Shown: positions 1-64,000 of the stretch, in pieces
Position numbering within the stretch: position 1 is the first letter of the stretch
Layout: each line of letters starts with the position of its first letter
NCBI GenBank assembly: GCA_030386875.1
Contig: CM059560.1
Span: 43,008,757-43,072,756 of the forward strand
DNA length: 64,000 bases
From: Morinoia aosen
Taxonomy: Eukaryota; Arthropoda; Malacostraca; Amphipoda; Talitridae
Reading direction: 5' to 3'
The notes under the pieces: model-generated
What the model was told of the DNA's origin: nothing
Seen by the model: the letters and a program-made list of their open reading frames with translations, nothing else
The model's database searches: none
Made by a program: the position numbers and the translations under genes

Positions 1-2376
1 ACCTTCTGTACTCCTTTGTGCGCTGTAGAGATACCTTCTGTACTCCTTTGTGCGCTGTAGAGATACCTTCTGTACTCCTTTGTGCGCTGTAGAGATACCT
101 TCTGTACTCCTTTGTACGCTGTAGAGATACCTCGTGTACTCCTTTGTGCGCTGTAGAGATACCTTCTGTACTCCTTTGTGCGCTGTAGAGATACCTTCTG
201 TACTCCTTTGTGCGCTGTAGAGATACCTTCTGTACTCCTTTGTACGTTCTAGAGATATTTCCTGTACTCCTTTGTGCGCTGTAGAGATACCTTCTGTACT
301 CCTTTGTGCGCTGTAGAGATATTTCCTGTACTCCTTTGTGCGCTGTAGAAATACCTTCTGTACTCCTTTTTGCGCTGTAGAGATACCTTCTGTGCTCCTT
401 TGTACGCTGTAGAGATACCTCGTGTACTCCTTTGAACGTTCTAGAGATATTTCCTGTACTCCTTTGTGCGCTGTAGAGATACCTTCTGTACTCCTTTGTG
501 CGCTGTAAAGATACCTTCAGTACTCCTTTGTGCGCTGTAGAGATACCTTCTGTACTCCTTTTTACGCTGTAGAGATACCTTCTGTACTCCTTTGTGCGCT
601 GTAGAGATACCTTCTGTACTCCTTTGTACGCTGTAGAGATACCTCGTGTACTCCTTTGTACGTTCTAGAGGTATTTCCTGTACTCCTTTGTGCGCTGAAG
701 AGATACCTTCTGTACTCCTTTGTGCGCTGTAGAGATACCTTCTGTACTCCTTTGTACGCTGTAGAGATACCTTCTGTACTCCTTTGTGCGCCGTAGAGAT
801 ACCTTCTGTACTCCTTTGTACGCTGTAGAGATACCTCGTGTACTCCTGTGTACGTTCTAGAGATATTTCCTGTACTCCTTTGTGCGCTGTAGAGATACCT
901 TCTGTACTCCTTTGTGCGCTGTAGAGATACCTTCTGTACTCCTTTGTGCGCTGTAGAGATACCTTCTGTACTCCTTTGTGCGCTGTAGAGATACCTTCTG
1001 TACTCCTTTGTGCGCTGTAGAGATACCTTCTGTACTCCTTTGTACGCTGTAGAGATACCTCGTGTACTCCTTTGTACGTTCTAGAGATATTTGCTGTACT
1101 CCTTTGTGCGCTGTAGAGATACCTTCTGTACTCCTTTGTGCGCTGTAGAGGTACCTTCTGTACTCCTTTGTGCGCTGTAGAGATACCTTCTGTACTCCTT
1201 TGTACGCTGTAGAGATACCTTCTGTACTCCTTTGTGCGCTGTAGAGATACCTTCTGTACTCCTTTGTACGCTGTAGAGATACCTCGTGTACTCCTTTGTA
1301 CGTTCTAGAGATATTTCCTGTACTCCTTTGTGCGCTGTAGAGATACCTTCTGTACTCCTTTGTGCGCTGTAGAGATACCTTCTGTACTCCTTTGTGCGCT
1401 GTAGAGATACCTTCTGTACACCTTTGTGCGCTGTAGAGATACCTTCTGTACTCCTTTGTGCGCTGTAGAGATACCTTCTGTACTCCTTTGTACGCTGTAG
1501 AGATACCTCGTGTACTCCTTTGTACGTTCTAGAGATATTTCCTGTACTCCTTTGTGCGCTGTAGAGATACCTTCTGTACTCCTTTGTGCGCTGTAGAGAT
1601 ACCTTCTGTACTCCTTTGTGCGCTGTAGAGATACCTTCTGTACTCATTTGTACGCTGTAGAGATACCTTCTGTACTCCTTTGTGCGCTGTAGAGATACCT
1701 TCTGTACTCCTTTGTACGCTGTAGAGACACCTCGTGTACTCCTTTGTACGTTCTAGAGATATTTCCTGTACTCCTTTGTGCGCTGTAGAGATACCTTCTG
1801 TACTCCTTTGTGCGCTGAAGAGATACCTTCTGTACTCCTTTGTGCGCTGTAGAGATACCTTCTGTACTCCTTTGTACGCTGTAGAGATACCTTCTGTACT
1901 CCTTTGTGCGCTGTAGAGATACCTTCTGTACTCCTTTGTACGCTGTAGAGATACCTCGTGTACTCCTTTGTACGTTCTAGAGATATTTCCTGTACTCCTT
2001 TGTGCGCTGTAGAGATACCTTCTGTACTCCTTTGTGCGCTGTAGAGATACCTTCTGTACTCCTTTGTACGTTCTCGAGATATTTACTGTACTCCTTTGTA
2101 CGCTGTAGAGATACCTTCTGTACTCCTTTGTGCGCTGTAGAGATACCTCGTGTACTCCTTTGTACGTTCTAGAGATAATTCCTGTACTCCTTTGTGCGCT
2201 GTAGAGATACCTTCTGTACTCCTTTGTGCGCTGTAGAGATACCTTCTGTACTCTTTTGTACGCTGTAGAGATACCTCGTGTACTCCTTTGTGCGCTGTAG
2301 AGATACCTTCTGTACTCCTTTGTGCGCTGTAGAGATACCTTCTGTACTCCTTTGTGCACTGTAGAGATACCTTCTG
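1..2376. repeat. Left-edge mixed higher-order units
   Basis: The window opens inside an alpha-rich 10-monomer type unit (gamma, three alpha, delta ending at 263) followed by alpha 264-295 and epsilon 296-327. Further right, 7-monomer and longer units alternate up to the start of the 2.4-kb block. Only point variants are seen, with no interruption and no gene. Confidence 0.85.
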
Positions 2377-3700
2377 TACTCCTTTGTACGTTCTAGAGAT
2401 ATTTCCTGTACTCCTTGTGCGCTGATGAGATACCTTCTGTACTCCTTTGTGCGCTGTAGAGATATTTCCTGTACTCCTTTGTGCTCTGTAGAGATACCTT
2501 CTGTACTCCTTTGTGCGCTGTAGAGATACCTTCTGTACTCCTTAGTACGCTGTAGAGATACCTTCTGTACTCCTTTGTGCGCTGTAGAGATACCTTCTGT
2601 ACTCCTATGTACGCTGTAGAGATACCTCGTGTACTCCTTTGTACGTTCTAGAGATATTTCCTGTACTCCTTTGTGCGCTGTAGAGATACCTTCTGTACTC
2701 CTTTGTACGCTGTAGAGATACCTCGTGTACTCCTTTGTACGTTCTAGAGATATTTCCTGTACTCCTTTGTGCGCTGTAGAGATACCTTCTGTACTCCTTT
2801 GTGCGCTGTAGAGATACCTTCTGTACTCCTTTGTGTGCTGTAGAGATACCTTCTGTACTCCTTTTTACGCTGTAGAGATACCTTCTGTACTCCTTTGTGC
2901 GCTGTAGAGATACCTTCTGCACTCCTTTGTACGCTGTAGAGATACCTCGTGTACTCCTTTGTACGTTCTAGAGATATTTCCTGTACTCCTTTGTGCGCTG
3001 TAGAGATACCTTCTGTACTCCTTTGTGCGCTGTAGAGATACCTTCTGTACTCCTTTGTACGCTGTAGAGATACCTCGTGTACTCCTTTGTACGTTCTAGA
3101 GATATTTCCTGTACTCCTTTGTGCGCTGTAGAGATACCTTCTGTACTCCTTTGTGCGCTGTAGAGATACCTTCTGTACTCCTTTGTGCACTGTAGAGATA
3201 CCTTCTGTACTCCTTTGTGCGCTGTAGAGATACCTTCTGTACTCCTTTGTGCGCTGTAGAGATACCTTCTGTACTCCTTTGTACGCTGTAGAGATACCTC
3301 GTGTACTCCTTTGTGCGCTGTAGAAATACCTTCTGTACTCCTTTGTGTGCTGTAGAGATACCTTCTGTACTCCTTTGTGCGCTGTAGAGATACCTTCTGT
3401 ACCCCTTTGTACGTTCTAGAGATATTTCCTGTACTCCTTTGTGCGCTGTAGAGATACCTTCTGTACTTCTTTGTGCGCTGTAGAGATACCTTCTGTACTC
3501 CTTTGTGCGCTGTAGGGATACCTTCTGTACTCCTTTGTGCGCTGTAGAGATACCTTCTGTACTCCTTTGTGCGCTGTAGAGATACCTTCTGTACTCCTTT
3601 TACGCTGTAGAGATACCTCGTGTACTCCTTTGTGCGCTGTAGAGATACCTTCTGCACTCCTTTGTGCGCTGTAGAGATACCTTATGTACTCCTTTGTACG
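2377..3700. repeat. ~2.4-kb block duplication, copy 1
   Basis: Shares rare variants with 4839-6067: the 31-bp monomer ccttgtgcgctgatgag at 2411 and 4873 (offset 2462), the tccttag variant at 2540 and 5002 (2462), gtacttc at 3463 and 5829 (2366), and the tctgcac variant at 3651 and 6018 (2367). The change of offset from 2462 to 2366 is three monomers, showing a unit gained or lost within one copy. Edges are approximate. Confidence 0.8.
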
Positions 3701-4838
3701 TTCTAGAGATATTTCCTGTACTCCTTTGTGCGCTGTAGAGATACCTTCTGTACTCCTTTGTGCGCTGTAGAGATACCTTCTGTACTCCTTTGTGCGCTGT
3801 AGAGATACCTTCTGTACTCCTTTGTACGCTGTAGAGATACCTTCTGTACTCCTTTGTGCGCTGTAGAGATACCTTCTGTACTCCTTTGTACGCTGTAGAG
3901 ATACCTCGTGTATTCCTTTGTACGTTCTAGAGATATTTCCTGTACTCCTGTGTGCGCTGTAGAGATACCTTCTGTACTCCTTTGTGCGCTGTAGAGATAC
4001 CTTCTGTACTCCTTTGTGCGCTGTAGAGATACCTTCTGTACTCCTTTGTACGCTGTAAAGATACCTTCTGTACTCCTTTGTGCGCTGTAGAGATACCTTC
4101 TGTACTCCTTTGTACGCTGTAGAGATACCTCGTGTACTCCTTTGTACGTTCTAGAGATATTTCCTGTACTCCTTTGTGCGCTGTAGAGATACCTTCTGTA
4201 CTCCTTTGTGCGCTGTAGAGATACCTTCTGTACTCCATTGTGCGCGGTAGAGATACCTTCTGTACTCCTTTGTACGTTCTAGAGATATTCCCTGTACTCC
4301 TTTGTGCGCTGTAGAGATACCTTCTGTACTCCTTTGTGCGCTGTAGAGATACCTTCTGTACTCCTTTGTGCACTGTAGAGATACCTTCTGTACTCCTTTG
4401 TGCGCTGTAGAGATACCTTCTGTACTCCTTTGTACGCTGTAGAGATACCTCGTGTACTCCTTTGTGCGTTGTAGAGATACCTTCTGTACTCCTTTGTGCG
4501 CTGTAGAGATACCTTCTGTACTCCTTTGTACGTTCTAGAGATATTTCCTGTACTCCTTTGTGCGCTGTAGAGATACCTTCTGTACTCCTTTGTGCGCTGT
4601 AGAGATACCTTCTGTACTCCTTTGTGCGCTGTAGGGATACCTTCTGTACTCCTTTGTGCGCTGTAGAGATACCTTCTGTACTCCTTTGTGCGCTGTAGAG
4701 ATACCTTCTGTACTCCTTTGTACGCTGTAGAGATACCTCGTGTACTCCTTTGTGCGCTGTAGAGATACCTTCTGTACTCCTTTGTGCGCTGTAGATATAC
4801 CTTCTGTACTCCTTTGTGCGCTGTAGAGATACCTTCTG

Positions 4839-6067
4839 TACTCCTTTGTACGTTCTAGAGATATTTCCTGTACTCCTTGTGCGCTGATGAGATACCTTCT
4901 GTACTCCTTTGTGCGCTGTAGAGATATTTCCTGTACTCCTTTGAGCGCTGTAGAGATACCTTCTGTACTCCTTTGTGCGCTGTAGAGATACCTTCTGTAC
5001 TCCTTAGAACGCTGTAGAGATACCTTCTGTACTCCTTTGTGCGCTGTAGAGATACCTTCTGTACTCCTTTGTACGCTGTAGAGATACCTTGTGTACTCCT
5101 TCGTACGTTCTAGAGATATTTCCTGTACTCCTTTGTGCGCTGTAGTGATACCTTCTGTACTCCTTTGTACGCTGTAGAGATACCTCGTGTACTCCTTTGT
5201 ACGTTCTAGAGATATTTCCTGTACTCCTTTGTGCGCTGTAGAGATACCTTCTGTACTCCTTTGTGCGCTGTAGAGATACCTTCTGCACTCCTTTGTGCGC
5301 TGTAGAGATACCTTCTGTACTCCTTTGCACGCTGTAGAGATACCTTCTGTACTCCTTTGTGCGCTGTAGAGATACCTTCTGTACTCCTTTGTACGCTGTA
5401 GAGATACCTCGTGTACTCCTATGTACGTTCTAGAGATATTTCCTGTACTCCTTTGTGCGCTGTAGAGATACCTTCTGTACTCCTTTGTGCGCTGTAGAGA
5501 TACCTTCTGTACTCCTTTGTGCGCTGTAGAGATACCTTCTGTACTCCTTTGTGCGCTGTAGAGATACCTTCTGTACTCCTTTGTGCGCTGTAGAGATACC
5601 TTCTGTACTCCTTTGTACGCTGTAGAGATACCTCGTGTACTCCTTTGTGCGCTGTAGAGCTACCTTCTGTACTCCCTTGTGCGCTGTAGAGATACCTTCT
5701 GTACTCCTTTGTGCGCTGTAGAGATACCTTCTGTACTCCTTTGTGCGCTGTAGAGATACCTTCTGTACTCCTTTGTACGTTCTAGAGATATTTCCTGTAC
5801 TCCTTTGTGCGCTGTAGAGATACCTTCTGTACTTCTTTGTGCGCTGTAGAGATACCTTCTGTACTCCTTTGTGCGCTGTAGGGATACCTTCTGTACTCCT
5901 TTGTGCGCTGTAGAGATACCTTCTGTACTCCTTTGTGCGCTGTAGAGATACCTTCTGTACTCTTTTGTACGCTGTGGAGATACCTCGTGTACTCCTTTGT
6001 GCGCTGTAGAGATACCTTCTGCACCCCTTTGTGCGCTGTAGAGATACCTTCTGTACTCCTTTGTACG
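4839..6067. repeat. ~2.4-kb block duplication, copy 2
   Basis: Partner of 2377-3700, matched by the rare variants listed there. This copy is 96 bases shorter over the shared span and has its own point changes (for example ttgagcgctg near 4942). Confidence 0.8.
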
Positions 6068-9000
6068 TTCTAGAGATATTTCCTGTACTCCTTTGTGCGC
6101 TGTAGAGATACCTTCTGTACTCCTTTGTGCGCTGTAGAGATACCTTCTGTACTCCTTTGTGCGCTGTAGAGATACCTTCTGTACTTCTTTGTAAGCTGTG
6201 GAGATACCTCGTGTACTCCTTTGTACGTTCCAGAGATATTTCCTGTACTCCTTTGTGCGCTGTAGAGATACCTACTGTACTCCTTTGTGCGCTGTAGAGA
6301 TACCTTCTGTACTCCTTTGTGCGCTGTAGAGATACCTTCTGTACTCCTTTGTACGCTGTAGAGATACCTTCTGTACTCCTTTGTGCGCTGTAGAGATACC
6401 TTCTGTACTCCTTTGTACGCTGTAGAGATACCTCGTGTACTCCTTTGTACGTTCTAGAGATATTTCCTGTACTCCTTTGTGCGCTGTAGAGATACCTTCT
6501 GTACTCCTTTGTGCGCTGTAGAGATACCTTCTGTACTCCTTTGTGCGCTGTAGAGATACCTTCTGTACTCCTTTGTACGCTGTAAAGATACCTTCTGTAC
6601 TCCTTTGTGCGCTGTAGAGATACCTTCTGTACTCCTTTGTACGCTGTAGAGATACCTCGTGTACTCCTTTGTACGTTCTAGAGATATTTCCTGTACTCCT
6701 TTGTGCGCTGTAGAGATACCTTCTGTACTCCTTTGTGCGCTGTAGAGATACCTTCTGTACTCCTTTGTGCGCTGTAGAGATACCTTCTGTACTCCTTTGT
6801 ACGTTCTAGAGATATTTCCTGTACTCCTTTGTGCGCTGTAGAGATACCTTCTGTACTCCTTTGTGCGCTGTAGAGATACCTTCTGTACTCCTTTGTGCGC
6901 TGTAGAGATACCTTCTGTACTCCTTTGTGCACTGTAGAGATACCTTCTGTACTCCTTTGTGCGCTGTAGAGATACCTTCTGTACTCCTTTGTACGCTGTA
7001 GAGATACCTCGTGTACTCCTTTGTGCGTTGTAGAGATACCTTCTGTACTCCTTTGTGCGCTTTAGAGATACCTTCTGTACTCCTTTGTACGTTCTAGAGA
7101 TATTTCCTGTACTCCTTTGTGCGCTGTAGAGATACCTTCTGTACTCCTTTGTGCGCTGTAGAGATACCTTCTGTACTCCTTTGTGCGTTGTAGAGTTACC
7201 TTCTGTACTCCTTTGTAAGCTGTAGAGATACCTCGTGTACTCCTTTGTACGTTCTAGAGATATTTCCTGTACTCCTTTGTGCGCTGTAGAGATACCTTCT
7301 CTACTCCTTTGTGCGCTGTAGGGATACATTCTGTACTCCTTTGTGCGCTGTAGGGATACCTTCTGTACTCCTTTGTACGCTGTAGAGATACCTTCTGTAC
7401 TCCTTTGTGCGCTGTAGAGATACCTTCTGTACTCCTTTGTACGCTGTAGAGATAACTCGTGTACTCCTTTGTACGTTCTAGAGATATTTCCTGTACTCCT
7501 TTGTGCGCTGTAGAGATACCTTCTGTACTCCTTTGTGCGCTGTAGGGATACCTTCTGTACTCCTTTGTACGCTGTAGAGATACCTTCTGTACTCCTTTGT
7601 GCGCTGTAGAGATACCTTCTGTACTCCTTTGTACGCTGTAGAGATAACTCGTGTACTCCTTTGTACGTTCTAGTGATATTTCCTGTACTCCTTTGTGCGC
7701 TGTAGAGATACCTTCTGTACTCCTTTGTGCGCTGTAGAGATACCTTCTGTACTCCTTTGTGCGCTGTAGAGATTCCTTCTGTACTCCTTTGTACGCTGTT
7801 GAGATACCTTCTGTACTCCTTTGTGCGCTGTAGAGATACCTTCTGTACTCCTTTGTACGCTGTAGAGATACCCCGTGTACTCCTTTGTACGTTCTAGAGA
7901 TATTTCCTGTACTCCTTTGTGCGCTGTAGAGATACCTTCTGTACTCCTTTGTGCGCTGTAGAGATACCTTCTGTACTCCTTTGTGCGCTGTAGAGATACC
8001 TTCTGTACTCCTTTGAACGCTGTAAAGATACCTTCTGTACTCCTTTGTGCGCTGTAGAGATACCTTCTGTACTCCTTTGTACGCTGTAGAGATACCTCGT
8101 GTACTCCTTTGTACGTTCTAGAGATATTTCCTGTACTCCTTTGTGCGCTGTAGAGATACCTTCTGTACTCCTTTGTGCGCTGTAGAGATACCTTCTGTAC
8201 TCCTTTGTGCGCTTTAGAGATACCTTCTGTACTCCTTTGTGCGCTGTAGAGATACCTTCTGTACTCCTTTGTGCGCTGTAGAGATACCTTCTGTACTCCT
8301 TTGTACGCTGTAGAGATACCTCGTGTACTCCTTTGTACGTTCTAGAGATATTTCCTGTACTCCTTTGTGCGCTGTAGAGATTCCTTCTGTATTCCTTTGT
8401 GCGCTGTAGAGATACCTTCTGTACTCCTTTGTGCGCTGTAGAGATACCTTCTGTACTCCTTTGTACGCTGTAGAGATACCTTCTGTACTCCTTTGTGCGC
8501 TGTAGAGATACCTTCTGTACTCCTTTGTACGCTGTAGAGATACCTCGTGTACTCCTTTGTACGTTCTAGAGATATTTCCTGTACTCCTTTGTGCGCTGTA
8601 GAGATACCTTCTGTACTCCTTTGTGCGCTGTAGAGATACCTTCAGTACTCCTTTGTGCGCTGTAGAGATACCTTCTGTACTCCTTTGTACGCTGTAGAGA
8701 TACCTTCTGTACTCCTTTGTGCGCTGTAGAGACCTTCTGTACTCCTTTGTACGCTGTAGAGATACCTCGTGTACTCCTTTGTACGTTCTAGAGATATTTC
8801 CTGTACACCTTTGTGCGCTGTAGAGATACCTTCTGTACTCCTTTGTGCGCTGTAGAGATACCTTCTGTACCCTTTGTACGTTCTAGAGATATTTCCTCTA
8901 CTCCTTTGTACGCTGTAGAGATACCTTCTGAACTCCTTTGTGCGCTGTAGAGATGCACTCTGTACTCCTTTGTACGCTGTAGAGATACCTCGTGTACTCC

Positions 9001-11282
9001 TTTGTACGTTCATGAGATATTTCCTGTACTCCTTTGTGCGCTGTAGAGATACCTTCTGTACTCCTTTGTGCGCTGTAGAGATACCTTCTGTACTCCTTTG
9101 TGCGCTGTAGAGATACCTTCTGTACTCCTTTGTGCGCTGTAGAGATACCTTCTGTACTCCTTTGTACGCTGTAGAGATACCTCGTGTACTCCTTTGTGCG
9201 CTGTAGAGATACCTTCTGTACTCCTTTGTGCGCTGTAGAGATACCTTCTGTACTCCTTTGTGCGCTGTAGAGATACCTTCTGTACTCCTTTGTACGTTCT
9301 AGAGATATTTCCTGTACTCCTTTGTGCGCTGTAGAGATACCTTCTGTACTCCTTTGTGCGCTGTAGAGATATTTCCTGTACTCCTTTGTGCGCTGTAGAA
9401 ATACCTTCTGTACTCCTTTGTGCGCTGTAGAGATACCTTCTGTACTCCTTTGTACGCTGTAGAGATACCTCGTGTACTCCTTTGTACGTTCTAGAGATAT
9501 TTTCTGTACTCCTTTGTGCGCTGAAGAGATACCTTCTGTACTCCTTTGTGCGCTGTAAAGATACCTTCTGTACTCCTTTGTGCGCTGTAGAGATACCTTC
9601 TGAACTCCTTTGTACACTGTAGAGATACCTTCTGTACTCCTTTGTGCGCTGTAGAGATACCTTCTGTACTCCTTTGTACGCTGTAGAGATACCTCGTGTA
9701 CTCCTTTGTACGTTCTAGAGATATTTCCTGTACTCCTTTGTGCGCTGTAGAGATACCTTCTGTACTCCTTTGTGCGCTGTAGAGATACCTTCTGTACTCC
9801 TTTGTGCGCTGTAGAGATACCTTCTGTACTCCTTTGTGCGCTGTAGAGATACCTTCTGTACTCCTTTGTGCGCTGTAGAGATACCTTCTGTACTCCTTTG
9901 TACGCTGTAAAGATACCTCGTGTACTCCTTTGTACGTTCTAGAGATATTTCCTGTACTCCTTTGTGCGCTGTAGAGATACCTTCTGTACTCCTTTGTGCG
10001 CTGTAGAGATACCTTCTGTACTCCTTTGTGCGCTGTAGAGATACCTTCTGTACTCCTTTGTGCGCTGTAGAGATACCTTCTGTACTTCTTTGTGCGCTGT
10101 AGAGATACCTTTTGTACTCCTTTGTGCGCTGTAGAGATACCTTCTGTACTCCTTTGTACGTTCTAGAGATATTTCCTGTACTCCTTTGTGCGCTGTAGAG
10201 ATACCTTCTGTACTCCTTTGTGCGCTGTAGAGATACCTTCTGTACTCCTTTGTACGCTGTAGAGATACCTCGTGTACTCCTTTGCACGTTCTAGAGATAT
10301 TTCCTGTACTCCTTTGTGCGCTGTAGAGATACCTTCTGTACTCCTTTGTGCGCTGTAGAGATACCTTCTGTACTCCTTTGTGCGCTGTAGAGATACCTTC
10401 TGTACTCCTTTGTGCGCTGTAGAGATACCTTCTGTACTCCTTTGTGCGCTGTAGAGATACCTTCTGTACTCCTTTGTACGCTGTAGAGATACCTCGTGTA
10501 CTCCTTTGTGCGCTGTAGAGATACCTACTGTACTCCTTTGTGCGCTGTAGAGATACCTTCTGTACTCCTTTGTGCGCTGTAGAGATACCTTCTGTACTCC
10601 TTTGTACGTTCTAGAGATATTTCCTGTACTTCTTTGTGCGCTGTAGAGATACCTTCTGTACTCCTTTTTGCGCTGTAGAGATACCTTCTGTACTCCTTTG
10701 TGCGCTGTAGAGATACCTTCTGTACTCCTTTGTGCGCTGTAGAGATAACTTCTGTACTCCTTTGTACGCTGTAGAGATACCTCGTGTACTCCTTTGTACG
10801 TTCTAGAGATATTTCCTGTACTCCTTTGTGCGCTGTAGAGATACCTTCTGTACTCCTTTGTGCGCTGTAGAGAAACCTTCTGTGCTCCTTTGTGCGCTGT
10901 AGAGATACCTTCTGTACTCCTTTGTGCGCGGTAGAGATACCTTCTGTACTCCTTTGTACGCCGTAGAGATACCTCGTGTACTCCTTTGTGCGCTGTAGAG
11001 ATACCTTCTGTACTCCTTTGTACGCTGTAGAGATACCTCGTGTACTCCTTTGTACGTTCTAGAGATATTTCCTGTACTCCTTTGTGCGCTGTAGAGATAC
11101 CTTCTGTACTCCTTTGTGCGCTGTAGAGATACCTTCTGTACTCCTTTGTGCGCTGTAGAGATACCTTCTGTACTCCTTTGTACGCTGTAGAGATACCTTC
11201 TGTACTCCTTTGTGCAATGTAGAGATTTCTTCTGTACTCCTTTGTACGCTGTAGAGATACCTCGTGTACTCCTTTGTACGTC
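6068..11282. repeat. Array segment with mixed units and local slips
   Basis: Mainly 7-monomer units with some longer alpha-rich units. A 192-bp local duplication is marked by the gataactcg gamma variant at 7451 and 7643. The stretch near 8.73-9.02 kb is the most degraded here: a two-base loss at 8731, a one-base loss at 8867, and a delta altered to gttcatgag near 9010. I see no block-scale partner for this segment by eye and no gene. Confidence 0.75.
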
Positions 11283-12143
11283 CTAGAGATATTTCCTGTA
11301 CTCCTTTGTGCGCTGTAGAGATACCTTCTGTACTCCTTTGTGCGCTGTAGAGATACCTCCTGTACTCCTTTGTGCGCTATAGAGATACCTTCTGTACTCC
11401 TTTGTACGCTGTAGAGATACCTTCTGTACTCCTTTGTGCGCTGTAGAGATACCTTCTGTACTCCTTTGTACGCTGTAGAGATACCTCGTGTACTCCTTTG
11501 TACGTTCTAGAGATATTTCCTGTACTTCTTTGTGCGCTGTAGAGATACCTTCTGTACTCCTTTGTGCGCTGTAGAGATACCTTCTGTACTCCTTTGTGCG
11601 CTGTAGAGATACCTTCTGTACTCCTTTGTGCGCTGTAGAGATACCTTCTGTACTCCTTTGTACGCTGTAGAGATACCTCGTGTACTCCATTGTACGTTCT
11701 ATAGATATTTCCTGTACTCCTTTGTGCGCTGTAGAGATACCTTCTGTACTCCTTTGTGCGCTGTAGAGATACCTTCTGTACTCCTTTGTGCGCTGTAGAG
11801 ATACCTTCTGTACTCCTTTGTACGCTGTAGAGATACCTTCTGTACTCCTTTGTGCGCTGTAGAAATACCTTCTGTACTCCTTTGTACGCTGTAGAGATAC
11901 CTCGTGTACTCCTTTGTACGTTCCAGAGATATTTCCTGTACTCCTTTGTGCGCTGTAGAGATACCTTCTGTACTCCTTTGTGCGCTGTAGCGATACCTTC
12001 TGTACTCCTTTGTGCGCTGTAGAGATACCTTCTGTACTCCTTTGTGCGCTGTAGAGATACCTTCTGTACTCCTTTGTACGCTGTAGAGATACCTTCTGTA
12101 CTCCTTTGTGCGCTGTAGAGATACCTTGTGTACTCATTTGTAC
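11283..12143. repeat. Partial ~2.65-kb sub-block upstream of the composite
   Basis: Resembles 13938-14798 at an offset of 2655 and part of 18.77-19.53 kb. Shared markers are gtacttc at 11524, 14179 and 18913, and ccttgtgtactcattt near 12126, 14781 and 19515. It is the tail of an earlier sub-block that the 4.8-kb duplication did not fully include. Confidence 0.8.
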
Positions 12144-14048
12144 GCTGTAGAGATACCTCGTGTACTCCTTTGTACGTTCTAGAGATATTTCCTGTACTCC
12201 TTTGTGCGCTGTAGAGATACCTTCTGTACTCCTTTGTGCGCTGTAGAGATACCTTCTGTACTCCTTTGTACGTTCTAGAGAAATTTCCTGTACTCCTTTG
12301 AACGCTGTAGAGATACCTTCTGTACTCCTTTGTGCGCTGTAGAGATACCTTCTGTACTCCTTTGTACGCTGTAGAGATACCTCGTGTACTCCTTTGTGCG
12401 CTGCAGAGATACCTTTTGTACTCCTTTGTACGCTGTAGAGATACCTCGTGTACTCCTTTGTACGTTCTAGAGATATTTCCTGTACTCCTTTGTGCGCTGT
12501 AGAGATACCTTCTGTACTTCTTTGTGCGCTGTAGAGATACCTTCTGTACTCCTTTGTGCGCTGTAGAGATACCTTCTGTACTCCTTTGTGCGCTGTAGAG
12601 ATACCTTCTGTACTCCTTTGTACGCTGTAGAGATACCTCGTGTACTCCTTTGTACGTTCTAGAGATATTTCCTGAACTCCTTTGTGCGCTGTAGAGATAC
12701 CTTCTGTACTCCTTTGTGCGCTGTAAAGATACCTTCTGTACTCCTTTGTGCGCTGTAGAGATACCCTCTGTTTTCCTTTGTGCGCTGTAGAGATACCTTC
12801 TGTACTCCTTTGTACGCTGTAGAGATACCTCGTGTACTCCTTTGTACGTTCTAGAGATATTTCCTGTACTCCTTTGTGCGCTGTAGAGATACCTTCTGTA
12901 CTCCTTTGTGCGCTGTAGAGATACCTTCTGTACTCCTTTGTACGCTGTAGAGATACCTTCTGTACTCCTTTGTGCGCTGTAGAGATACCTTCTGTACTCC
13001 TTTGTGCGCTGTAGAGATACCTTCTGTACTCTTTGTACGCTCTAGAGATACCTCGTGTACTCCTTTGTACGTTCTAGAGATATTTCCTGTACTCCTTTGT
13101 GCGCTGTAGAGATACCTTCTGTACTCCTTTGTGCGCTGTAGAGGTACCTTCTGTACTCCTTTGTGCGCTGTAGAGATACCTTCTGTACTCCTTTGTGCGC
13201 TGTAGAGATACCTTCTGTACTCCTTTGTGCGCTGTAGAGATACCTTCTGTACTCCTTTGTACGCTGTAGAGATACCTCGTGTACTCCTTTGTGCGCTGTA
13301 GAGATACCTTCTGTACTCCTTTGTGCACTGTAGAGATACCTTCTGTACTCCTTTGTGCGCTGTAGAGATACCTTCTGTACTCCTTTGTACGTTCTAGAGA
13401 TATTTCCTCTACTCCTTTGTGCGCTCTAGAGATACCTTCTGTACTCCTTTGTGCGCTGTAGAGATATTTCCTGTTCTCCTTTGGTTGCTGTAGAGATACC
13501 TTCTGTACTCCTTTGTGCGCTGTAGAGATACCTTCTGTACTCCTTTGTACGCTGTAGAGATACCTCGTGTACTCCTTTGTACGTTCCAGAGATATTTCCT
13601 GTGTTCCTTTTTGCGCTGTAGAGATACCTTCTGTACTCCTTTGTGCGCTGTAGAGATACCTTCTGTACTCCTTTGTGCGCTGTAGAGATACCTTCTGTAC
13701 TCCTTTGTACGCTGTAGAGATACCTTCTGTACTCCTTTGTGCGCTGTAGAGATACCTTCTGTACTCCTTTGTACGCTGTAGAGATACCTCGTGTACTCCT
13801 TTGTACGTTCTAGAGATATTTCCTGTACTCCTTTGTGCGCTTTTGAGATACCTTCTGTACTCCTTTGTGCGCTGTAGAGATACCTTCTGTACTCCTTTGT
13901 GCGCTGTAGAGATACCTTCTGTACTCCTTTGTACGCTGTAGAGATACCTTCTGTACTCCTTTGTGCGCTGTAGAGATACCTTCTGTACTCCTTTGTACGC
14001 TGTAGAGATACCTCGTGTACTCCTTTGTACGTTCTAGAGATATTTCCT

Positions 14049-14176
14049 GTACTCCTTTGTGCGCTGTAGAGATACCTTCTGTACTCCTTTGTGCGCTGTA
14101 GAGATACCTTCTGTACTCCTTTGTACGCTGTAGAGATACCTCGTGTACTCCTTTGTACGTTCTAGAGATATTTCCT
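14049..14176. repeat. Exemplar 4-monomer higher-order repeat (128 bp)
   Basis: Order alpha, alpha, gamma, delta. It is the shortest unit I examined closely and is followed directly by a 6-monomer unit. It can be derived from the 7-monomer unit by loss of three monomers (alpha, beta, alpha). Confidence 0.9.
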
Positions 14177-14368
14177 GTACTTCTTTGTGCGCTGTAGAGA
14201 TACCTTCTGTACTCCTTTGTGCGCTGTAGAGATACCTTCTGTACTCCTTTGTGCGCTGTAGAGATACCTTCTGTACTCCTTTGTGCGCTGTAGAGATACC
14301 TTCTGTACTCCTTTGTACGCTGTAGAGATACCTCGTGTACTCCATTGTACGTTCTATAGATATTTCCT
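14177..14368. repeat. Exemplar 6-monomer higher-order repeat (192 bp)
   Basis: Order: four alpha, gamma, delta. The first alpha has a gtacttc variant and the closing delta reads attgtacgttctatag, which breaks the usual TCTAGA. Both variants recur in the sister copies at 11.5-11.7 and 18.9-19.1 kb. Confidence 0.88.
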
Positions 14369-16877
14369 ATACTCCTTTGTGCGCTGTAGAGATACCTTCT
14401 GTACTCCTTTGTGCGCTGTAGAGATACCTTCTGTACTCCTTTGTGCGCTGTAGAGATACCTTCTGTACTCCTTTGTACGCTGTAGAGATACCTTCTGTAC
14501 TCCTTTGTGCGCTGTAGAGATACCTTCTGTACTCCTTTGTACGCTGTAGAGATACCTCGTGTACTCCTTTGTACGTTCTAGAGATATTTCCTGTACTCCT
14601 TTGTGCGCTGTAGAGATACCTTCTGTACTCCTTTGTGCGCTGTAGCGATACCTTCTGTACTCCTTTGTGCGCTGTAGAGATACCTTCTGTACTCCTTTGT
14701 GCGCTGTAGAGATACCTTCTGTACTCCTTTGTACGCTGTAGAGATACCTTCTGTACTCCTTTGTGCGCTGTAGAGATACCTTGTGTACTCATTTGTACGC
14801 TGTAGAGATACCTCGTGTACTCCTTTGTACGTTCTAGAGATATTTCCTGTACTCCTTTGTGCGCTGTAGAGATACCTTCTGTACTCCTTTGTGCGCTGTA
14901 GAGATACCTTCTGTACTCCTTTGTACGTTCTAGAGAAATTTCCTGTACTCCTTTGTACGCTGTAGAGATACCTTCTGTACTCCTTTGTGCGCTGTAGAGA
15001 TACCTTCTGTACTCCTTTGTACGCTGTAGAGATACCTCGTGTACTCCTTTGTGCGCTGCAGAGATACCTTTTGTACTCCTTTGTACGCTGTAGAGATACC
15101 TCGTGTACTCCTTTGTACGTTCTAGAGATATTTCCTGTACTCCTTTGTGCGCTGTAGAGATACCTTCTGTACTTCTTTGTGCGCTGTAGAGATACCTTCT
15201 GTACTCCTTTGTGCGCTGTAGAGATACCTTCTGTACTCCTTTGTGCGCTGTAGAGATACCTTCTGTACTCCTTTGTACGCTGTAGAGATACCTCGTGTAC
15301 TCCTTTGTACGTTCTAGAGATATTTCCTGAACTCCTTTGTGCGCTGTAGAGATACCTTCTGTACTCCTTTGTGCGCTGTAGAGATACCTTCTGTACTCCT
15401 TTGTGCGCTGTAGAGATACCCTCTGTTTTCCTTTGTGCGCTGTAGAGATACCTTCTGTACTCCTTTGTACGCTGTAGAGATACCTCGTATACTCCTTTGT
15501 ACGTTCTAGAGATATTTCCTGTACTCCTTTGTGCGCTGTAGAGATACCTTCTGTACTCCTTTGTGCGCTGTAGAGATACCTTCTGTACTCCTTTGTACGC
15601 TGTAGAGATACCTTCTGTACTCCTTTGTGCGCTGTAGAGATACCTTCTGTACTCCTTTGTGCGCTGTAGAGATACCTTCTGTACTCTTTGTACGCTCTAG
15701 AGATACCTCGTGTACTCCTTTGTACGTTCTAGAGATATTTCCTGTACTCCTTTGTGCGCTGTAGAGATACCTTCTGTACTCCTTTGTGCGCTGTAGAGAT
15801 ACCTTCTGTACTCCTTTGTGCGCTGTAGAGATACCTTCTGTACTCCTTTGTGCGCTGTAGAGATACCTTCTGTACTCCTTTGTGCGCTGTAGAGATACCT
15901 TCTGTACTCCTTTGTACGCTGTAGAGATATTTCCTCTACTCCTTTGTGCGCTCTAGAGATACCTTCTGTACTCCTTTGTGCGCTGTAGAGATATTTCCTG
16001 TTCTCCTTTGGTTGCTGTAGAGATACCTTCTGTACTCCTTTGTGCGCTGTAGAGATACCTTCTGTACTCCTTTGTACGCTGTAGAGATACCTCGTGTACT
16101 CCTTTGTACGTTCCAGAGATATTTCCTGTGTTCCTTTTTGCGCTGTAGAGATACCTTCTGTACTCCTTTGTGCGCTGTAGAGATACCTTCTGTACTCCTT
16201 TGTGCGCTGTAGAGATACCTTCTGTACTCCTTTGTACGCTGTAGAGATACCTTCTGTACTCCTTTGTGCGCTGTAGAGATACCTTCTGTACTCCTTTGTA
16301 CGCTGTAGAGATACCTCGTGTACTCCTTTGTACGTTCTAGAGATATTTCCTGTACTCCTTTGTGCGCTTTTGAGATACCTTCTGTACTCCTTTGTGCGCT
16401 GTAGAGATACCTTCTGTACTCCTTTGTGCGCTGTAGAGATACCTTCTGTACTCCTTTGTACGCTGTAGAGATACCTTCTGTACTCCTTTGTGCGCTGTAG
16501 AGATACCTTCTGTACTCCTTTGTGCGCTGTAGAGATACCTCGTGTACTCCTTTGTACGTTCTAGAGATATTTCCTGTACTCCTTTGTGCGCTGTAGAGAT
16601 ACCTTCTGTACTCCTTTGTGCGCTGTAGAGATACCTTCTGTACTCCTTTGTACGCTGTAGAGGTACCTCGTGTACTCCTTTGTACGTTCTAGAGATATTT
16701 CCTGTACTCCTTTGTGCGCTGTAAAGATACCTTCTCTACTCCTTTGTGCGCTATAGAGATACCTTCTGTACTCCTTTGTGCGCTGTAGAGATACCTTCTG
16801 TACTCCTTTGTGCGCTGTAGAGATACCTTCTGTACTCCTTTGTGCGCTGTAGAGATACCTTCTGTACTCCTTTGCAC

Positions 16878-19800
16878 GCTGTAGAGATACCTCGTGTACT
16901 CCTTTGTACGTTCTAGAGATATTTCCTGTACTCCTTTGTGCGCTGTAGAGATACCTTCTGTACTCCTTTGTGCGCTGTAAAGATACCTTCTGTACTCCTT
17001 TGTACGTTCTAGAGAAATTTCCTGTACTCCTTTGAACGCTGTAGAGATACCTTCTGTACTCCTTTGTGCGCTGTAGAGATACCTTCTGTACTCCTTTGTA
17101 CGCTGTAGAGATACCTCGTGTACTCCTTTGTGCGCTGCAGAGATACCTTTTGTACTCCTTTGTACGCTGTAGAGATACCTCGTGTACTCCTTTGTACGTT
17201 CTAGAGATATTTCCTGTACTCCTTTGTGCGCTGTAGAGATACCTTCTGTACTTCTTTGTGCGCTGTAGAGATACCTTCTGTACTCCTTTGTGCGCTGTAG
17301 AGATACCTTCTGTACTCCTTTGTGCGCTGTAGAGATACCTTCTGTACTCCTTTGTACGCTGTAGAGATACCTCGTGTACTCCTTTGTACGTTCTAGAGAT
17401 ATTTCCTGAACTCCTTTGTGCGCTGTAGAGATACCTTCTGTACTCCTTTGTGCGCTGTAGAGATACCTTCTGTACTCCTTTGTGCGCTGTAGAGATACCC
17501 TCTGTTTTCCTTTGTGCGCTGTAGAGATACCTTCTGTACTCCTTTGTACGCTGTAGAGATACCTCGTGTACTCCTTTGTACGTTCTAGAGATATTTCCTG
17601 TACTCCTTTGTGCGCTGTAGAGATACCTTCTGTACTCCTTTGTGCGCTGTAGAGATACCTTCTGTACTCCTTTGTACGCTGTAGAGATACCTTCTGTACT
17701 CCTTTGTGCGCTGTAGAGATACCTTCTGTACTCCTTTGTGCGCTGTAGAGATACCTTCTGTACTCTTTGTACGCTCTAGAGATACCTCGTGTACTCCTTT
17801 GTACGTTCTAGAGATATTTCCTGTACTCCTTTGTGCGCTGTAGAGATACCTTCTGTACTCCTTTGTGCGCTGTAGAGGTACCTTCTGTACTCCTTTGTGC
17901 GCTGTAGAGATACCTTCTGTACTCCTTTGTGCGCTGTAGAGATACCTTCTGTACTCCTTTGTGCGCTGTAGAGATACCTTCTGTACTCCTTTGTACGCTG
18001 TAGAGATACCTCGTGTACTCCTTTGTGCGCTGTAGAGATACCTTCTGTACTCCTTTGTGCGCTGTAGAGATACCTTCTGTACTCCTTTGTGCGCTGTAGA
18101 GATACCTTCTGTACTCCTTTGTACGTTCTAGAGATATTTCCTCTACTCCTTTGTGCGCTCTAGAGATACCTTCTGTACTCCTTTGTGCGCTGTAGAGATA
18201 TTTCCTGTTCTCCTTTGGTTGCTGTAGAGATACCTTCTGTACTCCTTTGTGCGCTGTAGAGATACCTTCTGTACTCCTTTGTACGCTGTAGAGATACCTC
18301 GTGTACTCCTTTGTACGTTCCAGAGATATTTCCTGTGTTCCTTTTTGCGCTGTAGAGATACCTTCTGTACTCCTTTGTGCGCTGTAGAGATACCTTCTGT
18401 ACTCCTTTGTGCGCTGTAGAGATACCTTCTGTACTCCTTTGTACGCTGTAGAGATACCTTCTGTACTCCTTTGTGCGCTGTAGAGATACCTTCTGTACTC
18501 CTTTGTACGCTGTAGAGATACCTCGTGTACTCCTTTGTACGTTCTAGAGATATTTCCTGTACTCCTTTGTGCGCTTTTGAGATACCTTCTGTACTCCTTT
18601 GTGCGCTGTAGAGATACCTTCTGTACTCCTTTGTGCGCTGTAGAGATACCTTCTGTACTCCTTTGTACGCTGTAGAGATACCTTCTGTACTCCTTTGTGC
18701 GCTGTAGAGATACCTTCTGTACTCCTTTGTACGCTGTAGAGACACCTCGTGTACTCCTTTGTACGTTCTAGAGATATTTCCTGTACTCCTTTGTGCGCTG
18801 TAGAGATACCTTCTGTACTCCTTTGTGCGCTGTAGAGATACCTTCTGTACTCCTTTGTACGCTGTAGAGATACCTCGTGTACTCCTTTGTACGTTCTAGA
18901 GATATTTCCTGTACTTCTTTGTGCGCTGTAGAGATACCTTCTGTACTCCTTTGTGCGCTGTAGAGATACCTTCTGTACTCCTTTGTGCGCTGTAGAGATA
19001 CCTTCTGTACTCCTTTGTGCGCTGTAGAGATACCTTCTGTACTCCTTTGTACGCTGTAGAGATACCTCGTGTACTCCATTGTACGTTCTATAGATATTTC
19101 CTGTACTCCTTTGTGCGCTGTAGAGATACCTTCTGTACTCCTTTGTGCGCTGTAGAGATACCTTCTGTACTCCTTTGTGCGCTGTAGAGATACCTTCTGT
19201 ACTCCTTTGTACGCTGTAGAGATACCTTCTGTACTCCTTTGTGCGCTGTAGAGATACCTTCTGTACTCCTTTGTACGCTGTAGAGATACCTCGTGTACTC
19301 CTTTGTACGTTCTAGAGATATTTCCTGTACTCCTTTGTGCGCTGTAGAGATACCTTCTGTACTCCTTTGTGCGCTGTAGCGATACCTTCTGTACTCCTTT
19401 GTGCGCTGTAGAGATACCTTCTGTACTCCTTTGTGCGCTGTAGAGATACCTTCTGTACTCCTTTGTACGCTGTAGAGATACCTTCTGTACTCCTTTGTGC
19501 GCTGTAGAGATACCTTGTGTACTCATTTGTACGCTCTAGAGATACCTCGTGTACTCCTTTGTACGTTCTAGAGATATTTCCTGTACTCCTTTGTGCGCTG
19601 TAGAGATACCTTCTGTACTCCTTTGTGCGCTGTAGAGATACCTTCTGTACTCCTTTGTACGTTCTAGAGAAATTTCCTGTACTCCTTTGTACGCTGTAGA
19701 GATACCTTCTGTACTCCTTTGTGCGCTGTAGAGATACCTTCTGTACTCCTTTGTACGCTGTAGAGATACCTCGTGTACTCCTTTGTGCGCTGCAGAGATA

Positions 19801-21739
19801 CCTTTTGTACTCCTTTGTACGCTGTAGAGATACCTCGTGTACTCCTTTGTACGTTCTAGAGATATTTCCTGTACTCCTTTGTGCGCTGTAGAGATACCTT
19901 CTGTACTTCTTTGTGCGCTGTAGAGATACCTTCTGTACTCCTTTGTGCGCTGTAGAGATACCTTCTGTACTCCTTTGTGCGCTGTAGAGATACCTTCTGT
20001 ACTCCTTTGTACGCTGTAGAGATACCTCGTGTACTCCTTTGTACGTTCTAGAGATATTTCCTGAACTCCTTTGTGCGCTGTAGAGATACCTTCTGTACTC
20101 CTTTGTGCGCTGTAGAGATACCTTCTGTACTCCTTTGTGCGCTGTAGAGATACCCTCTGTTTTCCTTTGTGCGCTGTAGAGATACCTTCTGTACTCCTTT
20201 GTACGCTGTAGAGATACCTCGTGTACTCCTTTGTACGTTCTAGAGATATTTCCTGTACTCCTTTGTGCGCTGTGGAGATACCTTCTGTACTCCTTTGTGC
20301 GCTGTAGAGATACCTTCTGTACTCCTTTGTACGCTGTAGAGATACCTTCTGTACTCCTTTGTGCGCTGCAGAGATACCTTCTGTACTCCTTTGTGCGCTG
20401 TAGAGATACCTTCTGTACTCTTTGTACGCTCTAGAGATACCTCGTGTACTCCTTTGTACGTTCTAGAGATATTTCCTGTACTCCTTTGTGCGCTGTAGAG
20501 ATACCTTCTGTACTCCTTTGTGCGCTGTAGAGATACCTTCTGTACTCCTTTGTGCGCTGTAGAGATACCTTCTGTACTCCTTTGTGCGCTGTAGAGATAC
20601 CTTCTGTACTCCTTTGTGCGCTGTAGAGATACCTTCTGTACTCCTTTGTACGCTGTAGAGATACCTCGTGTACTCCTTTGTGCGCTGTAGAGATACCTTC
20701 TGTACTCCTTTGTGCGCTGTAGAGATACCTTCTGTACTCCTTTGTGCGCTGTAGAGATACCTTCTGTACTCCTTTGTACGTTCTAGAGATATTTCCTCTA
20801 CTCCTTTGTGCGCTCTAGAGATACCTTCTGTACTCCTTTGTGCGCTGTAGAGATATTTCCTGTTCTCCTTTGGTTGCTGTAGAGATACCTTCTGTACTCC
20901 TTTGTGCGCTGTAGAGATACCTTCTGTACTCCTTTGTACGCTGTAGAGATACCTCGTGTACTCCTTTGTACGTTCCAGAGATATTTCCTGTGTTCCTTTT
21001 TGCGCTGTAGAGATACCTTCTGTACTCCTTTGTGCGCTGTAGAGATACCTTCTGTACTCCTTTGTGCGCTGTAGAGATACCTTCTGTACTCCTTTGTACG
21101 CTGTAGAGATACCTTCTGTACTCCTTTGTGCGCTGTAGAGATACCTTCTGTACTCCTTTGTACGCTGTAGAGATACCTCGTGTACTCCTTTGTACGTTCT
21201 AGAGATATTTCCTGTACTCCTTTGTGCGCTTTTGAGATACCTTCTGTACTCCTTTGTGCGCTGTAGAGATACCTTCTGTACTCCTTTGTGCGCTGTAGAG
21301 ATACCTTCTGTACTCCTTTGTACGCTGTAGAGATACCTTCTGTACTCCTTTGTGCGCTGTAGAGATACCTTCTGTACTCCTTTGTACGCTGTAGAGATAC
21401 CTCGTGTACTCCTTTGTACGTTCTAGAGATATTTCCTGTACTCCTTTGTGCGCTGTAGAGATACCTTCTGTACTCCTTTGTGCGCTGTAGAGATACCTTC
21501 TGTACTCCTTTGTACGCTGTAGAGATACCTCGTGTACTCCTTTGTACGTTCTAGAGATATTTCCTGTACTCCTTTGTGCGCTGTAAAGATACCTTCTCTA
21601 CTCCTTTGTGCGCTATAGAGATACCTTCTGTACTCCTTTGTGCGCTGTAGAGATACCTTCTGTACTCCTTTGTGCGCTGTAGAGATACCTTCTGTACTCC
21701 TTTGTGCGCTGTAGAGATACCTTCTGTACTCCTTTGCAC
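16878..21739. repeat. ~4.8-kb composite block, copy 2
   Basis: Markers lie at 17503 and 20158 (tgtttt), 17760 and 20415 (gtactctttg) and 18575 and 21230 (gcgcttttgag), each 2655 apart. Private variants pair its first half with the first half of copy 1 (gtagaggtacc at ~17.87 and ~13.14 kb; tttgaacgctg at ~17.03 and ~12.30 kb). They pair its second half with the second half of copy 1 (gtaaagat then ttctctactcc at 16721 and 21583). This supports duplication of the two-part block as a whole. Confidence 0.85.
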
Positions 21740-21950
21740 GCTGTAGAGATACCTCGTGTACTCCTTTGTGCGCTGTAGAGATACCTTCTGTACTCCTTTG
21801 TGCGCTGTAGAGATACCTTCTGTACTCCTTTGTGCGCTGTAGAGATACCTTCTGTACTCCTTTGTACGTTCTAGAGATATTTCCTGTACTCCTTTGTGCG
21901 CTGTAGAGATACCTTCTGTACTCCTTTGTGCGCTGTAGAGATACCTTCTG

Positions 21951-24511
21951 TAGTCCTTTGTGCGCTGTAGCGATACCTTCTGTACTCATTTGTGCGCTGT
22001 AGAGATACCTTCTGTACTCCTTTGTGCGCTGTAGAGATACCTTCTGTACTCCTTTGTACGCTGTATAGATACCTCGTGTACTCATTTGTGCACTGTAGAG
22101 ATACCTTCTGTACTCCTTTGTGCGCTGTAGAGATACCTTCTGTACTCCTTTGTACGTTCTAGAGATATTTCCTGTACTCCTTTGTGCGCTGTAGAGATAC
22201 CTTCTGTACTCCTTTGTGCGCTATAGAGATACCTTCTGTACTCCTTTGTGCGCTGTAGAGATACCTTCTGTACTCCTTTGTACGCTGTAGAGATACCTCG
22301 TGTACTCCTTTGTACGTTCTAGAGATATTTCCTGTACTCCTTTGTGCGCTGTAGAGATACCTTCTGTACCCCTTTGTGCGCTGTAGAGATACCTTCTGTA
22401 CTCGTTCGTGCGCTGTAGAGATACCTTCTGTACTCCTTTGTACGCTGTAGAGATACCTTCTGTACTCCTTTGTGCGCTGTAGAGATACCTTCTGTACTCC
22501 TTTGTACGCTGTAGAGATACCTCGTGTACTCCTTTGTACGTTCTAGAGATATTTCCTGTACTCCTTTGTGCGCTGTAGAGATACCTTCTGTACTCCTTTG
22601 TGCGCTGTAGAGATACCTTCTGTACTCCTTTGTGCGCTGTAGAGATACATTCCGTACTCCTTTGTACGCTGTAGAGATACCTTCTGTACTCCTTTGTGCG
22701 CTGTAGAGATACCTTCTGTACTCCTTTGTACGCTGTAGAGATACCTCGTGTACTCCTTTTTTACGTTCTAGACATATTTACTGTACTCCTTTGTGCGCTG
22801 TAGAGATACCTTCTGTACTCCTTTGTGCGCTGTAGAGATACCTTCTGTACTCCTTTGTGCGCTGTAGAGATACCTTCTGTACTCCTTTGTACGCTGTAGA
22901 GATGCCTTCTGTACTCCTTTGTGCGCTGTAGAGATACCTTCTGTACTCCTTTGTACGCTGTAGAGATACCTCGTGTACTCCATTGTACGTTCTAGAGATA
23001 TTTCCTGTACTCCTTTGTGCGCTGTAGAGATACCTTCTGTACTCCTTTGTGCGCTGTAGAGATACCTTCTGTACTCCTTTGTGCGCTGTAGAGATACCTT
23101 CTGTACTCCTTTGTGCGCTGTAGAGATACCTTCTGTACTCCTTTGTGCGCTGTGGAGATACCTTCTGAACTCCTTTGTACGCTGTAGAGATACCTCGTGT
23201 ACTCCTTTGTACGTTCTAGAGATATTTCCTGTACTCCTTTGTGCGCTGTAGAGATACCTTCTGTACTCCTTTGTGCGCTGTAGAGATACCTTCTGTACTT
23301 CTTTGTGCGCTGTAAAGATACCTTCTGTACTCCTTTGTACGCTGTAGAGATACCTTCTGTACTCCTTTGTGCGCTGTAGAGATACCTTCTGTACTCCTTT
23401 GAACGCTGTAGAGATACCTCGTGTACTCCTTTGTACGTTCTAGAGATATTTCCTGTACTCCTTTGTGCGCTGTAGAGATACCTTCTGTACTCCTTTGTGC
23501 GCTGTAGAGATACCTTCTGTACTCCTTTGTGCGCTGTAGAGATACCTTCTGTACTCCTTTGTACGCTGTAGAGATACCTTCTGTACTCCTTTGTGCGCTG
23601 TAGAGATACCTTCTGTACTCCTTTGTACGCTGTAGAGATACCTCGTGTACTCCTTTGTACGTTCTAGAGATATTTCCTGTACTCCTTTGTGCGCTGTAGA
23701 GATACCTTCTGTACTCCTTTGTGCGCTGTAGAGATACCTTCTGTACTCCTTTGTACGTTCTAGAGATATTTCCTGTACTCCTTTGTACGCTGTAGAGATA
23801 CCTTCTGTACTCCTTTGTGCGCTGTAGAGATACCTTCTGTACTCCTTTGTACGCTGTAGAGATACCTCGTGTACTCCTTTGTGCGCTGTAGAGATACCTT
23901 CTGTACTCCTTTGTACGCTGTAGAGATACCTCGTGTACTCCTTTGTACGTTCTAGAGATATTTCCTGTACTCCTTTGTGCGCTGTAGAGATACCTTCTGT
24001 ACTCCTTTGTGCGCTGTAGAGATACCTTCTGTACTCCTTTGTGCGCTGTAGAGATACCTTCTGTACTCCTTTGTGCGCTGTAGAGATACCTTCTGTACTC
24101 CTTTGTACGCTGTAGAGATACCTCGTGTACTCCTTTGTACGTTCTAGAGATATTTCCTGTACTCCTTTGTGCGCTGTAGAGATACCTTCTGTACTCCTTT
24201 GTGCGCTGTAGAGATACCCTCTGTACTCCTTTGTGCGCTGTAGAGATACCTTCTGTACTCCTTTGTGCGCTGTAGAGATACCTTCTGTACTCCTTTGTAC
24301 GCTGTAGAGATACCTTCTGTACTCCTTTGTGCGCTGTAGAGATACCTTCTGTACTCCTTTGTGCGCTGTAGAGATACCTTCTGTACTCCTTTGTGCGCTG
24401 TAGAGATACCTTCTGTACTCCTTTGTACGTTCTAGAGATATTTCCTGTACTCCTTTGTGCGCTGTAGAGATACCTTCTGTACTCCTTTGTGCGCTGTAGA
24501 GATACCTTCTG
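21951..24511. repeat. ~2.5-kb block, copy 1 (2561 bp)
   Basis: Bounded here by the rare tagtcc variant (A3 then G) at 21951 and 24512. Carries the 33-bp delta with cttttttacg at 22756 and a gatgcc variant at 22901. It is the most diverged of the three full copies, with private changes near 22222 (ctatag), 22367 (tacccc) and 22403 (gttcgtg). Confidence 0.85.
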
Positions 24512-26976
24512 TAGTCCTTTGTGCGCTGTAGAGATACCTTCTGTACTCATTTGTGCGCTGTAGAGATACCTTCTGTACTCCTTTGTGCGCTGTAGAGATA
24601 CCTTCTGCACTCCTTTGTACGCTGTATAGATACCTCGTGTACTCCTTTGTGCGCTGTAGAGATACCTTCTGTACTCCTTTGTGCGCTGTAGAGATACCTT
24701 CTGTACTCCTTTGTACGTTCTAGAGATATTTCCTGTACTCCTTTGTGCGCTGTAGAGATACCTTCTGTACTCCTTTGTGCGCTGTAGAGATACCTTCTGT
24801 ACTCCTTTGTGCGCTGTAGAGATACCTTCTGTACTCCTTTGTACGTTCTAGAGTTATTTCCTAAACTCCTTTGTGCGCTGTAGAGATACCTTCTGTACTC
24901 CTTTGTACGCTGTAGAGATACCTTCTGTACTCCTTTGTGCGCTGTAGAGATACCTTCTGTACTTCTTTGTACGCTGTAGAGATACCTCGTGTACTCCTTT
25001 GTACGTTCTAGAGATATTTCCTGTACTCCTTTGTGCGCTGTAGAGATACCTTCTGTACTCCTTGGTGCGCTGTAGAGATACCTTCTGTACTCCTTTGTGC
25101 GCTGTAGAGATACCTTCCGTACTCCTTTGTACGCTGTAGAGATACCTTCTGTACTCCTTTGTGCGCTGTAGAGATACCTTCTGTACTCCTTTGTACGCTG
25201 TAGAGATACCTCGTGTACTCCTTTTTTACGTTCTAGACATATTTACTGTACTCCTTTGTGCGCTGTAGAGATACCTTCTGTACTCCTTTGTGCGCTGTAG
25301 AGATACCTTCTGTACTCCTTTGTGCGCTGTAGAGATACCTTCTGTACTCCTTTGTACGCTGTAGAGATGCCTTCTGTACTCCTTTGTGCGCTGTAGAGAT
25401 ACCTTCTGTACTCCTTTGTACGCTGTAGAGATACCTCGTGTACTCCATTGTACGTTCTAGAGATATTTCCTGTACTCCTTTGTGCGCTGTAGAGATACCT
25501 TCTGTACTCCTTTGTGCGCTGTAGAGATACCTTCTGTACTCCTTTGTGCGCTGTAGAGATACCTTCTGTACTCCTTTGTGCGCTGTAGAGATACCTTCTG
25601 TACTCCTTTGTGCGCTGTGGAGATACCTTCTGAACTCCTTTGTACGCTGTAGAGATACCTCGTGTACTCCTTTGTACGTTCTAGAGATATTTCCTGTACT
25701 CCTTTGTGCGCTGTAGAGATACCTTCTGTACTCCTTTGTGCGCTGTAGAGATACCTTCTGTACTTCTTTGTGCGCTGTAAAGATACCTTCTGTACTCCTT
25801 TGTACGCTGTAGAGATACCTTCTGTACTCCTTTGTGCGCTGTAGAGATACCTTCTGTACTCCTTTGAACGCTGTAGAGATACCTCGTGTACTCCTTTGTA
25901 CGTTCTAGAGATATTTCCTGTACTCCTTTGTGCGCTGTAGAGATACCTTCTGTACTCCTTTGTGCGCTGTAGAGATACCTTCTGTACTCCTTTGTGCGCT
26001 GTAGAGATACCTTCTGTACTCCTTTGTACGCTGTAGAGATACCTTCTGTACTCCTTTGTGCGCTGTAGAGATACCTTCTGTACTCCTTTGTACGCTGTAG
26101 AGATACCTCGTGTACTCCTTTGTACGTTCTAGAGATATTTCCTGTACTCCTTTGTGCGCTGTAGAGATACCTTCTGTACTCCTTTGTGCGCTGTAGAGAT
26201 ACCTTCTGTACTCCTTTGTACGTTCTAGAGATATTTCCTGTACTCCTTTGTACGCTGTAGAGATACCTTCTGTACTCCTTTGTGCGCTGTAGAGATACCT
26301 TCTGTACTCCTTTGTACGCTGTAGAGATACCTCGTGTACTCCTTTGTGCGCTGTAGAGATACCTTCTGTACTCCTTTGTACGCTGTAGAGATACCTCGTG
26401 TACTCCTTTGTACGTTCTAGAGATATTTCCTGTACTCCTTTGTGCGCTGTAGAGATACCTTCTGTACTCCTTTGTGCGCTGTAGAGATACCTTCTGTACT
26501 CCTTTGTGCGCTGTAGAGATACCTTCTGTACTCCTTTGTGCGCTGTAGAGATACCTTCTGTACTCCTTTGTACGCTGTAGAGATACCTCGTGTACTCCTT
26601 TGTACGTTCTAGAGATATTTCCTGTACTCCTTTGTGCGCTGTAGAGATACCTTCTGTACTCCTTTGTGCGCTGTAGAGATACCCTCTGTACTCCTTTGTG
26701 CGCTGTAGAGATACCTTCTGTACTCCTTTGTGCGCTGTAGAGATACCTTCTGTACTCCTTTGTACGCTGTAGAGATACCTTCTGTACTCCTTTGTGCGCT
26801 GTAGAGATACCTTCTGTACTCCTTTGTGCGCTGTAGAGATACCTTCTGTACTCCTTTGTGCGCTGTAGAGATACCTTCTGTACTCCTTTGTACGTTCTAG
26901 AGATATTTCCTGTACTCCTTTGTGCGCTGTAGAGATACCTTCTGTACTCCTTTGTGCGCTGTAGAGATACCTTCTG
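24512..26976. repeat. ~2.5-kb block, copy 2 (2465 bp)
   Basis: Begins at the tagtcc marker and repeats the cttttttacg (25221), gatgcc (25366) and agttatttcctaaac (~24853) markers. The next copy carries the same agttatttcctaaac at 27318. An open minus-strand frame of 464 residues in this copy is residue-for-residue the same as one in copy 1, showing very recent homogenisation. Confidence 0.88.
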
Positions 26977-29280
26977 TAGTCCTTTGTGCGCTGTAGAGAT
27001 ACCTTCTGTACTCATTTGTGCGCTGTAGAGATACCTTCTGTACTCCTTTGTGCGCTGTAGAGATACCTTCTGCACTCCTTTGTACGCTGTATAGATACCT
27101 CGTGTACTCCTTTGTGCGCTGTAGAGATACCTTCTGTACTCCTTTGTGCGCTGTAGAGATACCTTCTGTACTCCTTTGTACGTTCTAGAGATATTTCCTG
27201 TACTCCTTTGTGCGCTGTAGAGATACCTTCTGTACTCCTTTGTGCGCTGTAGAGATACCTTCTGTACTCCTTTGTGCGCTGTAGAGATACCTTCTGTACT
27301 CCTTTGTACGTTCTAGAGTTATTTCCTAAACTCCTTTGTGCGCTGTAGAGATACCTTCTGTACTCCTTTGTACGCTGTAGAGATACCTTCTGTACTCCTT
27401 TGTGCGCTGTAGAGATACCTTCTGTACTTCTTTGTACGCTGTAGAGATACCTCGTGTACTCCTTTGTACGTTCTAGAGATATTTCCTGTACTCCTTTGTG
27501 CGCTGTAGAGATACCTTCTGTACTCCATTGTGCGCTGTAGAGATACCTTCTGTACTCCTTTGTGCGCTGTAGAGATACCTTCCGTACTCCTTTGTACGCT
27601 GTAGAGATACCTTCTGTACTCCTTTGTGCGCTGTAGAGATACCTTCTGTACTCCTTTGTACGCTGTAGAGATGCCTTCTGTACTCCTTTGTGCGCTGTAG
27701 AGATACCTTCTGTACTCCTTTGTACGCTGTAGAGATACCTCGTGTACTCCATTGTACGTTCTAGAGATATTTCCTGTTCTCCTTTGTGCGCTGTAGAGAT
27801 ACCTTCTGTACTCCTTTGTGCGCTGTAGAGATACCTTCTGTACTCCTTTGTGCGCTGTAGAGATACCTTCTGTACTCCTTTGTGCGCTGTAGAGATACCT
27901 TCTGTACTCCTTTGTGCGCTGTGGAGATACCTTCTGAACTCCTTTGTACGCTGTAGAGATACCTCGTGTACTCCTTTGTACGTTCTAGAGATATTTCCTG
28001 TACTCCTTTGTGCGCTGTAGAGATACCTTCTGTACTCCTTTGTGCGCTGTAGAGATACCTTCTGTACTTCTTTGTGCGCTGTAAAGATACCTTCTGTACT
28101 CCTTTGTACGCTGTAGAGATACCTTCTGTACTCCTTTGTGCGCTGTAGAGATACCTTCTGTACTCCTTTGAACGCTGTAGAGATACCTCGTGTACTCCTT
28201 TGTACGTTCTAGAGATATTTCCTGTACTCCTTTGTGCGCTGTAGAGATACCTTCTGTACTCCTTTGTGCGCTGTAGAGATACCTTCTGTACTCCTTTGTG
28301 CGCTGTAGAGATACCTTCTGTACTCCTTTGTACGCTGTAGAGATACCTTCTGTACTCCTTTGTGCGCTGCAGAGATACCTTCTGTACTCCTTTGTACGCT
28401 GTAGAGATACCTCGTGTACTCCTTTGTACGTTCTAGAGATATTTCCTGTACTCCTTTGTGCGCTGTAGAGATACCTTCTGTACTCCTTTGTGCGCTGTAG
28501 AGATACCTTCTGTACTCCTTTGTACGTTCTAGAGATATTTCCTGTACTCCTTTGTACGCTGTAGAGATACCTTCTGTACTCCTTTGTGCGCTGTAGAGAT
28601 ACCTTCTGTACTCCTTTGTACGCTGTAGAGATACCTCGTGTACTCCTTTGTGCGCTGTAGAGATACCTTCTGTACTCCTTTGTACGCTGTAGAGATACCT
28701 CGTGTACTCCTTTGTACGTTCTAGAGATATTTCCTGTACTCCTTTGTGCGCTGTAGAGATACCTTCTGTACTCCTTTGTGCGCTGTAGAGATACCTTCTG
28801 TACTCCTTTGTGCGCTGTAGAGATACCTTCTGTACTCCTTTGTGCGCTGTAGAGATACCTTCTGGACTCCTTTGTACGCTGTAGAGATACCTCGTGTACT
28901 CCTTTGTACGTTCTAGAGATATTTCCTGTACTCCTTTGTGCGCTGTAGAGATACCTTCTGTACTCCTTTGTGCGCTGTAGAGATACCCTCTGTACTCCTT
29001 TGTGCGCTGTAGAGATACCTTCTGTACTCCTTTGTGCGCTGTAGAGATACCTTCTGTACTCCTTTGTACGCTGTAGAGATACCTTCTGTACTCCTTTGTG
29101 CGCTGTAGAGATACCTTCTGTACTCCTTTGTGCGCTGTAGAGATACCTTCTGTACTCCTTTGTGCGCTGTAGAGATACCTTCTGTACTCCTTTGTACGTT
29201 CTAGAGATATTTCCTGTACTCCTTTGTGCGCTGTAGAGATACCTTCTGTACTCCTTTGTGCGCTGTAGAGATACCTTCTG
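26977..29280. repeat. ~2.5-kb block, copy 3 (2304 bp)
   Basis: Exactly 72 monomer lengths. Differs from copy 2 by loss of 161 bases around 27.6 kb, five monomers plus the one-base insertion carried by the cttttttacg delta. A fourth, partial copy starts at 29281 and reaches at least the cttttttacc delta at 29990. Its agttatttcc marker at 29622 is followed by gtactcc rather than the aaactcc of the previous copies. Confidence 0.87.
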
Positions 29281-31370
29281 TAGTCCTTTGTGCGCTGTAG
29301 AGATACCTTCTGTACTCATTTGTGCGCTGTAGAGATACCTTCTGTACTCCTTTGTGCGCTGTAGAGATACCTTCTGCACTCCTTTGTACGCTGTATAGAT
29401 ACCTCGTGTACTCCTTTGTGCGCTGTAGAGATACCTTCTGTACTCCTTTGTGCGCTGTAGAGATACCTTCTGTACTCCTTTGTACGTTCTAGAGATATTT
29501 CCTGTACTCCTTTGTGCGCTGTAGAGATACCTTCTGTACTCCTTTGTGCGCTGTAGAGATACCTTCTGTACTCCTTTGTGCGCTGTAGAGATACCTTCTG
29601 TACTCCTTTGTACGTTCTAGAGTTATTTCCTGTACTCCTTTGTGCGCTGTAGAGATACCTTCTGTACTCCTTTGTACGCTGTAGAGATACCTTCTGTACT
29701 CCTTTGTGCGCTGTAGAGATACCTTCTGTACTTCTTTGTACGCTGTAGAGATACCTCGTGTACTCCTTTGTACGTTCTAGAGATATTTCCTGTACTCCTT
29801 TGTGCGCTGTAGAGATACCTTCTGTACTCCATTGTGCGCTGTAGAGATACCTTCTGTACTCCTTTGTGCGCTGTAGAGATACCTTCCGTACTCCTTTGTA
29901 CGCTGTAGAGATACCTTCTGTACTCCTCTGTGCGCTGTAGAGATACCTTCTGTACTCCTTTGTACGCTGTAGAGATACCTCGTGTACTCCTTTTTTACCT
30001 TCTAGACATATTTACTGTACTCCTTTGTGCGCTGTAGAGATACCATCTGTACTCCTTTGTGCGCTGTAGAGATACCTTCTGTACTCCTTTGTGCGCTGTA
30101 GAGATACCTTCTGTACTCCTTTGTACGCTGTAGAGATACCTTCTGTACTCCTTTGTGCGCCGTAGAGATACCTTCTGTACTCCTTTGTACGCTGTAGAGA
30201 TACCTCGTGTACTCCTTTGTACGTTCTAGAGATATTTCCTGTACTCCTTTGTGCGCTCTAGAGATACCTTCTGTACTCCTTTGTGCGCTGTAGAGATACC
30301 TTCTGTACTCCTTTGTGCGCTGTAGAGATACCTTCTGTACTCCTTTGTGCGCTGTAGAGATACCTTCTGAACTCCTTTGTGCGCTGTAGAGATACCTCGT
30401 GTACTCCTTTGTACGTTCTAGAGATATTTCCTGTACTCCTTTGTGCGCTGTAGAGATACCTTCTGTACTCCTTTGTGCGCTGTAGAGATACCCTCTGTAC
30501 TCCTTTGTGCGCTGTAGAGATACCTTCTGTACTCCTTTGTACGCTGTAGAGATACCTCGTGTACTCCTTTGTACGTTCTAGAGATATTTCCTGTACTCCT
30601 TTGTGCGCTGTAGAGATACCTTCTGTACTCCTTTGTGCGCTGTAGAGATACCTTCTGTACTCCTTTGTGCGCTGTAGAGATACCTTATGTACTTCTTTGT
30701 GCGCTGTAGAGATACCTTCTGTACTCCTTTGTGCGCTGTAGAGATACCTTCTGTACTCCTTTGTACGCTGTAGAGATACCTCGTGTACTCCTTTGTGCGC
30801 TGTAGAGATACCTTCTGTACTCCTTTGTGCGCTGTAGAGATACCTTCTAAACTCCTTTGTGCGCTGTAGAGATACCTTCTGTACTCCTTTGTACGTTCTA
30901 GAGATATTTCCTGTACTCCTTTGTGCGCTGTAGAGATACATTCTGTACTCCTTTGTGCGCTGTAGAGATATTTCCTGTACTCCTTTGTGCGCTGTAGAGA
31001 TACCTTCTGTACTCCTTTGTGCGCTGTAGTGATACCTTCTGTACTCCTTTGTACGCTGTAGAGATACCTCGTGTACTCCTTTGTACGTTCTAGAGATATT
31101 TCCTGTACTCCTTTGTGCGCTGTAGAGATACCTTCTGTACTCCTTTGTGCGCTGTAGAGATACCTTCTGTACTCCTCTGTGCGCTGTAGAGATACCTTCT
31201 GTACTCCTTTGTACGCTGTAGAGATACCTTCTGTACTCCTTTGTGCGCTGTAGAGATACCTTCTGTACTCCTTTGTACGCTGTAGAGATACCTCGTGTAC
31301 TCCTTCGTACGTTTTAGAGATATTTCCTGTACTCCTTTTTGCGCTGTAGAGATACCTTCTGTACTCCTTT
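29281..31370. repeat. Partial fourth 2.5-kb copy and transition zone
   Basis: The left part continues the 21.95-29.28 kb block (markers at 29281, 29622 and 29990). From about 30.2 kb the array changes to alpha-rich 9/10-monomer units with a delta-alpha-epsilon trio near 30.9-31.0 kb. No gene or unique sequence marks the junction; the change lies wholly within monomers. Confidence 0.75.
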
Positions 31371-31680
31371 GTGCGTTGTAGAGATACCTTCTGTACTCCT
31401 TTGTGCGCTGTAGAGATACCTTCTGTACTCCTTTGTACGCTGTAGAGATACCTTCTGTACTCCTTTGTGCGCTGTAGAGATACCTTCTGTACTCCTTTGT
31501 ACGCTGTAGAGATACCTCGTGTACTCCTTTGTACGTTCTAGAGATATTTCCTGTACTCCTTTGTGCGCTGTAGAGATACCTTCTGTACTCCTTTGTGCGC
31601 TGTAGAGATACCTTCTGTACTCCTTTGTACGCTGTAGAGATACCTCGTGTACTCCTATGTACGTTCTAGAGATATTTCCT

Positions 31681-32000
31681 GTACTCCTTTGTGCGCTGTA
31701 GAGATACCTTCTGTACTCCTTTGTGCGCTGTAGAGATACCTTCTGTACTCCTTTGTGCGCTGTAGAGATACCTTCTGTACTCCTTTGTGCGCTGTAGAGA
31801 TACCTTCTGTACTCCTTCGTGCGCTGTAGAGATACCTTCTGTACTCCTTTGTACGCTGTAGAGATACCTCGTGTACTCCTTTGTGCGCTGTAGAGATACC
31901 TTCTGTACTCCTTTGTGCGCTGTAGAGATACCTTCTGTACTCCTTTGTGCGCTGTAGAGATACCTTCTGTACTCCTTTGTACGTTCTAGAGATATTTCCT
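31681..32000. repeat. Exemplar 10-monomer higher-order repeat (320 bp)
   Basis: Order: five alpha (31681-31840, the last carrying a tcgtg variant), gamma (31841-31872), three alpha (31873-31968), delta (31969-32000). Here gamma and delta are pulled apart by three alpha copies and beta is absent. The 320-bp spacing between deltas was counted directly. This unit alternates with 7- and 9-monomer units across the window. Confidence 0.93.
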
Positions 32001-32288
32001 GTACTCCTTTGTGCGCTGTAGAGATACCTTCTGTACTCCTTTGTGCGCTGTAGAGATACCTTCTGTACTCCTTTGTGCGCTGTAGAGATACCTTCTGTAC
32101 TCCTTTGTGCGCTGTAGAGATACCTTCTGTACTCCTTTGTGCGCTGTAGAGATACCTTCTGTACTTCTTTGTACGCTGTAGAGATACCTCGTGTACTCCT
32201 TTGTGCGCTGTAGAGATACCTTCTGTTCTCCTTTGTGCGCTGTAGAGATACCTTCTGTACTCCTTTGTACGTTCTAGAGATATTTCCT
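32001..32288. repeat. Exemplar 9-monomer higher-order repeat (288 bp)
   Basis: Five alpha, gamma, two alpha, delta. It equals the preceding 10-monomer unit with one alpha removed between gamma and delta. The second alpha after gamma has a gttctcc start (A3T), a marker that recurs 1344 and 1632 bases downstream. Confidence 0.9.
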
Positions 32289-32714
32289 GTACTCCTTTGT
32301 GCGCTGTAGAGATACCTTCTGTACTCCTTTGTGCGCTGTAGAGATACCTTCTGTACTCCTTTGTGCGCTGTAGAGATACCTTCTGTACTCCTTTGTACGC
32401 TGTAGAGATACCTCGAGTACTCCTTTGTACGTTCTAGAGATATATCCTCTACTCCTTTGTGCGCTGTAGAGATACCTTCTGTACTCCTTTGTGCGCTGTA
32501 GAGATACCTTCTGTACTCCTCTGTGCGCTGTAGAGATACCTTCTGTACTCCTTTGTACGCTGTAGAGATACCTTCTGTACTCCTTTGTGCGCTGTAGAGA
32601 TACCTTCTGTACTCCTTTGTACGCTGTAGAGATACCTCGTGTACTCCTTTGTACGTTCTAGAGATATTTCCTGTACTCCTTTGTGCGCTGTAGAGATACC
32701 TTCTGTACTCCTTT

Positions 32715-34346
32715 GTGCGTTGTAGAGATACCTTCTGTACTCCTTTGTGCGCTGTAGAGATACCTTCTGTACTCCTTTGTACGCTGTAGAGATACCTTCT
32801 GTACTCCTTTGTGCGCTGTAGAGATACCTTCTGTACTCCTTTGTACGCTGTAGAGATACCTCGTGTACTCCTTTGTACGTTCTAGAGATATTTCCTGTAC
32901 TCCTTTGTGCGCTGTAGAGATACCTTCTGTACTCCTTTGTGCGCTGTAGAGATACCTTCTGTACTCCTTTGTACGCTGTAGAGATACCTCGTGTACTCCT
33001 TTGTACGTTCTAGAGATATTCCCTGTACTCCTTTGTGCGCTGTAGAGATACCTTCTGTACTCCTTTGTGCGCTGTAGAGATACCTTCTGTACTCCTTTGT
33101 GCGCTGTAGAGATACCTTCTGTACTCCTTTGTGCGCTGTAGAGATACCTTCTGTACTCCTTCGTGCGCTGTAGAGATACCTTCTGTACTCCTTTGTACGC
33201 TGTAGAGATACCTCGTGTACTCCTTTGTGCGCTGTAGAGATACCTTCTGTACTCCTTTGTGCGCTGTAGAGATACCTTCTGTACCCCTTTGTGCGCTGTA
33301 GAGATACCTTCTGTACTCCTTTGTACGTTCTAGAGATATTTCCTGTACTCCTTTGTGCGCTGTAGAGATACCTTCTGTACTCCTTTGTGCGCTGTAGAGA
33401 TACCTTCTGTACTCCTTTGTGCGCTGTAGAGATACCTTCTGTACTCCTTTGTGCGCTGTAGAGATACCTTCTGTACTCCTTTGTGCGCTGTAGAGATACC
33501 TTCTGTACTTCTTTGTACGCTGTAGAGATACCTCGTGTACTCCTTTGTGCGCTGTAGAGATACCTTCTGTTCTCCTTTGTGCGCTGTAGAGATACCTTCT
33601 GTACTCCTTTGTACGTTCTAGAGATATTTCCTGTACTCCTTTGTGCGCTGTAGAGATACCTTCTGTACTCCTTTGTGCGCTGTAGAGATACCTTCTGTAC
33701 TCCTTTGTGCGCTGTAGAGATACCTTCTGTTCTCCTTTGTGCGCTGTAGAGATACCTTCTGTACTCCTTTGTGCGCTGTAGAGATACCTTCTGTACTTCT
33801 TTGTACGCTGTAGAGATACCTCGTGTACTCCTTTGTGCGCTGTAGAGATACCTTCTGTTCTCCTTTGTGCGCTGTAGAGATACCTTCTGTACTCCTTTGT
33901 ACGTTCTAGAGATATTTCCTGTACTCCTTTGTGCGCTGTAGAGATACCTTCTGTACTCCTTTGTGCGCTGTAGAGATACCTTCTGTACTCCTTTGTGCGC
34001 TGTAGAGATACCTTCTGTACTCCTTTGTACGCTGTAGAGATACCTCGAGTACTCCTTTGTACGTTCTAGAGATATATCCTGTACTCCTTTGTGCGCTGTA
34101 GAGATACCTTCTGTACTCCTTTGTGCGCTGTAGAGATACCTTCTGTACTCCTCTGTGCGCTGTAGAGATACCTTCTGTACTCCTTTGTGCGCTGTAGAGA
34201 TACCTTCTGTACTCCTTTGTGCGCTGTAGAGATACCTTCTGTACTCCTTTGTACGCTGTAGAGATACCTCGTGTACTCCTTTGTACGTTCTAGAGATATT
34301 TCCTGTACTCCTTTGTGCGCTGTAGAGATACCTTCTGTACTCCTTT
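32715..34346. repeat. 1632-bp block, copy 2 with an inserted 9-monomer unit
   Basis: Equivalent to 31371-32714 with an extra 288 bases, one 9-monomer unit duplicated (gttctcc at 33569 and 33857). After that insertion the offset to copy 1 becomes 1632, as seen for cctcgag (32411 to 34043) and gtgcgttg (32715 to 34347). It is a direct record of a single unit-length duplication inside a larger duplication. Confidence 0.88.
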
Positions 34347-36615
34347 GTGCGTTGTAGAGATACCTTCTGTACTCCTTTGTGCGCTGTAGAGATACCTTCT
34401 GTACTCCTTTGTACGCTGTAGAGATACCTTCTGTACTCCTTTGTGCGCTGTAGAGATACCTTCTGTACTCCTTTGTACGCTGTAGAGATACCTCGTGTAC
34501 TCCTTTGTACGTTCTAGAGATATTTCCTGTACTCCTTTGTGCGCTGTAGAAATACCTTCTGTACTCCTTTGTACGTTCTAGAGATATTTCCTGTACTCCT
34601 TTGTGCGCTGTAGAGATACCTTCTGTACTCCTTTGTGCGCTGTAGAGATATTTCCTGTACTCCTTTGTGCGCTGTAGAGATACCTTCTGTACTCCTTTGT
34701 ACGCTGTAGAGATACCTCGTGTACTCCTTTGTTCGTTCTAGAGATATTTCCTGTACTCCTTTGTGCGCTGTAGAGATACCTTCTGTACTCCTTTGTGCGC
34801 TGTAGAGATACCTTCTGTACTCCTTTGTGCGCTGTAGAGATACCTTCTGTACTCCTTTCTACGCTGTAGAGATACCTTCTGTACTCCTTTGTGCGCTGTA
34901 GAGATACCTTCTGTACTCCTTTGTACGCTGTAGAGATACCTCGTGTACTCCTTTGTACGTTCTAGAGATATTTCCTGTACTCCTTTGTGCGCTGTAGAGA
35001 TACCTTCTGTACTCCTTTGTGCGCTGTAGAGATACCTTCTGTACTTCTTTGTACGCTGTAGAGATACCTCGTGCACTCCTTTGTGCGCTGTAGAGATACC
35101 TTCTGTACTCCTTTGTGCGCTGTAGATATACCTTCTGTACTCCTTTGTGCGCTGTAGAGATACCTTCTGTACTCCTTTGTACGTTCTAGAGATATTTCCT
35201 GTACTCCTTTGTGCGCTGTAGAGATACCTTCTGTACTCCTTTGTGCGCTGTAGAGATATTTCCTGTACTCCTTTGTGCGCTGTAGAGATACCTTCTGTAC
35301 TCCTTTGTACGCTGTAGAGATACCTCGTGTACTCCTTTGTACGTTCTAGAGATATTTCCTGTACTCCTTTGTGCGCTGTAGAGATACCTTCTGTACTCAT
35401 TTGTGCGCTGTAGAGATACCTTCTGTACTCCTTTGTGCGCTGTAGAGATACCTTCTGTACTCCTTTTACGCTGTAGAGATACCTTCTGTACTCCTTTGTG
35501 CGCTGTAGAGATACCTTCTGTACTCCTTTGTACGCTGTAGAGATACCTCGTGTACTCCTTTGTACGTTCTAGAGATATTTCCTGTACTCCTTTGTGCGCT
35601 GTAGAGATACCTTCTGTACTCCTTTGTGCGCTGTAGAGATACCTTCTGTACTCCTTTGTGCGCTGTAGAGATACCTTCTGTACTCCTTTGTACGCTGTAG
35701 AGATACCTTCTGTACTCCTTTGTGCGCTGTAGAGATACCTTCTGTACTCCTTTGTACGCTGTAGAGAAACCTCGTGTACTCCTTTGTACGTTCTAGAGAT
35801 ATTTCCTGTACTCCTTCGTGCGCTGTAGAGATACCTTCTGTACTCCTTTGTGCGCTGTAGAGATACCTTCTGTACTCCTTTGTACGTTCTAGAGATATTT
35901 CCTGTACTCCTTTGTGCGCTGTAGAGATACCTTCTGTACTCCTTTGTGCGCTGTAGAGATACCTTCTGTACTCCTTTGTGCGCTGTAAAGATACCTTCTG
36001 TACTCCTTTGTGCGCTGTAGAGATACCTTCTTTACTTCTTTGTGCGCTGTAGAGATACCTTCTGTACTCCTTTGTACGCTGCAGAGATACCTCGTGTACT
36101 CCTTTGTGCGCTGTAGAGATACCTTCTGTACTCCTTTGTGCGCTGTAGAGATACCTTCTGTACTCCTTTGTGCGCTGTAGAGATACCTTCTGTACTCCTT
36201 TGTACGTTCTAGAGATATTTCCTGTACTCCTTTGTGCGCTGTAGAGATACCTTCTGTACTCCTTTGTGCGCTGTAGAGATACCTTCTGTACTCCTTTGTG
36301 CGCTGTAGAGATACCTTCTGTACTCCTTTGTGCGCTGTAGAGATACCTTCTGTACTCCTCTGTGCGCTGTAGAGATACCTTCTGTACTCCTATGTACGCT
36401 GTAGAGAAACCTCGTGTACTCCTTTGTGCGCTGTAGAGATACCTTCTGTACTCCTTTGTGCGCTGTAGAGATACCTTCTGTACTCCTTTGTACGTTCTAG
36501 AGATATTTCCTGTACTCCTTTTTCCGCTGTAGATATACCTTCTGTACTCCTTTGTGCGCTGTAGAGATACCTTCTGTACTCCTTTGTGCGCTGTAGAGAT
36601 ACCTTCTGTACTCCT
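34347..36615. repeat. Array segment rich in epsilon trios
   Basis: Begins as a third partial copy of the 1344/1632-bp block, then carries delta-alpha-epsilon trios near 34.64 and 35.25 kb and long alpha-rich units. A one-base-short monomer (ctccttttacg) lies near 35463. No gene is seen. Confidence 0.75.
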
Positions 36616-38694
36616 TTGCAAGCTGTAGAGATACCTCGTGTACTCCTTTGTACGTTCTAGAGATATTTCCTGTACTCCTTTGTGCGCTGTAGAGATACCT
36701 TCTATACTCCTTTGTGCGCTGTAGGGATACCTTCTGTACTCCTTTGTTCGCTGTAGAGATAGCTTCTGTACTCCTTTGTACGCTGTAGAGATACCTTCTG
36801 TACTCCTTTGTGCGCTGTAGAGATACCTTCTGTACTCCTTTGTACGCTGTAGAGATAACTCGTGTACTCCTTTGTACGTTCTAGAGATATTTCCTGTACT
36901 CCTTCTGCGCTGTAGAGATACCTTTTGTACTCCTTTGTGCGCTGTAGAGATACCTTCTGTACTCCTTTGTGCGCTGTAGAGATACCTTCTGTACTCCTTT
37001 GTACGCTGTAGAGATACTTTCTGTACTCCTTTGTGCGCTGTAGAGATGCCTTCTGTACTCCTTTGTACGCTGTAGAGATACCTCGTGTACTCCTTTGTAC
37101 GTTCTAGAGATATTTCCTGTACTCCTTTGTGCGCTGTAGAGATACCTTCTGTACTCCTTTGTGCGCTGTAGAGATACCTGCTGTACTCCTTTGTGCGCTG
37201 TAGAGATACCTTCTGTACTCCTTTGTACGCTGTAGAGATACCTTCTGTACTTCTTTGTGCGCTGTAGAGATACCTTCTGTACTCCTTTGTACGCTGTAGA
37301 GATACTTCGTGTACTCCTTTGTACGTTCTAAAGATATTTCCTGTAATCCTTTGTGCGCTGTAGAGATACCTTCTGTACTCCTTTGTGCGCTGTAGAGATA
37401 CCTTCTGTACTCCTTTGTGCGCTGTAGAGATACCTTCTGTACTCCTTTGTGCGCTGTAGAGATACCTTCTGTACTCCTTTGTGCGCTGTAGAGATACCTT
37501 CTGTACTCCTTTGTACGCTGTAGAGATACCTCGTGTACTCCTTTGTACGTTCTAGACATATTTCCTGTACTCCTTTGTGCGCTGTAGAGATACCTTCTGT
37601 ACTCCTTTGTGCGCTGTAGAGATACCTTCTGTACTCCTCTGTGCGCTCTAGAGATACCTTCTGTACTCCTTTGTACGCTGTAGAGATACCTTCTGTACTC
37701 CTTTGTGCGCTGTAGAGATACCTTCTGTACTCCTTTGTACGCTGTAGAGATACCTCGTGTACTCCTTTGTAAGTTCTAGAGATATTTCCTGTACTCCTTT
37801 GTGCGCTGTAGAGATACCTTCTGTACTCCTTTGTGCGCTGTAGAGATACCTTCTGTACTTCTTTGTGCGCTGTAGAGATATTTTCTGTACTCCTTTGTAC
37901 GCTGTAGAGATACCTTCTGTACTCCTTTGTGCGCTGTAGAGATACCTTCTGTACTCCTTTGTACGCTGTAGAGATACCTCGTGTACTCCTGTGTACGTTC
38001 TTGAGATATTTCCCGTACTCCTTTGTGCGCTGTAGAGATACCTTCTGTACTCCTTTGTGCGCTGTAGAGATACCTTCTGTACTTCTTTGTACGTTCTAGA
38101 GGTATTTCCTGTACTCCTTTGTACGCTGTAGAGATACCTTCTGTACTCCTTTGTGCGCTGTAGAGATACCTTCTGTACTCCTTTGCAAGGTGTAGAGATA
38201 CCTCGTGTACTCCTTTGTACGTTCTAGAGATATTTCCTGTACTCCTTTGTGCGCTGTAGAGATACCTTCTGTACTCCTTTGTGCGCTGTAGGGATACCTT
38301 CTGTACTCCTTTGTGCGCTGTAGAGATACCTTCTGTACTCCTTTGTTCGCTGTAGAGATACCTTCTGTACTCCTTTGTGCGCTGTAGAGATACCTTCTGT
38401 ACTCCTTTGTACGCTGTAGAGATAACTCGTGTACTCCTTTGTACGTTCTAGAGATATTTCCTGTACTTTTTTGTGCGCTGTAGAGATACCTTCTGTACTC
38501 CTTTGTGCGCTGTAGAGATACCTTCTGTACTCCTTTGTACGCTGTAGAGATACCTCGTGTACTCCTTTGTACGTTCTAGAGATATTTCCTGTACTCCTTT
38601 GTGCGCTGTAGAGATACCTTCTGTACTCCTTTGTGCGCTGTAGAGATACCTTCTGTACTCTTTTGTGCGCTGTAGAGATACCTTCTGTACTCCT
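36616..38694. repeat. 2079-bp block, copy 1
   Basis: Bounded by the ttgcaag variant at 36616 and 38695. Further pairs at the same offset are gatagctt at 36758 and 38837 and gataactcg at 36854 and 38933. After the one-base deletion near 36902 in this copy the offset becomes 2080 (gttctaaag at 37323 and 39403). A ttgcaagg variant at 38183, 512 bases before the next copy, shows additional internal reshuffling. Confidence 0.85.
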
Positions 38695-40038
38695 TTGCAA
38701 GCTGTAGAGATACCTCGTGTACTCCTTTGTACGTTCTAGAGATATTTCCTGTACTCCTTTGTGCGCTGTAGAGATACCTTCTGTACTCCTTTGTGCGCTG
38801 TAGGGATACCTTCTGTACTCCTTTGTGCGCTGTAGAGATAGCTTCTGTACTCCTTTGTACGCTGTAGAGATACCTTCTGTACTCCTTTGTGCGCTGTAGA
38901 GATACCTTCTGTACTCCTTTGTACGCTGTAGAGATAACTCGTGTACTCCTTTGTACGTTCTAGAGATATTTCCTGTACTCCTTTGTGCGCTGTAGAGATA
39001 CCTTCTGTACTCCTTTGTGCGCTGTAGAGATACCTTCTGTACTCCTTTGTGCGCTGTAGAGATACCTTCTGTACTCATTTGTACGCTGTAGAGATACCTT
39101 CTGCACTCCTTTGTGCGCTGTAGAGATACCTTCTGTACTCCTTTGTACGCTGTAGAGATACCTCGTGTACTCCTTTGTACGTTCTAGAGATATTTCCTGT
39201 ACTCCTTTAGGCGCTGTAGAGATACCTTCTGTACTCCTTTGTGCGCTGTAGAGATACCTTCTGTACTCCTTTGTGCGCTGTAGAGATACCTTCTGTACTC
39301 CTTTGTCAGCTGTAGAGATACCTTCTGTACTTCTTTGTGCGCTGTAGAGATACCTTCTGTACTCCTTTGTACGCTGTAGAGATACCTCGTGTACTCCTTT
39401 GTACGTTCTAAAGATATTTCCTGTACTCCTTTGTGCGCTGTAGAGATACCTTCTGTACTCCTTTGTGCGCTGTAGAGATACCTTCTGTACTCCTTTGTGC
39501 GCTGTAGAGATACCTTCTGTACTCCTTTGTACGCTGTAGAGATACCTTCTGTACTCCTTTGTGCGCTGTAGAGATACCTTCTGTACTCCTTTGTACGCTG
39601 TAGAGATACCTCGTGTACTCCTTTGTACGTTCTAGAGATATTTCCTGTACTCCTTTGTGCGCTGTAGAGATACCTTCTGTACTCCTTTGTGCGCTGTAGA
39701 GATACCTTCTGTACTCCTTTGTGCGCTGTAGAGATATTTTCTGTACTCCTTTGTACGCTGTAGAGATACCTTCTGTACTCCTTTGTGCGCTGTAGAGATA
39801 CCTTCTGTACTCCTTTGTATGCTGTAGAGATACCTCGTGTACTTCTTTGTACATTCTAGAGATATTTCCTGTACTCCTTTGTGCGCTGTAGAGATACCTT
39901 CTGTACTCCTTTGTGCGCTGTAGAGATACCTTCTGTACTCCTTTGTACGTTCTAGAGATATTTCCTGTACTCCTTTGTACGCTGTAGAGATACCTTCTGT
40001 ACTCCTTTGTGCGCTGTAGAGATACCTTCTGTACTCCT
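38695..40038. repeat. 1344-bp block following the 2079-bp block
   Basis: Starts at the ttgcaag marker, which returns at 40039. A third partial copy is visible beyond it: tgtcagctg at 39304 and 40678 and gttctaaag at 39403 and 40777, both offset 1374. Two one-base losses near 40278 and 40603 explain why that offset is two short of 43 monomers. Confidence 0.83.
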
Positions 40039-43000
40039 TTGCAAGCTGTAGAGATACCTCGTGTACTCCTCTGTACGTTCTAGAGATATTTCCTGTACTC
40101 CTTTGTGCGCTGTAGAGATACCTTCTGTACTCCTTTGTACGCTGTAGAGATACCTCGTGTACTCCTTTGTACGTTCTAGAAATATTTCCTGTACTCCTGT
40201 GTGCGCTGTAGAGATACCTTCTGTACTCTTTTGTGCGCTGTAGAGATACCTTCTGTACTCCTTTGTGCGCTGTAGAGATCCTTCTGAACTCCTTTGTATG
40301 CTGTAGAGATACCTCGTGTACTTCTTTGTACGTTCTAGAGATATTTCCTGTACTCCTTTGTGCGCGGTAGAGATACCTTCTGTACTCCTTTGTGCGCTGT
40401 GGAGATACCTTCTGTACTCCTTTGTGCGCTGTAGAGATACCTTCTGTACTCCTTTGTACGCTGTAGAGATACCTTCTGTACTCCTTTGTGCGCTGTAGAG
40501 ATACCTTCTGTACTCCTTTGTACGCTGTAGAGATACCTCGTGTACTCCTTTGTACGTTCTAGAGATATTTCCTGTACTCCTTTGTGCGCTGTAGAGATAC
40601 CTTCTTACTCCTTTGTGCGCTGTAGAGATACCTTCTGTACTCCTTTGTGCGCTGTAGAGATACCTTCTGTACTCCTTTGTCAGCTGTAGAGATACCTTCT
40701 GTACTTCTTTGTGCGCTGTAGAGATACCTTCTGTACTCCTTTGTACGCTGTAGAGATACCTCGTGTACTCCTTTGTACGTTCTAAAGATATTTCCTGTAC
40801 TCCTTCGTGCGCTGTAGAGATACCTTCTGTACTCCTTTGTGCGCTGTAGAGATACCTTCTGTACTCCTTTGTGCGCTGTAGAGATACCTTCTGTACTCCT
40901 TTGTGCGCTGTAGAGATACCTTCTGTACTCCTTTGTGCGCTGTAGAGATACCTTCTGTACTCCTTTGTACGCTGTAGAGATACCTCGTGTACTCCTTTGT
41001 AGGTTCTAGAGATATTTCCTGTACTCCTTTGTGCGCTGTAGAGATACCTTCTGTACTCCTTTTTGCGCTGTAGAGATACCTTCTGTACTCCTTTGTGCGC
41101 TGTAGAGATACCTTCTGTACTCCTTTGTACGCTGTAGAGATACCTTCTGTACTCCTTTGTGCGCTGTAGAGATACTTTCTGTACTCCTTTGTACGCTGTA
41201 GAGATACCTCGTGTACTCCTTTGTACGTTCTAGAGATATTTCCTGTACTCCTTTGTGCGCTGTAGAGATACCTTCTGTACTCCTTTGTGCGCTGTAGAGA
41301 TACCTTCTGTACTCCTTTGTGCGCTGTAGAGATACCTTCTGTATTCCTTTGTGTGCTGTAGAGATACCTTCTGTACTCCTTTGTGCGCTGTAGAGATACC
41401 TTTTGTACTCCTTTGTACGCTGTAGAGATACCTCGTGTACTACTTTGTACGTTCTAGAGATATTTCCTGTACTCCTTTGTGCGCTGTAGAGATACCTTCT
41501 GTACTCCTTTGTGCGCTGAAGAGATACCTTCTGTACTCCTTTGTGCGCTGTAGAGATACCTTCTGTACTCCTTTGTACGCTGTAGAGATACCTTCTGTAC
41601 TCCTTTGTGCGCTGTAGAGATACCTTCTGTACTCCTTTGTACGCTGTAGAGATACCTCGTGTACTCCTTTGTACGTTCTAGAGATATTTCCTGTACTCCT
41701 TTGTGCGCTGTAGAGATACCTTCTGTACTCCTTTGTGCGCTGTAGAGATACCTTCTGTACTCCTTTGTGCGCTGTAGAGATACCTTCTGTACTCCTTTGT
41801 ACGCTGTAGAGATACCTTCTGTACTCCTTTGTGCGCTGTAGAGATACCTCCTGTACTCCTTTGTACGCTGTAGAGATACCTCGCGTACTCCTTTGTACGT
41901 TCTAGAGATATTTCCTGTACTCCTTTGTGCGCTGTAGAGATACCTTCTGTACTCCTTTGTGCGCTGTAGAGATACCTTCTGTACTCCTTTGTACGTTCTA
42001 GAGATATTTCCTGTACTCCTTTGTACGCTGTAGAGATACCTTCTGTACTCCTTTGTGCGCTGTAGAGATACCTTCTGTGCTCCTTTGTACGCTGTAGAGA
42101 TACCTCGTGTACTCCTTTGTACGTTCTAGAGATATTTCCTGTACTCCTTTGTGCGCTGTAGAGATACCTTCTGTACTCCTTTGTGCGCTGTAGAGATACC
42201 TTCTGTACTCCTTTGTGCGCTGTAGAGATACCTTCTGTACTCCTTTGTGCGCTGTAGAGATACCTTCTGTACTCCTTTGTACGCTGTAGAGATACCTCGT
42301 GTACTCCTTTGTGCGCTGTAGAGATACCTTCTGTACTCCTTTGTGCGCTGTAGAGATACCTTCTGTACTCCTTTGTGCGCTGTAGAGATACCTTCTGTAC
42401 TCCTTTGTACGTTCTGAAGATATTCCCTGTACTCCTTTGTGCGCTGTAGAGACACCTTCTGTACTTCTTTGTGCGCTGTAGAGATATTTCCTGTACTCCT
42501 TTGTGCGCTGTAGAGATACCTTCTGTACTCCTTTGTGCGCTGTAGAGATACCTTCTGTACTCCTTTGTACGCTGTAGAGATACCTCGTGTACTCCTTTGT
42601 ACGTTCTAGAGATATTTCCTGTACTCCATTGTGCGCTGTAGAGATACCTCGTGTACTCCTTTGTACGTTCTAGAGATATTTCCTGTACTCCTTTGTGCGC
42701 TGTAGAGATACCTTCTGTACTCCTTTGTGCGCTGTAGAGATACCTTCTGTACTCCTTTGTACGCTGTAGAGATACCTTCTGTACTCCTTTGGGCGCTGTA
42801 GAGATACCTTCTGTACTCCTTTGTACGCTGTAGAGATACCTCGTCTACTCCTTTGTACGTTCTAGAGATATTTCCTGTACTCCTTTGGGCGCTGTAGAGA
42901 TACTTTCTGTACTCCTTTGTGCGCTGTAGAGATACCTTCTGTACTCCTTTGTGCGCTGTAGAGATACCTTCTGTACTCCTTTGTGCGCTGTAGAGATACC

Positions 43001-45000
43001 TTCTGTACTCCTTTGTACGTTCTAGAGATATTTCCTGTACTCCTTTGTGCGCTGTAGAGATACCTTCTATACTCCTTTTGCGCTGTAGAGATACCTTCTG
43101 TACTCCTTTGTACGCTGTAGAGATACCTCGTGTACTCCTTTGTACGTTCTAGAGATATTTCCGGTACTCCTTTTTGCGCTGTAGCGAAACCTTCTGTACT
43201 CCTTTGTGCGCTGTAGAGATACCTTCTGTACTCCTTTGTGCGCTGTAGAGATACCTTCTGTACTCCTTTTTGCGCTGTAGAGATACCTTCTGTACTCCTT
43301 TGTGCGCTGTAGAGATACCTTCTGTACTCCTTTGTACGCTGTAGAGATACCTCGTGTACTCCTTTGTGCGCTGTAGAGATACCTTCTGTACTCCTTTGTG
43401 TGCTGTAGAGATACCTTCTGTACTCCTTTGTGCGCTGTAGAGATACCTTCTGTACTCCTTTGTACGTTCTAGAGATATTTCCTGTACTCCTTTGTGCGCT
43501 GTAGAGATACCTTCTGTACTCCTATGTGCGCTGTAGAGATATTTCCTGTACTCCTTTGTGCGCTGTAGAGATACCTTCTGTACTCCTTTGTGCGCTGCAG
43601 AGATACCTTCTGTACTCCTTTGTACGCTGTAGAGATACCTCGTGTACTCCTCTGTACGTTCTAGAGATATTTCCTGTACTCCTTTGTGCGCTGTAGAGAT
43701 ACCTTCTGTACTCCTTTGTGCGCTGTAGAGATACCTTCTGTACTCCTTTGTGCGCTGTAGAGATACCTTCTGTACTCCTTTGTACGCTGTAGAGATACCT
43801 TCTGTACTCCTTTGTGCGCTGTAGAGATACCTTCTGTACTCCTTTGTACGCTGTAGAGATACCTCGTGTACTCCTTTGTACGTTCTAGAGATATTTCCTG
43901 TACTCCTTTGTGCGCTGTTGAGATACCTTCTGTACTCCTTTGGGCGCTGTAGAGATACCTTCTGTACTCCTTTGTGCGCTGTAGAGATACCTTTTGTACT
44001 CTTTGTACGCTGTAAAGATACCTTCTGTACTCCTTTGTGCGCTGTAGAGATACCTTCTGTACTCCTTTGTACGCTGTAGAGATACCTCGTGTACTCCTTT
44101 GTACGTTCTAGAGATATTTCCTGTACTCCTTTGTGCGCTGTAGAGATATCTTCTGTACTCCTTTGTGCGCTGTAGAGATACCTTCTGTACTCCTTTGTAC
44201 GCTGTAGAGATACCTCGTGTACTCCTTTGTACGTTCTAGAGATATTTCCTGTACTCCTTTGTGCGCTGTAGAGATACCTTCTGTACTCCTTTGTGCGCTG
44301 TAGAGATACCTTCTGTACTCCTTTGTGCGCTGTAGAGATACCTTCCGTACTCCTTTGTGCGCTGTAGAGATACCTTCTGTACTCCTTTGTGCGCTGTAGA
44401 GATACCTTCTGTACTCCTTTGTACGCTGCAGAGATACCTCGTGTACTCCTTTGTGCGCTGTAGAGATACCTTCTATACTCCTTTGTGCGCTGTAGAGATA
44501 CCTTCTGTACTCCTTTGTGCGCTGTAGAGATTCCTTCTGTACTCCTTTGTACGCTGTAGAGATACCTCGTGTACTCCTTTGTGCGCTGTAGAGATACCTT
44601 CTGCTCTCCTTTGTGCGCTGTAGAGATACCTTCTTTACTCCTTTGCACGTTCTAGAGATATTTCCTGTACTCCTTTGTGCGCTGTAGAGATACCTTCTGT
44701 ACTCCTTTGTGCGCTGTAGAGATACCTTCTGTACTCATTTGTGCGCTGTAGAGATACCTTCTGTACTCCTTTGTACGCTGTTGAGATACCTCGTGTACTC
44801 CTTTGTGCGCTGTAGAGATACCTTCTGTACTCCTTTGTGCGCTGTAGAGATACCTTCTGTACTCCTTTGTGCGCTGTAGAGATACCTTCTGTACTCCTTT
44901 GTACGTTCTAGAGATATTTCCTGTACTCCTTTGTACGCTGTAGAGATACCTCGTGTACTCCTTTGTACGTTCTAGAGATATTTCCTGTACTCCTTTGTGC
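40039..45000. repeat. Third partial copy, then mixed units
   Basis: To about 40.8 kb this follows the preceding block. Beyond that, 7-monomer units (41.2-42.1 kb) give way to mixed units with epsilon trios near 42.48 and 43.54 kb. One-base-short monomers lie near 43077 and 44001. The latter joins two phases and is why the longest open frame of the window (499 residues, minus strand, 43149-44648) lies here. No gene is supported. Confidence 0.75.
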
Positions 45001-45402
45001 GCTGTAGAGATACCTTCTGTACTCCTTTGTGCGCTGTAGAGATACCTTCTGTACTCCTTTGTGCGCTGTAGAGATACCTTCTGTACTCCTTTGTACGCTG
45101 TAGAGATACCTTCTGTACTCCTTTGTGCGCTGTAGAGATACCTTCTATACTCCTTTGTGCGCTGTAGAGATACCTTCTGTACTCCTTTGTACGCTGTAGA
45201 GATAACTCGTGTACTCCTCTGTACGTTCTAGAGATATTTCCTGTACTCCTTTGTGCGCTGTAGAGATACCTTCTGTACTCCTTTGTGCGCTGTAGAGATA
45301 CCTTCTGTACTCCTTTGTGCGCTGTAGAGATACCTTCTGTACTCCTTTGTACGCTGTAGAGATACCTTCTGTACTCCTTTGTGCGCTGTAGAGATACCTT
45401 CT

Positions 45403-45434
45403 GTACTCCTTTGTACGTTCTAGAGATACCTCGT
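45403..45434. repeat. Hybrid monomer (delta front, gamma tail)
   Basis: This copy has delta bases at 13-18 (gtacgttctagag) followed by the gamma tail acctcgt, and is itself followed by an ordinary delta. It sits where gamma normally lies. The same hybrid occurs near 59779 and 61379, offset by 14,366 and 15,966 bases, so it is a lineage marker for the copies of this segment. Confidence 0.85.
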
Positions 45435-45786
45435 GTACTCCTTTGTACGTTCTAGAGATATTTCCTGTACTCCTTTGTGCGCTGTAGAGATACCTTCTGT
45501 ACTCCTTTGTGCGCTGTAGAGATACCTTCTGTACTCCTTTGTACGCTGTAGAGATACCTCGTGTACTCCTTTGTGCGCTGTAGAGATACCTTCTGTACTC
45601 CTTTGTGCGCTGTAGAGATACCTTCTGTACTCCTTTGTGCGCTGTAGAGATACCTTCTGTACTCCTTTGTGCGCTGTAGAGATACCTTCTGTACTCCTTT
45701 GTGCGCTGTAGAGATACCTTCTGTACTCCTTTGTACGTTCTAGAGATATTTCCTGTACTCCTTTGTGCGCTGTAGAGATACCTTCT

Positions 45787-45818
45787 GTACTCCTTTGTGC
45801 GCTGTAGAGATATTTCCT
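45787..45818. repeat. Epsilon monomer (alpha front, delta tail)
   Basis: The first part matches alpha (gtgcgctgtagagat) and the last seven bases match delta (atttcct). It looks like a recombinant or converted monomer. It is preceded by delta (45723-45754) and then one alpha (45755-45786). The same delta-alpha-epsilon trio is seen at 232-327 and near 2.45, 4.91, 9.36, 13.46, 18.19, 20.84, 30.96, 34.64, 35.25, 42.48, 43.54, 49.26, 55.15, 62.16 and 63.88 kb. Confidence 0.85.
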
Positions 45819-46720
45819 GTACTCCTTTGTGCGCTGTAGAGATACCTTCTGTACTCCTTTGTGCGCTGTAGAGATACCTTCTGTACTCCTTTGTACGCTG
45901 TAGAGATACCTCGTGTACTCCTTTGTACGTTCTAGAGATATTTCCTGTACTCCTTTGTGCGCTGTAGAGATACCTTCTGTACTCCTTTGTGCGCTTTAGA
46001 GATACCTTCTGTACTCCTTTGTGCGCTGTAGAGATACCTTCTGTACTCCTTTGTACGCTGTAGAGATACCTTCTGTACTCCTTTGTGCGCTGTAGAGATA
46101 CCTTCTGTACTCCTTTGTACGCTGTAGAGATACCTCGTGTACTCCTTTGTACGTTCTAGAGATATTTCCTGTACTCCTTTGTGCGCTGTAGAGATACCTT
46201 CTGTACTCCTTTGTGCGCTGTAGAGATACCTTCTGTACTCCTTTGTGCGCTGTAGAGATACCTTCTTCACTCCTTTGTACGCTGTAGAGATACCTTCTGT
46301 ACTCCTTTGTGCGCTGTAGAGATACCTTCTGTACTCCTTTGTACGCTGTAGAGATACCTCGTGTACTCCTTTGTACGTTCTAGAGATATTTCCTGTACTC
46401 CTTTGTGCGCTGTAGAGATACCTTCTGTACTCCTTTGTGCGCTGTAGAGATACCTTCTGTACTCTTTTGTACGCTGTAGAGATACCTCGTGTACTCCTTT
46501 GTACGTTCTAGAGATATTTCCTGTACTCCTTTGTGCGTTGTAGAGATACCTTCTGTACTCCTTTGTGCGCTGTAGAGATACCTTCTGTACTCCTTTGTGC
46601 GCTGTAGAGATACCTTCTGTACTCCTTTGTGCGCTGTAGAGATACCTTCTGTACTCCTTTGTGCACTGTAGAGATACCTTCTGTACTCCTTTGTACGCTG
46701 TAGAGATACCTCGTGTACTC

Positions 46721-49100
46721 CTTTGTGCGCTGTAGAGATACCTTCTGTACTCCTTTGTGCGCTGTAGAGATACCTTCTGTACTCCTTTGTGCGCTGTAGA
46801 GATACCTTATGTACTCCTTTGTACGTTCTAGAGATATTTCCTGTACTCCTTTGTGCGCTGTAGAGATACCTTCTGTACTCCTTTGTGCGCTGTAGAGATA
46901 CCTTCTGTACTCCTTTGTGCGCTGTAGAGATACCTTCTGTACTCCTTTGTGCGCTGTAGAGATACCTTCTGTACTCTTTTGTGCGCTGTAGAGATACCTT
47001 CTGTACTCCTTTGTACGCTGTAGAGATACCTCGTGTACTCCTTTGTGCGCTGTAGAGATACCTTCTGTTCTCCTTTGTGCGCTGTAGAGATACCTTCTGT
47101 ACTCCTTTGTACGTTCTAGAGATATTTCCTGTACTCCTTTGTGCGCTGTAGAGATACCTTCTGTACTCCTTTGTGCGCTGTAGAGATACCTTCTGTACTC
47201 CTTTGTGCGCTGTAGAGATACCTTCTGTACTCCTTTGTACGCTGTAGAGATACCTCGTGTACTCCTTTGTACGTTCTAGAGATATTTCCTGTACTCCTCT
47301 GTGCGCTGTAGAGATACCTTCTGTACTCCTTTGTGCGCTGTAGAGATACCTTCTGTGCTCCTTTGTGCGCTGTAGAGATACCTTCTGTACTCCTTTGTGC
47401 GCTGTAGAGATACCTTCAGTACTCCTCTGTGCGCTGTAGAGATACCTTCTGTACTCCTTTGTACGCTGTAGAGATACCTCGTGTACTTCTTTGTACGTTC
47501 TAGAGATATTTCCTGTACTCCTTTGTGCGCTGTAGAGATACCTTCTGTACTCCTTTGTGCGCTGTAGAGATACCTTCTGTACTCCTTTGTGCGCTGTAGA
47601 GATACCTTCTGTACGCCTTTGTGCGCTGTAGAGATACCTTCTGTACTCCTTTGTACGCTGTAGAGATACCTCGTGTACTCATTTGTGCGCTGTAGAGATA
47701 CCTTCTGTACTCCCTTGTGCGCTGTAGAGATACCTTCTGTACTCCTTTGTGCGCTGTAGAGATACCTTCTGTACTCCTTTGTACGTTCTAGAGAAATTTC
47801 CTGTACTCCTTTGTGCGCAGTAGAGATACCTTCTGTACTCCTTTGTGCGCTGTAGAGATACCTTCTGTACTCCTTTGTGCGCTGTAGAGATACCTTCTGT
47901 ACTCCTTTGTGCGCTGTAGAGATACCTTCTGTACTCCTTTGTGCGCTGTAGAGATACCTTCTGTACTCCTTTGTACGCTGTAGAGATACCTCGTGTACTC
48001 CTTTGTGCGCTGTAGAGATACCTTCTGTTCTCCTTTTTGCGCTGTAGAGATACCTTCTGTACTCCTTTGTACGTTCTAGAGATATTTCCTGTACTTCTTT
48101 GTGCGCTGTAGAGATACCTTCTGTACTCCTTTGTGCGCTGTAGAGCTACCTTCTGTACTCCTTTGTGCGCTGTAGAGATACCTTCTCTACTCCTCTGTGC
48201 GCTGTAGAGATACCTTCTGTACTCCTTTGTACGCTGTAGAGATACCTCGTGTACTTCTTTGTACGTTCTAGAGATATTTCCTGTACTCCTTTGTGCGCTG
48301 TAGAGATACCTTCTGTTCTCCTTTGTGCGCTGTAGAGATACCTTCTGTACTCCTTTGTGCGCTGTAGAGATACCTTCTGTACTCCTTTGTGCGCTGTAGA
48401 GATACCTTCTGTACTCCTTTGTACGCTGTAGAGATACCTCGTGTACTCATTTGTGCGCTGTAGAGATACCTTCTGTACTCCTTTGTGCGCTGTAGAGATA
48501 CCTTCTGTACTCCTTTGCGCGCTGTAGAGATACCTTCTGTACTCCTTTGTACGTTCTAGAGATATTTCCTGTACTCCTTTGTGCGCTGTAGGGATACCTT
48601 CTGTACTCCTTTGTGCGCTGTAGAGATACCTTCTGTACTCCTTTGTGCGCTGTAGAGATACCTTCTGTACTCCTTTGTGCGCTGTAGAGATACATTCTGT
48701 ACTCCTTTGTACGCTGTAGAGATACCTCGTGAACTCCTTTGTGCGCTGTAGAGATACCTTCTGTTCTCCTTTGTGCGCTGTAGAGATACCTTCTGTACTC
48801 CTTTGTACGTTCTAGATATATTTCCTGTACTTCTTTGTGCGCTGTAGAGATACCTTCTGTACTCCTTTGTGCGCTGTAGAGCTACCTTCTGTACTCCTTT
48901 GTGCGCTGTAGAGATACCTTCTGTACTCCTTTGTACGCTGTAGAGATACCTCGTGTACTCCTTTGTACGTTCTAGAGATATTTCCTGTACTCCTTTGTGC
49001 GCTGTAGAGATACCTTCTGTACTCCTTTGTGCGCTGTAGAGATACCTTCTGTACTCCTTTGTGCGCTGTAGAGATACCTTCTGTACTCCTTTGTACGCTG
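46721..49100. repeat. Array segment with alpha-rich units
   Basis: Mostly 9- and 10-monomer units (gamma and delta separated by alpha copies). Holds gagaaattt at 47791 and gttctcctttttg at 48027, both recurring 3614 bases downstream at 51405 and 51641. No gene is seen. Confidence 0.78.
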
Positions 49101-50000
49101 TAGAGATACCTTCTGTACTCCTTTGTGCGCTGTAGAGATACCTTCTGTACTCCTTTGTACGCTGTAGAGATAACTCGTGTACTCCTTTGTACGTTCAAGA
49201 GATATTTCCTGTACTCCTTTGTGCGCTGTAGAGATACCTTCTGTACTCCTTTGTGCGCTGTAGAGATATTTCCTGTCCTCCTTTGTGCGCTGTAGAGATA
49301 CCTTCTGTACTCCTTTGTGCGCTGTAGAGATACCTTCTGTACACCTTTGTACGCTGTAGAGATACCTCGTGTACTCCTTTGTACGTTCTAGAGATATTTC
49401 CTGTACTCCTTTGTGCGCTGTAGAGATACCTTCGGTACTCCTTTGTGCGCTGTAGAGATACCTTCTGTACTCCTTTGTGCGCTGTAGAGATACCTTCTGT
49501 ACTCCTTTGTACGCTGTAGAGATACCTTCTGTACTCCTTTGTGCGCTGTAGAGATACCTTCTGTACTCCTTTGTACGCTGTAGAGATACCTCGTGTACTC
49601 CTTTGTACGTTCTAGAGATATTTCCTGTACTCCTTTGTGCGCTGTAGAGATGCCTTCTGTACTCCTTTGTGCGCTGTAGAGATACCTCCTGTACTCCTTT
49701 GTGCGCTGTAGAGATACCTTCTGTACTCCTTTGTACGCTGTAGAGATACCTTCTGTACTCCTTTGTGCGCTGTAGAGATACCTTCTGTACTCCTTTGTAC
49801 GCTGTAGAGATACCTCGTGTACTCCTTTGTACGTTCTAGAGATATTTCCTGTACTCCTTTGTGCGCTGTAGAGATACCTTCTGTACTCCTTTGTGCGCTG
49901 TAGAGATACCTTTTGTACTCCTTTGTACGCTGTAGAGATACCTCGTGTACTCCTTTGTACGTTCTAGAGATATTTTCTGTACTCCTTTGTGCGCTGTAGA
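49101..50000. repeat. Segment duplicated 5886 bp downstream, copy 1
   Basis: Three rare variants share one offset: gtcctcc at 49275 and 55161, ttcggtactcc at 49431 and 55317, ttttgtactcc at 49911 and 55797. 5886 is 184 monomers minus two bases, matching the two one-base losses at ~50700 and ~50893 in between. Edges are approximate. Confidence 0.85.
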
Positions 50001-50758
50001 GATACCTTCTGTACTCCTTTGTGCGCTGTAGAGATACCTTCTGTACTCCTTTGTGCGCTGTAGAGATACCTTCTGTACTCCTTTGTGCGCTGTAGAGATA
50101 CCTTCTGTACTCCTTTGTGCGCTGTAGAGATACCTTCTGTACTCCTTTGTGCGCTGTAGAGATACCTTCTGTACTCCTTTGTACGCTGAAGAGATACCTC
50201 GTGTACTCCTTTGTGCGCTGTAGAGATACCTTCTGTACTCCTTTGTGCGCTGTAGAGATACCTTCTGTACTCCTTTGTGCGCTGTAGAGATACCTTCTGT
50301 ACTCCTTTGTGCGCTGTAGAGATACCTTCTGTACTCCTTTGTGCGCTGTAGAGATACCTTCTGTACTCCTTTGTGCGCTGTAGAGATACCTTCTGTACTC
50401 CTTTGTACGCTGAAGAGATACCTCGTGTACTCCTTTGTGCGCTGTAGAGATACCTTCTGTACTCCTTTGTACGCTGTAGAGATACCTCGTGTACTCATTT
50501 GTGCGCTGTAGAGATACCTTCTGTACTCCTTTGTGCGCTGTAGAGATACCTTCTGTACTCCTTTGTGCGCTGTAGAGATACCTTCTGTACTCCTTTGTGC
50601 GCTGTAGAGATACCTTCTGTACACCTTTGTGCGCTGTAGAGATACCTTCTGTACTCCTTTGTACGCTGTAGAGATACATCGTGTACTCCTTTGTGCGCCG
50701 TAAGATACCTTCTGTACTCCTTTGTGCGCTGTAGAGATACCTTCTGTACTCCTTTGTA
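49991..50758. repeat. Delta-free alpha-rich stretch
   Basis: Successive deltas are 799 bases apart here (acgttc at 49959 and 50758), 25 monomers with one base lost, against 4 to 10 monomers elsewhere. Gamma copies still occur, several with a ctgaagag change (near 50188 and 50411; again near 51146). This is the longest delta gap I noticed. Confidence 0.85.
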
Positions 50759-51252
50759 CGTTCTAGAGATATTTTTTGTACTCCTTTGTGCGCTGTAGAG
50801 ATACCTTCTGTACTCCTTTGTGCGCTGTAGAGATACCTTCTGTACTCCTTTGTGCGCTGTAGAGATACCTTCTGTACTCCTTTGTGCGCTGTAAGATACC
50901 TTCTGTACTCCTTTGTGCGCTGTAGAGATACCTTCTGTACTCCTTTGTACGTTCTAGAGATATTTTTTGTACTCCTTTGTGCGCTGTAGAGATACCTTCT
51001 GTACTCCTTTGTGCGCTGTAGAGATACCTTCTGTACTCCTTTGTGCGCTGTAGAGATACCTTCTGTACTCCTTTGTGCGCTGTAGAGATACCTTCTGTAC
51101 TCCTTTGTGCGCTGTAGAGATACCTTCTGTACTCCTTTGTACGCTGAAGAGATACCTCGTGTACTCCTTTGTGCGCTGTAGAGATACCTTCTGTACTCCT
51201 TTGTGCGCTGTAGAGATACCTTCTGTACACCTTTGTGCGCTGTAGAGATACC

Positions 51253-52148
51253 TTCTGTACTCCTTTGTACGCTGTAGAGATACCTCGTGTACTCATTTCT
51301 GCGCTGTAGAGATACCTTCTGTACTCCTTTGTGCGCTGTAGAGATACCTTCTGTACTCCTTTGTGCGCTGTAGAGATACCTTCTGTACTCCTTTGTACGT
51401 TCTAGAGAAATTTCCTGTACTCCTTTGTGCGCAGTAGAGATACCTTCTGTACTCCTTTGTGCGCTGTAGAGATACCTTCTGTACTCCTTTGTGCGCTGTA
51501 GAGATACCTTCTGTACTCCTTTGTGCGCTGTAGAGATACCTTCTGTACTCCTTTGTGCGCTGTAGAGATACCTTCTGTACTCCTTTGTACGCTGTAGAGA
51601 TACCTCGTGTACTCCTTTGTGCGCTGTAGAGATACCTTCTGTTCTCCTTTTTGCGCTGTAGAGATACCTTCTGTACTCCTTTGTACGTTCTAGAGATATT
51701 TGCTGTACTCCTTTGTGCGCTGTAGAGATACCTTCTGTACTCCTTTGTGCGCTGTAGAGATACCTTCTGTACTTCTTTGTGCGCTGTAAAGATACCTTCT
51801 GTACTCCTTTGTACGCTGTAGAGATACCTCGTGTACTCCTTTGTACGTTCTAGAGATATTTCCTGTACTCCTTTGTGCGCTGTAGAGATACCTTCTGTAC
51901 TCCTTTGTGCGCTGTAGAGATACCTTCTGTACTTCTTTGTGCGCTGTAGAAATACCTTCTGTACTCCTTTGTACGCTGTAGAGATACCTTCTGTACTCCT
52001 TTGTGCGCTGTAGAGATACCTTCTGTACTCCTTTGTACGCTGTAGAGATACCTCGTGTACTCCTTTGTACGTTCTAGAGATATTTCCTGTACTCCTTTGT
52101 GCGCTGTAGAGATACCTTCTGTACTCCTTTGTGCGCTGTAGAGATACC
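51253..52148. repeat. 896-bp tandem pair, copy 1
   Basis: Markers gagaaattt followed by gcgcagtag (51405) and gttctcctttttg (51641) recur 896 bases on (52301, 52537), exactly 28 monomers. The same pair lies 3614 bases upstream at 47791 and 48027. Edges are approximate. Confidence 0.82.
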
Positions 52149-53044
52149 TTCTGTACTCCTTTGTGCGCTGTAGAGATACCTTCTGTACTCCTTTGTACGC
52201 TGTAGAGATACCTTCTGTACTCCTTTGTGCGCTGTAGAGATACCTTCTGTACTCCTTTGTGCGCTGTAGAGATACCTTCTGTACTCCTTTGTACGTTCTA
52301 GAGAAATTTCCTGTACTCCCTTGTGCGCAGTAGAGATACCTTCTGTACTCCTTTGTGCGCTGTAGAGATACCTTCTGTACTCCTTTGTGCGCTGTAGAGA
52401 TACCTTCTGTACTCCTTTGTGCGCTGTAGAGATACCTTCTGTACTCCTTTGTGCGCTGTAGAGATACCTTCTGTACTCCTTTGTACGCTGTAGAGATACC
52501 TCGTGTACTCCTTTGTGCGCTGTAGAGATACCTTCTGTTCTCCTTTTTGCGCTGTAGAGATACCTTCTGTACTCCTTTGTACGTTCTAGAGATATTTGCT
52601 GTACTCCTTTGTGCGCTGTAGAGATACCTTCTGTACTCCTTTGTGCGCTGTAGAGATACCTTCTGTACTCCTTTGTACGCTGGAGAGATACCTCGTGTAC
52701 TCCTTTGTACGTTCTAGAGATATTTCCTGTACTCCTTTGTGCGCTGTAGAGATACCTTCTGTACTCCTTTGTGCGCTGTAGAGACACCTTCTGTACTCCT
52801 TTGTGCGCTGTAGAAATACCTTCTGTACTCCTTTGTACGCTGTAGAGATACCTTCTGTAATCCTTTGTGCGCTGTAGAGATACCTTCTGTACTCCTTTGT
52901 ACGCTGTAGAGATACCTCGTGTACTCCTTTGTACGTTCTAGAGATATTTCCTGTACTCCTTTGTGCGCTGTAGAGATACCTTCTGTACTCCTTTGTGCGC
53001 TGTAGAGATACCTTCTGTACTCCTTTGTGCGCTGTAGAGATACC
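52149..53044. repeat. 896-bp tandem pair, copy 2
   Basis: Second copy of the 51.25-52.15 kb segment with the same gagaaattt and gttctcctttttg markers. Also shares the atttgctg delta tail near 51.70 and 52.60 kb. Confidence 0.82.
52953..52984. repeat. Alpha monomer (majority class)
   Basis: Reference monomer counted from the conserved gtactcc. Its diagnostic bases are G13, C16 and G18 (gtgcgctgtag) and acctt at 26-30. It has a single GTAC and a single CpG-containing gcgc core. It has no stop codon in any minus-strand phase and one TAG on the plus strand, which is why open frames pile up on the minus strand. It is the most abundant class everywhere in the window. Confidence 0.95.
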
Positions 53045-53048
53045 TTCT

Positions 53049-53080
53049 GTACTCCTTTGTACGCTGTAGAGATACCTTCT
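53049..53080. repeat. Beta monomer
   Basis: Differs from alpha by G13A, giving tttgtacgctg, which creates a second GTAC ten bases after the first. In the 7-monomer unit it sits fourth, one alpha ahead of gamma. In the units I parsed by eye it is largely confined to that slot. Confidence 0.9.
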
Positions 53081-53112
53081 GTACTCCTTTGTGCGCTGTA
53101 GAGATACCTTCT

Positions 53113-53144
53113 GTACTCCTTTGTACGCTGTAGAGATACCTCGT
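53113..53144. repeat. Gamma monomer
   Basis: Carries G13A as in beta plus a changed tail, acctcgt instead of accttct (T30C, C31G), which adds a second CpG. It either directly precedes delta (4-, 6- and 7-monomer units) or is separated from it by two or three alpha copies (9- and 10-monomer units). Confidence 0.92.
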
Positions 53145-53176
53145 GTACTCCTTTGTACGTTCTAGAGATATTTCCT
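53145..53176. repeat. Delta monomer, unit-closing class
   Basis: The most diverged common class: G13A, C16T, G18C, C27T, C28T and T30C, read as tacgttctagagatatttcct. It has a TCTAGA palindrome absent from the other classes. Its reverse complement holds the only minus-strand stop (TAG) in the monomer family, so most minus-strand open frames terminate here with the peptide ending EYRKYL. One delta closes each higher-order unit, which makes it the best ruler of the array. Confidence 0.93.
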
Positions 53177-54473
53177 GTACTCCTTTGTGCGCTGTAGAGA
53201 TACCTTCTGTACTCCTTTGTGCGCTGTAGAGATACCTTCTGTGCTCCTTTGTGCGCTGTAGAGATACCTTCTGTACTCCTTTGTGCGCTGTAGAGATACC
53301 TCCTCTACTCCTCTGTGCGCTGTAGAGATACCTTTTGTACTCCTTTGTACGCTGTAGAGATACCTCGTGTACTTCTTTGTACGTTCTAGAGATATTTCCT
53401 GTACTCCTTTGTGCGCTGTAGAGATACCTTCTGTACTCCTTTGTGCGCTGTAGAGATACCTTCTGTACTCCTTTGTGCGCTGTAGAGATACCTTCTGTAC
53501 TCCATTGTGCGCTGTAGAGATACCTTCTGTACTCCTTTGTACGCTGTAGAGATACCTCGTGTACTCATTTGTGCGCTGTAGAGATACCTTCTGTACTCCT
53601 TTGTGCGCTGTAGAGATACCTTCTGTACTCCTTTGTGCGCTGTAGAGATACCTTCTGTACTCCTTTGTACGTTCTAGAGATATTTCCTGTACTCCTTTGT
53701 GCGCTGTAGAGATACCTTCTGTACTCCTTTGTGCGCTGTAGAGATACCTTCTGTACTCCTTTGTGCGCTGTAAAGATACCTTCTGTACTCCTTTGTGCGC
53801 TGTAGAGATACCTTCTGTACTCCTTTGTACGCTGTAGAGATACCTCGTGTACTCCTTTGTGCGCTGTAGAGATACCTTCTGTTCTCCTTTGTGCGCTGTA
53901 GAGATACCTTCTGTACTCCTTTGTACGTTTTAGAGATATTTCCTGTACTTCTTTGTGCGCTGTAGAGATACCTTCTGTACTCCTTTGTGCGCTGTAGAGA
54001 TACCTTCTGTACTCCTTTGTGCGCTGTAGAGATACCTTCTGTACTCCTTTGTACGCTGTAGAGATACCTCGTGTACTCATTTGTACGTTCTAGAGATATT
54101 TCCTGTACTCCTTTGTGCGCTGTAGAGATACCTTCTGTACTCCTTTGTGCGCTGTAGAGATACCTTCTGTACTCCTTTGTGCGCTGTAGAGATACCTTCT
54201 GTACTCCTTTGTACGCTGTAGAGATACCTTCTGTACTCCTTTGTGCGCTGTAGAGATACCTTCTGTACTCCTTTGTACGCTGTAGAGATACCTTCTGTAC
54301 TCCTTTGTGCGCTGTAGAGATACCTTCTGTACTCCTTTGTGCGCTGTAGAGATACCTTCTGTACTCCTTTGTACGCTGTAGAGATACCTTCTGTACTCCG
54401 TTGTGCGCTGTAGAGATACCTTCTGTACTCCTTTGTACGCTGTAGAGATACCTCGTGTACTCCTTTGTACGTT

Positions 54474-55250
54474 CTAGAGATATTTCCTGTACTCCTTTGT
54501 GCGCTGTAGAGATACCTTCTGTACTCCTTTGTGCGCTGTAGAGATACCTTTTGTACTCCTTTGTGCGCTGTAGAGATACCTTCTGTACTCCTTTGTACGC
54601 TGTAGAGATACCTTCTGTACTCCTTTGTGCGCTGTAGAGATACCTTCTGTACTCCTTTGTACGCTGTAGAGATACCTCGTGTACTCCTTTGTACGTTCTA
54701 GAGATATTTCCTGTACTTCTTTGTGCACTGTAGATATACCTTCTGTACTCCTTTGTGCGCTGTAGAGATACCTTCTGTGCTCCTTTGTGCGCTGTAGAGA
54801 TACCTTCTGTACTCCTTTGTGCGCTGTAGAGATACCTTCTGTACTCCTTTGTGCGCTGTAGAGATACCTTCTGTACTCCTTTGTACGCTGTAGAGATACC
54901 TCGTGTACTTCTTTGTACGTTCTAGAGATATTTCCTGTACTCCTTTGTGCGCTGTAGAGATACCTTCTGGACTCCTTTGTGCGCTGTAGAGATACCTTCT
55001 GTACTCCTTTGTACGCTGTAGAGATACCTCGTGTACTCCTTTGTGCGCTGTAGAGATACCTTCTGTACTCCTTTGTACGTTCTAGAGATATTTCCTGTAC
55101 TCCTTTGTGCGCTGTAGAGATACCTTCTGTACTCCTTTGTGCGCTGTAGAGATATTTCCTGTCCTCCTTTGTGCGCTGTAGAGATACCTTCTGTACTCCT
55201 TTGTGCGCTGTAGAGAAACCTTCTGTACTTCTTTGTACGCTGTAGAGATA
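54474..55250. repeat. Segment copied ~8.7 kb downstream
   Basis: The unit with ttttgtactcc and a closing gtacttctttgtgcactg near 54715 recurs at 63146-63400 at offset 8672 (271 monomers); the minus-strand frames of 84 residues there are identical. Further right, gtcctcc at 55161 matches 63897 at offset 8736, two monomers more. Confidence 0.82.
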
Positions 55251-55886
55251 CCTCGTGTACTCCTTTGTACGTTCTAGAGATATTTCCTGTACTCCTTTGT
55301 GCGCTGTAGAGATACCTTCGGTACTCCTTTGTGCGCTGTAGAGATACCTTCTGTACTCCTTTGTGCGCTGTAGAGATACCTTCTGTACTCCTTCGTACGC
55401 TGTAGAGATACCTTCTGTACTCCTTTGTGCGCTGTAGAGATACCTTCTGTACTCCTTTGTACGCTGTAGAGATACCTCGTGTACTTGTGTGTACGTTCTA
55501 GAGATATTTCCTGTACTCCTTTGTGCGCTGTAGAGATACCTTCTGTACTCCTTTGTGCGCTGTAGAGATACCTTCTGTACTCCTTTGTGCGCTGTAGAGA
55601 TACCTTCTGTACTCCTTTGAACGCTGTAGAGATACCTTCTGTACTCCTTTGTGCGCTGTAGAGATACCTTCTGTACTCCTTTGTACGCTGTAGAGATACC
55701 TCGTGTACTCCTTTGTACGTTCTAGAGATATTTCCTGTACTCCTTTGTGCGCTGTAGAGATACCTTCTGTACTCCTTTGTGCGCTGTAGAGATACCTTTT
55801 GTACTCCTTTGTACGCTGTAGAGATACCTCGTGTACTCCTTTGTACGTTCTAGAGATATTTCCTGTACTCCTTTGTGCGCTGTAGA
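54987..55886. repeat. Segment duplicated 5886 bp, copy 2
   Basis: Partner of 49101-50000 by the gtcctcc, ttcggtactcc and ttttgtactcc variants. A gtacttgtgtg variant near 55485 is private to this copy. Confidence 0.83.
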
Positions 55887-58633
55887 GATACCTTCTGTAC
55901 TCCTTTGTGCGCTGTAGAGATACCTTCTGTACTCCTTTGTGCGCTGTAGAGATACCTTCTGTACTCCTTTGTGCGCTGTAGAGATACCTTCTGTACTCCT
56001 TTGTGCGCTGTAGAGATACCTTCTGTACTCCTTTGTACGCTGTAGAGATACCTCGTGTACTCCTATGTGCGCTGTAAGATACCTTCTGTACTCCTTTGTG
56101 CGCTGTAGAGATACCTTCTGTACTCCTTTGTGCGCTGTAGAGATACCTTCTGTACTCCTTTGTACGTTCTAGAGATATTTTTTGTACTCCTTTGTGCGCT
56201 GTAGAGATACCTTCTGTACTCCTTTGTGCGCTGTAGAGATACCTTCTGTACTCCTTTGTGCGCTGTAGAGATACCTTCTGTACTCCTTTGTGCGCTGTAG
56301 AGATACCTTCTGTACTCCTTTGTGCGCTGTAGAGATACCTTCTGTACTCCTTTGTACGCTGTAGAGATACCTCGTGTACTCCTTTGTGCGCTGTAGAGAT
56401 ACCTTCTGTTCTCCTTTGTGCGCTGTAGAGATACCTTCTGTACTCCTTTGTACGTTCTAGAGATATTTCCTGTACTCCTTTGTGCGCTGTAGAGATACCT
56501 TCTGTACTCTACTTTGTGCGCTGTAAAGATACCTTCTGTACTCCTTTCTGCGCTGTAGAGATACCTTCTGTACTCCTTTGTACGCTGTAGAGATACCTCG
56601 TGTACTCCTTTGTACGTTCTAGAGATATTTCCTGTACTCCTTTGTGCGCTGTAGAGATACCTTCTGTACTCCTTTGTGCGCTGTAGAGATACCTTCTGTA
56701 CTCCTTTGTGCGCTGTAGAGATACCTTCTGTACTCCTTTGTACGCTGTAGAGATACCTTCTGTACTCCTTTGTGCGCTGTAGAGTTACCTTCTGTACTCC
56801 TTTGTACGCTGTAGAGATAACTCGTGTACTCCTTTGTACGTTCTAGAGATATTTCATGTACTCCTTTGTGCGCTGTAGAGATACCTTCTGTACTCCTTTG
56901 TGCGCTGTAGAGATACCTTCTGTACTCCTTTGTGCGCTGTAGAGATACCTTCTGTACTCCTTTGTACGCTGTAGAGATACCTTCTGTACTCCTTTGTACG
57001 CTGTAGAGATACCTCGTGTACTCCTTTGTACGTTCTAGAAGTATTTCCTGTACTCCTTTGTGCGCTGTAGAGATACCTTCTGTACTCCTTTGTGCGCTGT
57101 AGAGATACCTTCTGTACTCCTTTGTGCGCTGTAGAGATACCTTCTGTACTCCTTGGTACGCTGTAGAGATACCTTCTGTACTCCTTTGTGCGCTGTAGAG
57201 ATACCTTCTGTACTCCTTTGTACGCTGTAGAGATACCTCGTGTACTCCTTTGTACGTTCTAGAGATATTTCCTGTACTCCTTTGTGCGCTGTAGAGATAC
57301 CTTCTGTACTCCTTTGTGCGCTGTAGAGATACCTTCTGTGCTCCTTTGTGCGCTGTAGAGATACCTTCTGTACACCTTTGTGCGCTGCAGAGATACCTTC
57401 TGTACTCCTCTGTGCGCTGTAGAGATACCTTCTGTACTCCTTTGTACGCTGTAGAGATACCTCGTGTACTTCTTTGTACGTTCTAGAGATATTTCCTGTA
57501 CTCCTTTGTGCGCTGTAGAGATACCTTCTGTACTCCTTTGTGCGCTGTAGAGATACCTTCTGTACTCCTTTGTACGCTGTAGAGATACCTCGTGTACTCC
57601 TTTGTGCGCTGTAGAGATACCTTCTGTACTCCTTTGTGCGCTGTAGAGATTTCTTCTGTACTCCTTTGTGCGCTGTAGAGATACCTTCTGTACTCCTTTG
57701 TACGTTCTAGAGATATTTCCTGTACTCCTTTGTGCGCTGTAGAGATACCTTCTGTACTCCTTTGTGCGCTGTAGAGATACCTTCTGTACTCCTTTGTACG
57801 CTGTAGAGATACCTCGTGTACTCTTTGTACGTTCTAGAGATATTTCCTGTACTCCTTTGTGCGCTGTAGAGATACCTTCTGTACTCCTTTGTGCGCTGTA
57901 GAGATACCTTCTGTACTCCTTTGTGCGCTGTAGAGATACCTTCTGTACTCCTTTGTACGCTGTAGAGATACCTTCTGTACTCCTTTGTGCGCTGTAGAGA
58001 TACCTTCTCTACTCCTTTGTACGCTGTAGAGATACCTCGTGTACTCCTTTGTACGTTCTAGAGATATTTCCTGTACTCCTTTGTGCGCTGTAGAGATACC
58101 TTCTGTACTCCTTTGTGCGCTGTAGAGATACCTTCTGTACTCCTTTGTGCGCTGTAGAGATACCTCGTGTACTCCTTTGTACGTTCTAGAGATATTTCCT
58201 GTACTCCTTTGTGCGCTGTAGAGATTTCTTCTGTACTCCTTTGTGCGCTGTAGAGATACCTTCTGTACTCCTTTGTACGTTCTAGAGATATTTCCTGTAC
58301 TCCTTTGTGCGCTGTAGAGATACCTTCTGTACTCCTTTGTGCGCTGTAGAGATACCTTCTGTACTCCTTTGTACGCTGTAGAGATACCTCGTGTACTCCT
58401 TTGTACGTTCTAGAGATATTTCCTGTACTCCTTTGTGCGCTGTAGAGATACCTTCTGTACTCCTTTGTGCGCTGTAGAGATACCTTCTGTACTCCTTTGT
58501 GCGCTGTAGAGATACCTTCTGTACTCCTTTGTACGCTGTAGAGATACCTTCTGTACTCCTTTGTGCGCTGTAGAGATACCTTCTCTACTCCTTTGTACGC
58601 TGTAGAGATACCTCGTGTACTCCTTTGTACGTT
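55887..58633. repeat. Array segment with a 34-bp monomer
   Basis: Mixed 6-, 7- and 10-monomer units. The monomer near 56508 has two extra bases (actctacttt), the only two-base gain I found. One-base-short monomers lie near 56077 (gtaagat) and 57821 (ctctttg). A gatttcttctg variant occurs near 57650 and 58223. No gene is seen. Confidence 0.78.
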
Positions 58634-60233
58634 CTAGAGATATTTCCTGTACTCCTTTGTGCGCTGTAGAGATACCTTCTGTACTCCTTTGTGCGCTGTA
58701 GAGATACCTTCTGTACTCCTTTGTGCGCTGTAGAGATACCTCGTGTACTCCTTTGTACGTTCTAGAGATATTTCCTGTACTCCTTTGTGCGCTGTAGAGA
58801 TACCTTCTGTACTCCTTTGTGCGCTGTAGAGATACCTTCTGTACTCCTTTGTACGCTGTAGAGATACCTCGTGTACTCCTTTGTACGTTCTAGAGATATT
58901 TCCTGTACTCCTTTGTGCGCTGTAGAGATACCTTCTGTACTCCTTTGTGCGCTGTAGAGATACCTTCTGTACTCCTTTGTGCGCTGTAGAGATACCTTCT
59001 GTACTCCTTTGTGCGCTGTAGAGATACCTTCTGTACTCCTTTGTGCGCTGTAGAGATACCTTCTGTACTCCTTTGTACGCTGTAGAGATACCTCGTGTAC
59101 TCCTTTGTGCGCTGTAGAGATACCTTCTGTTCTCCTTTGTGCGCTGTAGAGATACCTTCTTCACTCCTTTGCACGTTCTAGAGATATTTCCTGTACTCCT
59201 TTGTGCGCTGTAGAGATACATTCTGTACTCCTTTGTGCGCTGTAGAGATACCTTCTGTACTCCTTTGTGCGCTGTAGAGATACCTTCTGTACTCCTTTGT
59301 ACGCTGAAGAGATACCTCGTGTACTCCTTTGTACGTTCTAGAGATATTTCCTGTACTCCTTTGTGCGCTGTAGAGATACCTTCTGTACTCCTTTGTGCGC
59401 TGTAGAGATACCTTCTGTACTCCTTTGTGCGCTGTAGAGACACCTTCTGTACTCCTTTGTACGCTGTAGAGATACCTTCTGTACTCCTTTGTGCGCTGTA
59501 GAAAAACCTTCTGTACTCCTTTGTGCGCTGTAGAGATACCTTCTGTACTCCTTTGTACGCTGTAGAGATAACTCGTGTACTCCTCTGTACGTTCTAGAGA
59601 TATTTCCTGTACTCCTTTGTGCGCTGTAGAGATACCTTCTGTACTCCTTTGTGCGCTGTAGAGATACCTTCTGTACTCCTTTGTGCGCTGTAGAGATACC
59701 TTCTGTACTCCTTTGTACGCTGTAGAGATACCTTCTGTACTCCTTTGTGCGCTGTAGAGATACCTTCTGTACTCCTTTGTACGTTCTAGAGATACCTCGT
59801 GTACTCCTTTGTACGTTCTAGAGATATTTCCTGTACTCCTTCGTTCGCTGTAGAGATACCTTCTGTACTCCTTTGTGCGCTGTAGAGATACCTTCTGTAC
59901 TCCTTTGTGCGCTGTAGAGATACCTTCTGTACTCCTTTGTACGCTGTAGAGATACCTTCTGTACTCCTTTGTGCGCTGTAGAGATACCTTCTGTACTCCT
60001 TTGTACGCTGTAGAGATATTTCCTGTACTTCTTTGTGCGCTGTAGAGATACCTTCTGTACTCCTTTTTGCGTTGTAGAGATACCTTCTGTGCTCCTTTGT
60101 GCGCTGTAGAGATACCTTCTGTACTCCTTTGTGCGCTGTAGAGATACCTTCTGTACTCCTTTGTGCGCTGTAGAGATACCTTCTGTACTCCTTTGTACGC
60201 TGTAGAGATACCTCGTGTACTTCGTTGTACGTT
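58634..60233. repeat. 1600-bp tandem duplication, copy 1
   Basis: Exactly 50 monomers. Markers shared with copy 2 at offset 1600 are ttcttcactcctttgcacg (~59158, 60758), gaaaaacc (59501, 61101), ccttcgttcgctg (~59839, 61439), the delta/gamma hybrid (59779, 61379) and ttcgttgtacg (60221, 61821). Confidence 0.9.
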
Positions 60234-61833
60234 CTAGAGATATTTCCTGTACTCCTTTGTGCGCTGTAGAGATACCTTCTGTACTCCTTTGTGCGCTGTA
60301 GAGATGCCTTCTGTACTCCTTTTTACGCTGTAGAGATACCTCGTGTACTCCTTTGTACGTTCTAGAGATATTTCCTGTACTCCTTTGTGCGCTGTAGAGA
60401 TACCTTCTGTACTCCTTTGTGCGCTGTAGAGATACCTTCTGTACTCCTTTGTACGCTGTAGAGATACCTCGTGTACTCCTTTGTACGTTCTAGAGATATT
60501 TCCTGTACTCCTTTGTGCGCTGTAGAGATACCTTCTGTACTCCTTTGTGCGCTGTAGAGATACCTTCTGTACTCCTTTGTGCGCTGTAGAGATACCTTCT
60601 GTACTCCTTTGTGCGCTGTAGAGATACCTTCTGTACTCCTTTGTGCGCTGTAGAGATACCTTCTGTACTCCTTTGTACGCTGTAGAGATACCTCGTGTAC
60701 TCCTTTGTGCGCTGTAGAGATACCTTCTGTTCTCCTTTGTGCGCTGTAGAGATACCTTCTTCACTCCTTTGCACGTTCTAGAGATATTTCCTGTACTCCT
60801 TTGTGCGCTGTAGAGATACATTCTGTACTCCTTTGTGCGCTGTAGAGATACCTTCTGTACTCCTTTGTGCGCTGTAGAGATACCTTCTGTACTCCTTTGT
60901 ACGCTGAAGAGATACCTCGTGTACTCCTTTGTACGTTCTAGAGATATTTCCTGTACTCCTTTGTGCGCTGTAGAGATACCTTCTGTACTCCTTTGTGCGC
61001 TGTAGAGATACCTTCTGTACTCCTTTGTGCGCTGTAGAGACACCTTCTGTACTCCTTTGTACGCTGTAGAGATACCTTCTGTACTCCTTTGTGCGCTGTA
61101 GAAAAACCTTCTGTACTCCTTTGTGCGATGTAGAGATACCTTCTGTACTCCTTTGTACGCTGTAGAGATAACTCGTGTACTCCTCTGTACGTTCTAGAGA
61201 TATTTCCTGTACTCCTTTGTGCGCTGTAGAGATACCTTCTGTACTCCTTTGTGCGCTGTAGAGATACCTTCTGTACTCCTTTGTGCGCTGTAGAGATACC
61301 TTCTGTACTCCTTTGTACGCTGTAGAGATACCTTCTGTACTCCTTTGTGCGCTGTAGAGATACCTTCTGTACTCCTTTGTACGTTCTAGAGATACCTCGT
61401 GTACTCCTTTGTACGTTCTAGAGATATTTCCTGTACTCCTTCGTTCGCTGTAGAGATACCTTCTGTACTCCTTTGTGCGCTGTAGAGATACCTTCTGTAC
61501 TCCTTTGTGCGCTGTAGAGATACCTTCTGTACTCCTTTGTACGCTGTAGAGATACCTTCTGTACTCCTTTGTGCGCTGTAGAGATACCTTCTGTACTCCT
61601 TTGTACGCTGTAGAGATATTTCCTGTACTTCTTTGTGCGCTGTAGAGATACCTTCTGTACTCCTTTTTGCGTTGTAGAGATACCTTCTGTGCTCCTTTGT
61701 GCGCTGTAGAGATACCTTCTGTACTCCTTTGTGCGCTGTAGAGATACCTTCTGTACTCCTTTGTGCGCTGTAGAGATACCTTCTGTACTCCTTTGTACGC
61801 TGTAGAGATACCTCGTGTACTTCGTTGTACGTT
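60234..61833. repeat. 1600-bp tandem duplication, copy 2
   Basis: Nearly identical to copy 1. The differences I saw are few: gagatgcc at ~60303, ttttacgctg at ~60329 against ttgtgcgctg, and gcgatg at ~61126 against gcgctg. It is followed by the beginning of a third copy, which departs near 61.92 kb. Confidence 0.9.
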
Positions 61834-61899
61834 CTAGAGATATTTCCTGTACTCCTTTGTGCGCTGTAGAGATACCTTCTGTACTCCTTTGTGCGCTGT

Positions 61900-63050
61900 A
61901 GAGATGCCTTCTGTACTCCTTTGTACGCTGTAGAGATACCTCGTGTACTCCTTTGTGCGCTGTAGAGATACCTTCTGTACTCCTTTGTGCGCTGTAGAGA
62001 TACCTTCTGTACTCCTTTGTGTGCTGTAGAGATACCTTCTGTACTCCTTTGTGCGCTGTAGAGATACCTTCTGTACTCCTTTGTACGTTCTAGAGATATT
62101 TCCTGTACTCCTTTGTGCGCTGTAGAGAAACCTTCTGTACTCCTTTGTGCGCTGTAGAGATATTTCCTGTACTCCTTTGTGCGCTGTAGAGATACCTTCT
62201 GTACTCCTTTGTGCGCTGTAGAGATACCTTCTGTACTCCTTTGTACGCTGTAGAGATACCTCGTGTACTCCTTTGTACGTTCTAGAGATATTTCCTGTAC
62301 TCCTTTGTGCGCTGTAGAGATACCTTCTGTACTCCTTTGTGCGCTTTAGAGATACCTTGTGTACTCCTTTGTGCGCTGTAGAGATACCTTCTGTACTCCT
62401 TTGTACGCTGTAGAGATACCTTCTGTACTCCTTTGTGCGCTGTAGAGATACCTTCTGTACTCCTTTGTACGCTGTAGAGATACCTCGTGTACTCCTTTGT
62501 ACGTTCTAGAGATATTTCCTGTACTCCTTTATGCGCTGTAGAGATACCATCTGTACTCCTTTGTGCGCTGTAGAGATACCTTCTGTACTCCTTTGTGCGC
62601 TGTAGAGATACCTTCTGTACTCCTTTGTACGCTGTAGAGATACCTTCTGTACTCCTTTGTGCGCTGTAGAGATACCTTCTGTACTCTTTTGTACGCTGTA
62701 GAGATACCTCGTGTACTCCTTTGTACGTTCTAGAGATATTTCCTGTACTCCTTTGTGCGCTGTAGAGATACCTTCTGTACTCCTTTGTGCGCTGTAGAGA
62801 TACCTTCTGTACTCTTTTGTACGCTGTAGAGATACCTCGTGTACTCCTTTGTACGTTCTAGAGATATTTCCTGTACTCCTTTGTGCGTTGTAGAGATACC
62901 TTCTGTACTCCTTTGTGCGCTGTAGAGATACCTTCTGTACTCCTTTGTGCGCTGTAGAGATACCTTCTGTACTCCTTTGTGCGCTGTAGAGATACCTTCT
63001 GTACTCCTTTGTGCACTGTAGAGATACCTTCTGTACTCCTTTGTACGCTG
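61900..63050. repeat. Downstream copy of the 45.5-46.7 kb segment
   Basis: Matches 45.55-46.70 kb at offset 16,350 through the gctttag, gtgcgttg and gtgcactg variants and the epsilon trio. At its left edge the offset is 16,382, a one-monomer difference. Confidence 0.83.
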
Positions 63051-63145
63051 TAGAGATACCTTCTGTACTCCTTTGTGCGCTGTAGAGATACCTTCTGTAC
63101 TCCTTTGTACGCTGTAGAGATACCTCGTGTACTCCTTTGTACGTT

Positions 63146-64000
63146 CTAGAGATATTTCCTGTACTCCTTTGTGCGCTGTAGAGATACCTTCTGTACTCCT
63201 TTGTGCGCTGTAGAGATACCTTTTGTACTCCTTTGTGCGCTGTAGAGATACCTTCTGTACTCCTTTGTACGCTGTAGAGATACCTTCTGTACTCCTTTGT
63301 GCGCTGTAGAGATACCTTCTGTACTCCTTTGTACGCTGTAGAGATACCTCGTGTACTCCTTTGTACGTTCTAGAGATATTTCCTGTACTTCTTTGTGCAC
63401 TGTAGAGATACCTTCTGTACTCCTTTGTGCGCTGTAGAGATACCTTCTGTGCTCCTTTGTGCGCTGTAGAGATACCTTCTGTACTCCTTTGTGCGCTGTA
63501 GAGATACCTTCTGTACTCCTTTGTGCGCTGTAGAGATACCTTCTGTACTCCTTTGTACGCTGTAGAGAGACCTCGTGTACTTCTTTGTACGTTCTAGAGA
63601 TATTTCCTGTACTCCTTTGTGCGCTGTAGAGATACCTTCTGTACTCCTTTGTGCGCTGTAGAGATACCTTCTGTACTCCTTTGTACGCTGTAGAGATACC
63701 TCGTGTACTCCTTTGTGCGCTGTAGAGATACCTTCTGTACTCCTTTGTGCGCTGTAGAGATACCTTCTGTACTCCTTTGTGCGCTGTAGAGATACCTTCT
63801 GTACTCCTTTGTACGTTCTAGAGATATTTCCTGTACTCCTTTGTGCGCTGTAGAGATACCTTCTGTACTCCTTTGTGCGCTGTAGAGATATTTCCTGTCC
63901 TCCTTTGTGCGCTGTAGAGATACCTTCTGTACTCCTTTGTGCGCTGTAGAGATACCTTCTGTACACCTTTGTACGCTGTAGAGATACCTCGTGTACTCCT
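63146..64000. repeat. Downstream copy of the 54.5-55.2 kb segment, running off the window
   Basis: Begins as a match to 54474 onward (offset 8672) and continues to the gtcctcc epsilon trio at 63897. The array is still in phase at base 64000, where a gamma tail is followed by gtactcct, so the array continues beyond the window. Confidence 0.82.

What the first reader, a model, noticed from the sequence alone, without database searches (positions are those of the whole stretch)
1..64000. Five-letter monomer alphabet with a strict order
When monomers are started at gtactcc, variants that look scattered collapse into linked classes: alpha, beta (G13A), gamma (G13A, T30C, C31G), delta (G13A, C16T, G18C, C27T, C28T, T30C) and epsilon (alpha front, delta tail). 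In the units I parsed the order behaves like a grammar: delta closes each unit, gamma comes directly before delta or two to three alphas before it, and beta sits one alpha before gamma. Seen directly in the units listed; that it holds array-wide is extrapolation from partial parsing.
Basis: partly seen in the sequence, partly recalled or inferred. Interest (0 to 1): 0.7.

Follow-up and report, generated by a model that had tools for sequence, protein, structure and literature searches.

The report
Layered 32-bp satellite with nested repeats
The whole window is one long stretch of a 32-letter DNA repeat whose few variants recur in a preferred order because blocks of several repeats were copied together, a pattern known from human centromeres, seen here in an invertebrate genome and flanked by a more diverged version of the same repeat facing the other way.

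Summary
The 64 kb parses into 2000 full 32-bp monomers (two partial end pieces dropped). All five classes exist and their order departs hugely from chance: neighbour mutual information 0.379 bits against a maximum of 0.015 in 1000 shuffles. Exceptions are 6% of gammas, 15% of betas. Unit lengths peak at 7 (116 of 299), then 6, 4 and 9; 10 is no peak.

This is a higher-order-repeat (HOR) satellite: neighbouring monomers were amplified together, and larger blocks again (exact 2412-bp repeat at offset 2465, private insertion copied along).

The gamma-delta pair holds genome-wide: exact gamma-delta outnumbers alpha-delta 5 to 1, where composition predicts 0.19 to 1. The beta rule is local.

On this chromosome a 3.5-3.7 Mb core, holding the window, lies between stretches of a more diverged 32-bp array of opposite orientation. 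The flanks match each other (96-98%) better than the core (90-92%) and already hold a gamma-(delta-like) pair. This fits a young expansion inside an old array, as in primate alpha satellite. Centromere function is plausible, untested. Host: an invertebrate, perhaps an amphipod (recalled resemblance).

The parts
1..64000 (+). 32-bp satellite array, 2000 full monomers, part of the plus-strand core on C5 (42.93 to between 46.4 and 46.6 Mb)
456..679 (+). example of the commonest unit by class, alpha-alpha-alpha-beta-alpha-gamma-delta (7 monomers, 224 bp); 84 of 299 units are of this class string
   Evidence: single monomers of it carry private changes
616..679 (+). example of a gamma-delta doublet (gamma 616-647, delta 648-679)
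296..327 (+). example of epsilon: alpha front, delta tail (in-register recombinant form)
22650..25061 (+). first copy of the longest exact repeat (2412 bp); holds a private 1-base insertion near 22757
25115..27526 (+). second copy of the 2412-bp exact repeat, offset 2465 (77 monomers + 1 base); holds the same insertion near 25222

Best explanation
This is an irregular higher-order-repeat satellite. Shown: a 32-bp monomer exists as a few linked haplotypes; runs of several monomers recur as blocks, and blocks of about 75 monomers were copied whole. Inferred: the copying came by unequal exchange or break-induced replication between misaligned copies, kept in the 32-bp register, so that neighbours travel together and a class order spreads, while gains and losses of single monomers and in-register recombination (epsilon) give the exceptions. 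Shown: on C5 the array is layered, a homogeneous core (about 1.1% private differences per site) in plus orientation between diverged stretches (2.3-5.1%) in minus orientation that resemble each other more than the core and already hold gamma followed by a delta-front monomer. Inferred: a flank-like segment in inverted orientation founded the core; alpha (30C to T) and delta (27C and 28C to T) are derived, gamma was kept. Inferred, at about even odds: the core belongs to the centromere or pericentromere of this chromosome.
For: Linked classes and non-random order. Memory beyond the nearest neighbour: beta-alpha-gamma 110 against 28.3 expected from a first-order chain. Units come in a non-random order (mutual information 2.30, at most 1.61 in 1000 shuffles); longest repeated run of units 18, at most 7 in 100 shuffles; longest repeated class string 79 monomers, about 17-20 in 20 shuffles or 20 Markov strings. 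Exact 2412-bp repeat at offset 2465 carrying the same private insertion, which recurs once more near 29,991; private deletions recur twice at offset 2655. Gamma-delta to alpha-delta 4.99 genome-wide against 0.194 from class counts; delta-delta only 969. Strand change at C5:42,927,560, layers and their divergence, gamma followed by a delta-front monomer in 28 of 38 in a 10-kb flank piece.
Against: Units vary from 2 to 25 monomers and 48 kinds occur, so it is not a regular HOR. The flank is itself ordered (mutual information 0.42, shuffle maximum 0.13) and has a longer exact repeat in 10 kb (794 bp) than four core pieces (331-667 bp), so it is not simply an old decayed monomeric layer. The outer probes rest on 33 monomers a side. 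C21 and C22 loci differ at 1.4-1.6% per site, between C5 core and flank. Complete or capped lists place the family on few placed contigs, which does not favour a centromere satellite of all chromosomes, though much of it is on C27, which seems unplaced.
Confidence: 0.9

Rival explanations
1. The order is a functional code: the gamma-delta doublet is a protein-binding or phasing element that must recur, and selection keeps the alphabet and its order.
For: The doublet is shared by all 11 loci parsed and appears already in the flank layer as gamma plus delta-front. Per-site rates of private change agree between core and flank (Spearman 0.75, 23 sites, distinct monomers), as constraint could cause.
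Against: Spacing between doublets is loose (units of 2 to 25 monomers; one run of 25 alphas at C21:54.4). Descent from one founder plus copying explains the sharing. Higher rates at G/C than A/T sites suggest mutation bias. The recalled CENP-B box is absent.
Confidence: 0.08
2. The order, the layers or the strand switches are assembly artefacts of a collapsed or mis-joined satellite.
For: Satellites of this kind are hard to assemble; much of the family lies on C27, which also holds COX1 genes that look bacterial and so seems a joined set of unplaced pieces.
Against: The same doublet order is found on C5, C21, C22 and C27, gamma-delta is in excess among more than 100,000 exact pairs, and copied blocks carry private changes. 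The class order inside a few hundred bases is within read length of any long-read method (general knowledge; the method used here is unknown).
Confidence: 0.05
3. The classes come from a recurrent mutation process (such as cytosine deamination) acting on one monomer, not from copying of haplotypes.
For: Relative to alpha, three of the six delta changes are C to T and one is G to A.
Against: The changes are strongly linked (r2 0.78-0.90 among sites 16, 18, 27 and 28) and the classes keep a neighbour order; G18C and T30C do not fit; the flank suggests that 30C is the ancestral state (476 of 484 flank monomers).
Confidence: 0.02

Closest known systems
Human alpha satellite HOR arrays with flanking monomeric layers
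   Same: Neighbouring monomers amplified as blocks; a homogeneous core flanked by more diverged repeats of the same family (passages of PMC4107277, and PMC5615363)
   Different: Monomer 32 bp instead of about 171 bp; irregular nested units; core and flank in opposite orientation; flank itself ordered; recalled CENP-B box absent; centromere function unknown; no sequence relation was sought
HOR satellites of beetles and other insects
   Same: HORs in invertebrates; the review also speaks of complex HORs with inversely oriented monomers (passage of PMC5615363)
   Different: Regular ones are said there to be usually dimeric; here the commonest unit has 7 monomers and whole megabase-scale stretches, not single monomers, are turned round
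Satellites of crayfish and other crustaceans
   Same: Abundant satellites in a crustacean, if the host is one (passages of PMC13130569)
   Different: The word search of that paper found no 'higher-order' and no '32 bp'

Membership tests
Higher-order-repeat satellite DNA | Head-to-tail tandem array of one monomer | tested here: met
   TRF 32 bp, 2000.5 copies, whole window
Higher-order-repeat satellite DNA | Several distinct neighbouring monomers amplified together in a fixed order | tested here: met
   order preferred, not absolute
Higher-order-repeat satellite DNA | Copies of a monomer in different units are more alike than different monomers of one unit | tested here: met
   1438 of 2000 monomers are identical to a class consensus and 1972 are within 2 changes, while alpha and delta differ at 6 of 32 sites
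Higher-order-repeat satellite DNA | One regular unit length | tested here: not met
   7 is commonest (116 of 299) and class match peaks at lag 7 (0.634, expected 0.446), but units run from 2 to 25. Regular human HORs have one length, beetle and mammal 'complex HORs' need not
Alpha satellite | About 171-bp monomer | tested here: not met
   32 bp
Alpha satellite | CENP-B box in part of the monomers (motif recalled) | tested here: not met
   0 matches on both strands of the window
Functional centromere | CENH3 nucleosomes and kinetochore on the array | not testable with these tools
   No chromatin or cytogenetic data
Functional centromere | Present at one place on every chromosome | tested here: inconclusive
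   One complete list (79 of 79 hits of a sparse variant) shows C5, C21, C22 and C27 only; other lists are capped; C27 seems unplaced and may belong to any chromosome

The most novel reading that the evidence does not exclude
The inverted core is the active centromere of this chromosome: a young HOR expansion that turned round and split an older array, evolving layer by layer as primate centromeres do but with a 32-bp monomer in an invertebrate, and with a gamma-delta doublet kept from the old layer because a centromere protein binds it.
Probability: 0.1. Interest if true: 0.65.

Novelty: new member of a known kind. Interest (0 to 1): 0.34.

Why it matters
If the core is the centromere, this would be a well-resolved example, far from primates, of layered centromere turnover with HORs made from a very short monomer. 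It could test whether HORs and layered growth are general results of exchange in tandem DNA or need primate-type factors such as CENP-B. As plain satellite it is still a good data set for how block amplification makes order, and for strand reversal in satellite arrays.

Tried and rejected
Phage records: no match for the first 8 kb of the window; plasmids and E. coli were not searched. Rfam: none at gathering score in the first 20 kb; the rest was not searched. Paper search for four satellite strings: 2 papers, each with one short string, on unrelated subjects by title. Papers with 'higher-order repeat', 'satellite DNA' and 'crustacean': 2, off the subject by title; '32-bp' with HOR and centromere: 1, on primates; amphipod with satellite DNA and tandem repeat: 3; Gammarus with satellite and centromer: 7; only listings of these were seen, except passages of PMC13130569. 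A 96-base DNA query gave 0 matches in the own genome, because common words are skipped; patterns worked. Recalled CENP-B box: absent. Exact dyads with arms of 6-9 bases and gaps of 0-14 in two joined alphas: none. One 224-base stretch folds as single-stranded DNA at z -2.97; not followed up, since shuffling a tandem repeat makes that z hard to read. The host was sought through COX1 and mitochondrial open frames. Reading AGR as Ser and ATA as Met (code 5) fits conserved COX1 sites as I recall them; resemblance to gammarid amphipods is recalled, and passages of PMC5249044 and PMC10956265 neither proved nor excluded it. Listings of pattern hits are not complete in order: one search lists nothing between C5:42.128 and 43.192 Mb, although the pooled flank pieces from C5:42.80-42.93 and 47.0 Mb hold 92 exact copies of that pattern. 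So absence from other contigs is not claimed from capped lists.
Full report
WHAT THE WINDOW IS. The window is C5:43,008,757-43,072,756 (+) of a 1.99-Gb eukaryote assembly with 29 contigs. It is one 32-bp tandem array from end to end. The host is an invertebrate: a COX1 gene on C28 reads sensibly with the invertebrate mitochondrial code (conserved sites compared from recall). Open frames, named by eye, give the order ND2-ND3-COX1-COX2-ATP6-COX3, then ND5-ND4-ND4L on the other strand, with ND6 and ND1 further on. A gammarid amphipod is a recalled lead only.

THE CLASSES. I aligned the window to a circular 32-site profile. Of 2002 pieces the two partial end pieces were dropped, leaving 2000 monomers; the window needs only 20 deleted and 5 inserted bases. 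Sites 13, 16, 18, 27, 28, 30 and 31 carry the common variation; no other site departs from its main letter in more than 3%. They are linked: front by tail puts 1866 of 2000 monomers in the five expected cells. Epsilon (18 in that table) fits an in-register exchange between alpha and delta; the reciprocal, delta front with alpha tail, was seen 0 times there, and delta front with gamma tail 3 times.

THE ORDER. Neighbour mutual information is 0.379 bits, against at most 0.015 in 1000 shuffles. Delta never follows delta; 285 of 299 deltas are followed by alpha, 12 by beta, 2 by gamma. Gamma is followed directly by delta in 218 cases and reaches it after two or three alphas in 49; 18 of 285 do otherwise, counting one at the window end. 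Beta is followed by alpha-gamma in 110 of 130. A first-order Markov chain gives 28.3 such cases (maximum 42 in 500 simulations), so there is memory beyond the nearest neighbour. Of 299 units 116 have 7 monomers, 41 have 6, 32 have 4, 29 have 9, 23 have 5, 18 have 3, 15 have 8, 14 have 10. There are 48 kinds of unit; the commonest, alpha3-beta-alpha-gamma-delta, makes up 84 of 299, but only 6 copies are exact over all 224 bases.

WHY THERE IS AN ORDER. Units themselves come in a non-random order (mutual information 2.30 against at most 1.61 in 1000 shuffles), and the longest repeated run of units is 18, against at most 7 in 100 shuffles. The longest exact repeat is 2412 bp, at 22650 and 25115, offset 2465, that is 77 monomers plus one base. 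The extra base is a private insertion present in both copies and once more near 29,991; private deletions also recur, twice, at an offset of 2655. So a block of about 75 monomers was copied whole. The order is the trace of copying, on at least two scales. Whether the copying was unequal exchange or break-induced replication cannot be told from the sequence.

GENOME-WIDE TEST. Exact counts, both strands: alpha 1,011,632, delta 228,123, gamma 196,561, gamma-delta 124,978, alpha-delta 25,046, delta-delta 969, beta-alpha-gamma-delta 9,499. Gamma-delta to alpha-delta is 4.99, against 0.194 from class counts. In the window the same exact counts are alpha 922, gamma 192, delta 205, gamma-delta 96, alpha-delta 39, delta-delta 0, beta-alpha-gamma-delta 33; beta is 103 and epsilon 16. 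If exact alpha is 46% of monomers everywhere, as in the window (38-54% at the other ten core-type loci, probes aside), the family is about 2.2 million monomers or 70 Mb (inference). Eleven loci parsed on C5, C21, C22 and C27, the window included, all have gamma to delta in 67-100% of cases, and neighbour information above the maximum of 200 shuffles each. Beta-alpha-gamma is 110 of 130 in the window, 19 of 21, 15 of 32, 10 of 26 and 17 of 26 at four other C5 loci, 16 of 27 at C21:56.6, 10 of 18 on C22, and 0 of 8 at C21:54.4 and three C27 loci. The complete list of one sparse variant (79 of 79 hits) lies on C5, C21, C22 and C27 only.

LAYERS. At C5:42,927,560 the array changes strand (L041). 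Pieces and 300-500-base probes give: no satellite at 41.9 and 42.05 Mb; a minus-strand diverged array at 42.2, 42.5, 42.8 and 42.9; the plus-strand core at 43.1, 43.5, 44.0, 45.0, 45.5, 46.0, 46.2 and 46.4; a minus-strand array at 46.6; other sequence at 46.8; a minus-strand diverged array at 47.0 and 47.2; none at 47.4, 47.6, 47.8 and 48.0. Private differences per site at 23 non-diagnostic sites, deleted bases counted: window 1.19%, other C5 core pieces 0.95-1.45%, inner left flank 2.27% and 2.79%, outer left probes 5.14% (33 monomers), right probes 2.64% (33 monomers); C21 and C22 loci 1.37-1.56%, C27 loci 0.59-0.95%. Right-flank probes match left-flank pieces at 96-98% (best hits, 297-500 bp) but the window at 90-92%, although the window is the larger target; two core probes match the window at 97-98% and the flank at 89-92%. 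Both flanks are therefore one type, different from the core. In 484 pooled flank monomers 30C is nearly fixed (476), 27T is seen 3 times and 28T 14 times. In the 10-kb flank piece gamma is followed by a delta-front, old-tail monomer in 28 of 38 cases. So the doublet appears to be older than the core, and alpha and delta look derived. Against a simple age order, that flank piece is itself ordered (mutual information 0.42, shuffle maximum 0.13) and has a longer exact repeat (794 bp) than four 10-kb core pieces (331-667 bp), so some copying in it is recent. C21 and C22 also change strand: C21 is plus at 48.65, minus at 49.1-49.2 and 53.4-54.4, and plus from 54.57 Mb (stretches between not read); C22 is minus at 0.4-2.4 and plus at 2.8 Mb.

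FUNCTION. The layering and the mid-contig place (42-47 of 71.7 Mb) suggest a centromere; nothing here tests it. The recalled CENP-B box is absent. A rule that keeps spacing is disfavoured by unit lengths from 2 to 25. Per-site rates of private change agree between core and flank (Spearman 0.75 over 23 sites); mutation bias or constraint could cause that.

COMPARISON. Passages of two reviews describe HORs as adjacent monomers amplified and homogenised together, human HORs flanked by monomeric repeats, and usually dimeric regular HORs in beetles (PMC4107277; PMC5615363). This array is the same kind of thing with a short monomer and irregular, nested units. I found no print record of this satellite in the searches; only open-licence papers are held there, so this is weak.

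VERDICT. It is a new member of a known kind. The inverted, layered C5 array is the more interesting result.

Noticed in passing
window 1-64000 and C5 flank pieces L041, L046, L057, L058: Per-site rates of private change agree between core and flank (Spearman 0.75, 23 sites, distinct monomers): sites 5, 17, 26, 29 and 32 are quiet in both, sites 1, 6, 7, 11 and 12 busy in both. Mutation bias or constraint.
   Followed up: partly
G000:C27:50867206-50926280: Inverted (tail-to-tail) monomer junctions recur every few hundred to few thousand bases here; most of the 50 listed sites (53 in all) lie in this stretch, so an inverted junction was itself amplified.
   Followed up: no
L001-L004, G000:C27 about 55-72 Mb: Several COX1 genes with long open frames and no mitochondrial-code stops; two read by eye look bacterial. 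C27 (75.6 Mb) also holds satellite at 8 of 8 probes from 0.5 to 53 Mb, so it seems a joined set of unplaced pieces, some from bacteria.
   Followed up: partly
L039-L040, G000:C28:1-19999: Mitochondrial genome seemingly in tandem (COX1 at 2209 and 20565, 18,356 bases apart) with repeated open frames of about 76-108 codons between ND1 and ND2 that look like control-region repeats.
   Followed up: no
L005, L006 (G000:C26), G000:C22:9485994 and C11:31957292: Further mitochondrial-type COX1 copies, whole or partial, on large contigs: nuclear copies or misplaced mitochondrial pieces.
   Followed up: no
L066 (G000:C5:46800000-46800299) and L068 (C5:47.4 Mb): Other tandem repeats interrupt or border the right flank: a repeat with 'acaatcctatgcgagaatag' at 46.8 Mb and a short repeat at 47.4 Mb.
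   Followed up: no
L086 (G000:C22:1600000-1600299): A junction from minus-strand satellite into other, itself repeated sequence inside the C22 array.
   Followed up: no
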